DNA from: Fabrea salina | Taxonomy: Eukaryota > Ciliophora > Heterotrichea > Heterotrichida > Fabreidae | Assembly: GCA_022984795.1 (NCBI GenBank) | Contig: JALIHJ010000011.1 | Span: forward strand, 124,001 to 188,000 | Length of the DNA: 64,000 nt | Direction: 5' to 3' | Shown: positions 1-64,000 of the stretch, piece after piece | Layout of the letters: each line of letters begins with the position of its first letter | How positions within the stretch are numbered: position 1 is the first letter of the stretch | Made by a program: the position numbers and the translations under genes | The notes under the pieces: generated by a model | Seen by the model: only the letters and a program-made list of their open reading frames with translations | The model's database searches: none | What the model was told of the DNA's origin: nothing

Positions 1-1
1 A

Positions 2-904
2 GGTTCGCTTACAGCTTTTGCAATGTACAGTGTCTACGCTGGCATGGGTTTCAGACTATTGACTTCTGGGTACGCTGAGTTCAAAAAAGCTGCAGGCATA
101 TACGACCAAATAATAACTACTCAAGAAAAACTAGAAGAAAAAGAACAAGTCTTGCTGAAGGGAATCCAATCCCAGCACAGCAAAGGACCAAGCATTTCTT
201 TCAGAAACGTTACTTTTGCTTACCCAGGAAGAGAAGTAAACATTTTGGAAGGAATTAACTTGAACGTGAAGCCTGGAGAGGTTTTAGGAATAGTAGGTAA
301 GTCAGGCAGTGGAAAGTCAACTATGTTTCACTTGCTCACACACCTTTACAGACCTAGCTCAGGAAGTATCTACATAGACGGAGTAGACATCAGCACCAAA
401 CCTGCTTGGTGGGCACGCCACTTAGTATCTGTAGTTTCCCAAGAAGCTTTGTTGTTTTCAGCGACTATAAAAGAAAACATCATTTACTCCAACCCCGAAG
501 CCACTATGGAACAGATCGAAGAAGCCTGCAGACGGGCAGACGCCCTTAGTTTCATATCCAAACTTCCCAGCAAGTTCGAAACACAAGTAGGCGAAGGGGG
601 ACTTTCTTTGTCAGGAGGCCAGAGACAACGCATAGCCATTGCTAGAGCTCTACTTAAGACTCCGCACATTTTGTTACTTGACGAAGCTACTTCAGGTTTA
701 GACGCTAACTCAGACACGTACATAAAAAAGATTCTGGAAGAAGAGATCAAAAGGGAAAAACACACTGTTCTGATGATCACCCACCGAGTAAACACCCTCA
801 AAACTCTAGCAGACAGAATAGCTGTGCTGAATGCAGGCAAACTCCAAAAAGTAGGAACTTTTGAAAACCTAAAGAACAACCAAGGCTTTAAGATACTAAT
901 GTAA
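2..904 (+). CDS. ABC transporter, ABCB-type, C-terminal part (partial)
   Basis: The gene runs in from the left edge: the frame is open from base 2, so the ATG at 23 is internal. The first ~25 residues look like the last membrane helix of an ABCB exporter. The nucleotide-binding domain follows with every motif intact: Walker A GKSGSGKST, Q-loop in VVSQEALLF, signature LSGGQRQR, Walker B ILLLDEATSGLD and H-loop ITHR. The family couples ATP hydrolysis to lipid, peptide or drug export. The substrate cannot be told from this part. It ends 1 nt before the stop of the convergent neighbour. Confidence 0.93.
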   Translation, partial: GSLTAFAMYSVYAGMGFRLLTSGYAEFKKAAGIYDQIITTQEKLEEKEQVLLKGIQSQHSKGPSISFRNVTFAYPGREVNILEGINLNVKPGEVLGIVGKSGSGKSTMFHLLTHLYRPSSGSIYIDGVDISTKPAWWARHLVSVVSQEALLFSATIKENIIYSNPEATMEQIEEACRRADALSFISKLPSKFETQVGEGGLSLSGGQRQRIAIARALLKTPHILLLDEATSGLDANSDTYIKKILEEEIKREKHTVLMITHRVNTLKTLADRIAVLNAGKLQKVGTFENLKNNQGFKILM

Positions 905-905
905 G

Positions 906-1526
906 TTAATTATCAGAAGTCGTTAGAATTTCACTGTGTTGCGTATAAGTCTTCTTGACCCACCCGAAGTAGTAAATACTGCTCCAAACCACCATAACGA
1001 CAGAAATGCACCCATTCTTAAAAGCAGGTCCTAACTCGAAGTTAGGTTTCCAAAAAGAATTTGAACTAATTGCTGCAAAGTAAAGCCAAAAACTCATTCC
1101 ACACAAGTTCATTAAAGACCCCAGCCAGAGCCAAAAGTCTTTGTCGAGCAAAGAGTTTTCTAAGCGTTCCCCTTCCATACGCTCTATCTTCCTTTTTAAG
1201 TTTATCAGTCCACACATAAACACCAGCAAGCTAACTAAAAACACTTCAAAAAACACTTCTCCTGCAAAGTGCAAGTTTCTGAGGAATTCGCAAGAGTCAC
1301 TTTCACAAAAGCACTGGAACTCCAATTTAAAAGACCGAGACGTGAGACAAGTCCAAGAGTCACTGGCAAAGTCGTAGTAGCTGTGCAAATTCAAAGCCAT
1401 GAGACTAAATCCTTGTTTGTCTAGGTAAAACCAGTGATCTACGCAAACTGAAGACAACCCCATAACTATCCCTATCACTAGCCAGATCCCTACTACTTTC
1501 AGCTTGATTTCTGAGTTGGACAACAT
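906..1526 (-). CDS. Four-helix membrane protein, unknown
   Basis: This 206-residue protein has four hydrophobic stretches, near residues 10-28, 92-112, 130-152 and 172-190. A Cys-rich loop (several Cys between residues 58 and 83) lies between helices 1 and 2. The topology recalls claudin/PMP22 or tetraspanin-like proteins, but I see no diagnostic motif, so no function is assigned. The ATG at 1526 is preceded by A+T-rich DNA. The gene is convergent with the ABC gene at 1-nt stop spacing and divergent from the gene at 1607. Confidence 0.75.
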   Translation of the reverse strand: MLSNSEIKLKVVGIWLVIGIVMGLSSVCVDHWFYLDKQGFSLMALNLHSYYDFASDSWTCLTSRSFKLEFQCFCESDSCEFLRNLHFAGEVFFEVFLVSLLVFMCGLINLKRKIERMEGERLENSLLDKDFWLWLGSLMNLCGMSFWLYFAAISSNSFWKPNFELGPAFKNGCISVVMVVWSSIYYFGWVKKTYTQHSEILTTSDN

Positions 1527-1606
1527 GTTTTTTCCATATGAATATTTTAGAAGACTGCGTTGAAAGCTTGAAAAGGGACCCTTCTCCCCACGTTTTAAAG
1601 TGTTTA

Positions 1607-2530
1607 ATGAAGTAACCCTTACTTAGTTACCTTAAAGAACAAAAGAACTCTTCTACTGATGTTCTTAAAAGTTTTGGAACTTCAGGGATTCCTTCATTGT
1701 TTGAGTGGATGTACTCCAAAGACACCGACTTAAGGAAAGCCTCCGCAATGTTTATTTGCGAGTTGGCCCACCAAGAACCACAAGCCCAAAGCATGATTTT
1801 CAAAGCCATGGGCTTTGTTCCTTTAGAAGGCAAAGTCTCCATCAACAAGTTCCCTGCCAAAATCGAAAACATAATAGCTCAGAGGCCCCAAGTGTTAAGG
1901 ATGCTTCAAAAGAAAGAAGTTTCTACTGCTAAGTTCTGGTGTTTTCCTCCTCTAGACTCTTCAAGTTACAGAGCAGCACTTGAAAACTCAATATTCTTTC
2001 CAGACCCTTTGGAGTACCTTATAGGGTTTTTTTACACTGCTCCGAAGTATTCTCCTGCTAAGTTCATTGACACAACTACTTCTTACATTTCAGACAACTC
2101 AGTTTCAGAAGAAAACAAAAACTCCACTCCCCGGCCTAAACGAAAAGCGGTTACTCCTACTAGAGAAGCTAAGACTGAAAGAAGAAGGTTCAGGGAACCA
2201 GTTCCTTACTCTACTCACCTTTACTCCCGGGAAGACCCTGGAATGCAAGCTGCTCCTTTTGAAGTTTCTTCTCCTTCAAAGCCAATGGTCAAGCCCTCAG
2301 CTATTTCCAGAAACTCGCCTAGGTACCAAGGAGTAGAAGCCTCAATAAACAGAATCAAGGGCACCCTCAAAGACATTTCTAAGCAGTCTCCCCACAAAAA
2401 CTACTTAACTCCTACTGCAGCTTCAAGTTTAAAGTCCAAGTCCCCTCCGCCTTCAAGTCTAGCTTCTAGAAGAAGAGAATTACTCAGCAAGGCCGAAAAA
2501 TTAATAAAAACTCCTAAAACTAAGCGTTAA
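1607..2530 (+). CDS. Unknown protein with basic, Ser/Pro-rich tail; one 15-nt intron
   Basis: The ATG at 1607 is followed after 5 nt by an in-frame problem that removing a 15-nt intron (1612-1626) solves, giving a protein that begins MNYLKEQKNS. Residues ~1-140 are helical and end in a hydrophobic patch around GFFYTAP. The rest is disordered, rich in Ser, Pro, Lys and Arg, with a Lys/Arg-rich C-terminus. The helical part faintly resembles an ARM-type segment (SIPSLFEWMYSKD-like). I do not recognise the family. Without the intron the first in-frame ATG would come about 34 codons later. Confidence 0.72.
1612..1626 (+). other. 15-nt intron
   Basis: Sequence GTAACCCTTACTTAG with A at position 10. 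It contains the in-frame TAA at 1613-1615. Splicing joins AA|T (phase 2) and restores an ATG-initiated frame. Confidence 0.85.
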
Positions 2531-2578
2531 CTACTGTTCTTTATGAATTTTCATAGTTAACATTCAAAAACCGAATCA

Positions 2579-3487
2579 ATGTCATTAACTTACGCTGACC
2601 AACACCAAGCATGGCAACAAAGAGTCCAAAAAGAAATTACTGCTCATTCTAAGTTTTACAGGTAAAAACTACTTAGCAATTTTGATTCCAGCATAAAAGA
2701 CTCCTACCACTTAAGTTTTTCTCGCAAAACTAATCAACCAAGAAGGAGACACTATAGAACTAAGTCCACTCCCAAAACCGACTATCAAAAGTCCTTCAAC
2801 GTAGAACTAAACACTTCTAACATATACGCAGAAGTCCGAGGCAAGTACGCCAGACCTGCTCCTCCTTTGAATCAATACGTTAAAGCTGATGAAAACCCTA
2901 CACTCGCACGCCCTGCAACAGCTGGAAGCTACAGAAGCAAAAGACAAGCCGTCACTTCTAGAAAGGACTCTTCTCGGCCTAGAACCAACTTCAGAATCCG
3001 TAGCAAAAAAAGCCTTAACTCAAATGTTGGTTCTAGAGCTAACTCCGTTTGTTCAAACCAAACTGAAGGACATAAAAGGCACAAAAGCTTCTCTATGGAT
3101 AAAAAGCTTGAAAGGCCCCCAAAGCCTGAAACTCCTCAACAGGACTACTTAAAAGTCCACGACGAAAGTCCTCCAAAAGAACTCCAAGAAGAAGCCCAGG
3201 AACCTCAGGAACCCCAGGAACCCCAAGAAAACTTAGAAGAGAACTTAAACGAAAAAGCCAAACAAGAAGACAACGAATCTGTTGCCACTGCTAACAGCGA
3301 AGGTGATGACCAGGCTTCCCTTAAATCCAAAAACTCCCACAAGAGTGACAAGGAGTCCGTAAGGTCGTTTGAAACTACCAGTTCCCAAAGACGCTACATC
3401 CAAGAACTCGAAGAACTCCTCAAGAAAGAACGCCTAAAAAGACTTAGTGCCGAAAAAGCTCTCGAAGGCTTAAAAAAGACTAAGTAA
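2579..3487 (+). CDS. Basic/acidic low-complexity protein with C-terminal coiled coil; one 15-nt intron
   Basis: The start is the ATG at 2579. An intron at 2662-2676 joins the first 27 codons to the long downstream frame, giving a protein of 297 residues. The N-terminal two thirds is basic and Ser/Thr-rich. A Gln-Glu-Pro tandem run follows (bases ~3190-3230), then an acidic stretch. The last ~35 residues form a Leu-rich coiled coil of the EELLKKERLKRLSAEKALEG type. This could be a cytoskeletal or basal-body associated protein, but only composition supports that. It converges on the proteasome gene with a 1-nt gap. Confidence 0.72.
2662..2676 (+). other. 15-nt intron
   Basis: GTAAAAACTACTTAG, A at position 10, phase 2 (AG|C). 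Without it the frame stops at the TAA or TAG inside the element. Confidence 0.88.
3190..3230 (+). repeat. Gln-Glu-Pro coding repeat
   Basis: A short in-frame run of near-identical 9-nt units (CAGGAACCT/CCC) encodes repeated QEP within the gene at 2579-3487. Confidence 0.7.
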
Positions 3488-3488
3488 C

Positions 3489-4220
3489 TTAAGCTTCTAC
3501 TTGCATGCCTTGTTCCATGTCCCTGAGTACTTTGTTGATTTCTTCTTCTTCAACAAATCTGAACCCCTCAGGCCCTGCTACACCTACACTGATGCTTTTT
3601 CCGTTCAACTCTGTTTCAGCCTGAGCAGACACCTTGACAGCTTTTATAGCGTGCATTATCATTTGTTGTTCACTTTCATTGGCGAAGTTTTCAAAGTTGT
3701 TTTCCAAGTAGGTTTTTGCAGACTGGTTCCTTGCGCCGATGGCTGCGGCGTAATACTCGTTAAAAGTAGCGTCAGGCATGATATCGTATATATGGGCTCC
3801 GTTTTCATCCACTCCTGCAATTAAACAGCCTACGCCATAAGGTCTTTTCCCAGGCCTGTGGGTTTTGAGTTGGGCCTTTTCAGCGAGTTTGGCCAAAAGC
3901 CTTCCGGGGTTGTAGGGTTCTCCGTAAGTGTACTTATGGTTCAGGGCTTCAGTGCGCAGGAACTTGCAAATGAGCCTTCCGTCAGCTGTCAGGCCTGAAA
4001 AACACAGAGCAAGGTGGTCGTCTATCTTATATAGTTTCTGTTGATGCTCAGCCAGCGCTGAAGGAGACCTATTCAGAGTAGCAAGTACTGCATGGGTGCT
4101 TGAACGCAAGGCTACGCAGAGAGAACCCTGCTTGATAGCTTCCATAGCATACTCTATCTGGAACAGCCTGCCTTGTGGGCTCCAAGATAAGCAGTCAGTG
4201 TCGTAAGGACTTCTCAGCAT
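3489..4220 (-). CDS. PSMA1: 20S proteasome subunit alpha-6 (PSMA1-like)
   Basis: The 243-residue protein starts with the alpha-subunit signature YDTDCLSWSPQGRLFQIEYA, followed by MEAIKQGSLCVALRS. Together with the RRPYGVG-type motif (KRPYGVGCLIAG) and GARNQSAKTYLE this matches the PSMA1/alpha6 branch. Alpha subunits form the outer rings and gate of the 20S core and are not proteolytic. It is slightly shorter than the human protein (263 residues), lacking the acidic tail. The ATG lies 2 nt after the stop of the upstream same-strand gene. The 3' end is 1 nt from the convergent gene's stop. Confidence 0.96.
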   Translation of the reverse strand: MLRSPYDTDCLSWSPQGRLFQIEYAMEAIKQGSLCVALRSSTHAVLATLNRSPSALAEHQQKLYKIDDHLALCFSGLTADGRLICKFLRTEALNHKYTYGEPYNPGRLLAKLAEKAQLKTHRPGKRPYGVGCLIAGVDENGAHIYDIMPDATFNEYYAAAIGARNQSAKTYLENNFENFANESEQQMIMHAIKAVKVSAQAETELNGKSISVGVAGPEGFRFVEEEEINKVLRDMEQGMQVEA

Positions 4221-4222
4221 AT

Positions 4223-6049
4223 TTACTTACGTTGGTACAAAAGGTTACTTCTAGTAGACTTAGACCGTTTTGTCTCTTCGATTTCTACCTCTGGGTCAGC
4301 CAGCACAAAAACTTCTTCACACTCAAGGCCTTTTTCTTCGTTCAGAACTGAAGAAACTAAAACCTCCAGCCAAAGTCTCCCTGGAAAGTCTTTTACTATG
4401 TCAAACCAGATCCACTCTGCCACTCTAGAGAATATTCTATCCTTTTCTAGGACAAATATTTCTCTTTGTATGGGTGCAGGGAGGTCTTTTCTGGATTCAT
4501 CGATTCTGAAACAAGTAAGTTCTTCTTCCACTAGCTCTTCCAGCCAGTCTTTTTTCAAGAAACTGTCCACTAACTCTTCCAGCACTATCACTACTATTCT
4601 GCTGTTTTGGGACTTTTCTTCAGAAAGGGACTCCTCAACTATGCTTTGCATAGAAAGACTGCTGATCATGTACTCGTAAGTATGCAAGCAAATGATTCTG
4701 CGGAACTCTTCCTCTACTAAGTCCGAAAGTTCTTCCTGAGTTACTTGAGTTATAACCTCCTCCCAGCTTCCCAGGTACTCCTGGTCTTTTATTTCAGTGT
4801 AGGCCTCGTTTGCCACAAAAGGTATTTGTTCTTTAAGGATTTCAGTGATTATTCTGTCTAGAATTGAACTAGAGTACAAACGCATGGAGGCTGAAATCAT
4901 TTCTTTGATGCTTTCTTCAACGTAGTTGGTTATGTTTCCCCTTGTTTCTGAGTCTAGTAACTCTCCCAGTACATCTTCTGAAATTGCTTTGATTTCTCCA
5001 AATGAAAGTTCAGGCTCTTTTTCCTCCTCCAACTCAGAAACTACTTGGTGGTATTCAGGCGTGCTTTCGTCTTGCTTAGGAGTAGCCCTAGTTTCAGGTT
5101 TGGGGGGCTTGGAGTTCCTAACTTTGATGCAAGGACTTGGCTTCCTTTGGACCAAACCCAGAACTTTCATGCCAAAGTTGACTCTTTCAGAAGCTTTTGC
5201 GTTGAGAGGAAAAATCGGAACGTACTGGATGCGGTTAGTTCTGTTGGCTCTAGTGGCAATAGAAGCCACTTTTAAGTTAACCAAAAAGGGGTCGTCTTGT
5301 TCAAACTTAAATAAACCTGCAAGGGCAGTGTCCTTTAAAAAATTAAGGTCGTGTTTCATCTTTTCAAGGTAGTTTTCATTCTTCCACAAGAACTGGTAAG
5401 CGTTTAGTTTCATGTAGTTACTCCAAAAACTTACAGACTCCACTATTGACAAGTTCAAGTTCCTTATGTTCCTGAAAAGCTCTATGGCTTCTTTTTTCAA
5501 ACTGGCTACTTTTTGCTTTTCAGTTGTGGCAAGCAAACTTTGGTTTAGTTCGCTTATTTGGATAACTAAGTACTCCCTGTCTGTAATGCTATTCATCACT
5601 AGTTGGACAGGGTTTTCTCCTTTTTCTAGTAAGTCAATTTCCTTAGCAATCACAAAGGCTTTTCTTTTGCTGGGTAAGTCGGCAATTTGAGTGCTAAAGA
5701 TGTCCATATGCTGAGGACTCACTCTGAAACGTTCCCAGGTTTCCTTTAGTTGGCTTTCAAGTAGCTTGGCTTGGTTATCATAGATTTGTCTGGTGCGGGC
5801 AGTTTTGTTGAGGGAGTCTTTAGAAAGAGTTCTTGATCTAGAAGAAGAGGAGTTAGAATTGGACCTTGCTCCGCTTGGTCTGTGGGACCTTAATCTCAGC
5901 CTATTGTTTTGAATATACTTGCAGTAAACGTCTCTTTTGCTGTCGTAGTTAGGGAGCTTTTTGGCAATGAACCTAGAGTCCCAGGGTGTTTCGTGAAGCA
6001 TTGTTTTGTTTTTGGCACTTATGCTGGATTTGTTTATTTTCTTTTCCAT
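4223..6049 (-). CDS. Large unknown protein, helical with acidic C-terminal half
   Basis: The product has 608 residues. Residues 1-90 are basic and Ser/Arg-rich. Residues ~90-300 are helical with heptad-like patterns. From ~330 on it is strongly acidic and helical, with repeated IxxEVLxELLDxE-type segments, and the last residues are basic again. I find no catalytic motif or membrane span. It may be a ciliate-specific structural or cytoskeletal protein. The frame is continuous and codon use matches neighbours, so it is a real gene; function unknown. Only 2 nt separate its stop from the ATG of the proteasome gene downstream. Confidence 0.72.
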   Translation of the reverse strand: MEKKINKSSISAKNKTMLHETPWDSRFIAKKLPNYDSKRDVYCKYIQNNRLRLRSHRPSGARSNSNSSSSRSRTLSKDSLNKTARTRQIYDNQAKLLESQLKETWERFRVSPQHMDIFSTQIADLPSKRKAFVIAKEIDLLEKGENPVQLVMNSITDREYLVIQISELNQSLLATTEKQKVASLKKEAIELFRNIRNLNLSIVESVSFWSNYMKLNAYQFLWKNENYLEKMKHDLNFLKDTALAGLFKFEQDDPFLVNLKVASIATRANRTNRIQYVPIFPLNAKASERVNFGMKVLGLVQRKPSPCIKVRNSKPPKPETRATPKQDESTPEYHQVVSELEEEKEPELSFGEIKAISEDVLGELLDSETRGNITNYVEESIKEMISASMRLYSSSILDRIITEILKEQIPFVANEAYTEIKDQEYLGSWEEVITQVTQEELSDLVEEEFRRIICLHTYEYMISSLSMQSIVEESLSEEKSQNSRIVVIVLEELVDSFLKKDWLEELVEEELTCFRIDESRKDLPAPIQREIFVLEKDRIFSRVAEWIWFDIVKDFPGRLWLEVLVSSVLNEEKGLECEEVFVLADPEVEIEETKRSKSTRSNLLYQRK

Positions 6050-6093
6050 TTATGATAAGAAATTACATACTTGAAGAAGTCTAAGTATTACTT

Positions 6094-7041
6094 CTAAGGA
6101 TTTTCTATTTCTTCTATGCAGTTCCACTCTTTGTTTAAGTTCCTTTTCCAAACCTTCACTTTGCTGTCGTCGCCTGTTGAACAAATGGTTGTGCCTAGTA
6201 GGTCCCAGCACACCTTCCACACTTTAGAAGTATGCCCAGTTAAAACCTGTTCAAGTTCTATTATTCCTTGGTTTCCGTCCACTCGCCACACTACTACAGT
6301 CGAGTCCAGAGAGCAAGAACACACTAAATGCTTTCTTCTGCCCATCAACTGAGCCCAGTCCAAGTCAACTACTGCAAGTTTGTGGGCTTCAGGTGCTGTG
6401 TATATGTTTTGCCAAGTTTTAGTTTCAGTTGAGCAAACCCACAACTGCAGCAAAGAAGCTTCTTCCGAAAACTGCTTGCAAAACTTCTCCCTTGCTGTTT
6501 CAGCGTCGTTGTTGCCTACAATAAGCATCGGAGGGTCAATGGGGCTTGGGTTCCAGGCAATGCAGTTGCTGCCTAGTGGGGAGCCAAGAAACATCTGGGC
6601 AACACTCCAGACTTTTAAGTTTACTGAATTGCTGGGTTCATAAATCCTTATTTCCCCGTTACTCGAGCAAACAGCTAGTTGTAGTCCTAAGTGCTTAGGA
6701 GCAAACCTTATGTCCTCTATAGGTTCTTTGCTCTCCACTAAGTTTGCTAGCGTGTTCCAGGAGTTTTCGCCTGAATTTTCTTCGTAGATGTTGACTGACT
6801 TATCAAACGAGCAAGAAGCAAGCAATGTGCCAAACTCAGGGTGTGCCCATCTTACTTTGAATATTGCTCCTGAGTGTGCGTTCCACCTTGCACTGAGTTT
6901 CCATCCACTTTGGGTGTGGTCCCAAACCTGTATTGACTGGTCTGCTGAGGACAAAGCTAGTCTGTTGCCGTGGAAGTTAAAAGAAATGCAAAAAATATAA
7001 CTCTCAGTTCCTAAATCCAAGTTTTCTACCCGAGTTGCCAT
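6094..7041 (-). CDS. SEH1: Nucleoporin SEH1 (WD40)
   Basis: This 315-residue WD40 protein carries hallmarks of SEH1 rather than SEC13: FHGNRLALSSADQSIQVWD near the N-terminus, HSGAIFKVRWAHPEFG, LASCSFDKSVNIYEE, and FAPKHLGLQLAVCSSNGEIR. These fit the human SEH1 blades in the same order. SEH1 is a six-bladed open propeller in the NUP107 (Y) complex of the nuclear pore and in GATOR2. The length is close to the family's ~350. The gene is divergent from the RING-CH gene, 48 bp away. Confidence 0.93.
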   Translation of the reverse strand: MATRVENLDLGTESYIFCISFNFHGNRLALSSADQSIQVWDHTQSGWKLSARWNAHSGAIFKVRWAHPEFGTLLASCSFDKSVNIYEENSGENSWNTLANLVESKEPIEDIRFAPKHLGLQLAVCSSNGEIRIYEPSNSVNLKVWSVAQMFLGSPLGSNCIAWNPSPIDPPMLIVGNNDAETAREKFCKQFSEEASLLQLWVCSTETKTWQNIYTAPEAHKLAVVDLDWAQLMGRRKHLVCSCSLDSTVVVWRVDGNQGIIELEQVLTGHTSKVWKVCWDLLGTTICSTGDDSKVKVWKRNLNKEWNCIEEIENP

Positions 7042-7089
7042 TTAATTGGATTCGGGTTTAACTAGTGGATTTTATTCATAATTAAGCAA

Positions 7090-7887
7090 ATGTCGAGAAT
7101 AGCGCCTACCATAGAGCTAAACTTAAGTCCAGAAGAAGATAAGATGTGCAGGGTTTGTTTTGAAACTGGGACTGTTAGCATGAAGTTGATTTCTCCTTGC
7201 AAATGCACAGGTTCAGTCAAGTACATTCATGAAGAGTGCATGAAAACATGGATTGTTTCCCAGTATGAAGACATAGAAGAAGTTAAGTGCGAAATCTGTA
7301 AGACTCCTCTTTTGATGGAATTCAAAATAGGCCGCAAATGCTCGCCCAAAATGTCTTGCCAAGAAGGAGTTTCGCAGTGTATGTTTATTCCTTTGCTGTT
7401 TTCAGTACTGGCTATGCTGGGCTTGATTATTTACTTACTGGCAGACACCTACTTGGAAGAAGCTGCTGACGACGAAGAAAGAGGCTACACCATTGCTCTT
7501 TTAGTTACCTGTATAATATCTTCCATCGTAGTTATTGCACTGATGGCTCATGCTTTTAAGGAGTCATGCTTTACTTTTGAAATCAACAACTGGTTTATTT
7601 ACTCACAGGAATTTTCTTTTGAAGAAGCTGAGTCACAGAAGTCTATAAAAGAAGAGAACTACCTAAGTCGTGAACCTCAAAACCAGCCTGTCTTGGTAAT
7701 TCCTAATTTTTCGAGAGTAGGGGGCAGAAAAGTCACAGTTCCCAACTTACGGCCTAACTTAACTCCCGTTATGCAGAGAGAAAGAATAATAGCATTCACT
7801 CCTAACATCACACCCCAACTTTCACTTGTGTCTTACAATAGAGAAGTTTTTGGAACTCCTTCTGACCAAGAACAAAATGCTTCTTAA
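7090..7887 (+). CDS. RING-CH (MARCH-type) membrane E3 ubiquitin ligase
   Basis: Residues 19-71 form a RING-CH finger with Cys20, Cys23, Cys37, Cys39, His47, Cys50, Cys67 and Cys70, in the C4HC3 order. Two membrane helices follow at ~98-120 and ~133-153, then a basic cytosolic tail of ~110 residues. This is the layout of MARCH E3 ligases, which ubiquitinate membrane proteins and control their sorting. The substrate is unknown. Confidence 0.9.
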   Translation: MSRIAPTIELNLSPEEDKMCRVCFETGTVSMKLISPCKCTGSVKYIHEECMKTWIVSQYEDIEEVKCEICKTPLLMEFKIGRKCSPKMSCQEGVSQCMFIPLLFSVLAMLGLIIYLLADTYLEEAADDEERGYTIALLVTCIISSIVVIALMAHAFKESCFTFEINNWFIYSQEFSFEEAESQKSIKEENYLSREPQNQPVLVIPNFSRVGGRKVTVPNLRPNLTPVMQRERIIAFTPNITPQLSLVSYNREVFGTPSDQEQNAS

Positions 7888-7922
7888 GTTAATTTAGCAT
7901 AACTAACTGGGGGCTAAAATTT

Positions 7923-9902
7923 ATGCAGGTAAACGCTTTGCAGAAGTTTTTGGAGTACAAAAGCAAAAAGGATACTTTAACTAGTCCGCTCTCTCAAAAG
8001 TCTTTTTCAGAAGTCCTTGAAAACCGTAAAAAGGCAGTTTTGCAGCAATTAGAAAGTAAACATAAACCAATGCCAGAACCTGAAGTCCCTAAAAAGCCCA
8101 GCACTCCAGAAGAACCCCTGTTTCCTCCTGAGTCTCCCAAAAGAATCCCTGAGCAAACTACTTGTTCAATACAACTCTATTCAAAAGATGAAGTGCTTTT
8201 GAAAACTTCAGCTTTTCTATCGCCTGCACTCAAAAGGTACATATACGAAGCTGCAGGAATCTACTGCACAGACGTGGAGGGCTGGATTATTCCCATTAGT
8301 ATGTTTGAGTTCTTCGTAAGTTCCACTCAAGACTTAAGGGCTTTTAAGTTCCAAAAAATTCCAAATTTCGTAATAAAAGCCCTTGAAAGTAATAAACCCC
8401 AAGTCTGCAAGCAATGCCCCCACAACTACCAAAGCGAAACGCCTAAAAGTTTAGATAGCTTGCCAAACCACATTTTGTCGCAACTTTATAACTTCCAAAA
8501 AGAAGGAGTTGAGTTTGGACTTAAGCACTTCGGAAGGGTTTTGATTGGCGATGAAATGGGTATAGGAAAAACTGTGCAAGGAATAGCAATTGCAACTGTT
8601 TACAGGGAAGAGTGGCCTTGCATAGTTATTTGTCCAGCCAGTATTAAACTTAACTGGATGAACGAGTTTAGAAGGTGGGTTCCTGACTTAGAAACCCAAG
8701 ACTTTTACTTTCTGGACAAAAAAGCAACTATGAGGAACAGTGCAAAGGTTTGGATTTCTAGTTACCACATGGCTACTAACTTAGAAGTGTACTTGAACTC
8801 TAAGTACTTTAAAGTCGTGATTGCAGATGAATCCCACTACTTAAAAAACTACTCTGCTAAAAGAACTAAGTGCTTAGTGCCTTTTTTGCAAAAAGCAAAA
8901 AGAGTGATTCTGCTAAGTGGAACTCCAGTTGTTTCAAGGCCTGCTGAACTCTACACTCAGTTGTCTGCTATCCGTCCTGACATATTTAACAACTTTAAAA
9001 TTTATGCTGAAAGGTACTGCGACCCCAAAGTTCTTTTTACTCACACTGACTACAGCGGAGCTTCAAATATTAAAGAACTCTACACACTTATTTCTAACAC
9101 AGTTATGATCAGACGCATTAAGTCAGAGGTCCTTTCCCAACTGCCCGACAAGTTCAGACAAAAGGTTGAAATTCCTGTTACTTACGAATACACTCGCAAA
9201 ATCAAAAAACTCTACTTTGATGTGCGCAAAAAAAAGGAATACTTCAAAGAAACCCACGAAGTAACAGGAGACGAAGTGGACTCAGCAGCTAAAAATCTAG
9301 AAAAGGAATTATTCTTCACACAAGCTTTCACTTTAACTTGCAAGGCTAAACTCAAAGGAGTTGTTGACTATGTTTCCTACCTTATTCAAAGTAACTGCAA
9401 GTTTATGTTTTTTGGCCACCACTTAGAAATGCTAGATGCAGTGGAGACTCAAGTTAACAAAGAAAAAACCAAGTACATCAGAATAGACGGAAGCACTCCT
9501 CATCAAAAACGCCAGGCAGGAGTAAACGCTTTTCAAAACAACTCCGACTGTAAAGTAGCTATACTGGGAATCATGGCAGCAGGCCAAGGTTTAACTCTTA
9601 CTGAAGCCTCTACAGTGGCGATGGGAGAGCTAGCTTGGACTCCTGGAGTTATGATCCAAGCTGAAGACCGTGCTCACAGAATTGGACAAAAAAGGTGTGT
9701 GAACATCCATTACTTGTACGGACCCCAAACTTTAGATGAGTACATCTGGCCTAAACTACAAGCTAAACTCAACATAGTAAGTGGAACTTTGGACAACGGA
9801 AACAACCACTCTATGGACAGTTTTTTGAATCCACAAGAGAGACTAGGCATGGGGCAGTTTGACACTAGCGAAGTCAGTCTTCCAGTTAAGAGAAGAATTT
9901 AA
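7923..9902 (+). CDS. SMARCAL1: SNF2-family annealing helicase, SMARCAL1/ZRANB3-like
   Basis: The 659-residue protein has a disordered N-terminus and a HARP-like region (~85-150) before the SNF2 ATPase. Visible motifs are GDEMGIGKT (210-217), ADESHYLKN (DESH box), LLSGTP and, in the C-terminal lobe, AAGQGLTLTEA and AEDRAHRIGQ. The DESH box with a single HARP-like domain points to SMARCAL1 and ZRANB3, which rewind RPA-bound DNA at stalled forks. An N-terminal RPA-binding motif is not obvious. A 15-nt GT...AG at 7929-7943 could be spliced in frame but has T at position 10, so I kept it as coding. Confidence 0.9.
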   Translation: MQVNALQKFLEYKSKKDTLTSPLSQKSFSEVLENRKKAVLQQLESKHKPMPEPEVPKKPSTPEEPLFPPESPKRIPEQTTCSIQLYSKDEVLLKTSAFLSPALKRYIYEAAGIYCTDVEGWIIPISMFEFFVSSTQDLRAFKFQKIPNFVIKALESNKPQVCKQCPHNYQSETPKSLDSLPNHILSQLYNFQKEGVEFGLKHFGRVLIGDEMGIGKTVQGIAIATVYREEWPCIVICPASIKLNWMNEFRRWVPDLETQDFYFLDKKATMRNSAKVWISSYHMATNLEVYLNSKYFKVVIADESHYLKNYSAKRTKCLVPFLQKAKRVILLSGTPVVSRPAELYTQLSAIRPDIFNNFKIYAERYCDPKVLFTHTDYSGASNIKELYTLISNTVMIRRIKSEVLSQLPDKFRQKVEIPVTYEYTRKIKKLYFDVRKKKEYFKETHEVTGDEVDSAAKNLEKELFFTQAFTLTCKAKLKGVVDYVSYLIQSNCKFMFFGHHLEMLDAVETQVNKEKTKYIRIDGSTPHQKRQAGVNAFQNNSDCKVAILGIMAAGQGLTLTEASTVAMGELAWTPGVMIQAEDRAHRIGQKRCVNIHYLYGPQTLDEYIWPKLQAKLNIVSGTLDNGNNHSMDSFLNPQERLGMGQFDTSEVSLPVKRRI

Positions 9903-9922
9903 TTTAAACATGAGCTTGTAAT

Positions 9923-10948
9923 ATGGAGCCTGAGATCATTCTAGAGTCGCATTCTACCCAGGAGCACTCTATTCGCTTTTTAACCTTGAATCTGCTAATG
10001 CGGCCGCCTATGGTTAAAAACAACTCTAGTGACTACAAAAACGCCAGAGTCCAGTACTTTTCTAAGTTCATTTTACCTAACTTCGATATAGTTTGCCTAC
10101 AGGAAATTTTTGGCTCCTATAACAAACGAAGAAAGTTTTTAATTAAAAAAGCCAAAGAACAAGGCTTTGAGTTTTACGCAGTTCCGCACTCAGCTAACAT
10201 TTGGACCTTCCCTATCATAGACGGAGGGCTGCTTATTCTTTCGAAGTACCCTATCTTAGAAAGTGACTTCATGCCCTATGAAAAAGGCGTTTTGCCAGAC
10301 TCTCTGAGTAAAAAAGGCGTACTCTACGCTAAAATAAGTACTCCCCAAGAAGTCATTCATGTGTTTACTTCCCACACCCAGTCTTCCTATAACACTAACA
10401 ACGAAAGGGAGTGGTACAACTACAGAAGTGTAAGAAGAGAACAACTTAAGCAACTAAAGCAGTTCATCAGCTACAAACTAGGAAACAAAAAGGAACTAGC
10501 AGTACTTATGGGTGACCTTAACGTGGATGCAAGGGAGTCCCAAAAGGGAATGCACTTTACAGACGGAGACGACTACGAATGCATGATGAGGATACTAGGC
10601 GGAAGAGACATAATGAGAGAGAGGTACGGGTACTCACCAGCCACTAACGGAATTGTTGTAAACGGAGTTCCAACTGAGACTATTCTTACTGTGAAAGACG
10701 AGGTCTCAAACGATGCTGCACTAGACTATGTGATTGCCTTTAACTCTAAATTTTCAAACTTCAGTTTTGACTTAGACGAGTCAAGAGTAGAGCCATTCTA
10801 CATTCAATCCCAGCCTTTCACCCAGATAAGCGACCACGCTGGAATAATAACTACCATCAAGTTTACTGGAACTCAAGAAAGCTTTCCAGTTGGAAAAGCA
10901 AAGCAAGGAGAAGTAGAGATGGAAAGTCTTGGAAAAGAATCTTTATAA
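9923..10948 (+). CDS. Neutral sphingomyelinase-like phosphodiesterase (EEP fold)
   Basis: A 341-residue member of the endonuclease/exonuclease/phosphatase fold. It shows LTLNL at the start, metal-binding Glu in CLQEIFG, the SHTQSSY segment, GDLNVD with the catalytic Asp/Asn pair, and the terminal SDHAGI motif. The spacing and the SKYP motif resemble nSMase2-type enzymes, which hydrolyse sphingomyelin or related lipids to ceramide. There is no clear membrane span, so it may be cytosolic or peripheral. Other EEP lipid phosphatases remain possible. Confidence 0.85.
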   Translation: MEPEIILESHSTQEHSIRFLTLNLLMRPPMVKNNSSDYKNARVQYFSKFILPNFDIVCLQEIFGSYNKRRKFLIKKAKEQGFEFYAVPHSANIWTFPIIDGGLLILSKYPILESDFMPYEKGVLPDSLSKKGVLYAKISTPQEVIHVFTSHTQSSYNTNNEREWYNYRSVRREQLKQLKQFISYKLGNKKELAVLMGDLNVDARESQKGMHFTDGDDYECMMRILGGRDIMRERYGYSPATNGIVVNGVPTETILTVKDEVSNDAALDYVIAFNSKFSNFSFDLDESRVEPFYIQSQPFTQISDHAGIITTIKFTGTQESFPVGKAKQGEVEMESLGKESL

Positions 10949-10952
10949 TACA

Positions 10953-12080
10953 TTAATCGTCTGAACTTAAACTTTTAGACCTCGATCTTAGGTTTCTGAG
11001 TCTTTCTGCAACGTCTTCGAGCATAGGCGGGTTGGAAAGGTCCTGTGCAGGAGAACTTATAGAAAACTCTCCCCCACTTCCTTCAGTGTCTATGTAAACT
11101 AAGCCTTCTTCTTCCCCTGCTGCGTCTTCTTGGACAGCACAAAGCCTTGAAATTAGCTTAAAGTTTGTTTCTGGAGACAACAAGTCAGGGGCTTCACAGC
11201 GGAAGTTTGGAGTTCCCATATTGAAAGAACTTTCGCTGCCAGAAGTGCACCTGGAAGAGTACTCTAACGTGATAATTCTAATTCCTTCATCGTCTATTGC
11301 TTGTTGCGAAATTTCGTCCACACTTAGTTCCCGAAGTTTCTTCATGAGAGTTTGGACAGAATTGGGGTCACTAAGGTCTTCTTCGTTACTTTTTTTGGGC
11401 ACAAAGTGCTTTTTGGACTTTTCTGAAGTGTATTTGGGGTGGATGAGTATAATAGAGTGGTCAGTGGACTCTGAAACTTCTTCTTCATAGAAGTGGTTAG
11501 TGAATATTTTAGGAGTTCTGTTTAAAAGAGCTTTTCTGATGAAACGGAGAGTAGCAGGGTTGGCAAGGTTGTAATAGGGCTTATCTATGGACTTTTCTTC
11601 TTTGGAAGACGGCAGGTATTCAGAGTCCTGGGGACTGACTTCGGAGTTTTGTGGGAAATATATAACAGTGCAATTGTCAAGGGCTTTTTTGAGTTGGGTA
11701 GGAGTGGGTGGGGAAGACAAGTTTTCAGACTGACTGTCTGCAAGATTTTTTAACCGAGAAATAATATGATCAATCTGGGGTGGAGAAGGCGCATTGCTTG
11801 GAGACCCAGCGAAAGAACTATGCTGGGGGCACTCGGAGTTGTCTAGAGTAAATATTCGGCAAGAACCATCTAAGGATTGTTCAACTTTTATATCAGAAGG
11901 AGATTCTGAGTATTTAGGGGATTTTTTAAGTTTGAGAAGAGCCATAAGCAATCCGGTCATGTTGAGTTCTTTAGACTCCTCGGTAGAAGGGGAACTTGAG
12001 AAGTTAGAAGTGATTCCGGAGGTTGCAGGGGCCGTCATCACTGGTGAAGGTGTTTCAAAGCCTTCTCTTAATTTCATCAT
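10953..12080 (-). CDS. Unknown Ser-rich protein with degenerate internal repeats
   Basis: The 375-residue protein is acidic and Ser/Pro-rich. A short unit recurs about six times: an amphipathic helix (LLMALLKLKK, IISRLKNLAD, IRKALLNR, LMKKLRELS, ISRLCAVQ, VAERLRNLR) usually followed by a short hydrophobic strand (RIFTLDN, TVIYFPQ, SIILIHP, IRIITLEY, GLVYIDT) and a Ser/Glu linker. The repeat is degenerate and I do not recognise it. No membrane segment or enzyme motif is seen. It converges on the sphingomyelinase-like gene with a 4-nt gap. Confidence 0.7.
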   Translation of the reverse strand: MMKLREGFETPSPVMTAPATSGITSNFSSSPSTEESKELNMTGLLMALLKLKKSPKYSESPSDIKVEQSLDGSCRIFTLDNSECPQHSSFAGSPSNAPSPPQIDHIISRLKNLADSQSENLSSPPTPTQLKKALDNCTVIYFPQNSEVSPQDSEYLPSSKEEKSIDKPYYNLANPATLRFIRKALLNRTPKIFTNHFYEEEVSESTDHSIILIHPKYTSEKSKKHFVPKKSNEEDLSDPNSVQTLMKKLRELSVDEISQQAIDDEGIRIITLEYSSRCTSGSESSFNMGTPNFRCEAPDLLSPETNFKLISRLCAVQEDAAGEEEGLVYIDTEGSGGEFSISSPAQDLSNPPMLEDVAERLRNLRSRSKSLSSDD

Positions 12081-12176
12081 TTTATAAGTACTTAAGACAC
12101 TAAACTAATGCTTGACTCTAAGCTGGTGAACTAAAAAATTGTTATAAGAGCCAGAAAGGTTTCATATTCAAATTTA

Positions 12177-14126
12177 ATGACAGATCAAGAATTGTACCAA
12201 GAGCGGATATCTACACTAGACAGAGAAAACGAAGACTTGCGTGACCTCACCGACCGTTTGAACAAAGAACTCAGAAGATGCCAAATAGCACTGGGCAAAG
12301 AAGCCCCGCGGTCCCAAGAGATTTCAGGTGAAGAAGTTTTGCCGCCCTGGGCTAGCAACACTGTTTTTTTGTCTCCGCTGCTTTTAGCTTACGACAGCCG
12401 GATTCAAGAACTTACCTCTGCGCTTGACCGTGCTAAACTAAACATCCAAGAACTAGGGGAGTCCACTAAGCGGTTGTCTGCTGAAAACAGTTCTTTGAGA
12501 GAAGAGATGGAACGCCGGTGGAAAGAAATGCTTGAAAAAGAAAAAAACGAACTTGAGGGCGGGCACGTTGGGTACGCTTTTTACGAGGCCGAAAAAAACG
12601 AAATGCAAGAAAGACTAGACTTACTGAGTAACGAAAACGGACTACTGCTTGAGCAACTAGAAGCCCTTAAGTCACGCAACGAGTACTTAGAAAAAGTAAC
12701 TAGAGAAAAAGAAAGAGCTGCTGAAAAGTACCTAGTACAGTTAAAAGAAATATCAGGGGAGTACAAACAACTACTCATGGCTGAAGACGAAGTAAGGGGC
12801 CAAAAAGACATTGCTGAAGGAAAGCTTAAAAGGGTCCAAGAAGAATTTGCTAAATTAGAACGAGAAAGAGAAGAAAACATAACCCAAGTCAACAAGTTAC
12901 AGAACGAACTCAGACTAGCTCAGCAAAGCAGTCAGTACTACAAAAAAGCATACGAAGAAGTTGACTCCAAAAAGTCAGAAGAAATTGAAATGCTCATTCA
13001 GGAAGCCCAAAACATCTCAGCCAGAGAAAAAGAAGCCATAAGCAAGTCACAAATGCAGGAAAGGGAACTTGAAGATGCCCACGAAACAGCTAGTTACTAC
13101 AAAAAAGAGTATGAAACTTTAAGGGCAGAATGTGACTCAATGCTTAAAGTTATGGAAGACTACGAACAAAAGATTGCTACTTACCAACAAAAAGAAGAAT
13201 CTGTGCACCAACAAGCAAGAGAAGCTAAACAAAAAGTTGAAGAAGCTTATCTAGAAAGGGACAGGATTGCCCTTAGGGAAAAGCAGTACGTCAAGCAAAT
13301 CGAAAGACTTCAAGAACAACTTAAAACTGAACTTGCTGAACAAAAAACTAACTTCAACTCTCTAGTTGACTCTCTGAAAAAAAAACATTCTTCAATGCTG
13401 AGCAACCGAGACGAAGAACTCAACAACCTGCAAGAAAAAACCAACCACTTGCAGGTGTCCTTTGAAAGACTCCAAAGAGAAAACTCAAGTCTTTCCAAAG
13501 AGTGCGAAAGAGCTAAACTTGCTTTACAAGAAGAACAAAAAACCACACAAAAAAGACTTGAAGAGTACGAAAGAAGAATGAGAGAACTAGAAGAAATCCG
13601 ACTTACTGAAAAAAGAATGCTTGAGTCACAAAACGAACACCTTGGGTATGAACGGCAAGAGTGGGAAAGACTCAAAAAGAACTATGAAAACATGCAACAT
13701 TCTTCTTCTAAAGAAATCGAAACTTTCAAAAACAACTCCAAAAGACAAAAAGAAGAAGTTAGAAGGTTAAGCCAACTAATGCAAGACTTGCAGAGAGAAA
13801 GAGACAACCTAGCTGAAGAACTTAACCAACTCAGAGACTCTTATTACGAAAAGCTACAAGAAAAAGCCAACGACTACAATAACAAAGTGTACTCTTTGGA
13901 ACAAGAAATCCAGGAAGCCCGTGAAAGACAAAAAGAAAGTGAAGAAAAAGCCTTTGAACTGCTCAAAGCACAGGAACGAGTTAGTGAGAAGTGGAAAGAA
14001 GAGCACTACCATACAGTGTCTTACTTCGAACAAGTAGTTCAGGACCTCAACCAAGAGATCAGGAGACTCGCCAAAAGAAACAAAGAGTTAGGAGACGTTT
14101 TTCCTGTTAGAGAAATTTCTGTTTAA
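12177..14126 (+). CDS. Long coiled-coil protein
   Basis: Almost all of the 649 residues form a heptad-patterned coiled coil rich in Glu, Lys, Gln and Arg. A short break near residues 55-80 contains PPWASNTVFLSPLLLAYD. No other domain is visible. Such proteins in ciliates are usually cytoskeletal, centriolar or axonemal, but composition alone does not identify this one. It ends 1 nt from the stop of the convergent COMMD gene. Confidence 0.75.
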   Translation: MTDQELYQERISTLDRENEDLRDLTDRLNKELRRCQIALGKEAPRSQEISGEEVLPPWASNTVFLSPLLLAYDSRIQELTSALDRAKLNIQELGESTKRLSAENSSLREEMERRWKEMLEKEKNELEGGHVGYAFYEAEKNEMQERLDLLSNENGLLLEQLEALKSRNEYLEKVTREKERAAEKYLVQLKEISGEYKQLLMAEDEVRGQKDIAEGKLKRVQEEFAKLEREREENITQVNKLQNELRLAQQSSQYYKKAYEEVDSKKSEEIEMLIQEAQNISAREKEAISKSQMQERELEDAHETASYYKKEYETLRAECDSMLKVMEDYEQKIATYQQKEESVHQQAREAKQKVEEAYLERDRIALREKQYVKQIERLQEQLKTELAEQKTNFNSLVDSLKKKHSSMLSNRDEELNNLQEKTNHLQVSFERLQRENSSLSKECERAKLALQEEQKTTQKRLEEYERRMRELEEIRLTEKRMLESQNEHLGYERQEWERLKKNYENMQHSSSKEIETFKNNSKRQKEEVRRLSQLMQDLQRERDNLAEELNQLRDSYYEKLQEKANDYNNKVYSLEQEIQEARERQKESEEKAFELLKAQERVSEKWKEEHYHTVSYFEQVVQDLNQEIRRLAKRNKELGDVFPVREISV

Positions 14127-14127
14127 A

Positions 14128-14622
14128 TTAAGCTCTTAGTTTTGCTTGTATTTTCTTTAGTGAAGAAGTGAACTCTTCCAGTTCTTGACAAGTAAACTCC
14201 AGCAACACCTTTTCTGAGCTTTCTACTTGGAGTTCCAGTTGCAGAATAGGAACTGCCATTTCAGAGAGTTTAGAACTACTCATAACTAAACTTAAGTTCC
14301 AGTCAAAAGTTTCAAGCTTGTTGCTGGATAAGTAGTTGTTTTTATAGTAGGTTTGAAGGTCCTTCTGTCTAGACAAAAAAGCACTTGCAAAAGCAGAAAC
14401 TTCAGAATCAGACATTCCTTCTTGAGAAAGCAGTTTAGTTACCTCTTCTTGGGGGACCCCCACTAGTTTCTTCAATAGGGCTCTTGTTTGCTCGTAAACC
14501 TCAAGTCCTTTAGTTCCAAAGTTAGACAAAAAGTCAGAGGGGTACCCACACAAGTAGTCCACTGTAAGGTTGAGTGCCTATTTATTTTTCACCAGTGCTA
14601 GTTGGTCTTCACTAAGTTCCAT
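14128..14622 (-). CDS. COMM domain protein; one 15-nt intron
   Basis: An intron at 14578-14592 removes an in-frame TAG and joins MELSEDQLAL to ALNLTVDYLC, giving 149 residues. The C-terminal ~70 residues match the COMM domain: a WNL...SS.LS start, VPILQLELQV in the middle, and FTCQELEEFTSSLKKI at the end. COMMD proteins form hetero-decamers with CCDC22/CCDC93 (Commander) in endosomal recycling. The family member cannot be set from sequence memory. Only 7 bp separate its ATG from that of the divergent CH-domain gene. Confidence 0.86.
14578..14592 (-). other. 15-nt intron with GTG 5' end
   Basis: On the minus strand GTGAAAAATAAATAG, A at position 10, phase 0. It differs from the others in having GTGA in place of GTAA. 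Splicing gives a COMMD N-terminus without a stop. Confidence 0.82.
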
Positions 14623-14629
14623 CTTAAGT
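14623..14629. promoter_or_regulatory. 7-bp space between divergent start codons
   Basis: The COMMD ATG (minus, 14620-14622) and the CH-protein ATG (plus, 14630-14632) leave only CTTAAGT between them. Transcription of each gene must start inside, or be controlled from within, the other's coding region. Confidence 0.6.
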
Positions 14630-15937
14630 ATGGCTTTTACACGCAAGCGACTAACAAGGTGCTCTAAACAACTGTCCTTTACCCCTACACACAAACTTTT
14701 GCTGAGGTGGGTTAACTTGCTAGAAATAGAAGCTCCTGTAACTTCTTCAGACCTTCCACAAAGGTTTAGAAAAGGAGTGTTTCCTTTAAAACTCCTAGAA
14801 CGTATTGACCCCGACTTTGAAATCTCAAAAGAGTTCCTAAACCCCCGTTCTAGGGAGGACTGCTTAAACAACCTCCAAACTCTAGTGAACTACTTAAGTT
14901 CTAAAGGTCACTTTAAGTTTGACATACAAAGTTTATACAGAGGCAGTGCAAGTCAGGCTTGGGACTGCTTGGAGTTTATGTTTAGAAGAGTGTTAGTCAA
15001 AGAAGTAAAGAACTTTAAACAAGAACTAGTAGCTTGGTACAACAGCATTTTGATTCAATACAGTGTTGAAGTCATTTCGGAAGAGGTGTACTTAAACGAA
15101 TTGGGAGACGGAGTAAAGTTAAGTGTAGTCTTACACTATTTAGTAAATGGTTTTGAAAAACCACTTGAAGGCATAAACTGGAGCCCCTCAACCTACAAAC
15201 AACGCAAAGAAAACGTTGAACTTATGTTTGAAATGCTGAAGAAAACCAAAGCTCTAGTTCTTTTTTCAGTAGAAGAGTTCCTGAACCTTATGGACAACGA
15301 CTTCTTACTTTTGCAGTTGTTTTACTTATACATAGAGTTCAAAGACACCCAAGAGTCACTCGACTTCTCTTTCCAGTGCCCTGAAGGTCCTCGGGAAAGC
15401 GACCCTCCTTTAGACATAATGCTGAACCAAATAATCTACCAGGAAAGGAAACTGATGTTTTTGGCCGACCAAAGAGCTAAACGCGAAGCCTTTAACAGCA
15501 AAAAACTAAAGCGGTCTCCAAGTTTGGAGCAACTAAACAGTGCTAGTTCTCTGCCAGTTTTCAGTCACTCTTCTTCAGAAATGAACTTGTCACACGCAGA
15601 AAGCTTAGTGTGCTACTTGCTAACTCCAAGACTCATTCAAATCACCCAAGGCCCCAAACAGTCTAGAGTTTTGATGAACATAGTTCCCAACGAATCTAAG
15701 TTTTCAGTAAAAGAAGAAAGTTACGTTTTGGAGTGGAAAGACTTAGAGAGTTTCAGTGTGATTGGAAGGATTGAAATTCGAGAGATTTCAGAAGTTTCTA
15801 AAGTTAAGTCAAACTGTCTCAAAATAGCTTATGGAGCAGAAGAAATAATTCTGAATTGCAAGTCTTCTTCTGAGTGTGAGCACTTCCACCAAGCTGTTTC
15901 TTACTTGCTTTCTAAACACCGAAGCACACTTTTGTAA
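14630..15937 (+). CDS. Protein with two calponin-homology-like domains and a C-terminal PH-like region
   Basis: The frame is open further left, but the first ATG is at 14630. The 435-residue product has CH-like folds at ~15-110 (LLRWVNLLE, then FRKGVFPLKLLERIDP) and ~125-230 (LVAWYNSIL, then LGDGVKLSVVLHYLVNG). After a linker, residues ~330-430 have a strand pattern like a PH or FERM-type module ending in a helix. Tandem CH domains bind actin or microtubules. It is probably a cytoskeletal linker. Domain calls are by eye. Confidence 0.68.
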   Translation: MAFTRKRLTRCSKQLSFTPTHKLLLRWVNLLEIEAPVTSSDLPQRFRKGVFPLKLLERIDPDFEISKEFLNPRSREDCLNNLQTLVNYLSSKGHFKFDIQSLYRGSASQAWDCLEFMFRRVLVKEVKNFKQELVAWYNSILIQYSVEVISEEVYLNELGDGVKLSVVLHYLVNGFEKPLEGINWSPSTYKQRKENVELMFEMLKKTKALVLFSVEEFLNLMDNDFLLLQLFYLYIEFKDTQESLDFSFQCPEGPRESDPPLDIMLNQIIYQERKLMFLADQRAKREAFNSKKLKRSPSLEQLNSASSLPVFSHSSSEMNLSHAESLVCYLLTPRLIQITQGPKQSRVLMNIVPNESKFSVKEESYVLEWKDLESFSVIGRIEIREISEVSKVKSNCLKIAYGAEEIILNCKSSSECEHFHQAVSYLLSKHRSTLL

Positions 15938-15954
15938 TAATAACAGTTATTAAT

Positions 15955-18603
15955 ATGAGCGATCCAGAAAACACTGAGGACTACGGAGAAGAGTACCAAG
16001 AAGAACTTGACGAAGAACTTGACGAAGAGTACTTTGAAAACCTCGAAGACCCTATGCACTTGCCAGCAGACCACCCTTTGATGATACGTCTGCAAACTGC
16101 TTTGAGTAAGCAACTAAATGACGAACGCGAACGCATAGACTTGCAATTGCGTGAAAGAGAAGAAGAACTAAAGGACAAAAGAAAGAACCGAGAAGACGCA
16201 GGCGTCCAACTTTACGGAGTACAGCAGCAGCTTGCCAAGATGCAAATGACTTATGAGCGCACCCGGGATAATTTCAACATCATTAAGAAATACAGAGAAG
16301 AAGCTGAAGAACAACTAGAAACTCTGCAAGAAGAATTTGAAACCAAAAAAAAGGATGTGGACTACCAACTCAAAAAAGTCAATAAAGCCCAAGAAGAACT
16401 TAACCAAATCAACCGAACTTTAAGGCAAGTAGAAGACTACAACTCCCAGATGAAAAGTGAAATTGCAGTGAGCAGAAGAATGACTTACAGAGCCGAAGAA
16501 GCCGTTACAAACCTAGAAAAAGACAAAGACAAACAGGACATACTCATTGACCACATGAACGAAGAAATCAAAAAACTCAACGACCAAAAAAACCTCATTG
16601 AGTCCCAACTCAAGTCCCAAAAAGAACAAACTGAAGCCGCGATAGAAACTCTCCGAGACGCCTCTGAACAACTTGAAAAAATAGAAATCAGCAAAAAGGA
16701 CTTAATGCGCGACTGGAAAGACTACTTAAGTGGAATGCAGCGCAGAGACGAAACCTTGCAAGTAGTGCAGCAAGAAATAAAAAACCAACTAGACCAAGAA
16801 ACCCACTTAGACGCTGAACTAAGAGGCTACGAACAAACTATCAAACAAGAAAAAGAAAACACAGACAAGCACCTGCAGCAACTAGAAACTACCAAAAACG
16901 AACTAGAACAAATCAAAAAGAACATAAGAGGCTACGAAAACCAAAGAGAGTACCTTGAAGAACAAGACACCATGCTCAAAAAGTCCCGACAAGCCACTGA
17001 AAAAGAAATCTCTACTTTGGACAACAAAAAGAAGTCCATTGAAAACCAACTTACTGACATCGAAAAAAGCATTATGAAACTACACCAAGACACCCAAAAA
17101 CTCATGGAAGACATCATGAACAACCTCAGCGAACAAACCACCATTGAAAAAAGCGCTAACAACCTCAGCAAGCAAGCTGAGAAAATCATGTCTGGAATCA
17201 ACGAAAAGGAAGCTGAAAACGAAGCCGTGAGGAACGACATTGTAAGAGTCAAAATGGACGTCCTGCACACTGAGCAAGGCCTTGAAATGCTTAAAGAAAA
17301 AAAAGGAGAAATTGAAAAAGAACTCTCTGAAAAAGACGACATTCTTAAAAAGTTCGAAAAAGAAATTAAGGGAAACCACACTGACTTGGAGAAGAAACAA
17401 CTAGAAGTTGACAAACTCAACAGGGAGTACGCTAACTTAACCAAAGACGTCACTGACGAAAGTTCAGGGCCTTACGAAGCCAAACTCAACCACTTAGAAC
17501 GGACTATAAACGAAAGGGAAACTACTATTAGCCGACTAGAAAGGGAATGGATTTCTAAACAAACTCAACTTGTAGAGCAACAAAACGAAATTGACGAAAT
17601 TGGAAAAAACAACTCTGACTACAAAACAAAGTTAATCATTTTAGAACAAAGAAAAATCCGACTGGACGGAGAAGTGGAGTCGATCGGAAAAGAAAGAAGC
17701 GACATTGAGAACTCTTTGAAGTCCCTCAGAAACGACATGAACCGAATCAACGTGCTGCTAGACAAAAACAGAGAACTTTACAAAAAACTCGAAGACGACA
17801 ACAGACACCTAGAAAGGGACTTTGTAGACAGACTCAAAGAACTCGAAAATGGCAACGTGACTTTAGAAGAGTCCATAGAAGAAGCCAAAATCGAAAAAGA
17901 AGAAGTTCTTAACGAAATCGTAGAAGTTGAAAGACAAATTCTACTGTGGGAACGCAAAATTCAACTTGAAAAAGAAATGCAAATGACAATCGACCCCAAC
18001 GTAGGCCAGAAAGAAATGCAAGAAATGAAAAAAGAAATCCACAGAATGGAACTCAAACTCGAAAACCTCCGCAAACGCCAAGAACAACTCATCAAAGAAA
18101 TGGAAAGAGCTGTTTACAAACGCGAAACTATACAACTCAAGTACCAACCCAAAGGCGAAAAACGCCGCCCAGGAGCTCCTAACGGCAAACAAGTTGCTAA
18201 CCTCAAAAACACCCTAAAGCACACTACAGCTAATTCCCAACAAATTGACTTGTCTATCAGACAAAGACAAGAAGAAATGGACCAACTAGCAGAAGAACTA
18301 GATTCCCAAAGCCAACAAGAACAAGAACTCGAAGAACAACTCCAAATAAAACAAGTGCAAGTGCTTTCTTTGAAACTGGAGAAGTTCAAGAACCTGTGGA
18401 ACATTTCTAAACACCAAGAAATGGCTAAAATGGCTGAGCAAGTCAACTCTGGCAAGTTCAAAGGAGGACGTGAAGAAGCTACAGCTAAAGAACTCGAAGC
18501 AGAGGAGCAAAAGTTCCAGATGGTCAACGACTTACTTAGTAAAGTCTACGAGGACAACCCTGAGTTCCAAGTGTTGTTTGAAAAGCTACTAAACTGGGAA
18601 TAA
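15955..18603 (+). CDS. CCDC40: CCDC40 (axonemal 96-nm ruler protein)
   Basis: This 882-residue coiled coil matches CCDC40 in its C-terminal half: VERQILLWERKIQLEKEM, then NVGQKEMQEMKKEIHRME and LKLENLRKRQEQLIKEMER are close to the human sequence in the same order. It also has the terminal DNPEFQVLFEKLL segment. An acidic N-terminus precedes the rod. CCDC40 and CCDC39 form the 96-nm molecular ruler that places inner dynein arms and the nexin-dynein regulatory complex on doublets. CCDC39 was not found in this window. Confidence 0.92.
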   Translation: MSDPENTEDYGEEYQEELDEELDEEYFENLEDPMHLPADHPLMIRLQTALSKQLNDERERIDLQLREREEELKDKRKNREDAGVQLYGVQQQLAKMQMTYERTRDNFNIIKKYREEAEEQLETLQEEFETKKKDVDYQLKKVNKAQEELNQINRTLRQVEDYNSQMKSEIAVSRRMTYRAEEAVTNLEKDKDKQDILIDHMNEEIKKLNDQKNLIESQLKSQKEQTEAAIETLRDASEQLEKIEISKKDLMRDWKDYLSGMQRRDETLQVVQQEIKNQLDQETHLDAELRGYEQTIKQEKENTDKHLQQLETTKNELEQIKKNIRGYENQREYLEEQDTMLKKSRQATEKEISTLDNKKKSIENQLTDIEKSIMKLHQDTQKLMEDIMNNLSEQTTIEKSANNLSKQAEKIMSGINEKEAENEAVRNDIVRVKMDVLHTEQGLEMLKEKKGEIEKELSEKDDILKKFEKEIKGNHTDLEKKQLEVDKLNREYANLTKDVTDESSGPYEAKLNHLERTINERETTISRLEREWISKQTQLVEQQNEIDEIGKNNSDYKTKLIILEQRKIRLDGEVESIGKERSDIENSLKSLRNDMNRINVLLDKNRELYKKLEDDNRHLERDFVDRLKELENGNVTLEESIEEAKIEKEEVLNEIVEVERQILLWERKIQLEKEMQMTIDPNVGQKEMQEMKKEIHRMELKLENLRKRQEQLIKEMERAVYKRETIQLKYQPKGEKRRPGAPNGKQVANLKNTLKHTTANSQQIDLSIRQRQEEMDQLAEELDSQSQQEQELEEQLQIKQVQVLSLKLEKFKNLWNISKHQEMAKMAEQVNSGKFKGGREEATAKELEAEEQKFQMVNDLLSKVYEDNPEFQVLFEKLLNWE

Positions 18604-18627
18604 CTAAACTAATGAAGAACTGATTAT

Positions 18628-19059
18628 TTAAGAGCTTACGGTGTCATTAACCTGACCCTTTTTGGGCTTTCCTTGTTTGAGGGGGTAAAGAGTGAGTTTG
18701 CTCTTATAAAGCTCTAGTTTTTGGACATTGTTCTGTAATGTTTCCTGGGACTTGTTTGTTCGTCTGTGATCCACGGAAATCCCAATAGTCCTTGCAAACC
18801 TTGCAGTAAGTCCAGCTTTTTTAAGTTCCAACAAAGAAAAGCCCCTTCCTTGCTTGGTTTTGCCACAATACTTAAGACTTTGTCCCTGCACTTCGGGCCT
18901 CAAATTCTCAAGGGGCCTTGGAGCAATAGCAGCAGCCTTGGCTTTCCTGGCACTCCTTCTTCTTTGTTTGCGTGCAGGTTGGTTAAACCAGGTCTTCACG
19001 TAGCGCTGCCAGTCCTTGTGAAAGTGCGCGTTAGGGACCACGTTATTGTGTTTCACCAT
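18628..19059 (-). CDS. RPL13: 60S ribosomal protein eL13, short form
   Basis: The 143-residue protein has the conserved eL13 core: [48 protein letters not shown] and [11 protein letters not shown]. It stops soon after [14 protein letters not shown], where human (211 residues) and yeast (199) proteins carry a further 55-65 residue helix-rich tail. No 15-nt intron rescues a tail, and the space to the convergent CCDC40 stop is only 24 nt. It is a real eL13 with an unusually short C-terminus, or a damaged 3' end. Confidence 0.93.
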
Positions 19060-19068
19060 TTTATTGGG

Positions 19069-19410
19069 TTATTGAGTCTTGAAGATTAAGACAGAGCGGT
19101 TATACTTGAGGTGGTTGAAGAACAAAAGGTAGTTTGTTTCGTACGTAAGACTCACTGCAAAGCTTCTGCCAATAACTACTTGCCAAGAACCGTCCCCTCC
19201 GCCTTGAAATAACGGGTCTGCGTCTAACTTAGCTTTCAAAGCACTTCCAGAATCTTTGTCTAGCTTGTTTTTGCCAATGGCTTCTGTAGCGTAAGAAACA
19301 GCTTTGGCCTCTTGTTCGGGGCTGAAGTCACTTCGCAGGAACTGTGCGTACTTCAAGTCTTCCTTCCCTGCAACATTCTCAGATTCAGACTCACTTGACT
19401 CAAAATCCAT
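19069..19410 (-). CDS. Dynein light chain, LC8/DYNLL-like
   Basis: The 113-residue protein has an acidic Ser/Glu N-terminal extension (~18 residues). An LC8 fold follows: the EQEAKAVSYATEAI helix, a second helix, and strands GDGSWQVVIGRSFAVSLTYE and NYLLFFNHLKYNRSVLIFK. The final strands match the HCIVGRNFGSYVTHE region of DYNLL in position. It is diverged, so it may be an axonemal LC8-like chain rather than the cytoplasmic hub. It lies 13 bp from the divergent CRAL-TRIO gene. Confidence 0.85.
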   Translation of the reverse strand: MDFESSESESENVAGKEDLKYAQFLRSDFSPEQEAKAVSYATEAIGKNKLDKDSGSALKAKLDADPLFQGGGDGSWQVVIGRSFAVSLTYETNYLLFFNHLKYNRSVLIFKTQ

Positions 19411-19423
19411 TTAAACTTATATA

Positions 19424-20670
19424 ATGGAAACGATAGAAGTTCCTGATAGTGCCAAGCTGCCCGAAGAAGCCTACAGGTACTGGCCTGCTAACGACTACTT
19501 GTATCAAGGCCAGGACAAAAGCATTGTTCGGTACATTTTTTACAAGACGCCTTTCACTCCTTTTGAAACCAATCAAGTTGCACACTTTAAAAGCTTGATT
19601 GAGTTCCCCTTCCAGAGTTCTTTTGTGACGAGGAACTCCTTAGAATCTTAATAGGGTCTAAGTTTGACAAAAAGAAAGCTTTGAAGGCTCTAGAAAATAC
19701 GATTGACTGGAGAGAGGCAAATCTGTGCAACAGTTATGCTACTTTGCACCCTAGGGTGGCACACCTACTGAATCAGGGAAGCATTTACATCCACGGAAGG
19801 GACCATAGATACCGGCCCATACTTTGCATTAACGTAGGCCGAATAAACCTTAACAATTACTCCATAGAAGAATACTGTGACTTAGTTTGCTTCCACTTGG
19901 AGTACATGATTCAAAACATGCTTATGCCGGGACAAGTTGAAAACTGGATAGTGATTACGGACTTGTGCAGTTTAGGAATATCTTCTTTGCCCAAGTCTGA
20001 ACTCAAAAAAATAATTAAAGTGCTTCAAGACAACTTCAGGTGCAGAATGATAGTCAACTACGTGATAAACGCCCCCAGAACGATTTCTTGGATCTGGAAC
20101 TTTGTCAAGGGCTTTCTAGAGCACCACACCGCCAGTAAAATCAAAATCAAAAGAGAAAGCACTGCAAAAGAAATGCTTACGCATATAGCTGCCAACCAGT
20201 TGGAACAGAAGTATGGAGGCTCAGCTCCGGACTTAAATGAGTTCTGGCCTCCTACAGTTCCACCTCCGCCTTTCCACACTCCTGATGAGTCTCCAGAGGA
20301 CTACTTAACTCCAGAACCCCAACCAATGCCCCAAACTTTCGGAAACCAAGACTTAGAAGTAGAGGAGGCCAAAGAAGAACCTAAACTAGAAGACTCCAAT
20401 CAACAAAAAGTTGAAGTGGTTGAACATGAGATTGAGATTCTTCACTCTTCTGAGTCCGACAAGCCAGAACCCTCCACTGCTGATGTAAAGTCTCCTGTTA
20501 ACCTGGAACAAGTCACTCCCTACAGAAGGCATTCTGAGTCCTTTATGGGAAGCACCGCTCAAACTTTAAAGCCTCAAGAAAAGAAATCCCAAAACTCTGA
20601 AAACTCCGAAAAAAAAAAGTCCAGACTCATCTGTAGCTGTGTAAAAACTAAAACATGCCAACTTTTTTAA
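19424..20670 (+). CDS. CRAL-TRIO (Sec14-like) lipid-transfer protein with a frame break
   Basis: The first frame (19424-19651) and the second (open from 19603 to 20670) overlap. Reading the second frame upstream gives CDEELLRILIGSKFDKKKAL, a typical CRAL-TRIO N motif, so both belong to one gene with a -1 change between 19603 and ~19630. The lipid-binding domain follows (PILCINVGRINLNN, WIVITDLCSLGISS). The tail is Pro/Glu-rich and ends in a Cys/Lys-rich stretch. A missing T in the TTTT run at 19621 would explain the break. No 15- or 16-nt intron fits. The stop overlaps the convergent gene's stop. Confidence 0.8.
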
Positions 20671-22727
20671 CTATGCGTTTCACGAAAAGTTTCTAGGTAA
20701 GAATCAAGTTGGTTTATGACCTCGTCAAAGGTAGGTCTTGCACTTGGCTCTCTAGCCCAGCAACTAGTTATCAGACTTTTAAAGGGTTCTTTGCACTCCC
20801 TAGGAATAGGTGGCCTTAGGTCGTTCTTAACTACTTCTTGAGAAACTTTTAGTCCACTCATTTCTCTGTAAGGAGGCTTCCGAGTTGCTAGTTCCCACAA
20901 AACTACTCCAAAGCTGTAAACGTCTGCCTTTTCAGAGTAATCTTCCCCCAAAATTACTTCTGGGGCCATCCACTGGTAAGTTCCGATTTTGTTGGTCATG
21001 GTGTCTGCTTTGAACCGAGTCCACCCAAAGTCTGCAATCTTCGCGTTCATAGCGTCGTCCAAAAGAATGTTCAGGGACTTCAAGTCTCTGTGGAGAACAG
21101 GAGTGGGAAACTTATGAAGGTAGTTCACACCTCTAGCTGTGTCAAGTGCTATTTTGCACCGAATGTACCAAGGCAAAGGAATGCTTTGATTCCTTAAAAC
21201 GTCCCACAAAGACCCGTGCCCGCAGTACTCAAGAACCAAACACAGGTTAGGTTGCTTTGTGCAAGCTCCCATAAACAGCACTATGTTGGGGTGCCTTACT
21301 GATATCATTGCTTGGCATTCTTTTATGAATTCTTCATACCTGTCTTTGTTTCTGTCTAACCGCATTCTTTTAACAGCTACTTGGGTTCCTCTCCACTTTC
21401 CCAGAAAAACTGTTCCGTAGCCTCCTCTTCCTATAGGTTCAGAAAGTATTTCTAGTTCTTCAAAGTTTATTTCAAAGCAAGGAGACATTTTAGGTGTTTT
21501 AACAAGTCTTACTGGGTCCCTTTCTAGGTACATGTTGGAGTTCTTTCTGGAGAGTTCGTTTTCCCTCAGTTTGAGTTTAAGTTCCTCCACTTCTTTTTTC
21601 AGCATTTCTACTTGGTTAGCTAGTGCTTTGTTGCCACTAAACACTTCAGAAGGTTTGTGTTCTGAAATGATTAAACTGTGGTAGCTACCACATGATACTT
21701 TTACTGGAATTGCAGTTTCGTAAGCTTTAAGCACAGAAAAACCACTCTCTTGGGAACCCCAAAAGTACACTTGGTAGTTGTCGCTGATGCATACAATGTG
21801 TTTCATTCCACAACTCAAGTAAATAACTGAACTAGGAGTAGTGACCTTTTTGGGTTCAAAGGGAGAGTTTACTAGGCCTTCTCCCAGAACCCAGACCTGG
21901 CCTTTAAGCACCATGGCAATAAAGTTTTCTCCTGAACCCACTTCTTCTACGTGCCCACTTCTCGGAGAGTGCGACCTTGCAGGAGAGGGAGTTTGAGCTT
22001 CAAAAACTAACTGGTAGGGGTGCTCATAAGAGTGCCCTAAACTCCCCCAAACATACAAGTTCCCCTGTATTACAGCTGCTGAGTGTTTCAAGCCTGCACT
22101 TAACTTGTCAACTTTGCCCATTCCTTTAAGCTGTTGTACTTCTTGGAAACTAAGTAAGTCCTCTTGAGATCCGTTACCTAGTGCGTAAAACGTTCCTTGT
22201 CCACAAGAAAACACTCTGTTTCTGTCAGTCAGCACTAAGGTGTGGAGTCCTCCGCCAGCACCCAAAATGACTCTTTCGTTTCTTTCCAGAACTTTAGAAA
22301 TTCCTCTAGAAACTGTTTCTACTAGTGTGGGGGAGTCTCTGGGTTCTTTGTCTTCTAAACCTAACTGGCCTTTTAAGTTCAGTCCCCAAGAATAAACTTC
22401 TCCTTCAACTGAGATTGCAAAAGTATGCTCAGAACCGCAAAAAACAGACTCAATTTGTTTGTGTCTTAAACTAGAAACAAAACTAGGTGCATATACAGGT
22501 TCTAAGTGTCCAAGACCCAGTTGTCCGAAAGTGTTGCGTCCCAAACTGAACAGCGACAAGTTTTCAGTAAGAATAACTGAGTGTCCTTCTCCTGCAGAAA
22601 CTGCAAAAACAGGTTCTTTCAAGTTTATAAGTACTGGCTTTTCGGAGTAAGTTGTATCCTCTATTCCAAGTTGTCCGTATTTGCAACTCCCAAACCCAGT
22701 ACAAATAAAGCTTTCTTTAGATTGCAT
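20667..22727 (-). CDS. RCC1-repeat / TKL-type protein kinase fusion
   Basis: Residues ~1-360 hold about seven RCC1 repeats (GFGSCKYGQLG, LGRNTFGQLGLGHLE, SWGLNLKGQLGLED and more). A short coiled coil (~365-400) links to a kinase at ~430-680. The kinase has GRGGYGTVF, Lys in VAVKRM, HRDLKSLNILL, DFGW, GTYQWMAPEV and WELATRKPP, as in TKL/CTR1-like kinases. All catalytic residues are present. RCC1-TKL fusions are known mainly from protists and plants. The stop codon shares TTAA with the convergent CRAL-TRIO gene, and its ATG lies inside the end of the upstream TRF4-like gene. Confidence 0.9.
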   Translation of the reverse strand: MQSKESFICTGFGSCKYGQLGIEDTTYSEKPVLINLKEPVFAVSAGEGHSVILTENLSLFSLGRNTFGQLGLGHLEPVYAPSFVSSLRHKQIESVFCGSEHTFAISVEGEVYSWGLNLKGQLGLEDKEPRDSPTLVETVSRGISKVLERNERVILGAGGGLHTLVLTDRNRVFSCGQGTFYALGNGSQEDLLSFQEVQQLKGMGKVDKLSAGLKHSAAVIQGNLYVWGSLGHSYEHPYQLVFEAQTPSPARSHSPRSGHVEEVGSGENFIAMVLKGQVWVLGEGLVNSPFEPKKVTTPSSVIYLSCGMKHIVCISDNYQVYFWGSQESGFSVLKAYETAIPVKVSCGSYHSLIISEHKPSEVFSGNKALANQVEMLKKEVEELKLKLRENELSRKNSNMYLERDPVRLVKTPKMSPCFEINFEELEILSEPIGRGGYGTVFLGKWRGTQVAVKRMRLDRNKDRYEEFIKECQAMISVRHPNIVLFMGACTKQPNLCLVLEYCGHGSLWDVLRNQSIPLPWYIRCKIALDTARGVNYLHKFPTPVLHRDLKSLNILLDDAMNAKIADFGWTRFKADTMTNKIGTYQWMAPEVILGEDYSEKADVYSFGVVLWELATRKPPYREMSGLKVSQEVVKNDLRPPIPRECKEPFKSLITSCWAREPSARPTFDEVINQLDSYLETFRETHS

Positions 22728-23632
22728 TTAATATTAAAGACAGTCCACACCGACTAGAAGAAATCTTGTAAAGTGCCTTTCTGAAAGCCTTCCGCACCTT
22801 GTCCATAGCAAAACTAGACCTTCCTAGGTCTTCAAAGGGATCCAGTGGACACTCAACTGTGATGTAGGTGGGCCCTTCGCAGCCCCACTTCCTTAGGTAA
22901 CAGCCCCCTTCCAGGATGCTTATACTAAACTTGCTGTAGTTAAACTTTACTCCGTATAAATGCAAAAAGTGCAGAAAGTAGTGAGCTAAGTTGTACTTAG
23001 TTTGATTTTCAGGGTTGGAGTAAAAGGGATGATGCTGCAGAGAACTCACAACCATGCAAAACAACAAAAAACTGCCAATTCCTCCGTTGTAGGTTTCGCC
23101 TAAGCCCTTTTGCTTTAAAAAATGCTTCAGTGCAAACACGAGGTACTTCACCTCTGGGTACCTTTCTAAGTAGTCTCTTACGAGCTTAACTCCTTCAATG
23201 ACCTTTAGTGCAGTTAAAGCTGATGTCTACTGGAGTTTTAGTAACCTTGTGGATTATCTTTATGATGGGAACCCTTGCAGAGGTTATTCTTTGTATTTCT
23301 TCTGCAATTCCACTCTCAGTTATTTCTGCAGCTAGTTTAACTACGCAGTTTTCAGAACTTTCGTTTGTTTTAGTAAACACTAAAATATCCAAGTCACTGC
23401 CAGGAAGCCACAAACCTGTTTGGGAGGACCCGTAAAAACAAACCTTGCAGTCGCTCCAAACCTTTTTAGACAACCCTTCAATCGTTTTTAAAATGCAGTT
23501 GTGTTCTCTTATGTTTTGAGGCTTCATTTTGCTATACTCGTAAAAGTCTATAATTTCTTCGTGCAGCCTAACAAAGGGGTCGGGGGTATTAAAGGTGCTT
23601 AAACTCATCCAATCAGGACACTCAGTATTCAT
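22717..23632 (-). CDS. TRF4/PAPD5-type noncanonical poly(A) polymerase with a frame break
   Basis: The first part (to 23195) has LHEEIIDFYEYSK, the GSSQTGLWLPGSDLDILVF nucleotidyltransferase motif with its Asp pair, and the third Asp in VDISFN. Just after FNCTK the frame shifts by +1 (bases 23195-23206). The next frame continues VIEGVKLVRDYLERYPEVKY and LKHFLKQKGLGETYNGGIGS, as in TRF4 enzymes. One extra base in AAAGG would explain it. The family adds A tails to RNAs for nuclear surveillance. The ATG directly abuts the thiolase-like stop (TAAATG), but Met9 is an alternative start. Confidence 0.8.
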
Positions 23633-24757
23633 TTAATTATAAGTAGAAATAGCAACAGCTATAGCCCCTAAAATATGTGGAGATACCGCAACCCCCTTTA
23701 AAAGTCCCCTTTGTTTTAATGAACGCGCAAGAGTTAAAGCCTGTCTAGCTCCTGTAGTGTGAATAGGGTCTCCCAAAGCCACAGTTCCTGAGTTAACGTT
23801 TATCTTGCTCAAAGGAATTCCTAGTTCTTTCGAAAAGGCCAGAGAGTTTGTACTGAAGTAGTCGTTGATGTCAAACAAGTCCACTTCAGACACGCTCCAC
23901 CCTACTTTCTTCATAAGCTTCAAAGTTGCTTTAGAAGAAGCTTTAGGAAACTCAAAGTGTGAACAGCCCACTTCAGAAAAGCCCACAACTTCAGCTAAAG
24001 GTTCAATGCCTATTTTTTGAGCAAAACTCAAAGAACACACTGCTAAAACACAAGCTCCGTCTCCAGGCAGGCCTGAGTTAATAGCAGTAACTGTTCCTCC
24101 TTTGTAGTACAAGGGAGCTGGGTTGACAGAGGACTGTGTTACTTTTCCTACTTCTTCATCGTTTTCTAGTTCGTTTATACCTCCTATTTCGTCTTTGAAA
24201 AAGTCCATGTGAAAAGCAACGTCCCTGAACTTGTAGCTGTCGTAAGCGTATTCGTCTTGCTCGCTCCTGCTTATGCTTAGTTCAGCATTGGTTTTTTCTA
24301 CTAGAAAACCTTCGTGTTTGTCTTCGTAAGAACATGTATCACTTACTAAGGAGTCTTCCAACTTTTGGTTTCCCATTGCGCCTTTCCTGCCTTTAAGCAA
24401 ATAAGGAGCCATGCTTGAGTTCTGCATTCCTCCACATATTCCAGCCTCGCTTCCTAAGTTAATGTGTTGTGTGCAAATTGCCAAAGCCTTGAGTCCAGAA
24501 GAATGCCCTAAATCTACACTGAAAACAGGCAAAGAAGCAGACACTCCTCCAGCTAGCAAGGCTTGTTTCCCTGGACTCATTCCTAGTCCCCCTGCACTGC
24601 ATCCAAAAACACTTACTTCGGCCTTTTCAAGAAGGGCTCCAGGGAGCTTTGAGATGCAGTGTGAAAGCAGCAGTGGAGCTGGTATCCGCTGAAGAGACCC
24701 CATGAAACAACCTATGGGTGTTCGTTTTCCAGTTAATATTACAGTTCTAGTTTTCAT
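23633..24757 (-). CDS. Thiolase-fold protein lacking catalytic residues
   Basis: The 374-residue protein aligns along its length with acetoacetyl-CoA thiolase (TGKRTPIGCFMGSL, ISRSEQDEYAYDSY, GGTVTAINSGLPGDGACVL). Every active-site motif is changed. The nucleophile Cys of VCASG is His85 in GHSSG. GHP is GDP (Asp330). NEAF is NDYF. The CxGGG loop is SPHILGA. It should not condense or cleave acyl-CoA. It may be a CoA or protein binding paralogue. The frame is intact and long, so it is under selection rather than freshly dead. The next gene's ATG follows the stop directly. Confidence 0.88.
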   Translation of the reverse strand: MKTRTVILTGKRTPIGCFMGSLQRIPAPLLLSHCISKLPGALLEKAEVSVFGCSAGGLGMSPGKQALLAGGVSASLPVFSVDLGHSSGLKALAICTQHINLGSEAGICGGMQNSSMAPYLLKGRKGAMGNQKLEDSLVSDTCSYEDKHEGFLVEKTNAELSISRSEQDEYAYDSYKFRDVAFHMDFFKDEIGGINELENDEEVGKVTQSSVNPAPLYYKGGTVTAINSGLPGDGACVLAVCSLSFAQKIGIEPLAEVVGFSEVGCSHFEFPKASSKATLKLMKKVGWSVSEVDLFDINDYFSTNSLAFSKELGIPLSKINVNSGTVALGDPIHTTGARQALTLARSLKQRGLLKGVAVSPHILGAIAVAISTYN

Positions 24758-24759
24758 AA

Positions 24760-25659
24760 TTAAGTTAAACTCAGCCTTGGACTTATTGGATTCTCACCTT
24801 TAAAAACTTGCAAATGAGCACAGTCTGGAGGCAGATCCCTGAAAACCTGTTCTTTCAAAGTATACTTTGGAATCTTTTTCCTTTCCATTACTTCACCGTT
24901 GGCGTTGAAGCACAACAACTCAGAATCTTCTTCTAGCATACTCAAAAACTTAACTTTAACTTGGAAAGAGTTCAGTTTTGCTGGACTGTGAACTATGCAC
25001 TTTCCAACATAGTATCTTTTACTCACTGGTCTAGACAAGTACAAAAGTTCAAATTCCAGCACTCCATATTCTCTTAGTAAATCATAAGGGCAGTCTATTT
25101 TTTTGGTGCCTCCTTTATAAGGAAGTACTTTTGTGATTTCTTTTAAAATACTTCCAGACTTAACTTCGCGTAAAAAGACTTTTCGCAAACTCCAACCGGT
25201 TTTGTTTCTATAGTTAATCAGGAAGTTTTCTTTGTTACTCGTTTGTTCCACAGAAAGACTAAGGGTTCCCTCAAACACCCAAAAGCTCCTCAAAGGAACA
25301 TTTTCAAGTTCTAGATTATTCGAGGTAGCTCTCATGGGAACCTTTTCAATGGTTTGTTCCAAAGACCCCAGCATCCGTGTGCAGGTATTCACCAGAGGAG
25401 TTAAGTCAATCGGCTCTTGGGAGTCTTTTGGAGCATTAATTGCTTCAGTTATTTGGTCTTTTGCCTGGGACTTTAAATGCTGGGACTCTGTTTCTTTTTT
25501 GTGTAGAGCCCTTAAACTTGCGCCAAGAACCTTTAAAGAGAGCTGTAGAGTTTCTAAATTACTGACTCTCCTAGAGGATGACCAACTGCTTCTGATTTCT
25601 ATGGACTCAGTGACGTCGAGACCCGATAAACTAAAATTCCTGGATTCACCACTCATCAT
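24760..25659 (-). CDS. Unknown 299-residue protein
   Basis: Residues 1-25 are Ser-rich. Residues ~30-100 are helical. Residues ~120-290 have a strand pattern with several Tyr/Phe-rich segments (FWVFEGTLSLSVEQ, LEFELLYLSRPVSKRYYVG), which could be a beta-sandwich. No signal peptide or membrane span is seen. I do not recognise it. The stop is 2 nt from the thiolase-like ATG on the same strand. The gene is divergent from AP-4 beta, 54 bp away. Confidence 0.68.
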   Translation of the reverse strand: MMSGESRNFSLSGLDVTESIEIRSSWSSSRRVSNLETLQLSLKVLGASLRALHKKETESQHLKSQAKDQITEAINAPKDSQEPIDLTPLVNTCTRMLGSLEQTIEKVPMRATSNNLELENVPLRSFWVFEGTLSLSVEQTSNKENFLINYRNKTGWSLRKVFLREVKSGSILKEITKVLPYKGGTKKIDCPYDLLREYGVLEFELLYLSRPVSKRYYVGKCIVHSPAKLNSFQVKVKFLSMLEEDSELLCFNANGEVMERKKIPKYTLKEQVFRDLPPDCAHLQVFKGENPISPRLSLT

Positions 25660-25713
25660 TATTTATATAGATTAACTTGGAATTCTGAAGCCGGACAGAA
25701 AAACATAATAAAA

Positions 25714-28005
25714 ATGGCCCAAGTGCAAACACCTGCCCAGCACTTACCTCCTCCTAACTTCTTTGTGAGCAACAAGAAAGGCGAAGTGAACGAGTTGCGT
25801 CAAATGCTTAAGAACATCATGAGTGAAAGAGACGACAACAAAAGACGCGAAGTGATTAAAAAAGTCATAGCTTACATGACACTAGGAGTTGATGTGTCTA
25901 GTCTCTTCACAGACATGGTCCTGATCAGCTCCACTACGGACATTGTTCAAAAGAAGATGATTTACCTCTACTTGATTAACTACGCAGAAACTAACCAGGA
26001 ACAAGCACTCATGGCTATCAATACCTTTTTCAAGGACTGCAAAAGAGACAACTCAGACCCCAAAATCAGAGGCCTGGCTTTGAGGAACTTGTGCTCTTTC
26101 CGCTTTGAAGGAGCAGTGGAGTACATCCAGCCAGCTATCGAGGAGGGACTCAATGACCCAGATCCCTACGTAAGACGCACTGCTATCATTGGAGTTGTTA
26201 AGCTTTACCGTTTTGCTAAAGAAGTTGTTCTGGAAAGTTCTTTCATAGACACCCTCTACGACTTGATTCGTGACCCAGACTCAGTAGTTTCCTCAAACGC
26301 CATAATAGCCCTGAACGAGGTTTTAGAGGACGAAGGAGGCATTGCTATCAACAGGAAAATGGTGATTTTCCTCCTGAACAGAATAAGTCACTACACTGAG
26401 TTTGGACAAAGCATTATTTTCGACTTGGTGGCCCGGTACCAGCCACCAGACGAAGAAGAAAAGTTCGATGTTATGAGCTTGATTGAAGAAAGACTTAAAA
26501 ACTCCTCAAGTTCTATAGTACTGGGTTGTGTTAAAGTTATGCTTAACTACACTAGAGACGACCCCCAACTTACCAGGCAAGTTTATACAAGAGTAGCTCC
26601 TCCTCTTATTACGCTTTTCACAAGCGGAGAAGTAACTGGGGCCTACGAACTTAGTTACAGCGTGCTTGCCCACATCCACCTCATCATCAGTTGTGGAGGA
26701 GCTGAAGTGTTTGAGAACGAGTACAAAAACTTTTACTGCAAGTACGACGAACCTACATACATCAGGTTCTTGAAAATTGAAATCCTTACAATGATAGCTT
26801 CAGACAACAACATTACAGAAATCATTAACGAGTTATCGGCTTATGTGACTGACTTAAACATTGAGATTTCCAAAAAGTCCATTCAGGGCTTGGGCACCAT
26901 AGCTCTGAGACTTCACTCAGTAAGTGCGTCAATAGTGCAGCAACTTTTGTCTTTCTTAGACTTTAACATAGACTACGTGATTACTGAAACTTTGGTAACG
27001 ATGAAAGACATTATGAGGAAGTACAGAGGACTCAGCACAGACATCATGAGTACAATTGAGGGTTCTTTAGACATAGTGAACGCAGAAGAAGGAAAAGCTG
27101 CTATAATTTGGATGATTGGCGAGTTTGGGGAATCAATTGACGATGCTCCTTACATAATAGAGTCCATCTTGGACGGGTTCAACCCTTCAGAAAACTTGCA
27201 AGTAGCACATGCTTTACTGACAGCTTGTGTGAAACTCTTTTTAAAAAGAGCACCAGAAATGCACCACACACTTGCAAACATTTTCAAATTGGTATTTAGT
27301 GAGTGCGAGGATGCAGACTTGCAGGACAGAGCTGGGTTCTACTACAAATTGCTAAGAACCAATCCTCAAGAAGCTGACCAAATAGTTAACACTGAAAAGC
27401 ACCCAATAGTTAACTTTTACGAAGACGACAAAGGGCACTACTCTGAAATACTTAGCCAGGAATTCAACCAGCTTTCAGTGATCTACCGAAAACTTTCTAA
27501 AAAGTTTTTAAAAGGCCAAAAAAACTTGTTGTCAGAACAGCCTGAAGGCCCTGGCATGGACCTTACTCAAAACAAACAAGAAGCTACAGCTGAAACAGAC
27601 CTGCTTTCTTTAGAACTACAAGAAGAACCTCAGGAGCCAGAACAACCCCAGTTCATGCTGAAGTCTAACCCTGAAATGAACCCAGAAGAGTTTCAGGAAC
27701 TCTGGATGAACTTGGACGAAGAAATGAGTTTAAGCAGGAAACTTGCAATGCCTGTTGAAGTGGAGCAGGTAGAGCAGATGTTTTCAGAGTACCACATTGC
27801 TTGCATTGCTTCAGGGGGTCAGGACGGAGAAATGAAGTTTTACTTCTATGCTCGAGACGAAAGGAACTCTGCTTATCTAGTAGAACTTAACGTTAGTCTC
27901 AACAACTACGAACTTGAGTTTATATTGAAAGTCCAAGATCAGACTTACTCAAAAGACTTCATGGTTATTCTTAGCAAAGCACTGGGACCACTTATACAAG
28001 CATAG
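25714..28005 (+). CDS. AP4B1: AP-4 complex subunit beta
   Basis: This 763-residue adaptin has the beta-type HEAT trunk (residues ~25-560): DIVQKKMIYLYLINYA, GLALRNLCSFR, DPYVRRTAIIGVVKL. Length and details such as INRKMVIFLLNRIS and VARYQPPDEEEKFDVMSLIEE fit AP-4 beta better than AP-1/2 beta (over 900 residues). A short linker and a small C-terminal appendage (~640-763, with EFQELWMNLDEEM) replace the long hinge and ear. AP-4 sorts cargo at the trans-Golgi without clathrin. The hinge holds no clathrin box. It ends in TAG, which acts as a real stop here. Confidence 0.88.
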   Translation: MAQVQTPAQHLPPPNFFVSNKKGEVNELRQMLKNIMSERDDNKRREVIKKVIAYMTLGVDVSSLFTDMVLISSTTDIVQKKMIYLYLINYAETNQEQALMAINTFFKDCKRDNSDPKIRGLALRNLCSFRFEGAVEYIQPAIEEGLNDPDPYVRRTAIIGVVKLYRFAKEVVLESSFIDTLYDLIRDPDSVVSSNAIIALNEVLEDEGGIAINRKMVIFLLNRISHYTEFGQSIIFDLVARYQPPDEEEKFDVMSLIEERLKNSSSSIVLGCVKVMLNYTRDDPQLTRQVYTRVAPPLITLFTSGEVTGAYELSYSVLAHIHLIISCGGAEVFENEYKNFYCKYDEPTYIRFLKIEILTMIASDNNITEIINELSAYVTDLNIEISKKSIQGLGTIALRLHSVSASIVQQLLSFLDFNIDYVITETLVTMKDIMRKYRGLSTDIMSTIEGSLDIVNAEEGKAAIIWMIGEFGESIDDAPYIIESILDGFNPSENLQVAHALLTACVKLFLKRAPEMHHTLANIFKLVFSECEDADLQDRAGFYYKLLRTNPQEADQIVNTEKHPIVNFYEDDKGHYSEILSQEFNQLSVIYRKLSKKFLKGQKNLLSEQPEGPGMDLTQNKQEATAETDLLSLELQEEPQEPEQPQFMLKSNPEMNPEEFQELWMNLDEEMSLSRKLAMPVEVEQVEQMFSEYHIACIASGGQDGEMKFYFYARDERNSAYLVELNVSLNNYELEFILKVQDQTYSKDFMVILSKALGPLIQA

Positions 28006-28050
28006 TAATATTTTAATCATAAATAGTTTCTAGCCGTTCGCAATTCAAAT

Positions 28051-29445
28051 ATGCAACAAGTCTCACTAAAAACACCAGACAAAGTGCTTTTGACTCCTAG
28101 CTCTCCGCCTAAGAAAAGTGTTTTAACTGGTAATATTACGCCTTTGACACCTTATAGTGGAATATCTACGCCTCAAGAGTTGCAAAAAGTAATTCCCCCG
28201 CCACCTGGATTTAAATGCTACACTGCACCTAATTCAGCCTTCAGACTAGACCAAGACAAAATCATTCAAGACCTCCAAAAAGAACTGCAGGACTCCCACA
28301 AAGAACTCAAGAAGTTCAAAAGCCTTGCTGAGTCCCTTAAAAAACAAGTGAGTCCACGCAAGTACTCCATGAACGAGCTGTTTGATATGCTTAAAATTGA
28401 TGAAGTTATGGAATGTTGGGAGTGCGAGTCTCTAAAAGAAGCCAACAAAGTGCTTCAAGAAAAACTTAACTCGCAAACTGAAGAAAAACAAAAGGTTTTG
28501 TCTAGTTTCCACGACCTTTTTGACCAATACCAAAAATTGCAAAAAGAAAATGAAAAGTTAGTTGAAAGTGCCCTTCAGAACTCAAACAAAACCAAACTAC
28601 TCCAGAAACTCAACAAATTAAAAACTGAAGTTAAGGAAAAAGACCAAGAAATCCAAGAAATGAGGCAGTACATAAGAGAGTCTAACTTCAAAAGTACAGA
28701 AGAACTCAATAAAGTTATTTCTTCAAACAAAGACAGTCTTGAACACACCAAACAAGAACTCCAAAACCAAATAAACGAACTCCAGAAAAATATCCACAAC
28801 AAAGACACTATCATCCGCAACTTTGAAAAAGTAATTTCAGAAAACATCCCTCAGTACACCCAAACACTCTCTACTCCTCAGTGTTTGGAGTGCCAAAACA
28901 AAGAGTCCATAATAAACACCCAAAAGAAGAACATTGAAGAACTCAACGAGTACATCAAACACTACTCCCAAGAAACTCACCAATGGCTTTTAGAAAAAGA
29001 CCAAACAATCAACTCTTTGAAAAGGCAACTACTGAAGTTCCCAGTCATCAACTGCGATAACTCCGCACTTAGAGAACTTGGACAAACCACTCACTTACTC
29101 ATTAACAGTTTGAAGTCTGTGTGCAAGTCCACTTCTCCTTGGTCGCAGCAAGTTGCTGAGTTAGTTTCTAAACTAGCAAACAAAGTGGAGGTGATTTGCA
29201 AAAACTCCAAACAACTCCTAGACAACCAAGAAGGAAAGCAACTAAGAACACAAGTACACAAACACATAATTGAGATTGAAAAAAAGTTTTTAGAACTAGA
29301 AGAAACTGACCCAGCCACAGAGGAAATTAAGAAACTTTTCTTGGAACTGCCTCTTTTACTCAAGCCTTTATTTGATCAAAACAAAAAGTTCGAAAACCAA
29401 TTCTTCATTTTAGACGAAAATAAAAACCCAAGTAACTCCAGCTGA
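28051..29445 (+). CDS. Coiled-coil protein with Pro-rich N-terminus
   Basis: The product has 464 residues. Residues 1-75 are Ser/Thr/Pro-rich with several TP sites, which could be Cdk-type phosphorylation sites. Residues ~75-345 are coiled coil, broken by two CxxC pairs (MECWECE and PQCLECQ). The tail is helical. The paired CxxC motifs could bind zinc, but this is unproved. It ends in TGA, one of the genes showing that TGA is a stop in this genome. The convergent gene's stop is 1 nt away. Confidence 0.75.
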   Translation: MQQVSLKTPDKVLLTPSSPPKKSVLTGNITPLTPYSGISTPQELQKVIPPPPGFKCYTAPNSAFRLDQDKIIQDLQKELQDSHKELKKFKSLAESLKKQVSPRKYSMNELFDMLKIDEVMECWECESLKEANKVLQEKLNSQTEEKQKVLSSFHDLFDQYQKLQKENEKLVESALQNSNKTKLLQKLNKLKTEVKEKDQEIQEMRQYIRESNFKSTEELNKVISSNKDSLEHTKQELQNQINELQKNIHNKDTIIRNFEKVISENIPQYTQTLSTPQCLECQNKESIINTQKKNIEELNEYIKHYSQETHQWLLEKDQTINSLKRQLLKFPVINCDNSALRELGQTTHLLINSLKSVCKSTSPWSQQVAELVSKLANKVEVICKNSKQLLDNQEGKQLRTQVHKHIIEIEKKFLELEETDPATEEIKKLFLELPLLLKPLFDQNKKFENQFFILDENKNPSNSS

Positions 29446-29446
29446 T

Positions 29447-30874
29447 TTAGTGAAACTTGCGCATTCGGTTTTCAAAGTAGTCGTTGTAGTCTGTATCTCT
29501 GGATAAGCTCTTCAGGTGTTTTTGGACAGGCTGTGTACTGCTTCGGTTTTGCAGTTCTGGTCTAAGTTCTGAAACCCTTAAAGTAGAAGTTAGTTTTTCG
29601 CTTTTAATGCTTTCAAGCAAACTCTGTGCGTTTTCAAGTTCTTCTCTGAGTCGTTTAACCATTGCGTTTAGTTTAATTTTTTCTTCTGTGAGGCCTTCAA
29701 TTATTTCGTTTTTTTCCTCGATTTTAGTTCGGAAGGCTTCTTTGTGGTTCAAAAGTACTTCTTTGAAGTTTTCTTTGTCCTTGAGTCTTTTCTGGATTTC
29801 AGTAGTCAGTTGTTTCTGTTGTTTTTTTAGAGTGCTTTCAAGGCTTTCGGTGTCTTTTTCATCGTCAAGTCTGTTTTTGATTTTTTCGTTAGTGAGTTTA
29901 AGTAGTTGGGTTTGCTTTTTTTCTTCGTCAAGTTGTTCTTGGGTGCTTTGGAGTTTAAGTTTTAACTCGCCAAGTTCTTTAGTGAGTGAGTTATTGACTC
30001 TTGCTTGTTCTTGGATTTCTTGTCTAAGTTCTTCTTTGTTGAGGCATGCTTGTTTGCTAAGGGCTTGCTGGAGTCTTTGCTTGCTTTCTTGGGAGTGTTT
30101 TTCAATTTGTTGTTGTTTCCTTTCTAAAGTACTGAGTAGGTACTTGTTTTCTTCTCTAAGTTGTTCGTTTTCGTTTGAAGTTTCTTTGTAGAGTTGGTGG
30201 TACCTGTTCATTTCTCTTTCTATTTCTTCAATGCCAGTGTTAACTTCTTCTTTAATCATGTTTTCTTTTTCTTTGAACTCCCCCTGCATTTGGTTGTACT
30301 TTTCTTCCAGAATCTTTTCTACTTCTAGAGAAACTTCTTTGTTGTGGGCTCTTTCTTGCTCAAGACTAGTTCTGGCTTCTTCTAACTGGGTTTCTTTTTG
30401 GGTGAGGCTGGAGTAAACTTCTTCTATCTGGTCTTTTAAGTCATAGTTTTCTTCTTGGAGCTGGGAAACTGTGCGTTCTAAGGATTCGATTGTTTGGTAG
30501 GCTTGGTCCAAGTGTGCTTGTTTAAACCCTCCTTCTTTTAGTTTTTCTAACTCTTTTTCTAGGTACTTGTTAACTCCGTTTAAACTTTCTATGTCTTGGT
30601 ACAAGTCTTTAGTTTTCTTTTGGTGTTCTTGGAGTTGCGACTCAAGGGCTTCGTTTTTCGCTTCTAGTTCGCTGCATTTGGTTTCCGCCAATTTTCTGCA
30701 TCTTTTTTCCTCTTCGATTTCAGAGTGGAGTTCTTCAATGGCGTCTCTGCATTTCACAAGCAAGGAGTCTCTGATTCCAAAAGCTTTTTCTGGAGAGTTG
30801 TACTTGAGTCTTTCTTCTGACTCAGTAACTACTCGGTCAGCTTCTTTTAGAATCTCATTCAAGTCTCTTTCCAT
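29447..30874 (-). CDS. Coiled-coil protein
   Basis: A nearly continuous coiled coil of 475 residues (about 20-440) with a short basic tail containing SRDTDYNDYFENRM. There is no other domain. Like the rods at 12177 and 28051 it is probably cytoskeletal or ciliary. The family is not recognised. Its ATG lies 6 nt after the stop of the upstream same-strand gene. Confidence 0.73.
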   Translation of the reverse strand: MERDLNEILKEADRVVTESEERLKYNSPEKAFGIRDSLLVKCRDAIEELHSEIEEEKRCRKLAETKCSELEAKNEALESQLQEHQKKTKDLYQDIESLNGVNKYLEKELEKLKEGGFKQAHLDQAYQTIESLERTVSQLQEENYDLKDQIEEVYSSLTQKETQLEEARTSLEQERAHNKEVSLEVEKILEEKYNQMQGEFKEKENMIKEEVNTGIEEIEREMNRYHQLYKETSNENEQLREENKYLLSTLERKQQQIEKHSQESKQRLQQALSKQACLNKEELRQEIQEQARVNNSLTKELGELKLKLQSTQEQLDEEKKQTQLLKLTNEKIKNRLDDEKDTESLESTLKKQQKQLTTEIQKRLKDKENFKEVLLNHKEAFRTKIEEKNEIIEGLTEEKIKLNAMVKRLREELENAQSLLESIKSEKLTSTLRVSELRPELQNRSSTQPVQKHLKSLSRDTDYNDYFENRMRKFH

Positions 30875-30880
30875 TTAATG

Positions 30881-31534
30881 TTATCTTTTTAGAGCCTTGA
30901 GTCGGTTGTAGTGTCCTCGGATGTCGTTTAGTTTGGAAGTGAACTGCGAGGAGGTGTTTCTAGGTGACAGAACTGGCGAAAGTAAACTAATGTTACTTTG
31001 AATTCTAGAGTGCAAAGGCCTTTTCTTAGGCAGCACTGCTGGCTTAACAAACCTCCTGGTAATTGGTCTGTTTAAAGTCTTTAAGCTAGGCTGTTGGTAG
31101 TGTTTTTTGACTAAACGTTTTGAGGGACTTTTTCCAGTACAGTTTGCTAGTATCATTGCTACTCGGTTTCCGTAAGCTTTGGACTTTTTAATGAAAGTAT
31201 CTAAGTCTCTTTTTTGAGGTTCCTTTTTCTGAAATTCCGGGATGGAAATTCCGGAGTCAATGCTGTTTTCTACAGATTCAATAGGACTGATGTCTTCGAA
31301 ATCTAGGGGTTTGGGAGAACTGACTCTGTTTGAGTTGTAGTTCCTGATGTTTGAAAGAGCGTGACTGGTGGCTGCTTCTATTTGGGTTTTCAGCAAGTAG
31401 GGACTTCTACATCTGGAGCTTGTAGGAGAAGTGGCCCCTAGTCTAGAAATCATTTGGGAGCAGTTAGCTAAAGAGGTTCTTGTGGAACTAGATCTTCTGA
31501 ACCTATTGAGTGTATAGTTGTACTTGCTATACAT
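30881..31534 (-). CDS. Small basic Ser/Arg-rich protein, unknown
   Basis: The 217-residue protein is rich in Ser, Arg, Lys and Pro and probably disordered, with a short helical C-terminus (LNDIRGHYNRLKALKR). It has no recognised domain. The ATG at 31534 is the first in an open frame. It is tightly linked (6 nt) to the following coiled-coil gene and divergent from NDUFAF5. Confidence 0.66.
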   Translation of the reverse strand: MYSKYNYTLNRFRRSSSTRTSLANCSQMISRLGATSPTSSRCRSPYLLKTQIEAATSHALSNIRNYNSNRVSSPKPLDFEDISPIESVENSIDSGISIPEFQKKEPQKRDLDTFIKKSKAYGNRVAMILANCTGKSPSKRLVKKHYQQPSLKTLNRPITRRFVKPAVLPKKRPLHSRIQSNISLLSPVLSPRNTSSQFTSKLNDIRGHYNRLKALKR

Positions 31535-31584
31535 ATTACTTTAAATTCCCAAACAATAACCAACAGTCATCCCTCTAAACAAAA

Positions 31585-32418
31585 ATGAATCCTTTATTCA
31601 ACAGAACACTAAAAGCCCTCCACAGAAACAAACTAGTCAAAGAAGAAAACTCCCAGTTGTACTTCCAGGAACTCGGAATTAAGTCGATTCTAGAGTATTT
31701 TTGCTCTTTGCCGCAGTCCAGTTACTCTAATGTTTGCTTTATAGGTCCATACGCACACAGCTTTGCAAAAGAACTTAGTTCTGGAAGCTTTCCAAGCATA
31801 GAAAAACTTACAGTGGTTGATTTTTCAAAAGACTCATTAGAACTCTCTGTGTCAAATATAAATTCAGTAGAAGTGGAGGGGTTCAACTGCTGTGAAGAGA
31901 GCTGGAACTACCCAAGTGAGACTTTTGACTTAGTTATTAGCAACTTGAATATGCACTGGCTTAACTCACTTCACTCAACAGTGGCAAAGTGGAAGGACTC
32001 CTTGAAAGAGCAAGGAGTACTTATAGGGTGCACTATGGGAGAAGACACTTTGCAGGAGTTAAGAATAGCACTCCACTTAGCCAGCGTGGAAAGAAAAGGA
32101 GAAAAACTCAGTTCCGTTAACTCAATGCTTAGTTTTTCCGACGTTTGTTCTATGCTGGAAAGACTGCAGTTCCAGAAACTAACTGCAGAAAAAGACACTC
32201 ATTCCCTTTACTTCGAAGACATGTTTTGCTTAATGAGCTTTCTTGAAAGCATTGGTGAAAACAACTCAAGCCTAAACAGAAAAAGTGACTCTTCTAAAGA
32301 AGTGTTTTGTGCAGCTGCTTCTATCTACAAAGAGTTGTTTACTGAAAGGTTTGGGGAGTTTAAAGGCAAGGTTCCAGCAACTTTTGACGTAGCAAAGTTT
32401 ATGTGCTGTAAGAGTTAA
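31585..32418 (+). CDS. NDUFAF5: NDUFAF5-like complex I assembly factor
   Basis: This 277-residue class I methyltransferase fold opens with MNPLFNRTLKALHRNK, the NDUFAF5 start (FNRNLKRLQKNRA in human). It continues with FDLVISNLNMHWLNSL, QGVLIGCTMGEDTLQELRIAL and NRKSDSS...AAASIYKELF, in family order. NDUFAF5 modifies an Arg of NDUFS7 in mitochondria during complex I assembly. The SAM-binding Gly-rich loop is degenerate (VCFIGPYAHSF, not DLGCGRG), so cofactor binding may be weak or altered. Confidence 0.9.
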   Translation: MNPLFNRTLKALHRNKLVKEENSQLYFQELGIKSILEYFCSLPQSSYSNVCFIGPYAHSFAKELSSGSFPSIEKLTVVDFSKDSLELSVSNINSVEVEGFNCCEESWNYPSETFDLVISNLNMHWLNSLHSTVAKWKDSLKEQGVLIGCTMGEDTLQELRIALHLASVERKGEKLSSVNSMLSFSDVCSMLERLQFQKLTAEKDTHSLYFEDMFCLMSFLESIGENNSSLNRKSDSSKEVFCAAASIYKELFTERFGEFKGKVPATFDVAKFMCCKS

Positions 32419-32433
32419 TAAGTTCTGATCAAA

Positions 32434-33850
<1,417 letters not shown>

Positions 33851-33894
33851 ATAAGTCTTAAGTTAGGGTGTGTTGTGAAGCAAAGATGCTTGTG

Positions 33895-34941
33895 CTATTT
33901 CTGTAAGGTGAAGCGAGCTTCTGCCATAGAACTGTCTAAGTAAGGGCAAGTTTTTAACTTCTTTAAAAAGGTTTTCTCCCAAGTCATTAGCTTGCTTGAG
34001 GTACTGACTGAGTTGTTTAGAGTTTGCCCAAAAACTTCTTGGATCTTTTCTTTTAACTTGTGCTTAGTGAGGCTTCCGTGATTACCTAAGATCCAAACAA
34101 TGTAGTCGCTCATGCTAATACACTTTTCTGGAGCTACAATGGGATAGTTTAGTTTGAGTTTATAGTACCCCTCTATCTTAGGGAAGTATGTACACAAAGT
34201 TTGCTTTACTGTGCGTTTCCATGTTGGTTCTTTTTTACTTGAGTCGTCTGTCAACAAAGCCCCAAACACTTCTTCCATTTTCGAAATGATTTCATCTTTA
34301 GTACCTACATAATTAGGTAATCTAAGAAGGGCCTCTTTTATCATCTGTTGTGTAGTGGGCTTGTTGGATCGAGGGTTCCTTGTCCTTTCAGTTTTGCGAC
34401 GCAGTCCGAACCTCCTGATCTGGTTTGCTTTGGTGCGCAGACTTACAACGCTCCTGCCGAGTTTTTCAGCCATGAGTTGCCAAGCTTTGTTAGGAACTTG
34501 AGAGTGTTTTCCGTAGAACTCTATGAACTTGGCAAGGGCTTGTTCCTCTTCGCGGCTCCAGAGTCGACGCTTAGATTCTGAGCTAGTAGAAGCATCATCT
34601 GGTTCTAAAAAGAGTTTGTCTATGCTGTAAGAGTCTGGTTCGTCCACAAGGAAGTCCAAATCCATTTTATCTATGAAACTTCTTTTGCGCGGAGGAGGTT
34701 CTGGCCTGAAGAGTTTGGAAAGGTGCATTGGCTCGTCGTTTGTCATAAGGTCACTTCCTGGCTGTGTAGGCTCGATTGATATCCACCCATCTAGGGCTGC
34801 ACAGGGGTACTTCTGATAATGTATATTTGGGTTACTTTCTGCCCACTGTCTGTTTAAAGTTATCCATTCTGGTTCTGGACTTAAGCTTAAATCCTCCTGG
34901 TCAGCAGTGAATTCAAGACTTTCAAACAAGTCCATGTCCAT
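33895..34941 (-). CDS. SANT/Myb-like protein with two related winged-helix-like modules
   Basis: The 348-residue protein has an acidic N-terminus. A SANT/Myb-like repeat lies at ~130-180 (RLWSREEEQALAKFIEFYG, NKAWQLMAEKLGRSVVSLRTK). Two similar modules of ~60 residues follow: MIKEALLRLPNYVGTKDEI...MEEVFG...TWKRTVKQTLC and YIVWILGNHGSLTKHKL...IQEVFG...TWEKTFLKKLK. Their helix pattern recalls winged-helix (forkhead or H15) domains. It is probably a DNA-binding transcription factor, family unassigned. Confidence 0.75.
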   Translation of the reverse strand: MDMDLFESLEFTADQEDLSLSPEPEWITLNRQWAESNPNIHYQKYPCAALDGWISIEPTQPGSDLMTNDEPMHLSKLFRPEPPPRKRSFIDKMDLDFLVDEPDSYSIDKLFLEPDDASTSSESKRRLWSREEEQALAKFIEFYGKHSQVPNKAWQLMAEKLGRSVVSLRTKANQIRRFGLRRKTERTRNPRSNKPTTQQMIKEALLRLPNYVGTKDEIISKMEEVFGALLTDDSSKKEPTWKRTVKQTLCTYFPKIEGYYKLKLNYPIVAPEKCISMSDYIVWILGNHGSLTKHKLKEKIQEVFGQTLNNSVSTSSKLMTWEKTFLKKLKTCPYLDSSMAEARFTLQK

Positions 34942-35133
34942 TATTTTTACCCTAGCTTATATTCTAACTTAATTTATGTTCACCAAGTCCTTTGAAAAGG
35001 ATTAAACTCTGGCTTTTTGCAAAGGCTTTCTTGCAGAACCTGCTTGGAGTTTGCAAACAAACTTCTAAAGGGTATTTGTTTGGAGTTGTTTGTTCTGGAA
35101 CTACTTAGTTTATGCATTAAGGTAAGTATAATA

Positions 35134-36201
35134 ATGTCTGTTCAACCTAAAAAGAAAACCTTCAAATTGCTTGAAAGCAACCTGCAAAGGAAGCCATCGA
35201 TTAAACTTAAAGGAAGAGACACCCCAATCAAAAAGAAGAATTACAATGCAAGTAACTCTTACCAAAACAACCCCCCACTTTCAAAAAGAAACTCATCCCG
35301 TCACAATTCTGACTCCAGTTCTAAAATCTATTCCATGAATGGGTGGAACCCCGCTTTGACTCCAAACAAAAGCACAAACTCCTTTAACTCTTTCCAAAAA
35401 AAGGTTTCTAATGTTTCACTAAACCACTCGAAACAAACACCTACTAACGGTCTGCAGAGTTCTAAAAACTCCAAAAGAAGCTTAAAAAGCAAACGCAAAC
35501 TCAGCATGGAAAGACCCAAACACAGCGAGTTTACCAGTTACGAATGCTTAAACTTAGAACGCGAAATGGATTCTTGTTTAGAAAACTTAATGCCAAAAGA
35601 AGGCCCTGGCGCCTCCGAAAACAAAATAAGGGTTTACGGAATATTTTTTGAAAAAGTAATAGAGAAAAGCAAAGAGTTTGGCCCAGTACTCAGGAAAATC
35701 AAAGACGCTTACGACGAGTTCCATAAAAAACAACCTAAAACAGGTTTTTTCCAAGAAAGGAAACACTTCAAAAGTTTGTCTATAGGAGGCGAAACTGGTG
35801 CAATACCAAGCAAAACTGAAACTAAGTTAAAGCAAGAAAACCAAAACTTAGTTCAAAAACTCAAAAGTACTGAAGAGGACCTTAACACCCTAAAGTTGAG
35901 AGAAAAAAAGATACTGAAAGTGCTGGCTGTCCTGAGGAAAAAAGGCTTTCCTGTTGAACAAACCTTAAATGAAAAAGTCCAAGAAACTAAAAAAGTCCCT
36001 TCTTTATGTTTGCAAAAGCTCAAAAAAGAAACTTCTGCAAGTACTATTGACACAGGAGGAGAGTGTTTGCAAGCTAAAGACAAAGTACCTAGACTTTCTC
36101 TGCCCTCGTACATTGACGAAGGCTTCCACTCAGAGTTCATGTCAAGGTTCGACGAATTTTCAGAGTCTTGGAGACTACAAATTGAAAGAAACAATAAGTA
36201 A
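35134..36201 (+). CDS. Basic Ser/Lys-rich protein with coiled coil, unknown
   Basis: I chose the ATG at 35134. The open frame reaches back to ~34996 without an ATG and that part lacks the composition of the rest. The 355-residue product is basic and Ser/Asn-rich to ~150. A conserved-looking helical part follows (~165-235, YECLNLEREMDSCLENLM), then a coiled coil (~255-300) and a disordered tail. Function unknown. The 192-bp space to the divergent SANT gene is among the largest in the window. Confidence 0.7.
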   Translation: MSVQPKKKTFKLLESNLQRKPSIKLKGRDTPIKKKNYNASNSYQNNPPLSKRNSSRHNSDSSSKIYSMNGWNPALTPNKSTNSFNSFQKKVSNVSLNHSKQTPTNGLQSSKNSKRSLKSKRKLSMERPKHSEFTSYECLNLEREMDSCLENLMPKEGPGASENKIRVYGIFFEKVIEKSKEFGPVLRKIKDAYDEFHKKQPKTGFFQERKHFKSLSIGGETGAIPSKTETKLKQENQNLVQKLKSTEEDLNTLKLREKKILKVLAVLRKKGFPVEQTLNEKVQETKKVPSLCLQKLKKETSASTIDTGGECLQAKDKVPRLSLPSYIDEGFHSEFMSRFDEFSESWRLQIERNNK

Positions 36202-36303
36202 CCACTATATAAAACCTGCACTTAAACAGTTTCATAGTAAAATTCAAATACTTGCTAAAGGCTTAAGTTTTAGTTTCAATAAGAAAATGAAATATTTAAA
36301 TAG

Positions 36304-37254
36304 ATGAATTCCTACTACTACCCATCAACTCCTCCGAGGAGCCGCAAAAGCAAGTTCGAGAAAAAAAGTTCTTGGTCTCCTTTAGACTCCCAAGAGAAGT
36401 GCATAAAAACTGGACCATGGACCAAAGAAGAAGACATGCTTGTTACCAAACTAGTGGAAAAAAACGGTCCCCAAAAGTGGACTTACATCGCAAAGCACCT
36501 TCCTGGACGCATAGGCAAGCAGTGCAGAGAACGTTGGCACAACCACCTCAACCCCAACATAAGAAAAGACCAGTGGACCCAAGAAGAAGAGTGGCTTTTG
36601 TTCCTTTACCACAAAATGAAAGGAAACCGCTGGGCGGAAATCGCGAAGATTCTAAAAGGCCGCACAGACAACTCCATAAAGAACCACTGGAACTCTTCAA
36701 TGAAAAAGAAAATACCCGAGTTCAACAACAGATACCAAGTTATGATTGAGCAGTACGACCACAATGCCGAAGAGCATGTGTGCATGGTACAAGAACCAGA
36801 AGAAAACCTTCGTAGGAAAAGAGGCAGACGAGCTGCTTGTGATCAAAACGATCAACCTAGAGTTCCCTGCATCACAGCACACAACCAAATTCTTTCTGAA
36901 GCAATTGAAGTTTACCAAAGTTTTTTGGACCAAAACAAAGAAAACCTAAAAAGCACCCCTGAACTCAGCAAGTACAGGAAACTTCTTGAAATTACGCCTG
37001 TGTCTTCTACTTACGACGACTTGTCTTTCATCGAAGACTCCAACATAACTCCTTGCTTCACTCCAGCAGCCAAAACTAACCACACCTCGCCCTTTGTAAC
37101 TCCTAAACTGTTCCCTAGACTCGAGTCCTCCAAGAAGCCCTGGAACCTTCTAGACAAAACTCCTGAAAACTTCAAGAGTCCTGAACTTTGCTTTGAAAGT
37201 CCTAGTTGCATGCTTAATTTAGACCACACTCCCAACAGGACTTTGAATTTTTAA
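36304..37254 (+). CDS. R2R3-type Myb transcription factor
   Basis: Residues ~38-140 hold two Myb repeats nearly identical in motif to R2 and R3 of animal c-Myb: [39 protein letters not shown], then [19 protein letters not shown]. The Trp spacing is complete. R1 is absent. The C-terminal 170 residues are disordered with several TP motifs, possible Cdk sites, as in B-Myb-like cell-cycle regulators. It sits beside NASP, but shared regulation is inference. Confidence 0.93.
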
Positions 37255-37300
37255 CTTGCTACTTTAACACTTTGTAACTAAGCTTAAATCCATATTAAAC

Positions 37301-37312
37301 TTTTGGCGCCAA
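37301..37312 (+). promoter_or_regulatory. E2F-like site upstream of NASP
   Basis: TTTTGGCGCCAA is a perfect match to the E2F core TTTGGCGC and is palindromic. It ends 15 nt before the NASP ATG in an otherwise A+T-only leader. Confidence 0.65.
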
Positions 37313-37327
37313 CTTTATATTAATTTA

Positions 37328-38419
37328 ATGGAGACGGATAACCAAGCACAACAGCCCCAAACCGAGAAAGTGCCCACTTCTGTGGCCCCTGACCAGGAGA
37401 TCAAAGACACTTCTCCTGAAAAAGCTAACCAAAACGAATGGGAATTAAGCCAAAGTGCCCAGGAACTTATTAAAGAGGGAAAGTTGGACGAGGGAGTGGA
37501 AAAACTTGCCAAAGCTTTAGAGATCGCTACTAGTAAGTACGGAGAGCTTGCAGCAGAGGCTTACAAACTCTATTACGACTACGCAGATGCTCTTTTAGTT
37601 CAGTACGAGAACTCCCAAGACAACCTTTTTGGAGATGCTGTTCCTAAGGAAGTAGCTTATTCAGATGACGAAGAAGACCAAGAAGAGGACCAAGAAGACC
37701 AAGAAGAGGACCAAGAAGAAGACCAAGAAGAAGACCAAGAAGAAGGTGACCAAGAAGAAGACCAAGAAGAAGACCAAGAAGATCAAGAAAACGAAGCCAT
37801 GGACATTGAACAGAAAGAGGACATCAGCGACTTGCAAATAGTTTGGGAAACCCTAGAGTCATGCAGAGTCATTCTCACAACCAAAGTTTCAGACAACGAA
37901 TACTTGCTAAAAACTTACAGGCGTTTAGGAGACGTTTTGACCTGGCAAGAACAATTCGACAACGCCAACGAAGAGTACAAAAAGGCTCTAAACTTGCTTG
38001 ACTCACAAGAAGAAGCTCCTTCACGCAAAAAGGCAGAAATTTACTTCCTAATGGGAAACAACTTGCTTTCACAGCAAGGCAAAGAAGAATCTGCTGTGCA
38101 AGAATTTGTCCAAGCCCTTGAACAACTTAACCACGTGAAGAACCTTTGCGAGCCAGCAGAAGCCCAAGAAATAGAACAAGTTGTTCAGGAAATCCAAAAC
38201 AAAATTGAAGACGCCAGAGAACAACAACAAAGTTTAGAAACTATCAAGAACCAAGAACAAGAACAAGAAGCAGGGTTTAGTGAGTCCAAGTTAGAAGGAG
38301 AACCCCAAGACTTAGGCATTCTGGGCAAAAGGCAAAGAGAACACGCAGAAACCAACCCTGGAGAAGAACCCTCTGGACTTCCTGACTCCAACGAAACTAA
38401 AAAACTTAATGACAACTAA
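37328..38419 (+). CDS. NASP: NASP/Sim3/Hif1-type histone chaperone
   Basis: The 363-residue protein has the SHNi-TPR layout: a first TPR (~40-95, LSQSAQELIKEGKLDEGVEKL), a long acidic Asp-Glu-Gln insert (~113-155) where histones bind, then two or three TPRs from ISDLQIVWETLESCRVIL on. The C-terminus has a KR-containing stretch (ILGKRQREHAE) like the nuclear signal of NASP. NASP keeps soluble H3-H4 stable and passes it to deposition factors. The upstream E2F-like site fits S-phase expression. Confidence 0.9.
   Translation: METDNQAQQPQTEKVPTSVAPDQEIKDTSPEKANQNEWELSQSAQELIKEGKLDEGVEKLAKALEIATSKYGELAAEAYKLYYDYADALLVQYENSQDNLFGDAVPKEVAYSDDEEDQEEDQEDQEEDQEEDQEEDQEEGDQEEDQEEDQEDQENEAMDIEQKEDISDLQIVWETLESCRVILTTKVSDNEYLLKTYRRLGDVLTWQEQFDNANEEYKKALNLLDSQEEAPSRKKAEIYFLMGNNLLSQQGKEESAVQEFVQALEQLNHVKNLCEPAEAQEIEQVVQEIQNKIEDAREQQQSLETIKNQEQEQEAGFSESKLEGEPQDLGILGKRQREHAETNPGEEPSGLPDSNETKKLNDN
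37664..37792 (+). repeat. Asp-Gln-Glu coding tandem repeat in NASP
   Basis: About 130 bp of GAC-CAA-GAA-GAA units, imperfect 9-12 nt periods with one GGT interruption. It encodes the acidic histone-binding tract. Length variation between copies or assemblies is likely. Confidence 0.8.
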
Positions 38420-38435
38420 TTCAAATTCTTTATAA

Positions 38436-41186
38436 ATGGATTTCCAAGTAACTGAGGAGGAATTCAAAGAAATCGAAGCCCGTTTAGCTGCAGATTTAGA
38501 TAGTTTTGTTTCTGAACCTGAAGTAGAAGAACAAGAACCCCTTACACAACCTACTGTACTCGACAGTATTGTTGACACTGAGTTTTGGAAAAACTATATT
38601 AGGTGCTCTAAGGAAGTAGACCAACTCCACGAAGAAACTTTTACTGACTTCAGCGAAATAGTTGAAGGAGTCAGGGCAGCCACTAAAGAAACCTTTGTGG
38701 AAGTCCAAATCCCAGAACAGTCGGAGGAAAGTTTTGAAGGGTCAACTGAAAACTTTGAAATAACCAGTGAATGCCATCAAGAAAAGTACCAAAGTGACTA
38801 CTTAGAAGAACTCCAAAACTCCTTCCAAGAAGAAGATTTACAAGTCCTGCAGTTTTATGAAGTCCAACAAATGACTGAAGAAGACATGCTTGCTAGTATG
38901 CTTAGGAACTGGGAAAAAAAGCAGCAACAACTTGAAGTCCAAGAAAGAGCTCGCCAAAAACAACTCCGAGACATGGAGATTAAGCGTGAAGCCGCAGAAG
39001 CTGAACTTGAAAGACAAAAAAGAATTAAAAAGGAACAAGAACTTAGAACTAAACAACAAGAACAAGAGAAAAAACGCTTTGAAGCAATAGAAGCCCAAAG
39101 AACCCAACAAGAAACTTTAAGTATGCAGTGGGAAGACGAATTAGCATCTGCTCTTAGAAAGGAACTCATTAAAACCCAAGAAACCCAAAGAGCCCACTTA
39201 GAAACTAACCTTATGAGTATCGAAGACCAAAGTTCACACCAACTAAGGAAACTCAAACCTAGTTTTAAAAAGTTCTTTGTAGTTGACGAAACTTACCCCG
39301 AAATAGTGCCTGTTAAACAAAAACAGTCCAAGAAACTTGAATTCCCTGTACCTACTCTGCAAGCCACAGAAAAGCCCCAAAAGTGGTTTCAAGAAATTGA
39401 GTTGCCTAAACCCTTTTTGGTAGGTAAACTTCCCCCTTTCAAAAAAGAAGAAAACCTAGAAATGCCCACTTTGGGGGATTACTTGCCCTATCCCTTAGAC
39501 AAAGAAGCTAGGAGTTTTTCTTTGAAACTCGAAGACGTCGTATCTATTTCAGGCTTGCACCAGTTCAAGAACCTGCAGCACCTAAACCTTGCTTTGAACC
39601 AAATTAAATCTGTTCAAAACTTAACTCCTTCACTAGTCCATGTAGACCTGTCTAAAAACAAAATAACTCAAATTCCAGAGCTAAACCTTCCTTTGCTCGA
39701 AACCTTGATTCTAGACAACAACCAAATTCTCCAGATTTCAGGTCTCCAAAACTGTTTGAACCTTAGGAAACTCTCTATGAAAGGCAACAAACTCTCTGCT
39801 TTAGAAGGCTTGGAAAATAACACCCTTTTAGAAGAGCTTTCCTTGTACAGAAACGAAATTAAGTCAGTGGGTCCCTTTGCTTTCCAGAACAATACTTATT
39901 TGCAGCACTTGGACTTGGGAAGGAATCAGTTAAGAGAAGTTTACTTTTTAAGTCCCTTAAAACTCCTCAGAGTACTTATACTTTACGAAAACATGATTAG
40001 GGACACCCAGCCTCTGCACTTGCCTCTTTTAAAAGAACTTTGGCTGGACGGAAACTCTTTGAAAGAACTCAACTTCCTCAAAGACACCCCCCTTCTAGAA
40101 ATACTAAACGTCAAAAACAATGGAATCACTTCTATCTGCTCTTTTGAATGCTTCGTTCTGCAGACTTGTGACATTTCCTCCAACTTTTTGGGCTCCTTTA
40201 AAGAAATAGTTAAGTGCATAGAGTCTGCTCCTAACTTAAGTAACTTTTGCTACGAAAACAACCCTTTTCTTCTGGAAAACCCAGAACTTTTGGGACTTTA
40301 CAACGAAGTAACGGTCAAAGGCCTTCCTTGCATTAAAGAACTCAACAACACCCTGCGAACTTCTTTGCAGCCCTTTAAGCCTATACCTTCTGACTTACTT
40401 ACAAAGGCCTTTGAACTTAAGCAAATCGACATCTTCAAGATTTACCAAGAAAGACAAAGAACCATCTGTGACTATGCTAGCGAAGAATTTAAGGTAGCAC
40501 TTCAGCAACTACCAGCTAAGACTCATAACTCCCAAGTAGCTCAGGAGTTCCACAGAAGGGGAGTGCTTTTTCATTGGTACCAAACTAAAAAAACCCTTTA
40601 CTTAGCCACAAAAGCAGCTCTTAAAATCCAGTGCTGGTGGAAGTACTTGAGTCTTAAAAAAAGGATCCAAAACAAAACTTACCTAGAAAACATTTCTAAG
40701 ATTATAAAGATCCAAGCAGTTTACAAAGGCCACAGAGTAAGGAAAAGGCACTCCAAACCCAAAGAGTCTCAAGCAGTAAAGATTCAAGCTTTTTACAGAG
40801 GCTACAGACTCAGAAAGCGCATGAAAGATGTTTTGAGCAATGTAAGACAAATAGACCTGGACTTAGAAGAGTTCAAAGAAGTGAACCTAGACGACATTGA
40901 CACCAGCTTCGACTTTGACAGCGGACTTATTGTTCCTGAAGGCTTTGACTTTAATTACTTTGCGCAAGAAACCTTGCCTCCTATCAAAAAGCCCCAGCCC
41001 CAGCAAACTCCTTTTTCTGATGCTCAAAAACCTTCTGTAGAAACTTTGCCTCCAATTAACAAACCAAAGCCAGACCCCTTGGTAGCCAACCATAACAAGT
41101 TTAGGAAAAACTTTTCTTACAAAAAACCTAAACAACTCACAGCTGAAGAAAGACTTCAAAGGTTCAGAAAAGCTGCAAGGTACTAA
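38436..41186 (+). CDS. LRRIQ1: LRR and IQ protein, LRRIQ1-like
   Basis: The 916-residue protein has an acidic N-terminus and a charged coiled coil at ~150-250. About ten SDS22-type leucine-rich repeats follow (~365-600; LHQFKNLQHLNLALNQI, LVHVDLSKNKI, LETLILDNNQI), then an LRR cap. Three IQ motifs lie at ~725-800 (LKIQCWWKY, IKIQAVYKGHRVRKR, VKIQAFYRGYRLRKR) and the tail is Pro/Lys-rich. The order matches LRRIQ1, a ciliary-associated protein. The IQ motifs should bind calmodulin or a centrin. Confidence 0.82.
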   Translation: MDFQVTEEEFKEIEARLAADLDSFVSEPEVEEQEPLTQPTVLDSIVDTEFWKNYIRCSKEVDQLHEETFTDFSEIVEGVRAATKETFVEVQIPEQSEESFEGSTENFEITSECHQEKYQSDYLEELQNSFQEEDLQVLQFYEVQQMTEEDMLASMLRNWEKKQQQLEVQERARQKQLRDMEIKREAAEAELERQKRIKKEQELRTKQQEQEKKRFEAIEAQRTQQETLSMQWEDELASALRKELIKTQETQRAHLETNLMSIEDQSSHQLRKLKPSFKKFFVVDETYPEIVPVKQKQSKKLEFPVPTLQATEKPQKWFQEIELPKPFLVGKLPPFKKEENLEMPTLGDYLPYPLDKEARSFSLKLEDVVSISGLHQFKNLQHLNLALNQIKSVQNLTPSLVHVDLSKNKITQIPELNLPLLETLILDNNQILQISGLQNCLNLRKLSMKGNKLSALEGLENNTLLEELSLYRNEIKSVGPFAFQNNTYLQHLDLGRNQLREVYFLSPLKLLRVLILYENMIRDTQPLHLPLLKELWLDGNSLKELNFLKDTPLLEILNVKNNGITSICSFECFVLQTCDISSNFLGSFKEIVKCIESAPNLSNFCYENNPFLLENPELLGLYNEVTVKGLPCIKELNNTLRTSLQPFKPIPSDLLTKAFELKQIDIFKIYQERQRTICDYASEEFKVALQQLPAKTHNSQVAQEFHRRGVLFHWYQTKKTLYLATKAALKIQCWWKYLSLKKRIQNKTYLENISKIIKIQAVYKGHRVRKRHSKPKESQAVKIQAFYRGYRLRKRMKDVLSNVRQIDLDLEEFKEVNLDDIDTSFDFDSGLIVPEGFDFNYFAQETLPPIKKPQPQQTPFSDAQKPSVETLPPINKPKPDPLVANHNKFRKNFSYKKPKQLTAEERLQRFRKAARY

Positions 41187-41205
41187 GTGTTTATATAATG
41201 ATATT

Positions 41206-41691
41206 TTAGCTTAGTTTAGGCAGCACACAGTCTATAAAATGTTGTATGTTTTCTTTAAAGTGCAAAAGGCTAGCAGTTTCTTCGTTTGCTGGAAACCACT
41301 CTACTTGTTCCACTTCGTCCAGGTCCAAAATCTCACTTTCCTTTTCCACTTCTGCAATATAAAGTTTAACTGTTTTGTGGACAGTTCTTTCGTTAGAAGT
41401 TTTGTAGTAATAGTCTATAGGTTCAATCTGAACAGCCTGGTCGTAGTCATAAGTCCACTCAGAGTCTGCCCAAAACCTTAAGGGTCTGTGGCCAGTTTCT
41501 TCTAAAAGTTCCCTGATCGCTCCTTGAATTTCTGTTTCACCAGGGTCTTTGTGGCCCTTTGCTAAGTTGAAGTAGCCGTGCCTTCTGGATTTGCAAAGCA
41601 ACACTTCAAAGCACTCGTTTACTTTTCTGACTGGGACTACTCCGTAGCTTATGTCCTCCTTCATCATTTTTATTGCTCTTCTAAGCATCAT
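41206..41691 (-). CDS. Nudix hydrolase, Ap4A-hydrolase-like
   Basis: The 161-residue protein has the Nudix box GHKDPGETEIQGAIRELLEE followed by TG (GX5EX7RE..EE.G). SYGVVPVR at the N-terminus and YFNLAKGHKDPGE resemble NUDT2-type diadenosine tetraphosphatases, which cleave Ap4A to ATP and AMP. The substrate is inferred from similarity only. MLRRAIKMMK at the start could be an extension; Met9 or Met10 are alternative starts. Confidence 0.88.
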   Translation of the reverse strand: MMLRRAIKMMKEDISYGVVPVRKVNECFEVLLCKSRRHGYFNLAKGHKDPGETEIQGAIRELLEETGHRPLRFWADSEWTYDYDQAVQIEPIDYYYKTSNERTVHKTVKLYIAEVEKESEILDLDEVEQVEWFPANEETASLLHFKENIQHFIDCVLPKLS

Positions 41692-41699
41692 TTATTCTA

Positions 41700-42506
41700 T
41701 TATGAAATTAGCTTGTCAAAAAGTTCCGAAGCAGAGTTTTTGGTCTGGAAGTACTCGTGATTAGGGTCTAGACTGTAGAGTTCTTCCTCATAGCTTGAAG
41801 GGTCTTCTCCTTTTTGTCTTTTGCAAGCAACTAAGTTCTTGAGAGAAGTAGCAATGTCTTGCTTGATTCCAAAATCTCTGCTGAGTTCTAAAGCTCTTGT
41901 AAAAGCATGTTCTGCTTCAGCATAGTTACTGTCCTCCAGCGCACAGATTCCAATAGCATTCATCAAACTTACAGACTCTCCGAACTGCTGACTTAACTCT
42001 ATTAAGGTGGAGTAAGCTTCCTCGTAGTCCCCTTTGGCTATTTGGACAAAAGTTTGCACTATTTCAAGAAGGGGTTCGTCTTCGTGTTGAGACAAAGCAG
42101 ACTCCAAAAGTTGGGCTGCTGAGTCTGCTCTTTTAAAGTTGAGAAGTGCACACAGCAGAAGTGCTAAGTGTTCAGGTGAGTCAGGTTTAAGGTTGTCAAT
42201 GACTTGGGAGTAGTCTCCTTCGTTGATGTTGATAATTGAACTCAAGGTGGCGTTTAAGGAGTCTTGTTCCAAAGAGTCCTTTGCTGCTTGGGCAGAACTA
42301 GTCCCATTTAGATAAGAAAAAAGAGTCTTAAGGTTCTGGGTAGGCACATTTGGAACTTGGACTGACTTCAAACTCTGTCCCATTTGTATCAAAGATCTAA
42401 GTAAAAGTATTAGGACTCCTGGGTTGCTTTCTTTTTCCGGGGAAACTGTTTCTATGATTGCTTTGTAGTTGCCTGTGTAAAACTGGGCTTTGAGCTTTTC
42501 TTCCAT
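41700..42506 (-). CDS. COPE: Coatomer subunit epsilon
   Basis: The 268-residue all-helical TPR-like protein begins with FYTGNYKAIIE. Its later repeats (YSTLIELSQQFGES, LMNAIGICALEDSNYAEAEHAF, DIATSLKNLVACKRQKGE) and terminal ASELFDKLIS match the order and spacing of epsilon-COP, whose tail is ...ENDFDRLV. Epsilon-COP stabilises alpha-COP in the COPI coat. It is slightly shorter than the human protein (308). Confidence 0.82.
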   Translation of the reverse strand: MEEKLKAQFYTGNYKAIIETVSPEKESNPGVLILLLRSLIQMGQSLKSVQVPNVPTQNLKTLFSYLNGTSSAQAAKDSLEQDSLNATLSSIININEGDYSQVIDNLKPDSPEHLALLLCALLNFKRADSAAQLLESALSQHEDEPLLEIVQTFVQIAKGDYEEAYSTLIELSQQFGESVSLMNAIGICALEDSNYAEAEHAFTRALELSRDFGIKQDIATSLKNLVACKRQKGEDPSSYEEELYSLDPNHEYFQTKNSASELFDKLIS

Positions 42507-42512
42507 ATTTAG

Positions 42513-42923
42513 TTATTGATTAATTTCGGATCCGCACAAAACGCAAGCATAAGTGAGTTTGAATTTGCCCAGACAGCATAGTTTCTGCCACCCTTTAGGT
42601 TTGTTAAGTCTAGCCCAAATCACTTTTTTCTTGCAAACTCTGCAGAACCCTGAGGTGGGACTATCTTCTTCACAAAACTTATAGCTTTCGTTTAAGTCTG
42701 TTTCTGTAGCGTATGTAATAGGCATCTGGAAGTCCATTTCAAAGTACCTAGAAGAGTCTTTTTTGTGGCGGGACAAACAAGAAATGTCCATTCTGCTGCA
42801 CTCTTCTTCTTGGGGGAACTTGTCTTTAGCTTCAAGCAAAAGTTGTTCGTGGAAACTAACTCCTCCGGAAGAGTTAAACTGTCTGTACAGCCTTTTAGGC
42901 CTTTTGATGTTTAAAGTCATCAT
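42513..42923 (-). CDS. Small protein with C-terminal CxxC pair (zinc ribbon)
   Basis: The 136-residue protein has a basic N-terminus, an acidic middle, and a C-terminal ~45 residues with CRVCKKK and YACVLCGSE around a Trp/Leu-rich loop. Two CxxC pairs should bind one zinc. The layout weakly recalls LITAF-type modules but lacks the long hydrophobic insert. A G+C element resembling MCB/E2F lies 17-26 nt upstream. Function unknown. Confidence 0.7.
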   Translation of the reverse strand: MMTLNIKRPKRLYRQFNSSGGVSFHEQLLLEAKDKFPQEEECSRMDISCLSRHKKDSSRYFEMDFQMPITYATETDLNESYKFCEEDSPTSGFCRVCKKKVIWARLNKPKGWQKLCCLGKFKLTYACVLCGSEINQ

Positions 42924-42939
42924 TATTTAAATTTAAACT

Positions 42940-42949
42940 AACGCGCGTT
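42940..42949 (-). promoter_or_regulatory. Palindromic MCB/E2F-like element
   Basis: AACGCGCGTT, a 10-bp perfect palindrome in A+T-rich DNA, 16 nt from the ATG of the zinc-ribbon gene. It is similar in place to the boxes of PCNA, NASP and SMC4. Confidence 0.5.
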
Positions 42950-42954
42950 GTTTA

Positions 42955-43473
42955 TTATAGGAGAAAATAAGTTACTAAAAAGGCTATTGAGCTCCCTACT
43001 AAAGCGCCTACAATAGTGTCCGAGGGAAAGTGGCACATGTAATAAACTCTTGAAAACATAGTTCCCAGAGTCATTAAAAAACAAAACCACCAAGGGGCAC
43101 TTAAGTTCAGCGCTAAAAAAGTCCAAAAGGCTGCTGCTTGAGCAGAGTCTCCCGAAGGCATTGAGTGGTTAGTTTCCTTACCGCGGAAATCAAAACGAAG
43201 AGCTTCTACGCGTGGCAAGAAAGGAATGGGTCTAGGTCTGCTTACAAGCCTCTTCAAAATCAGTGTTGAAAACAAAGTAAGCACAGGAAGCAGCACGGCC
43301 GCTAAAAAGGAGTATAGTGACCAGGGCAGACCTATTATTGCTAAAGTCCAAATAAAACTAAGAATTTCGTTGTTAAAAGTTGCTGCGAGCACTGCCATCA
43401 AGTACTCTATAGGTCCCCAGGTTCGTATGGACTTGTGAACTATGTTGCACAAACTTTGGTCTAAGTAATGCAT
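42955..43473 (-). CDS. PAP2-superfamily membrane phosphatase with PSGD motif
   Basis: The 172-residue protein has five or six membrane helices. The three PAP2 motifs are present: K74-X6-RP (KRLVSRPRP), MPSGDSAQ (106-109) and SRVYYMCHFPSD with SR141, His148 and Asp152. The second motif has Asp109 where PSGH is usual. That His donates a proton to the leaving group, so activity may differ. The family removes phosphate from lipids such as phosphatidate or dolichyl/isoprenyl phosphates. Confidence 0.87.
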   Translation of the reverse strand: MHYLDQSLCNIVHKSIRTWGPIEYLMAVLAATFNNEILSFIWTLAIIGLPWSLYSFLAAVLLPVLTLFSTLILKRLVSRPRPIPFLPRVEALRFDFRGKETNHSMPSGDSAQAAAFWTFLALNLSAPWWFCFLMTLGTMFSRVYYMCHFPSDTIVGALVGSSIAFLVTYFLL

Positions 43474-43508
43474 TATTTAGTTAGTATTTTATAGGAATTA
43501 ACTAATTA

Positions 43509-44198
43509 ATGCAAATGAAAAGAAATGGTTTGAGTCTTCCTCTTGATAAGTTTCAAATAGCTTCCTGGGTTCTTTTAGCTTACAACTCTTTTTGCTGTTT
43601 TTTTTGGGGTATTCCTAATTTGGAATGTTCTTTAGTTTACTTTTGCAGTTACTGCACTTGCTTAGCGGTTACCTTGGTTTTAGGGCTGACTTGCACAGCT
43701 TTGGACCCTGTAGATAAGTTTTCAAAGAAATTCTGTGAAATCGAAGGTGCTTTTGAATCTCAAATTTACTGTTCAGTTTGCAACATGGTTGTAAGCGAAA
43801 GCACCAAGCATTGCTTTGCTTGCAAAAAGTGTGTTTTAAGTTACGACCACCACTGCAGGTTTATAAACAACTGTGTGGGAAAAGCCAACTACAAGTGCTT
43901 TTTTTGCTTGATTGTGAGCTTAGAAGTTTATCTAGCTTTTAGTGTACTGGTAGGTTGTTTTTTGGTTTACAGAAGTTTTGAAAGAGACTTAGAATCTAGC
44001 AAAGAAGTTGTTTACTTGTTTTGGGGATTTAACTTTTTGTTTTGCTGTATAGCTTTGGTTTCAAACATGTACCTCATAATCTTCCATGTGTTTTTGAAAT
44101 TACACGGAATGACTACTTTTGACTATAACCAACGAAAGAAAGCTGGCAAAGCAACTAGAAAAACTGAACTCACTACAATAAACATTGAACCTAAGTAA
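43509..44198 (+). CDS. DHHC palmitoyltransferase
   Basis: A 229-residue four-helix protein. The Cys-rich domain at ~92-140 contains CSVCNMVVSESTKHCFACKK, then the catalytic DHHC and NNCVGKANYKCF. Flanking helices lie at ~15-60 and ~140-200. It transfers palmitate to Cys of membrane-bound proteins. It is one of three DHHC genes in this window. The NEK-like kinase gene begins 6 nt after its stop. Confidence 0.92.
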   Translation: MQMKRNGLSLPLDKFQIASWVLLAYNSFCCFFWGIPNLECSLVYFCSYCTCLAVTLVLGLTCTALDPVDKFSKKFCEIEGAFESQIYCSVCNMVVSESTKHCFACKKCVLSYDHHCRFINNCVGKANYKCFFCLIVSLEVYLAFSVLVGCFLVYRSFERDLESSKEVVYLFWGFNFLFCCIALVSNMYLIIFHVFLKLHGMTTFDYNQRKKAGKATRKTELTTINIEPK

Positions 44199-44204
44199 TA
44201 AATT

Positions 44205-45212
44205 ATGGAAAAATACACTCCTCTAGAACCTATTGGGAAAGGGAGCTTCGGAGAGATTTGGAAAGTCCAAAGGAAGTCTGACTCTAAAGTTTTAGTATGG
44301 AAAGTTCTAAACTACAGCTTTATGAACGAACAAGAAAAAGCGCAGATTATGACTGAAACAAACATACTGGAAGAACTAAACCATCCCTGTATAGTTAAGT
44401 ACTACGACAAACTAACTGATTCCTCGCAAATTTACATAGTTATGGAGTACTGCCAGGGAGGGGACCTTTCCCAGCTTATTAAAAAGTACAAAGAAAACAG
44501 AGAATACATTCCTGAAGACATTATATGGAAATACTTCTACCAAATGGTGCTGGGAGTGCATTTATGCCACACTGGCAAGAGCAGAATTCTCCACAGAGAC
44601 CTTAAACCCAGAAACATATTTCTCGACGAGAGTAATAACGTTAAAATTGGTGACTTCGGACTTGCCAGAATAATGGGAGAAAACTCTCTTTACGCCCAGA
44701 CGTGCCTAGGAACTCCTTTTTATATGTCCCCTGAACAAGTCTCTGCTTCATTTTACGACGAGAAAAGCGACATTTGGTCTTTAGGCTGCATACTGTACGA
44801 ACTTGCTGCGCAAAAACCTCCTTTCCAAGGAACTAACTACTTGCAAATAGCTTTGAAAATAAAAGAAGAAAGCTTTGAAAGGATTCCTTTAAAGTACAGT
44901 GAAGACATGTGGAATCTAGTTACTCAGCTGCTAAACAAGAACCCCCAAGAAAGACCGAGCATCCAAAGTCTCATAAACTTCCCCCAAGTTTCTGTTAGAA
45001 TCCATGAAAAGGAGTCAAGGGACTCTTTAATAAGTTTGCAAGTTTTAGAAAGTAAAATTAAAAAAAGGTTTGAAGAAGCTCTTAGAGTAAAGCAAGAACT
45101 AAAACTCAGAGAAGACAGAATAAAACAAAAAGAAAAAAGCCTTGAAAACGAGGGGTCTTCTCTTGAAGAAATTACTTTTAGAATACTTTCTAGGATTTAC
45201 CAAAAGTCTTAA
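44205..45212 (+). CDS. NEK-family protein kinase
   Basis: Residues 1-255 are a complete kinase: GKGSFGEIW, Lys in LVWKVLN, VMEYCQGGDLSQLI, HRDLKPRNIFL, DFGLARI, the NEK-type GTPFYMSPEQ and DIWSLGCILYELA. A C-terminal coiled coil (~280-320) could mediate dimerisation, as in NEK2. NEK kinases act in cilia, basal bodies and mitosis, and ciliates have many. Confidence 0.93.
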   Translation: MEKYTPLEPIGKGSFGEIWKVQRKSDSKVLVWKVLNYSFMNEQEKAQIMTETNILEELNHPCIVKYYDKLTDSSQIYIVMEYCQGGDLSQLIKKYKENREYIPEDIIWKYFYQMVLGVHLCHTGKSRILHRDLKPRNIFLDESNNVKIGDFGLARIMGENSLYAQTCLGTPFYMSPEQVSASFYDEKSDIWSLGCILYELAAQKPPFQGTNYLQIALKIKEESFERIPLKYSEDMWNLVTQLLNKNPQERPSIQSLINFPQVSVRIHEKESRDSLISLQVLESKIKKRFEEALRVKQELKLREDRIKQKEKSLENEGSSLEEITFRILSRIYQKS

Positions 45213-45218
45213 TTATAT

Positions 45219-46487
45219 TTAAGTTTTGACCCTTCTTAAACGCCTTCTAGAGTTGTGCGTTGAGTCTTCAGTACTTTTTGGGGAGTTTTCAATGCTTAAG
45301 AATTTGACTTCAGAAGGCGACTGAGATATTTTGAAAAAATCAGCAAACTGCTTATAGGTAACCATACTACCTACTCCAAAGTCTTTTTGGAAAATAAAAG
45401 GCAACTGAATTTTGCTTTTTTTGCAGTAAGTCCGAATAACTAACTCCATGAAGTCTCTGCTAAAGGGTTCTTGAGGCTCTTGGGGTTTTTGGGTAACACT
45501 TTGTTGTGCAAACTTAATGATTCCTTCCCTTATGTCAGTTTTTGACCTAGTTAAACTAAAGTTTGCAAAACTATGATCAGAAGACTTGATTGCGTGAGTG
45601 GAGGACCTTCTTGAATTTCTTGAGTTTTGCTTTACAGGGGAGTTTAGTTCTTCTTCGCTTTCTTGAGGACTGTAGATTCTCATCTTGCTTTGGGGTGCAA
45701 CTGTTTTTTTCCTGATTTCTGGACCACTGCGTGTAATGTTTCTCTTCTTCAGGTTATGTTTGTTTAAGCCAAAAGAAACTACTTTAGTTCTTTTGCCTGT
45801 TTTTAAGTAGTTTTCAATGTCCTCATAGCAACTTATGGAAAAGTTCATTATGGATTTTGCATTGATTGTTCTGCAAGCGTGGATAAACTGCACCCAGTGG
45901 TTACCATTTAAGTCTTCAATGAATTCGATGTCAATATGGACTACCTTTTTTTGGGTTTCATTCTGCTCAACACAGGTAATAATTACCTTTGCCATGTCGA
46001 TTAAAGTGTTTAAATAAAGTCCTTTTTTAACTTTGGTGAGCTTTCCATTAAAACTTCTTTTGAAGATTTGAGAGTTGTACTTTTTGTGCACTAGTACGAT
46101 TCTCAAAAGCAAACTTGACTCGTCAGAGTTAATGTTTCCAACGTACTTCTGTAAAACTAAGTTCCCGAACATAAATGGTTTCTTGCAGCAAAGGTCTTTG
46201 ACTTCCCCAGCTCCGCATATTTTTCTTGAGTCTCTTAGGTAAGAGTAGCACACTTTCTCCTGGACTTTTTCGCTCAGCTTGCTTTTCATAGCTTTTTCGT
46301 CTATCCAATTTAGAAGCTCAGTCTTTAAATGGGCCAGTTCTTTCTTATTTACACTTTCTAAAGAACCACTTTTGTCAGGCTTCACCCAAAACTTAATTCC
46401 TTTGTTGTTTAGCTCCACTGTTTCCAAAACACTCAATTTGGTTCCAATTAAACTTTGAATTACACTAAGGTTAGATTTTTCTTCCAT
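45219..46487 (-). CDS. Unknown 422-residue protein
   Basis: Residues ~60-225 look globular, with mixed strands and helices (LLLRIVLVHKKYN, MAKVIITCVEQN, VVHIDIEFIEDLNGNHWVQF). Residues ~235-350 are basic, Ser/Arg-rich and disordered. Residues ~360-400 are helical. No catalytic motif or membrane span is seen. It may be a ciliate-specific protein. The stop is 6 nt from that of the convergent NEK gene. Confidence 0.68.
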   Translation of the reverse strand: MEEKSNLSVIQSLIGTKLSVLETVELNNKGIKFWVKPDKSGSLESVNKKELAHLKTELLNWIDEKAMKSKLSEKVQEKVCYSYLRDSRKICGAGEVKDLCCKKPFMFGNLVLQKYVGNINSDESSLLLRIVLVHKKYNSQIFKRSFNGKLTKVKKGLYLNTLIDMAKVIITCVEQNETQKKVVHIDIEFIEDLNGNHWVQFIHACRTINAKSIMNFSISCYEDIENYLKTGKRTKVVSFGLNKHNLKKRNITRSGPEIRKKTVAPQSKMRIYSPQESEEELNSPVKQNSRNSRRSSTHAIKSSDHSFANFSLTRSKTDIREGIIKFAQQSVTQKPQEPQEPFSRDFMELVIRTYCKKSKIQLPFIFQKDFGVGSMVTYKQFADFFKISQSPSEVKFLSIENSPKSTEDSTHNSRRRLRRVKT

Positions 46488-46537
46488 TAATTATAGGAAC
46501 AGTTTTTACAGTGTTCATAACTCTGAGTTATCGAATT

Positions 46538-47776
46538 TTAACTAGCAATTAAATCCACTAAGTGGTGTTTTAACTTGGCAAAGGTTTGTTTAAATTCTAA
46601 GTGCTTGCCTTCAAATCTTGAAAAGTTTACAAGGTACAAGTCGTCAAGGAGCGCAAAAAGTTTAACTTCGATCACAATAATAGGAGCCTGACTTGCCATG
46701 TAGAAAGCATCGTACTTGCCTTCTCGGTTTCTGATTTTGTATTTTAGCCTTCCAAAGGCTAGGTGAATACTTTCCATTACCTTTTCAGGTTCTGCTCTTG
46801 TCATAAAGTGGGTTTTTTGTTCGTCGTAGTCAAACATATTGTTAATAGCTATTCCGCAGCAGTAGTTCAGCAGCTCAAAAGCGTTCATGCAAGGCGGAGG
46901 TTGTTCTTCATCTTCAACATTCTGGACTTCAATTTCTTGGCCCACGTCAGAACACCTTCCTTGGGGTTCTTGGTAGTCCTCTGCAAACCAAGCATGCTTT
47001 TTCAGTTTGCTAACTGAAATCCTTGTGCGGGGGTCTGTACACAAAATTTGCTTGAGGACGTCTAAAGCTTGAGCAGAAGCATCGCGAGGAGTCTCGAAGC
47101 TTCCAGAAACTATTTTGGCTATAAGGGAAGGAATAGAGTCGTCCTCAAATGGAAGTTTCCCTGATAGCATTGCGTATAGTATAACTCCGCAGCTCCAAAT
47201 GTCAGCTAGGTGTCCGTCGTAGCCGTGATTGCTGAAGACCTCTGGAGCTAAGTAGTTTATAGTGCCACAAGTAGTGTGCATCATAGAAAGTGTTTCAGAG
47301 TCTATTTTGAACAAACAAGATAGCCCAAAATCACTGATCTTGATTTTTCCGTTTTGGTCCACTAAAACGTTTTCAAGCTTGAGGTCTCTATGAGCTACGT
47401 GTTGGGTTTGGCAAAAGTGGACTGCCGAGATGATTTGTTGAAAGTAAAACCGTGCTTCTTTTTCTTCCAGTGGGCCTTCTCGACTTATTCTGTGGAAAAG
47501 TTCTTCCCCATGAACAAGTTCCATCACTAGGTAAATCTTTGAGTGGGAGCTCAGGACTTCGTACAACTTAACTACGTTAGGATGCTCTATATGCTTCATT
47601 ATTTGGATTTCTTGTCTTAGGTTTTCAATTAAGTTGTCCTGTTTGATTTTTCCTTTGTCTAGAATTTTAATGGCTACTTTTTCTCCGGTGTACATATTCT
47701 CTGCAAGTCGGACTTTTCCGTAACTACCCTCACCTAGAACGTTTTTGAGTTCATAGTTTCCTACTCTTTTTATCAT
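46538..47776 (-). CDS. CIPK/SnRK3-like protein kinase with NAF motif
   Basis: Residues 8-260 form a CAMK/AMPK-type kinase (GEGSYGKVRLA, HRDLKLENVLV, DFGLSCLF, CGTINYLAPEV). After a short linker, MNAFELLNYCCGIAINNMFD matches the NAF motif of plant CBL-interacting kinases. The end (IIVIEVKLFALLD, LVDLIAS) fits the PPI/KA1-like region. In plants this module binds calcineurin-B-like calcium sensors. No CBL gene is seen here. NAF kinases outside plants are known only in some protists. Confidence 0.85.
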   Translation of the reverse strand: MIKRVGNYELKNVLGEGSYGKVRLAENMYTGEKVAIKILDKGKIKQDNLIENLRQEIQIMKHIEHPNVVKLYEVLSSHSKIYLVMELVHGEELFHRISREGPLEEKEARFYFQQIISAVHFCQTQHVAHRDLKLENVLVDQNGKIKISDFGLSCLFKIDSETLSMMHTTCGTINYLAPEVFSNHGYDGHLADIWSCGVILYAMLSGKLPFEDDSIPSLIAKIVSGSFETPRDASAQALDVLKQILCTDPRTRISVSKLKKHAWFAEDYQEPQGRCSDVGQEIEVQNVEDEEQPPPCMNAFELLNYCCGIAINNMFDYDEQKTHFMTRAEPEKVMESIHLAFGRLKYKIRNREGKYDAFYMASQAPIIVIEVKLFALLDDLYLVNFSRFEGKHLEFKQTFAKLKHHLVDLIAS

Positions 47777-47791
47777 TATTATTACTTCATA

Positions 47792-48547
47792 TTAGTTTTT
47801 GGAAGTAAAAGCGCCTATTTGGGCTTCTAGAATCCTTCTGTTTTCTAAATCGTCATTGTGCTGCTCTATGATTTCTTCAAGGCTACTTAGGGTGTGTCTT
47901 ATGTCTAAAATCGTTTCTGAGTTCCCAGACTCCAGTTTTTGGTTTTGCGTTTCAATTCCAAGTTTCTCTTGTTCCAAAGACTCCACCTCTGATTCTAAAG
48001 TTCTGATTTGAAGCTCAGTGTTTGTGATTTGTGACTTAAGTTGTGTGTTACTCTCTTCCAAAACAGAAAGTTGTGTTTGGTAAGTTTGTCTTTGTCTTGA
48101 GATGTTTGTTAGTTCTTCTTCTAGTTTTTGTATTTCAGAAGCATGGTTGTTTGCAGAGTTTTCTTTGCCTTTTTGGAGTTCTTCGCTTTTTATGGTTAGT
48201 TCTTGGTTTTTTGCTTGTCTTTCTAGTTTCCTAGACAAGACTTCATCAAGTTGGGCTTCAAATTGGTCAATTCTAGAGTTTAGTTCTCTTTGCTGAGCTA
48301 TGCAACTAGGCAAGTCTTTCAGTAGTTTCTGGACTTGATCTGGAGTTTGTTGTACCTCTGAACTTTTTGAATCTGGCGCGGTATAGTGATTATTGCGTTT
48401 GGAAGAAGGAAAAACTGAAGCTTTGGAAGCTTCTCTAGTGCTGGGATTCGTGCAAAGGACCTTGGCTAAAGCATTGTACTTCTTCAACTTTTTGGCATAA
48501 GAGAATTCTTCAGTGCAAGCTCTTTTCAGCGAAAACGGAGAATGCAT
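47792..48547 (-). CDS. Coiled-coil protein, unknown
   Basis: I start at the ATG at 48547. The open frame continues upstream to 48637 but that Leu-rich part is antisense to the SR-rich gene and has no ATG. The 251-residue product has a basic, Ser-rich N-terminus (to ~75) and a coiled coil (~85-245). No domain is recognised. Only 7 bp separate its ATG from the divergent gene at 48555. Confidence 0.72.
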   Translation of the reverse strand: MHSPFSLKRACTEEFSYAKKLKKYNALAKVLCTNPSTREASKASVFPSSKRNNHYTAPDSKSSEVQQTPDQVQKLLKDLPSCIAQQRELNSRIDQFEAQLDEVLSRKLERQAKNQELTIKSEELQKGKENSANNHASEIQKLEEELTNISRQRQTYQTQLSVLEESNTQLKSQITNTELQIRTLESEVESLEQEKLGIETQNQKLESGNSETILDIRHTLSSLEEIIEQHNDDLENRRILEAQIGAFTSKN

Positions 48548-48554
48548 TATAAAT
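48548..48554. promoter_or_regulatory. 7-bp divergent start spacer, TATAAAT
   Basis: The spacer between the two opposed ATGs (48545-48547 minus, 48555-48557 plus) reads TATAAAT, a TATA-like string. If it is a promoter it serves one gene at most from within a leader shorter than usual, so the true initiation points probably lie in the opposite coding region. Confidence 0.5.
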
Positions 48555-48842
48555 ATGAGGAAAGAACATAGAAGAAGGTCTTCGCGTAGAAGAAGCAGAA
48601 GCAGAGAAAGAACCAAGAAGTTCAAGGGAAGAGGCACTCCTAATTCTTTGGGCTTGCGTGCCTGGAGTTCTGAGGAATTCCCTCAAAAAGCTCAAGAACC
48701 TTCTAAGTTGTCTAAGGACTGGGTTTCTGATGAACTTCAAAACTTAAAAACTGGAAAATGGACTCATGACAAATTCCATGCTGTTAATTCTAGTCCTCTG
48801 AGTGAAGAGGGACTTGTAAGGGAATCTCCTAAATACGATTAA
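48555..48842 (+). CDS. Small RS-rich protein with GKWTHDKF motif (possible Btz/MLN51-like)
   Basis: The 95-residue protein starts at the ATG at 48555. Residues 2-22 are Arg/Ser-rich (HRRRSSRRRSRSRERTKK), as in splicing-related proteins. Near residue 68 it has LKTGKWTHDKFH, which resembles the GRWEHDKFRE segment of the eIF4A3-binding SELOR region of MLN51/CASC3. The match is short, so an exon-junction role is only suggested. It could also belong to other RS proteins with WEHDKF-like motifs. It converges on the next gene with 1 nt between stops. Confidence 0.62.
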   Translation: MRKEHRRRSSRRRSRSRERTKKFKGRGTPNSLGLRAWSSEEFPQKAQEPSKLSKDWVSDELQNLKTGKWTHDKFHAVNSSPLSEEGLVRESPKYD

Positions 48843-48843
48843 T

Positions 48844-49221
48844 TTAATCAAAAAACATGCCATTTGCTCTAGTTAAGGAAGAGTTATTTGTAAACCCTAT
48901 AAAAACAAGATTTGGGGTTTGGAGGTCCAAGTTCTCCAGACTGAAGCTTTTTGTTAGTTTGGAGGGATGGCTTTCAGTATTGGTTGGGCAACTCTTAGCT
49001 CTTTGGTCTCCTCTTTGAAATTGTTCCGGAAGCTGAGTAGGAGTATTAAAGACTAGACCATCTGAAGAGATACTGCTGCAGGAAGTGGTTGACTCTTCAG
49101 AGTCCTCGTCGAAGTAGTTGTAAAAGGGTTCTTCAACTGGGGGATTATTTGTGTTCTGGTTTGGGGCTTGAGTGTTTAAAATCCTTCTTGTATATCTAGT
49201 GCGGACAAAGCCTTCTTCCAT
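48844..49221 (-). CDS. Small acidic/Ser-rich protein, unknown
   Basis: The 125-residue protein is mostly disordered, Asn/Ser/Thr/Glu-rich, with a short hydrophobic end (LVFIGFTNNSS). There is no domain. The frame, ATG (49221) and codon use are consistent with a real gene, but evidence is limited to that and to exact packing against the convergent gene. Confidence 0.55.
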   Translation of the reverse strand: MEEGFVRTRYTRRILNTQAPNQNTNNPPVEEPFYNYFDEDSEESTTSCSSISSDGLVFNTPTQLPEQFQRGDQRAKSCPTNTESHPSKLTKSFSLENLDLQTPNLVFIGFTNNSSLTRANGMFFD

Positions 49222-49322
49222 TTATTACCTTAAACTAGGGATAATATCAATAAATTATGTTGCACTATAGTACTTAATTTCTGTTAATCCTCACTAACTT
49301 AATATTCATAATTATAAACAAT

Positions 49323-49862
49323 ATGAGTGTAGCAAATGAACTTTCTATAATTAGCGAAGAGTGCGACGAAGACTTAACGGAAGACTCAGACAACTTCCAA
49401 AAGCTTTTAGAAAAACTCAAAGCAGCACAAGAAAAAGCCAATAACTCACAAAAAGTTGAAATGAAACTACAAAAAGCAGAGTCAAGGATCCAAGAACTTA
49501 ACAGACTGTACAACTCCAAATGTGACGAGGTGCAATCCCTCAAAAGAAAGGTTTCGCACTTACAAAAGATGCTAGAAGAAAAGGACGAACAGCTGTTTTC
49601 AATGACTTCACTTTCAAAAGACTTCCAAGAACTACTGGGCACAGACAGCAAGCAAGTCCAGGTAAGCGTGCCTTCTGAAGAAACAGAGGAGTACAAGTTG
49701 CTTCTAATGGAGTCCCAAGACAAATGCGAAGAACTCAAAGAAATGCTTCTGGAGCAAGTTAGAATTAACCAAAGAATGGAAAAGAACCTGGAGTCCCCTT
49801 TGAAGCCCCAGAACTTTACACCTGGTAAGTATTATCCTTCTAATCAAAGACTGTTTAAATAA
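49323..49862 (+). CDS. Coiled-coil protein, small
   Basis: A 179-residue protein with a coiled coil from ~25 to ~150 and a short Pro/Asn tail. It has no other domain. The next gene's ATG (49865) follows the stop after 2 nt, so its 3' UTR must run into that gene. Confidence 0.66.
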   Translation: MSVANELSIISEECDEDLTEDSDNFQKLLEKLKAAQEKANNSQKVEMKLQKAESRIQELNRLYNSKCDEVQSLKRKVSHLQKMLEEKDEQLFSMTSLSKDFQELLGTDSKQVQVSVPSEETEEYKLLLMESQDKCEELKEMLLEQVRINQRMEKNLESPLKPQNFTPGKYYPSNQRLFK

Positions 49863-49864
49863 TT

Positions 49865-51415
49865 ATGACGGATTACTTTTTATACCAGCTCACCATTGGA
49901 AACAAGCTAGAGGAAATCCAGGAATACCTTAAGCCCAAAACAGTTTCTCTAAGGTTCACTAAGTTCTCTCTAGGACAAAACCTTCTCCACATCTGCTCCC
50001 TGAACAGCCACGCTGCCCTTATTGACTTTTTCCTGAGATATGAAAAAACTCTCCCAGGCGTAACTCGAAATGATATCGTGAACTGGGTGAATTCAACTTG
50101 TGATGAAGGGTTTACGCCTCTACACTATGCAGTTTCTAAAGGAAACTTGGAACTTGTGAGGATGTTAACTCTGGCAGGGGCAGATGTCAACATGAAAACT
50201 AACATGGGGTTGTCAGCAATGCACTTGGCAGCCCAAGCAGACCACCCAGGACTAATTGCTTACTTAGCAGAACTAGGTTTGCCTTTGTCAGGAACCGACT
50301 CTAAAGGAGGAACTCCACTGCACTGGGCAGCCTACACGGGAAGCTACTATGCGATTACTGTGCTTTTAGGACTCCAGGTTCCCAAGAACAAAAAAGACCA
50401 CGAAGGAAACACAGCTCTGCACCTGGCTATACTTGGAAGCCACCCTAGGATTGTTAGGATTTTGCTTTTGAAAGGCTCTGACAAAACAATCAAAGACAAC
50501 TTAGAAAGGGATGCTTGTGAGTTGTCTAAAGAGTGCACTAACCAGGAAATCCAAGAAATGCTTAAGCCTACTGGAATCAAGGAAACCCTTGGCTGCAAAC
50601 CAAAGCTTGAACCTTACGAAAAGTCTTACTCGCCTATGTTTATTTTCCTTTCAGTAGTGATTGCAGTGTTCATTTTGAATGTTATTTTTTGCATACAATG
50701 TATTTTATACTTAGATGACCGAATATCAGGCTACGCCTTTGTGGGAGCAAGTGGGGTTGTGCTGCTTTGTGTGCTGGTGCTTTCAAACTCTAACCCAGGC
50801 TACATAGAACACATAAAAGGAGTCAGACTTAGTGTAAGCAACATTTAGAACTTGTATCTGCAGTTCAAACCTCACGAAATCTGCCCGGACTGCATCATTC
50901 CTAGACCTCCCCGGTCGCGTCACTGCCACTACTGCGATAAGTGCGTTTCAAGGTTTGACCACCACTGCCAATGGGTATCCAACTGCATTGGAGCCCGGAA
51001 CTTAGGTTGGTTTTACTTTTTTGTGACATTTTTATTCATCAGTTGTTTACTAAACATTACATTAACTATCCAGGTAGTGAGTGCAGGGGAGTTTAGAAAA
51101 GGAATGTCTTCTTTGAGCTACGAAGCTAGTTTGGGAGTGTCCATTTTGACAGGTTCTATTGCACTGTTTGGATTGGTGCCCCTAACTATACTGTTTTCGG
51201 TCCAGAGTAGGAACTTTTGTTTGAACAGAACCACAAGTGAAAGGTACTCTAAAAGGTCAGAGAATCTCAGAAGTGCCAAGGACTGCTTTATGAAGAACTG
51301 TTGTTTGCTGTGTTGTAACAGAAACAATGAAGTAGAGCCCTTTTTCGAACAGATAAGAAGTCCGGTTACTAAGTCCAGTGAGTTTGATATGAGCTTGGAT
51401 GAAAGTTTACTTTGA
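49865..51415 (+). CDS. Ankyrin-repeat DHHC palmitoyltransferase (HIP14-like); one 15-nt intron
   Basis: Removing the intron at 50834-50848 deletes an in-frame TAG and joins two halves in one frame, giving ~511 residues. Six or so ankyrin repeats (~40-235; GFTPLHYAVSKGNLELVR, GGTPLHWAAYTGSYY, GNTALHLAILGSH) precede two membrane helices, the DHHC Cys-rich domain (HEICPDCIIPRPPRSRHCHY, then DHHC, SNCIGARN), and two more helices. The layout is that of ZDHHC17/13, in which ankyrin repeats capture substrates. It ends in TGA. Confidence 0.93.
50834..50848 (+). other. 15-nt intron
   Basis: GTAAGCAACATTTAG, A at position 10, phase 0. It carries the only in-frame stop between the ankyrin/TM half and the DHHC half. 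Confidence 0.92.
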
Positions 51416-51494
51416 ATCATAACTAAACTAAGCAAAAAGTAGTAAACTAACTAAGAATTCTTATCCAAGTTTGAATTCCATAGTTATAATTTAA

Positions 51495-53963
51495 ATGTCT
51501 CGTCTTAGAGCTAGATTTGAAACTCAGCTTAAACAAAAACTCCAGCAAAAATGCCCTTCTAAACTTTCAGAGGAGTCTTTTCTATACAAAGCCTTTAGAT
51601 TCATAGACCTTGACAACTCCAATACAGTTTCTAGAGATGAATGGATTCGCGCCATTGAAAAGATTGGCATAGTTGTGGAAGACCCCAAAGAACTCGAACT
51701 ACTTTTTGACGAATACGATTCTGACGGGTCCGGGGAAATAGACTACAGGGAGTTTGTTGCAGCCCTGTTTGGGGCTAACTCTGCCGTTGCAAAGCGCTTG
51801 ACTCCTCAAAAGTCCATGCCTCCTTCAGAAGAACAAAGAGCCGAAGACCTTTTAGAAGCCATAAAAGAACGCTTGCTAGCTCGTGGTGCCCGGGGCTTAA
51901 TTGGACTTTCCAGACAGTTCAAAATTATGGATGACGATTCTTCCGGAAAACTGGAATTCCAGGAGTTCTTGAAAGCACTCCACGACTACAGAGTGCCTAT
52001 TCCTGAAGAAGAAGCTGAACTCATTTTTGACTACATAGACAGGGACAGGTCTGGGTCCATTGACTACGATGAATTTGTAAGGGCAGTCCGCGGGCCTATG
52101 AATGCTTTCAGAAAAGAACTGGTTGCTGAGGCTTTCCACAGGTTAGACTTAGATAACTCAGGAGTCATTGACTTGTCAGACATTAAGCAAGTTTACGACC
52201 CAAGCAGCCATCCTGAAGTTCTTCAAGGAGTTAAGTCCGAAGAAGATGTGTTAAACGAGTTCCTAGAAACTTTTGAACTGCATCATTCTTTAAACGGGAG
52301 AAGAGACAGAAAAGTAACCTTTGAGGAATTTGAGGAGTACTACAACAACATTTCTGCAAGCATTGACAACGACAAGTACTTTGAAGTTATGATAGTAAAA
52401 GCTTGGGCTCTTGACAAGCAACCTCCCCAACCCCAGAAAAGCCCTTCAAAGGAACCAAAGCAAGTGGAAATTCGCAATCCCAGAAGTGTACAAGAAATCC
52501 TAGAGAAGTTTAGAGAAAAACTTGCTGCAAGAGGAGTTCGTGGCATTCTGGGCCTTGCTAGGCAGTTTAAGATTATGGATGATGACAACTCTAAGTTCAT
52601 TAACTACAACGAGTTTAGAAAAGCTTGCAGGGACTACCGGATTACTGTGGACGATAAAGAAATTCAACTTCTGTATGAAGCTATTGATATTGACGACAGC
52701 GGAGAAATCAACTACGATGAACTTTTAAGGGCAATCAGAGGGCCCCTGAACAGTTTCAGAAAAGGACTTGTTGACCAAGCTTGGAACAAACTTGACAAGG
52801 ACAGAAACGGAGTCTTAGACATTGACGATATCAGGGATGTCTACTCCGCAAAGCAGCACCCAGATGTTAGAGCCGGCAAAAGGACAGAGGACGACGTATT
52901 GGGCGAGTTCCTTGAAACTTTTGAAATGCACCATAACCTTAAAACACCCTCTGCTAGAGACCGCAGAGTAACCTACGAAGAGTTTTTAGAGTACTACAAC
53001 AATGTTTCAGCAAGCATAGACGATGACAGGTACTTTGAACTTATGATGACAAACGCCTGGAAACTCAGAGGAGAACCTCCAGTAAGGGAAAGTTGGGCAG
53101 GGGCTTATACAGTTTCCCACAAAACTTCATGGCTCGCCGATCACCACCGCAGTCAACTTGGAGGAACTGTAAACTCTTCTGCACCCTTTGGAACTTCTGA
53201 TGAACCTGTAGATTATACAACTTCAATGAGACCCCGCAGAGGGAACTTGGACTTACTAGAACTTTCTGGCTCGATTCCAGCTGCAGGAAGGTCAGTATGG
53301 TCCAAACCAGCAGCACAGCAGTCCCACTCTTCTTTCCAACAAGCTGAGGGATTGCTAGAAAGACTCAGAAACAAACTAGCAGCTAGGGGAGCAAAGGGCT
53401 TTATTGGGCTCAAAAGACAGTTCAAGATTATGGATGACAACGGAAACAACAAGCTAGACATAGGAGAGTTCATTAAAGGCATGAGGGACTTTAGAGTAGA
53501 AATATCAGAAGACGAAGCAGGGTTGTTGTTTAGGTACTTGGACGCTGACAGATCAGGCTCAATAGATTACGAAGAGTTTTTGCACAGACTCCAAGGGCCT
53601 ATGAACCCACGCAGAAAACAAGTAGTTGAAAAGGTTTTTCAAAAACTAGACAAAACTGGGGACGGTTACATAATGGTTGACGACTTAAGAGGAGTTTACA
53701 ACGTTTCACTGCACCCAGACGTGCGGATGGGCAAAAAATCAGAAGACGAAGTTCTGTGTGACTTTTTGGATACCTTTGAAGTCCACCACGCTATGTTTAA
53801 AGGGGGACGCCGGGACGCAAAGGTTACGCTAGACGAGTTTATGGAGTATTACCAACACGTTTCAGCTTCTATCACAGACGATAGGTACTTTGACTTGATG
53901 ATGAAAAATGCCTGGAACCTAGACAACGTTTCTTACGGAAAGGGTTGGAGGGGCGAGTGCTAA
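51495..53963 (+). CDS. Triple calcyphosine-like EF-hand protein
   Basis: The 822-residue protein has an N-terminal EF-hand pair (~30-92). Three tandem copies of a ~190-residue calcyphosine (CAPS/CAPSL) unit follow, at ~115-304, ~331-525 and ~613-806. Each copy starts with LxARGxRGxxGLxRQFKIMDD and ends with YYxxxSASIxDDxYFxxMxxxAW. Each unit has four EF-hand positions, some without ideal Ca ligands. Calcyphosine-like proteins occur in cilia, so an axonemal calcium sensor or doublet-binding role is likely but inferred. Confidence 0.9.
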   Translation: MSRLRARFETQLKQKLQQKCPSKLSEESFLYKAFRFIDLDNSNTVSRDEWIRAIEKIGIVVEDPKELELLFDEYDSDGSGEIDYREFVAALFGANSAVAKRLTPQKSMPPSEEQRAEDLLEAIKERLLARGARGLIGLSRQFKIMDDDSSGKLEFQEFLKALHDYRVPIPEEEAELIFDYIDRDRSGSIDYDEFVRAVRGPMNAFRKELVAEAFHRLDLDNSGVIDLSDIKQVYDPSSHPEVLQGVKSEEDVLNEFLETFELHHSLNGRRDRKVTFEEFEEYYNNISASIDNDKYFEVMIVKAWALDKQPPQPQKSPSKEPKQVEIRNPRSVQEILEKFREKLAARGVRGILGLARQFKIMDDDNSKFINYNEFRKACRDYRITVDDKEIQLLYEAIDIDDSGEINYDELLRAIRGPLNSFRKGLVDQAWNKLDKDRNGVLDIDDIRDVYSAKQHPDVRAGKRTEDDVLGEFLETFEMHHNLKTPSARDRRVTYEEFLEYYNNVSASIDDDRYFELMMTNAWKLRGEPPVRESWAGAYTVSHKTSWLADHHRSQLGGTVNSSAPFGTSDEPVDYTTSMRPRRGNLDLLELSGSIPAAGRSVWSKPAAQQSHSSFQQAEGLLERLRNKLAARGAKGFIGLKRQFKIMDDNGNNKLDIGEFIKGMRDFRVEISEDEAGLLFRYLDADRSGSIDYEEFLHRLQGPMNPRRKQVVEKVFQKLDKTGDGYIMVDDLRGVYNVSLHPDVRMGKKSEDEVLCDFLDTFEVHHAMFKGGRRDAKVTLDEFMEYYQHVSASITDDRYFDLMMKNAWNLDNVSYGKGWRGEC

Positions 53964-53978
53964 GTTAACTATTAATAT

Positions 53979-54293
53979 ATGGAAAATATAAGGTTTTTAA
54001 ATGAAACGAACTGTTCTGACTGTGAGTACTGTTGTTTGGATTCCAGTGCTTGTGGCACAGAGGACGAGTGCCAGGAAAAGTACGCACTTACGCTTATTGT
54101 AGCAATTTCTTTGGTATTTGCAGGTCTTTTGCTTTTTGTATATTTCCAAACTAGAGGAAGCAATGACTGCTGCGACATCGACTGCTTGCGCAGAACTTTC
54201 AAAGTGAAGCATCCAGAAACACAAGAAGTTGAACAAACTGAACCAAGGACTACTGATCCTTCTGGTCAAGGAATCCATTCGGATACTAATTAA
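53979..54293 (+). CDS. Small Cys-rich single-pass membrane protein
   Basis: A 104-residue protein. A short Cys-rich ectodomain (CSDCEYCC, then CGTEDEC) precedes one membrane helix at ~36-56 and a charged, Pro/Thr/Glu tail with CCDIDC. There is no cleavable signal peptide, so type III topology is likely. Paired extracellular Cys suggest disulfides. Function unknown. Confidence 0.68.
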   Translation: MENIRFLNETNCSDCEYCCLDSSACGTEDECQEKYALTLIVAISLVFAGLLLFVYFQTRGSNDCCDIDCLRRTFKVKHPETQEVEQTEPRTTDPSGQGIHSDTN

Positions 54294-54297
54294 ATAC

Positions 54298-55182
54298 TTA
54301 TTGCCTTTTTACGGACTTTTTTCTGATTATCAACTGAGTTTTGGGTGGAGTCTTGCTTTGTCTAGGCCTGTATTTACTTAAATCGTCGCTTTTTTGCCTT
54401 GGTTTTTGTTGGATTGTTGTTTTTTGGAACCTTTCGATGTTAAAGCACTCAGAAAACCTGTTTTTCAATCTGCTAGTTGCGATTTTTTCCAACTGGGTTT
54501 TTTCCTTGCACTTTTCTTGGTACTTCTTTTTATAGAACTCAGCTGTTTTATTGTTTTTAGAAACTTGTCCATTAAAAAAGGTTTGGGTGTCTTCTAGTTC
54601 TGACTGTACTTTTTGTATTTCTAAGTTGAGTTTGCACACTTGTTTTTCAAGAACATAGTTGCTTTTTTCTAGTTTGTTTATTCTTTCAGTGTCTTTTCTA
54701 GGAGTGTTTTCAGGACTTGTAGTTTCGAGTGTTTTTAGAATCTTGCGTAGTTTGGTTTTTTCTTTCTGGAGTTTTGAAAGCTCTTGATTGAAGTATTTTT
54801 CTGAGTTGTTGAGTTCTTTTTGCTTCCTTTCTAGTTCGTTCTTTAAATAGTCAATTTGAACAAACATTTGGTTTCTGAAGCTAAAGTGGTCTCTGGACTG
54901 CCTTTCTAAATTCTGAAGGCAGTCTTGGTATTCTTGAGTGCCCTTGTCAGTGTTGCTTAAGTTTGCTAAACTAGTTCTAGTTGCTATCAATTCTAAAGCG
55001 TTCTGCTTAACAAAGTCAAAAGCTTCAAATGTCGAGAAGTTTTCGATTTCAGACTCTGAATGGAACTTTGAGCTTTCAAATGAAGTTTCCTAAGTAAAAG
55101 TTACTACTTCCCGAAAACTTTGGTTGATTTGAGCACATAGCTCAACTAACTTTTGGTGATACTTATTCAATTTTAATTCCAT
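54298..55182 (-). CDS. Coiled-coil protein with basic tail; one 15-nt intron
   Basis: An intron at 55090-55104 joins a 26-codon first exon (MELKLNKYHQKL...) to the main frame, giving 289 residues. The frame without the intron would begin only at a non-ATG codon near 54990. Residues ~95-235 are coiled coil and the last ~45 residues are basic (RQKSDDLSKYRPRQSK). No family is recognised. Confidence 0.74.
55090..55104 (-). other. 15-nt intron
   Basis: On the minus strand GTAACTTTTACTTAG, A at position 10, phase 0. It removes an in-frame TAG and extends the gene to an ATG at 55182. Confidence 0.87.
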
Positions 55183-55225
55183 TTTGATATACTTCGCTAA
55201 AAGTTAAATAGTTAGAATATTTCAA

Positions 55226-55865
55226 ATGCTCACTAAAAGAACCACTTCTCAGAACTTTAGGTCAAATGCTTCACTGGTCAACAAAAGTTATTTTGAAAGG
55301 AAGAACAGAAGAGAACTCAAGCCTCTCTATAACGAAGAGACGAGAGGACGCAGCCACGACTTCAGAATTACTTCAAGGTACTCATCCCACTCTTCTTCAC
55401 TCACCAGAAACCTTTCAAACGAATGCCCTAACATCCTTAAAATACGCGCTGAATTCCGAAAAACTAGAAAGATTAAATTAAACACTAGCAAAAATCCTAC
55501 AAAACAAACTGGAAAACCTCCTAAACCCAAACCTATGGTCAAGACTAACACCGAACCTAACCTGCCTAAGCCTTCCCCAGAACTCTGACAGGTACCAGGA
55601 ACTAGACAGAGCTATTCTTACAAACTGTGTAAGTGTGCGCAACAAAAAGTCCCCTTCCTTTAGGTTCCAGCCTCAAAAACCAGGCATTCCTAAACCCGTC
55701 ACTAAAACTTTCCGCAGAAATAGGCACTTGACTGCAAAGCAACCCAAACCACTTGCTCCAGCTCCTAGAATTGAACTCCAAACCTACAATAAGTTTTACT
55801 ACTCCTTAACAGTTAGGGAGTGCGAATTAGAAGAATACTACCAAGAAGTCAAAAGACCTTTCTGA
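55226..55865 (+). CDS. Basic Lys/Pro-rich protein with a TGA/frame break
   Basis: The first frame (120 residues, basic, Ser/Arg/Lys/Pro-rich) stops at TGA 55586-55588. A frame shifted by +1 is open across the stop and continues SDRYQELDRAILTNCVSV, then RNKKSPSFRFQPQKPG to TGA at 55865, with the same basic, Pro-rich character. No 15- or 16-nt intron fits. Skipping one base at CTC-TGA would give ~212 residues. It is a one-gene model with a sequencing indel or a +1 shift. Two separate genes are less likely because the second part has no ATG. Function unknown. Confidence 0.5.
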
Positions 55866-55895
55866 AAGCTTCAGTTCTTTCTTTGAATAGTGTAT

Positions 55896-56738
55896 TTAAT
55901 TAACAAGGTACTTGTCTTCAAAAAGCAAGGGTTCGTTACAAGACTCTATTCTTACTCTTATAGGGTACAAGTGCCCGTCAGCACTTGGTTTTCCTAAAGG
56001 CAGTAGCCATAGCTTTTTGTTTTCTCCAAAAACCTGAGAAAGGTTCTTTACGACGTTCTTTGTGTCAAAAACGTTGAACTCTTCCCCCATTTCTAAGTTA
56101 GTGAAGTTCTTCAAAATCATCCAGAGGTGCATAACTCCAAAACCAGTTAAACTAAAAAAAAACACAAACCCTAGTCCAGCACCCAGTATTGAAAAAACTG
56201 AATAGTGCGAGTCCTCCAACACAAACAACAAGCACAGCACTCCCATAACTAGCCCACCTACTCCATAGTAAAGTAAAAATAACACAAAAGCTTTGTGGTT
56301 CAGCAACCCAACACAGTTTGCAATCCATGGGCAATGGTGATCGTACCTTAAAATGCACCTTTCGCAATGCGAGCAGTGGTGTGCACGTGTAGGTCTGTAT
56401 CTGCTGCACTTGCTGCAAAAGTTCAGTTTGGCTCTTTCAAAGTCATCTTCGTTCATTCCAGGACAATAGTGTTCAAGTCTGTCGTCAGGAATGTACAATG
56501 GGTCCAAACTTCTTTTAGGAGTTCCTGGGTCTCTGAAAACTGAAACCAAGTAGCTCCACATTCCCAAAAGCAAAACAGAAAACAGAATTACTGTTCCGAT
56601 AACATCTACTGGAGCAAAATCCTTTTCAAGCAGGTACCCTTTAAAGAACACAAAGAGTGCAAAGCCCTTCAACCCCAACACACAAGACATCGGAAGTACA
56701 GATAAAACCCTGTAGTACTTCTTGGGGTGGTAAATCAT
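55896..56738 (-). CDS. DHHC palmitoyltransferase
   Basis: A 280-residue protein with four membrane helices. The Cys-rich domain at ~105-155 reads NFCSKCSRYRPTRAHHCSHC, then the DHHC core with PWIANCVGLLNHKAF. The C-terminus has a TTxE-like segment (GEEFNVFDTKNVV). It is closest in layout to ZDHHC15/PFA3-type enzymes. It is the third DHHC gene in the window. Confidence 0.92.
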   Translation of the reverse strand: MIYHPKKYYRVLSVLPMSCVLGLKGFALFVFFKGYLLEKDFAPVDVIGTVILFSVLLLGMWSYLVSVFRDPGTPKRSLDPLYIPDDRLEHYCPGMNEDDFERAKLNFCSKCSRYRPTRAHHCSHCERCILRYDHHCPWIANCVGLLNHKAFVLFLLYYGVGGLVMGVLCLLFVLEDSHYSVFSILGAGLGFVFFFSLTGFGVMHLWMILKNFTNLEMGEEFNVFDTKNVVKNLSQVFGENKKLWLLPLGKPSADGHLYPIRVRIESCNEPLLFEDKYLVN

Positions 56739-56771
56739 AATTATAAATATTAGGTCTCAGGATTAAGTCGA

Positions 56772-56927
56772 TTACTTAGGTTTTGGGGTAGCTAGTATGC
56801 ATACCCAGTTCTGAGTTTCCAAAGAGTTGACTCGTCCAGTGTAGTACTTCATTGGAATGAAGTAGCTGCCCAGTGCCAGTCCCAAAACCGCAAACTGGAT
56901 TTCCCATCTCATCTTAACCAGCCTCAT
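56772..56927 (-). CDS. Very small single-pass membrane protein
   Basis: The likely start is the ATG at 56927, giving 51 residues (MRLVKMRWEIQ...). A hydrophobic helix spans ~9-25, followed by KYYTGRVNSLETQNW. Codon use matches its neighbours and the frame is closed by A+T-rich DNA. Small subunits of mitochondrial or ER complexes look like this, but I cannot name one. The ATG is only 6 bp from that of the divergent 2H gene. Confidence 0.5.
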   Translation of the reverse strand: MRLVKMRWEIQFAVLGLALGSYFIPMKYYTGRVNSLETQNWVCILATPKPK

Positions 56928-56933
56928 TTTATT
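56928..56933. promoter_or_regulatory. 6-bp space between divergent start codons
   Basis: TTTATT separates the minus-strand ATG (56925-56927) from the plus-strand ATG (56934). Met5 of the plus gene (56946) would lengthen the gap to 18 bp. Confidence 0.4.
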
Positions 56934-57563
56934 ATGGCAATCATTATGCCGAAGAAACGACCTACACACTTTTTGAGTTTGCCACTGTACTCAAATGCTA
57001 CTTTAAAGGAGTTCCAAACACACATTTCCAACTTTCCAATTCCTGGACTCAAACTCCACAACTTCACTAAGCCAGAAACATTCCACATTACCCTAGGAGT
57101 GCTTTATCTGCCCAACTTAGATTACTTGTTTTCAGCCAGCATGGCTCTTCAGAACTTCAAACTCAAATTTTCCTCGCCTTTCAACCTTCTGCTGAAGTTT
57201 TCGGGACTAGAAGTGTTTGGAGAACCCCAAAGTGCTAGAGTGCTTAAACTCGGACTCCAAAACACAGAATCAAAGTTTATGCTAGAGTCCTTCCATGCAG
57301 AGTTAATGCACGAACTTGTAAAAAGCGGTGCTTGCACCTACAGAGACTTAGCTTCTCAAAGAGTTAACTTTTGCCCTTTTGAATTCAGTTACCATCTTAC
57401 ACTTGCCAAAACCAAGTTTAACAAAAGGTTCGATGCGACCTGGATCCTGGAAAACTACGAGGATGTTCAGTTGGGCTGCTTTGAAGTAAATAGAATACAA
57501 CTTTGCAGAATGGACAGGAAAAGAAGCAAGCACTACCCTGTTGAGTATGAAGTATTTATTTAA
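56934..57563 (+). CDS. 2H phosphoesterase, AKAP7/ASCC1-like
   Basis: The 209-residue protein has the two H-x-T motifs of the 2H superfamily: FHITLGVL (His51) and SYHLTLAK (His154). THFLSLPL at the start and a final Arg/Lys-rich strand fit the AKAP7 nuclear-ligand-domain type. Relatives hydrolyse 2',5'-oligoadenylates or cyclic phosphates, or bind nucleotides; the substrate here is unknown. There is no KH domain, unlike ASCC1. Confidence 0.85.
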   Translation: MAIIMPKKRPTHFLSLPLYSNATLKEFQTHISNFPIPGLKLHNFTKPETFHITLGVLYLPNLDYLFSASMALQNFKLKFSSPFNLLLKFSGLEVFGEPQSARVLKLGLQNTESKFMLESFHAELMHELVKSGACTYRDLASQRVNFCPFEFSYHLTLAKTKFNKRFDATWILENYEDVQLGCFEVNRIQLCRMDRKRSKHYPVEYEVFI

Positions 57564-57574
57564 TAATTCAAATC

Positions 57575-58432
57575 ATGGGATCTTCTTGTAGCTGCAAATC
57601 TACATGCGGAGGCAAAGAACTAATTCTACTAGAAAGTGAGTTTACCGTAGGAGAGAAGCAACCAGTAAACGTTATTTAGACTCAGCCCTCTAATAGTCTA
57701 TTGTTAGGAAAAGCCAAAAAGGAAGAGCAGTGGATTCTTTCTAACTTCCAACTACACAATACAAACACTTCTTCTGTATTTTTCCAGAACAAAAAGCCCA
57801 GATCCAGAGTAGATTCTATTTCTTCACCTTTTATGTCTCAAAGAGAACCTCGGCTTTTTGAAAAGAGTCTTCAGTTCTCTCCTATTCGCGAAAAGCACAC
57901 AGAGTCTTTTAGAGAAAACACCCTGTTTGAAGGCGAGTTAGCTAAGTACAGACCTGGGTTTAGTCAGCAGTACATTGAAAGGTGGTGTGAGTTAACTACT
58001 GAAGCTTTTCTGTACTACAAAAATGAGTGGTATGCTAAGTGCTGGCCTGAAAAACCCTTTGCCAAGATTCCTTTGATCCAAATAGCAGAAATCTCTAAAA
58101 AAGTCTTTCCAACTACCCTGCCCCCGCCTTACCAAAACCAGTCACAATTTGAACTTATTTTGTACGGAGAGGACGATTTAACAGCCTTGTCAAGGTCTTC
58201 TGAGGGCTTTTCTCAGTGCAACATAAGTAGGAGTTCTTTTATGGATAGAAAAACCGGCGAGGGACTAGTTATGACTGACAAAAAACTTCCTAGGTCTATG
58301 TGGAGTATCCGTGAGCTTGAGTGGTACACAGCAGAAAAAAGACTTCTATTTGCTGCTAGGGACGACTGCACTCGGGATGTCTGGGTTAGGAAGATTCTGA
58401 ATGCCAAAAGCTTGCATCAGAGTTTATTTTAA
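57575..58432 (+). CDS. PH-domain protein with N-terminal lipidation motif; one 15-nt intron
   Basis: The ATG at 57575 gives MGSSCSCKSTCGG. Gly2 and nearby Cys are a strong N-myristoylation plus palmitoylation signal. An intron at 57665-57679 removes an in-frame TAG and connects to the long frame, for ~280 residues. A PH domain at ~95-275 (YIERWCELTTEAFLYYKNEW, then a long insert, then LLFAARDDCTRDVWVRKI) should bind phosphoinositide or another membrane ligand. The protein is predicted to be membrane-anchored at two points. Confidence 0.87.
57665..57679 (+). other. 15-nt intron
   Basis: GTAAACGTTATTTAG, A at position 10, phase 0. It adds a lipidated N-terminus to the PH protein. Confidence 0.9.
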
Positions 58433-58457
58433 GTATAAATATTGCATTGTTTAAAGG

Positions 58458-59294
58458 ATGTTTTTGGTTTTTGTGTTAACTAGCCTGCCTTTGATGCTTT
58501 GTCAAGAACAGCCTACCCCAGTAAAGCCTATGGCTTTGCTAATAGACCCCTCTCCTAGAACAGAAACTTCTCCCGGAATCCTGGACAATCCACCCTGTAG
58601 CGGGGCTGCAAAGGACCTTGCACACACCCTAGCCCAACCTGGAGACTTGCACCCTGTTATGTGGCGTGTTTTCCACCCTTCAGAGTCTTCTAACTGCAGC
58701 ATTAGACTAGCTCCTACTTCGGACTTTTCAAAGTTCGTAACTTTAAGTCCACTAGACAGAATTTCAGACTCAGGGGGCTGGTTTCCCTGCGGCAGAGAAG
58801 AAACTAGTGCTGAAAGAGTAACTATTCAGTTTCCAGAGAGGTGGGTTTGCTCTGAATGCACTTTGCAGTGGGTGTGGAAAACCTTCCAAGGGGCTTTTTA
58901 TCAATGTTCAGATGTAAGAGTCTTTATGAAAGAAGCAAGTTGCAAAGGCATGTGCCAAAACGGAGGCAAGTGTATAGAAGGAGTTTGTGTTTGTTCAAAG
59001 GGGTTTTATGGGGACTTTTGCGAACTAAGTGAAAAAGAAGAAGAAGAATTCAGTGCTATAGGGTACTTTGTGACTTTTGTGGTGTTTTGCTTAACTTGTT
59101 CTTGTTTAGCTTCGGCAGTGTACTTCTATCTCAACCAAAACAAACTACCAGGCCCAATTTACAAGTTTTTAGAAGAAAACTGTGCGTGGTGCATCAGAAG
59201 AGAAAGAATTTTGTCTAACCAACCTTCAAGGGAAGAGTCCAAGGAACAAGTTTCTGAATCAGGGAAGTCGTCTTCGAGTTCCGAAAAAGGTTAG
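58458..59294 (+). CDS. Secretory EGF-like single-pass membrane protein
   Basis: The 278-residue protein has a signal peptide (~1-15) and a Cys-rich ectodomain (~40-160) with GGWFPCGRE, CSECTLQWVWKTF and FYQCSDVRVF. One EGF module (C162-C188, CQNGGKCIEGVCVC), a membrane helix (~200-224) and a Ser/Glu-rich tail follow. The ectodomain pattern recalls the cellulose/chitin-active LPMO-like fold, but the copper-binding N-terminal His is absent, so activity is not expected on this evidence. It is likely a surface adhesion or receptor protein. Confidence 0.78.
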   Translation: MFLVFVLTSLPLMLCQEQPTPVKPMALLIDPSPRTETSPGILDNPPCSGAAKDLAHTLAQPGDLHPVMWRVFHPSESSNCSIRLAPTSDFSKFVTLSPLDRISDSGGWFPCGREETSAERVTIQFPERWVCSECTLQWVWKTFQGAFYQCSDVRVFMKEASCKGMCQNGGKCIEGVCVCSKGFYGDFCELSEKEEEEFSAIGYFVTFVVFCLTCSCLASAVYFYLNQNKLPGPIYKFLEENCAWCIRRERILSNQPSREESKEQVSESGKSSSSSEKG

Positions 59295-59320
59295 TTAAAG
59301 TTCAAATTTTAAATTTAAAA

Positions 59321-59629
59321 ATGAGCAAAGGTAGCATTGACTACTCAGAAAAGTACTGCGATGATGAGTTTGAGTACAGATTGGTAATTCTGCCAAGGGA
59401 GTGGGGACAAGTCGTCAAAGAAAAAGGACTTTTGAGTGAAGACGAGTGGCGCAAGCTTGGAATTTCCCAAAGTAAAGGTTGGGTGCACTACAGTTCTCAC
59501 AGTCCTGAACCCCACATTCTTCTGTTTAGAAGACCTTTAGGAACCGACCCTAGAACTGGAATTGTTGACACCAAAGCCAAGGCTACCATTAAACGGGAAG
59601 CTGAACAAAGAAGACGCATTGTTAAATAA
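59321..59629 (+). CDS. CKS1: Cyclin-dependent kinase regulatory subunit CKS1
   Basis: The 102-residue protein matches p13suc1/CKS throughout: YSEKYCDDEFEYRLVILP, EWRKLGISQSKGWVHY and PEPHILLFRRPLGTDP. The HxPEPH hinge for domain swapping is present (HSPEPH). CKS binds Cdk1 and helps multisite phosphorylation. The C-terminus is longer than human CKS1 (79 residues) by ~25 basic residues. No E2F-like box is seen upstream. Confidence 0.97.
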   Translation: MSKGSIDYSEKYCDDEFEYRLVILPREWGQVVKEKGLLSEDEWRKLGISQSKGWVHYSSHSPEPHILLFRRPLGTDPRTGIVDTKAKATIKREAEQRRRIVK

Positions 59630-59655
59630 GAATTCCGTTAGATTGGTAACTGAGA

Positions 59656-60663
59656 TTACTGCTTATTAAAGTAAGGGTATACCACTTGGTGGTAAGTGTT
59701 CAAGTCGGGTCCGTAATCCAGCATAGTTCCAGCTTCGCCTTGCCAAAATTCGCCTACTTCACTTCCTCCTCCGAAAACAAAGAAGTTCTTTCTAGATCTA
59801 AGTATGATAGGTCTGGCTCTGGGAATGCACAAAGCTGTTTGGGTGTTTTCTTGGGTTTCTCCTGTTTCAGAGTTGAACTTTAGGATTCTAGGGAACACGT
59901 TTTCTCCGTTGCTGCCTCCAACCAGCCAAACTTCAGTGCCTTGGAGGTCTCTAACAACTACTCCCATTCCTGCGTACATCGGAAAGTCCACTTTGACTTC
60001 TTCCCAAGTCATTGTCTGGGGATTTAGTTTCTCGATTCCTTGGGCGTTGCTTTGGAATCCGTCGAAGCCTCCTGCTACAAATATAAAGTTAGAGGTGGCA
60101 AAGGCACTGAAGCAAGACCTAGACTTGTTCATACCAGGCAGAACTTCCCAGCCTCCTTCTGTAAGTCTTTCACATGAACTCAAGTAAGTTTCTTTGTCGA
60201 GTTGGCCCCCCATCACGTAAATCGTGCCCTGGAAGACTAGTGAGCAGTGCATGTACCGCCTTTCTTGCAAGTTTTGCAGTTTGCGGACTTTCTCTTCGTA
60301 ATTGTTTTCGTAGCCTAGTTGCATAGAGATCTCTTGGACTTTGTTGAGGGCATTGGTTCCGTCGAAGCCCCCTGACACAACAAATGTATTGTTGCCTTTG
60401 AAAACTACAGAGCTGTACTTCTCTGCTTCAAAGTCTATGTCTTTAGTAATGCGGGAGTACTTAGTCCACAGCTGAGTTCCAGAGTCAAAGGTATGCAGAC
60501 AGCCTCCTGCTAAGATATTGATGCTTTCTAATTGTCCATTGCACTGGTCTGCATATCTTAAGTGTTTGTTTTCGTCTGAACCTGGAATCAGCTCTACATT
60601 TGGCTCTACTGAAGGGTCTGCTGAAGGCGTAAATTCATTAGCTTCCGCTCTGAGGTTTTCCAT
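59656..60663 (-). CDS. Kelch-repeat protein
   Basis: The 335 residues contain five or six kelch blades (~45-330) with GG pairs followed by spaced Tyr and Trp (VSGGFDGTNALNKV, YVMGGQLDKETYLSSCE, FVAGGFDGFQSNAQG, WLVGGSNGENV, FVFGGGSE). No BTB or F-box is attached. Kelch propellers are protein-interaction scaffolds. The partner is unknown. Confidence 0.9.
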   Translation of the reverse strand: MENLRAEANEFTPSADPSVEPNVELIPGSDENKHLRYADQCNGQLESINILAGGCLHTFDSGTQLWTKYSRITKDIDFEAEKYSSVVFKGNNTFVVSGGFDGTNALNKVQEISMQLGYENNYEEKVRKLQNLQERRYMHCSLVFQGTIYVMGGQLDKETYLSSCERLTEGGWEVLPGMNKSRSCFSAFATSNFIFVAGGFDGFQSNAQGIEKLNPQTMTWEEVKVDFPMYAGMGVVVRDLQGTEVWLVGGSNGENVFPRILKFNSETGETQENTQTALCIPRARPIILRSRKNFFVFGGGSEVGEFWQGEAGTMLDYGPDLNTYHQVVYPYFNKQ

Positions 60664-60691
60664 TTATACAGTCTATTTAAGCGAATGTTAA

Positions 60692-61459
60692 TTACTCGGG
60701 AATCTTAGGAGCTAAGAAGTAACTCACTTCTCCGAGTTCAAACTTGTACTGAATTTTAATAGGAATATCTTGGGACATCCAAATGCAGACTTGGTCGCTT
60801 AAAGAAGAACACCTATTTATCAGGGTTAGGTACTTGACACTAAAAGCCATTTCTAAGTCGTGATTAGTTTTCACTAACACCCTTTCGGTGAATTTTTCAG
60901 AGTCTACAGGCATCAAAACAGTTTCTCCAGCTGCCATTTCGTCAATTAACTCAAACTTGACAGAACCCTTTTTAACGTAAATCTTTAGAGTGTCAGTAAT
61001 AGGTTGGAGGTCTCTGCATATCTTATGGAACTCGTAACTGGGAAACTCCATGTGTGCCGTGTACTCTGTTTCAGGAATTCCCAGACTATCGTGGTCCAGC
61101 ACCCTAAGGTTCATGTTCAGCTCAATAGTTTTAGTTCCTTTGTTGTCCCAAAACACTATTGTCATGGCTTCAGCTTCTTCACTGGCCTTGAGAGTCAACT
61201 TGTCTTGGTCCTTGCCTATTTTGAGGAACTTTGAGAAACTTTCCAAGGAAACTCCTAGTTTGAATGGAGAATCGCAAGCGTACTCGTCAAAGTTTTGGGC
61301 GGGAAGGTGAAGAACCAAAAAAGCCAAATGTCCTTTGTCCATAGTTCTGATCGAAAGTCCTTCTGAGGTGCACTCTAGGTTAGCTTCTGGAATTAGACCT
61401 TTGATGCTTTCAATTAATTTCTTGAATGTGCTGCTTGAGTCCAAATGTGCTTCAAACAT
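60692..61459 (-). CDS. PCNA: PCNA sliding clamp
   Basis: The 255-residue protein has the PCNA start (MFEAHLDSSSTFKKLIESIK), DKGHLAFLVL, the interdomain connector region and the end LGEVSYFLAPKIPE. Length is close to the usual ~260. It forms the homotrimeric clamp for replicative polymerases and PIP-box partners. A perfect E2F-type site lies 14 nt upstream of the ATG, fitting S-phase expression. Confidence 0.97.
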   Translation of the reverse strand: MFEAHLDSSSTFKKLIESIKGLIPEANLECTSEGLSIRTMDKGHLAFLVLHLPAQNFDEYACDSPFKLGVSLESFSKFLKIGKDQDKLTLKASEEAEAMTIVFWDNKGTKTIELNMNLRVLDHDSLGIPETEYTAHMEFPSYEFHKICRDLQPITDTLKIYVKKGSVKFELIDEMAAGETVLMPVDSEKFTERVLVKTNHDLEMAFSVKYLTLINRCSSLSDQVCIWMSQDIPIKIQYKFELGEVSYFLAPKIPE

Positions 61460-61473
61460 TTATTTGTATTTCA

Positions 61474-61486
61474 TTTTCCCGCCAAA
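61474..61486 (-). promoter_or_regulatory. E2F-type site upstream of PCNA
   Basis: In the gene's orientation the site reads TTTGGCGGGAAAA, a full match to the E2F/DP consensus. It ends 14 nt before the ATG. PCNA is a classic E2F target in animals and plants. Confidence 0.72.
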
Positions 61487-61727
61487 TAACTAAAGCACCT
61501 TCTATAAGGAATTACTGAGTGTTTTAATATAAATAACCTGTGCTGGCATTCGTAGTTCTCATTCAACACCTGAGAGTAGCCATTGCAGGAAAAGTATCTG
61601 TGTCACCTGGGACACAACTCAGAACTAGTTAGAGATGAAACTTAAGAGATCAAGAGTTCTGACAAGTCCAAAGGTTCAAAGTGAAGAATGAATCCTTAGG
61701 GCAAAGTGGTTAATGAAATATAATTAA
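61487..61727. other. Longest gene-free stretch, with a perfect short hairpin
   Basis: These ~240 bp lie between the PCNA promoter and the small gene at 61728. They are less A+T-rich than other spacers and include a 6-bp perfect stem with a 6-nt loop at 61599-61616 (TGTGTC / GACACA). They could hold a small structured RNA gene. I find no tRNA, 5S, U1, U2, U4, U5 or U6 signature and cannot assign one. Confidence 0.35.
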
Positions 61728-62033
61728 ATGCAGTCGTCAGAAAATTACTACCCTTACGTTCTGCCTCAAATCACTGATACCGAGGACCACTACTCTGAAT
61801 TGAGAGACTCTTTCAATTCCGCACCCCTAACCCAACCCCCTGAAATAGTGATTGGGAATTTGTATAGCACAAGACCTACTATCATCAATGCCAACCCCAA
61901 CTGCAGGCAGTGTGAAGGAGTAGGGTTCAATAGACTTGGAAGGCCTTGCATTCTGTGCAATCCGGAGTCTTCTTGTCGAAGGAAGCACAAAGTTCCTCGC
62001 AGAGTCGCCAAGCATGGTTGTTGTATATTCTAA
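61728..62033 (+). CDS. Small Cys-rich protein ending in a CaaX-like box
   Basis: The 101-residue protein has an acidic N-terminus. A zinc-ribbon-like stretch follows (NCRQCEGVGFNRLGRPCILC, two CxxC pairs, 12 residues apart), then a basic region and the terminal sequence GCCIF. CCIF fits a CaaX prenylation box with Phe at the end, which favours geranylgeranylation, next to a polybasic stretch as in membrane-targeted GTPases. No family is recognised. Confidence 0.65.
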   Translation: MQSSENYYPYVLPQITDTEDHYSELRDSFNSAPLTQPPEIVIGNLYSTRPTIINANPNCRQCEGVGFNRLGRPCILCNPESSCRRKHKVPRRVAKHGCCIF

Positions 62034-62070
62034 ACTGTACAGACTTTGATTAAGTTTAAATTTAACAAAA

Positions 62071-62078
62071 AACGCGCC
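62071..62078 (+). promoter_or_regulatory. MCB/E2F-like box upstream of SMC4
   Basis: AACGCGCC contains ACGCG and GCGCC half sites. It lies 12 nt before the SMC4 ATG in an A+T-only leader. It is a weaker match than the PCNA and NASP sites. Confidence 0.45.
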
Positions 62079-62090
62079 ATATTTTAAAGG

Positions 62091-64000
62091 ATGCAGCTAG
62101 AAGAATTTGAAGGTCGGTTGATGATCCATAAAGTGGTTCTAGAGAATTTTAAGTCTTACGCTGGCGTTAAAGAGATTGGCCCCTTCCACAAAAACTTTAC
62201 TTCAGTGGTGGGGCCCAACGGTTCAGGCAAATCTAACCTTTTGGAGTGTCTCTTGTTTGCTTTTGGAAAGCGTGCAAGGAAGATGAGACTCAAAAAAATA
62301 TCTGACCTAATTCACAAGTCTCAAAGACACCCTAACCTGAGTTTTGCAAGAGTTTCGGTGTACTTCCAAAACATTCTAGATAAAGGCGATGAGTTTGAAG
62401 TTGTAAGCGGTTCTGAGTTAGTACTTACACGCACAGTTCACAAAAACAACACTTCTACTTACAAGCTGGACTCAAGGGAAAGTTCCTTTGAAGAAGTTAC
62501 TGCTACACTTAAGAAGCGTGGAGTGGATTTGGAACAAAACAGGTTTTTGATTTTACAAGGTGAAGTGGAGCAAATTGCTATGATGAAGCCCAAAGCTCCC
62601 CCTAACGAAGAAAACAAAGTAGGACTTATGGAGTACTTAGAAGAAATCATTGGAACTAACAAGTACGTTCCACTCATAAACGACGCAGAAGCTGACTTAG
62701 AAGCTTTTGGCGAAGACATTTCAGCTAAGAAAACTAGACTTGAAGAAGCTGAAAAAGCCCTAGAAGAACTGGAAGGTCCCAAGAACCAAGCTTTGGCTTA
62801 CATTGACTTGGAAAAGGAGTACTACCAACTCCTGAACATAAAGTACCAGATTTCAGCCCACAACTTCTACAGAGAAGAAACCAAACTGGGAGAAGAGGTT
62901 TTAGAAGTAAAGAAAAACCTAAAACAAATCGAAACTGAGTACAAAGAAAAGCAAGAAGAGTACAAAGAAGTCATAGAAGAGCACAAAGGCCTCAGCGAAA
63001 AACTTAAAAAAGACTCTTTAGAAGTGGAAGAAGTTAAAATCCAAATCGAACAAACAAGCAAAAAGCACTTCGAAGTCCAAGAAACCATTAAAAGGTCTAG
63101 CAAAAAACTCGAAAAGATCAAAGGTGACAAAAAAAGAGAACTCAACAGAATCAACACTATTGACAAAACCTTTTCAGAGTTCACTGAAGAGATTCCACAG
63201 AAACACCAAAGGCTCAGTGAAATCAAAGAAGAACTCAAAACCACTGAAACTAGGTATGAACAACTAAGCTCTGAAGCACTCACTAAAACCAAAAACCTCC
63301 AAAAAGAAAAAAACTCCATCAAAGAAAAACTCAACCCTTACCAAGACCAACTTAACGAAAACCAAAAGAACATAGACTATTCAGCTAAAAGAATCCAGGA
63401 CCTCCAAAATGAACTTGAGCAAACCGACTCTGACAAAAACAAAATACTCCAGGAAATCCAAAACTCCTCGACTGAAATCCAAAACAACCAAGAATACCTC
63501 TCCAAAACCGAACAAGCAATCTCCCAAAAACAAACTCAGCTCCAAGGAGCCAAAAACAGGTGCTCAGAAGTCAGAAAGGAACTCCAAGAAGTAAGTAACG
63601 CACTTGAGCAAGAAAGGGGAGTGCTGGCCGAAGCTGAAAACGCCGAAAAAGCCCAAGAAGCTGAAAACAGAGTTCTGAGAGAAGTAATGGCAGCTTCAAG
63701 AACAGGAGAACTGCAAGGAGTTATAGGAAGACTAGGGGACTTAGGGAGTGTGGACTCTAAGTATGATATAGCAGTTTCTTCAAGTGCAGGAGGAAGACTT
63801 GACTACATTGTTGTAGAGACTGCAAACCAAGCAACTGAACTTATTGAGTTTATCCGAAGCAAACAACTCGGTAGAGTCAACTTAATTGCACTTGACAAAA
63901 TACAACAAAACTTTTCTGAAAAATCCAATGCTAGGTTTAACTGTCCCGACAACAGATGCCAAAGACTGTTTGACTTAATTGATGTTAAGAACCCCAGACT
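62091..64000 (+). CDS. SMC4: Condensin subunit SMC4 (partial, runs off right edge)
   Basis: The frame is open from the ATG at 62091 to the window end (~636 residues visible). It has RLMIHKVVLENFKSYAG, GPFHKNFTSVVGPNGSGKSN (Walker A) and RFLILQGEVEQIAMMKPK, all diagnostic of SMC4. The first coiled-coil arm follows, then the hinge start (GELQGVIGRLGDLGS, AGGRLDYIVVETANQA). SMC4 pairs with SMC2 in condensin to compact chromosomes. The rest of the hinge, the second arm and the signature motif lie outside. Confidence 0.96.
   Translation, partial: MQLEEFEGRLMIHKVVLENFKSYAGVKEIGPFHKNFTSVVGPNGSGKSNLLECLLFAFGKRARKMRLKKISDLIHKSQRHPNLSFARVSVYFQNILDKGDEFEVVSGSELVLTRTVHKNNTSTYKLDSRESSFEEVTATLKKRGVDLEQNRFLILQGEVEQIAMMKPKAPPNEENKVGLMEYLEEIIGTNKYVPLINDAEADLEAFGEDISAKKTRLEEAEKALEELEGPKNQALAYIDLEKEYYQLLNIKYQISAHNFYREETKLGEEVLEVKKNLKQIETEYKEKQEEYKEVIEEHKGLSEKLKKDSLEVEEVKIQIEQTSKKHFEVQETIKRSSKKLEKIKGDKKRELNRINTIDKTFSEFTEEIPQKHQRLSEIKEELKTTETRYEQLSSEALTKTKNLQKEKNSIKEKLNPYQDQLNENQKNIDYSAKRIQDLQNELEQTDSDKNKILQEIQNSSTEIQNNQEYLSKTEQAISQKQTQLQGAKNRCSEVRKELQEVSNALEQERGVLAEAENAEKAQEAENRVLREVMAASRTGELQGVIGRLGDLGSVDSKYDIAVSSSAGGRLDYIVVETANQATELIEFIRSKQLGRVNLIALDKIQQNFSEKSNARFNCPDNRCQRLFDLIDVKNPR

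What the first reader, a model, noticed from the sequence alone, without database searches (positions are those of the whole stretch)
37301..62078. A G+C box (E2F/MCB-like) 12-16 nt before the ATG of S-phase genes
Seen: TTTGGCGGGAAAA before PCNA, TTTTGGCGCCAA before NASP and AACGCGCC before SMC4, each ending 12-15 nt from the ATG inside leaders that are otherwise A+T only. Known: E2F/DP controls PCNA and other replication genes in animals and plants. Inference: this genome keeps an E2F-type S-phase program on promoters shortened to tens of bases, with the site held at nearly fixed distance from the start codon. Other spacers in the window lack such boxes.
Basis: partly seen in the sequence, partly recalled or inferred. 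Interest (0 to 1): 0.7.

Follow-up and report, generated by a model that had tools for sequence, protein, structure and literature searches.

The report
E2F switch sites abutting replication genes
In this very compact genome, probably a ciliate's, short DNA boxes of the kind read by the cell-cycle switch E2F sit within about 25 bases of the start of several DNA-replication genes and of two Rb-type genes, so a known control circuit seems to run on tiny promoters.

Summary
The three boxes are real, 12-15 nt before the ATG of NASP, PCNA and SMC4, and these are the only 3 of 58 window gene leaders that match the E2F consensus TTTSSCGC at 7 or more of 8 positions. The pattern extends beyond the window: of 22 replication/chromosome genes fetched by protein family, 7 have such a box within 60 nt of the ATG, against 4 of 147 other leaders (p=6e-5); reversed and core-swapped consensuses show nothing. 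Positive: five of six MCM2-7 genes, DNA polymerase alpha, RNR2. Negative: MCM3, RNR1, three RFC genes, two other B-family polymerases, three polymerase B subunits, five other SMC genes. The genome has 8 E2F/DP matches and 4 Rb matches, and a motif-only search led to two Rb promoters. A nearly fixed distance fails: the boxes end 0-24 nt from the ATG in 13 genes. Exact 8-of-8 matches are not enriched, and the one-mismatch rule was set after the MCM leaders had been seen. Binding and expression are untested. Ciliate E2F targets with this consensus are published for Stentor and Tetrahymena, so this is a new member of a known kind.

The parts
37301..37312 (+). E2F-type box TTTTGGCGCCAA, 15 nt before the NASP ATG
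   Evidence: 8 of 8 to TTTSSCGC; TTTGGCGCCAA occurs in 12 rows in the genome against 0 for the reversed pattern, though several of those copies are coding
37328..38419 (+). NASP-like histone chaperone gene (SHNi-TPR)
   Evidence: PF10516 24.4 bits, cut-off 21
61474..61486 (-). E2F-type box TTTGGCGGGAAAA, 14 nt before the PCNA ATG
   Evidence: 8 of 8
60692..61459 (-). PCNA gene
   Evidence: TIGR00590 8.8e-72, PCNA_N 6.4e-34
62071..62078 (+). box AACGCGCC, 12 nt before the SMC4 ATG
   Evidence: 7 of 8
62091..64000 (+). SMC4 gene, runs past the window end
   Evidence: best PDB relative SMC4 3.1e-90
42941..42948 (.). weaker palindromic ACGCGCGT, 17 nt before the ATG at 42923(-) of an uncharacterised 136-aa gene; doubtful member
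   Evidence: 6 of 8; no Pfam hit for the gene

Best explanation
The boxes are E2F/DP binding sites in the minimal promoters of a subset of replication and chromosome genes. An E2F-DP dimer binds the box beside the start codon; Rb-type pocket proteins on E2F hold the gene off, and their release before S phase lets it fire. Two of the Rb-type genes carry boxes themselves, which would give feedback. Shown here: the boxes, their enrichment and position, and the E2F, DP and Rb genes. Inferred: binding, repression and release, S-phase timing, feedback.
For: 7 of 22 replication/chromosome genes against 4 of 147 others have a TTTSSCGC match of 7 or more of 8 within 60 nt (p=5.8e-5); MCM2-7 5 of 6 (p=1.1e-6); shuffled leaders predict 0.8 and 4.4. 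Reversed (1 of 22, 8 of 147) and CG-to-GC (2 of 22, 11 of 147) controls are flat. In the 22 genes 7 of 10 boxes found in 200 nt lie in the 50 nt next to the ATG; in 143 background genes the counts per 50 nt are 4, 5, 4, 7. In the window only PCNA, NASP and SMC4 of 58 leaders qualify. Eight E2F/DP matches, RRxYD in 8 of 8, DP domain over cut-off in three; four Rb matches. The motif-only search led to two Rb-type promoters.
Against: 15 of 22 replication/chromosome genes lack a near box. Exact 8-of-8 matches: 1 of 22 against 1 of 147, p=0.24. Looser regular expressions tried first on 18 genes gave weaker results: 4 of 18 against 10, 4 and 5 of 148, p=0.049, 0.005 and 0.009. The one-mismatch rule was set after the MCM leaders had been seen. 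About 19 of 28 strong genome sites are coding. CKS, a cell-cycle gene in the window, has no box. No binding or expression data.
Confidence: 0.75

Rival explanations
1. Chance G+C words in A+T-rich leaders, picked out by a reader who knew the E2F story.
For: Raw window counts are at chance; most strong genome sites are coding; exact 8-of-8 matches are not enriched.
Against: Enrichment in genes chosen by protein family, p=5.8e-5, with flat controls; shuffled leaders predict 0.8 where 7 were found; a motif-only search led to two Rb promoters.
Confidence: 0.07
2. The boxes are sites of another cell-cycle factor, such as an MCB/APSES-type or Myb/MuvB complex, not of E2F-DP.
For: The SMC4 box contains ACGCG, the MCB word (recalled). 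An R2R3-Myb gene lies just upstream of NASP. In Tetrahymena a MuvB subunit binds a hybrid E2F-type motif (PMC8216455, passages).
Against: Most boxes have the E2F form with T and A flanks, and E2F, DP and Rb genes are present. APSES factors were not searched for; that they are fungal is recalled.
Confidence: 0.08
3. The boxes act in the mRNA leader (translation or stability), since several touch the ATG.
For: Box ends 0-4 nt from the ATG in MCM4, MCM6, MCM7, pol alpha and the H1-like gene.
Against: The boxes occur in both orientations or as palindromes (forward at PCNA, MCM6, MCM7; reverse at MCM5 and the RCC1 gene; palindrome at NASP), as expected of a DNA site; they match the E2F consensus.
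Confidence: 0.07

Closest known systems
Predicted E2F targets of Stentor coeruleus (PMC9371601; passages read)
   Same: A heterotrich ciliate; same expression TTT[GC][GC]CGC searched in non-coding DNA; E2F gene knocked down with a phenotype.
   Different: There 13 predicted targets are listed among regeneration genes, in no single functional family; the words 'DNA replication' and 'PCNA' do not occur in the main text. Here the boxes sit on replication genes and within about 25 nt of the ATG.
Tetrahymena E2F/DP, Rb-like and MuvB system (PMC8216455; passages read)
   Same: [quoted passage not shown] genes up in the dpl2 mutant enriched in DNA replication and repair.
   Different: Hybrid E2F-CHR element and MuvB binding shown there by ChIP; not tested here. 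Sites there are scored within 1 kb of the transcription start, here within 60 nt of the ATG.
Animal and plant E2F-DP-Rb control of PCNA, MCM, RNR2, pol alpha and Rb-family genes (recalled; not read here)
   Same: Same consensus, same core target classes, Rb-family genes among targets.
   Different: Much longer promoters; here RNR1, RFC and MCM3 lack a near box.

Membership tests
E2F/DP-Rb controlled S-phase promoters | E2F and DP factors with the RRxYD DNA-contact motif in the genome | tested here: met
   8 PF02319 matches over cut-off; RRxYD in 8 of 8; DP domain over cut-off in L011, L013, L016
E2F/DP-Rb controlled S-phase promoters | Rb-type pocket protein | tested here: met
   4 PF01858 matches over cut-off; L029 matches RBL1/p107 in PDB at 1.7e-16
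E2F/DP-Rb controlled S-phase promoters | Consensus sites enriched at replication-gene starts | tested here: met
   7 of 22 against 4 of 147 at 7 of 8 positions, p=5.8e-5; not at exact 8 of 8 (p=0.24)
   0,0,0,2,4,6,9,14,15,18,18,20,24 nt in 13 genes; two further motif-selected promoters at 3 and 49 nt
E2F/DP-Rb controlled S-phase promoters | Rb-binding tail in E2F | tested here: inconclusive
   Both E2F-like proteins end in EG(I/L)ADLFSY, which resembles the Rb-binding tail of E2F1 as recalled; no binding test
E2F/DP-Rb controlled S-phase promoters | Factor occupancy and periodic expression of targets | not testable with these tools
   no expression or binding data on hand
DREAM/MuvB hybrid promoters | E2F site next to a CHR element; LIN54 and LIN9 genes | not tested
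MBF/SBF (MCB box) | APSES DNA-binding factor in the genome | not tested
   no search left; only the word ACGCG at SMC4 fits

The most novel reading that the evidence does not exclude
The E2F box is itself the core promoter: E2F-DP sits on or just over the transcription start, sets where transcription begins and gives near-leaderless mRNAs, so that one site of about 10 bp carries both start selection and cell-cycle control, with Rb acting by blocking the start.
Probability: 0.15. Interest if true: 0.65.

Novelty: new member of a known kind. Interest (0 to 1): 0.43.

Why it matters
It suggests that an E2F-DP-Rb circuit, with Rb genes among the likely targets, can be squeezed into promoters of tens of bases. 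Because the boxed promoters are so short, the regulon can be read nearly directly from sequence, and one can ask whether E2F can act at the transcription start itself.

Tried and rejected
Raw window pattern counts show no excess; without position relative to the ATG the motif says nothing. A fixed spacing of 12-16 nt was rejected. Generality was rejected: MCM3, RNR1, three RFC, two B-family polymerases, three B subunits and five SMC genes have no box in 60 nt. Four motif definitions were tried: three regular expressions (18 genes) and TTTSSCGC with one mismatch (22 genes); the last is the one reported as main result, and its mismatch rule was set after the MCM leaders had been seen.

Strong genome sites as proof were rejected: of 28 distinct places of TTTSGCGSSAAA about 19 lie in reading frames. 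Of the 42 rows of TTGGCGSSAAN{0,25}ATG I fetched 10 new places: 7 lie in reading frames, and in the other 3 (L071, L073, L077) no long frame starts at that ATG. L019, L034 and L035 are intergenic but not close to the start of a long frame.

Rows left out of the 22: two further MCM-domain genes (L046, L047) and the weak hits L048 and L069, none with a box by the expressions; the second halves of SMC genes (L054, L057-L061); one SMC-type hit on C84 that was not fetched; SMC4 as a window gene. The E2F/DP genes were kept apart; among them only L016 has a 7-of-8 match in 60 nt. Background: frames of 100 aa or more with a known start, without SMC4 and without 21 genes near motif-selected sites; introns were ignored in gene calling. 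Of the four Rb-type genes the C35 promoter was not read.

Prior work was looked for. The Fabrea genome paper (PMC9004412) is not held; only its title was seen, in reference lists.

Full report
WHAT WAS CLAIMED.

OBSERVATION. The boxes are at 37301-37312 (NASP, 15 nt to the ATG), 61486-61474 on the minus strand (PCNA, 14 nt) and 62071-62078 (SMC4, 12 nt). PCNA (TIGR00590, 8.8e-72) and SMC4 (best PDB relative, 3e-90) are secure; NASP rests on SHNi-TPR, 24.4 bits against a cut-off of 21. Over the whole window the patterns are no commoner than chance (6 against 7.3; 19 against 14.2). Relative to start codons they stand out: of 58 called genes with a 60-nt leader only these three reach 7 of 8 positions of TTTSSCGC with its CG intact. 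All 59 called window genes were scanned with Pfam; I saw no other core replication gene by name, but 21 or so have no Pfam hit, and a CKS cell-cycle gene (59321-59629) has no box. A weaker ACGCGCGT precedes the 136-aa gene at 42513-42923.

ORGANISM. The genome has 18.33 Mb in 103 contigs. Two E2F genes are each interrupted by one 15-nt GT-AG intron at the same place. Introns of 15-16 nt are typical of heterotrich ciliates (recalled). The size fits Fabrea salina (size recalled), whose macronuclear genome is called extremely streamlined in a title seen. The species is not proven.

TEST BEYOND THE WINDOW. Replication and chromosome genes were fetched by protein family, without regard to motif: MCM, SMC, RFC, B-family polymerases, RNR large and small chains, polymerase B subunits. 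Without the window genes this gave 22 genes. Within 60 nt of the ATG 7 of 22 have a consensus match of 7 or more of 8, against 4 of 147 other leaders (p=5.8e-5); for MCM2-7 it is 5 of 6 (p=1.1e-6). Letter-shuffled leaders predict 0.8 and 4.4. The reversed consensus (1 of 22, 8 of 147) and a CG-to-GC version (2 of 22, 11 of 147) show nothing. Exact matches are not enriched (1 of 22, 1 of 147, p=0.24). Three regular expressions tried first on 18 genes gave 4 of 18 each, against 10, 4 and 5 of 148 (p=0.049, 0.005, 0.009), with SMC4 still in the background. Of the four background hits, one shares the MCM5 box as its divergent neighbour and one lies in the coding start of a B-family polymerase; the others precede a kinesin and IFT20.

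THE POSITIVES. MCM6 TTTGGCGGGA|ATG; MCM7 TTGGCGGGAATAATA|ATG; MCM2 TTGGCGCG, with a GGCGCA at the ATG; MCM4 TTTCGCGGTAAA|ATG; MCM5 TTCCCGC; pol alpha AAAGCGGGAAA|ATG; RNR2 TTTTTGCGCGC. MCM names come from PDB matches, pol alpha from its p180 N-terminal domain, RNR2 from PF00268 at 3.7e-111. Negatives in 60 nt: MCM3, two other B-family polymerases, three B subunits, RNR1, three RFC genes, five SMC genes.

MOTIF-ONLY DIRECTION. TTTSGCGSSAAA gives 37 rows (28 distinct places) against 10 rows for the reversed pattern. All 28 places were read: about 19 lie in reading frames, nine between genes. Six of the nine lie within about 100 nt upstream of the ATG of a long frame: PCNA; an Rb-type gene (L029, RB_A 7.5e-31); a second Rb-type gene on C70; a basic KTPxPAKK-rich protein resembling linker histone H1 (L023, no Pfam hit); an RCC1-repeat protein; a B-box/kelch protein. 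On C70 two consensus boxes lie 18 and about 90 nt before an ATG that is in frame with the RB_A match 987 nt on; the bases between were not read. Of four Rb-type genes three promoters were read, two have near boxes, and the third has none within 60 nt (one match at 188 nt). The DP gene L016 starts TTAGGCGGGAA|ATG. TTGGCGSSAA within 25 nt before an ATG gives 42 rows against 8, but 7 of the 10 new places that I read lie in reading frames.

DISTANCE. Nearest box ends in 13 genes (7 of the 22, three window genes, two Rb-type genes, the H1-like gene): 0,0,0,2,4,6,9,14,15,18,18,20,24 nt; the kelch and RCC1 genes add 3 and 49. This is a zone of about 25 nt, not a fixed spacing. In the 22 genes 7 of 10 boxes in 200 nt fall next to the ATG; in 143 background genes they are flat (4, 5, 4, 7 per 50 nt).

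FACTORS. Eight E2F/DP matches, RRxYD in 8 of 8; three have a DP domain over cut-off and two more below it. Two are E2F-like and end in EG(I/L)ADLFSY, which resembles the Rb-binding tail of E2F1 as recalled. Four Rb matches.

MECHANISM. E2F-DP bound at promoters of tens of bases, held off by Rb and released before S phase, with Rb genes as targets. Sites and factors are shown; binding, timing and feedback are inferred. Boxes in both orientations speak for a DNA site. Boxes touching the ATG imply very short leaders or binding over the transcription start, which is the bold reading.

KNOWN OR NEW. E2F and this consensus are already assigned to ciliates: Stentor (E2F knock-down, predicted targets in regeneration; passages) and Tetrahymena (714 genes quoted, MuvB binding; passages). 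This is a well-supported new instance, distinctive for its compactness and for boxed Rb genes. The listings of searches showed no title reporting it for a compact heterotrich genome; the library is partial, and the Fabrea paper could not be read.

Noticed in passing
window 36304-37254 (+): An R2R3-type Myb gene (two PF00249 stretches) ends 73 nt before the NASP ATG; Myb factors partner MuvB in animals (recalled), so the pairing may or may not mean something.
   Followed up: partly
window 59321-59629 (+): A CKS gene (cyclin-dependent kinase regulatory subunit, 5.2e-33) without any E2F-type box in its leader, close to PCNA.
   Followed up: partly
L039, around 1497-1570: A B-box/kelch gene with three E2F-type matches within 60 nt of its ATG (at 3, 30 and 51 nt), the densest cluster seen; nothing in Pfam explains why it should be an S-phase gene.
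   Followed up: partly
L034, around 1481-1530: A strong TTTGGCGGGAAA site lies in a perfect inverted repeat with 15-nt arms (GATATTAGCATTTCC and its complement) between genes.
   Followed up: no
G000 C20, C30, C45, C62; and C19, C47, C67: The same 20-base match TTGGCGGGAATAGGATCATG occurs on four contigs and TTGGCGGGAAGAGTCATG on three; the C20 copy is in a reading frame, so these look like repeated coding families.
   Followed up: partly
window 20667-22727 (-): RCC1 repeats and a protein kinase domain in one reading frame.
   Followed up: no
window 51495-53963 (+): A protein with at least six EF-hand pairs in three similar blocks.
   Followed up: no
window 32408, 50834, 54312: Candidate 15-16-nt GT-AG introns whose removal would lengthen neighbouring frames; unproven without RNA.
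   Followed up: partly
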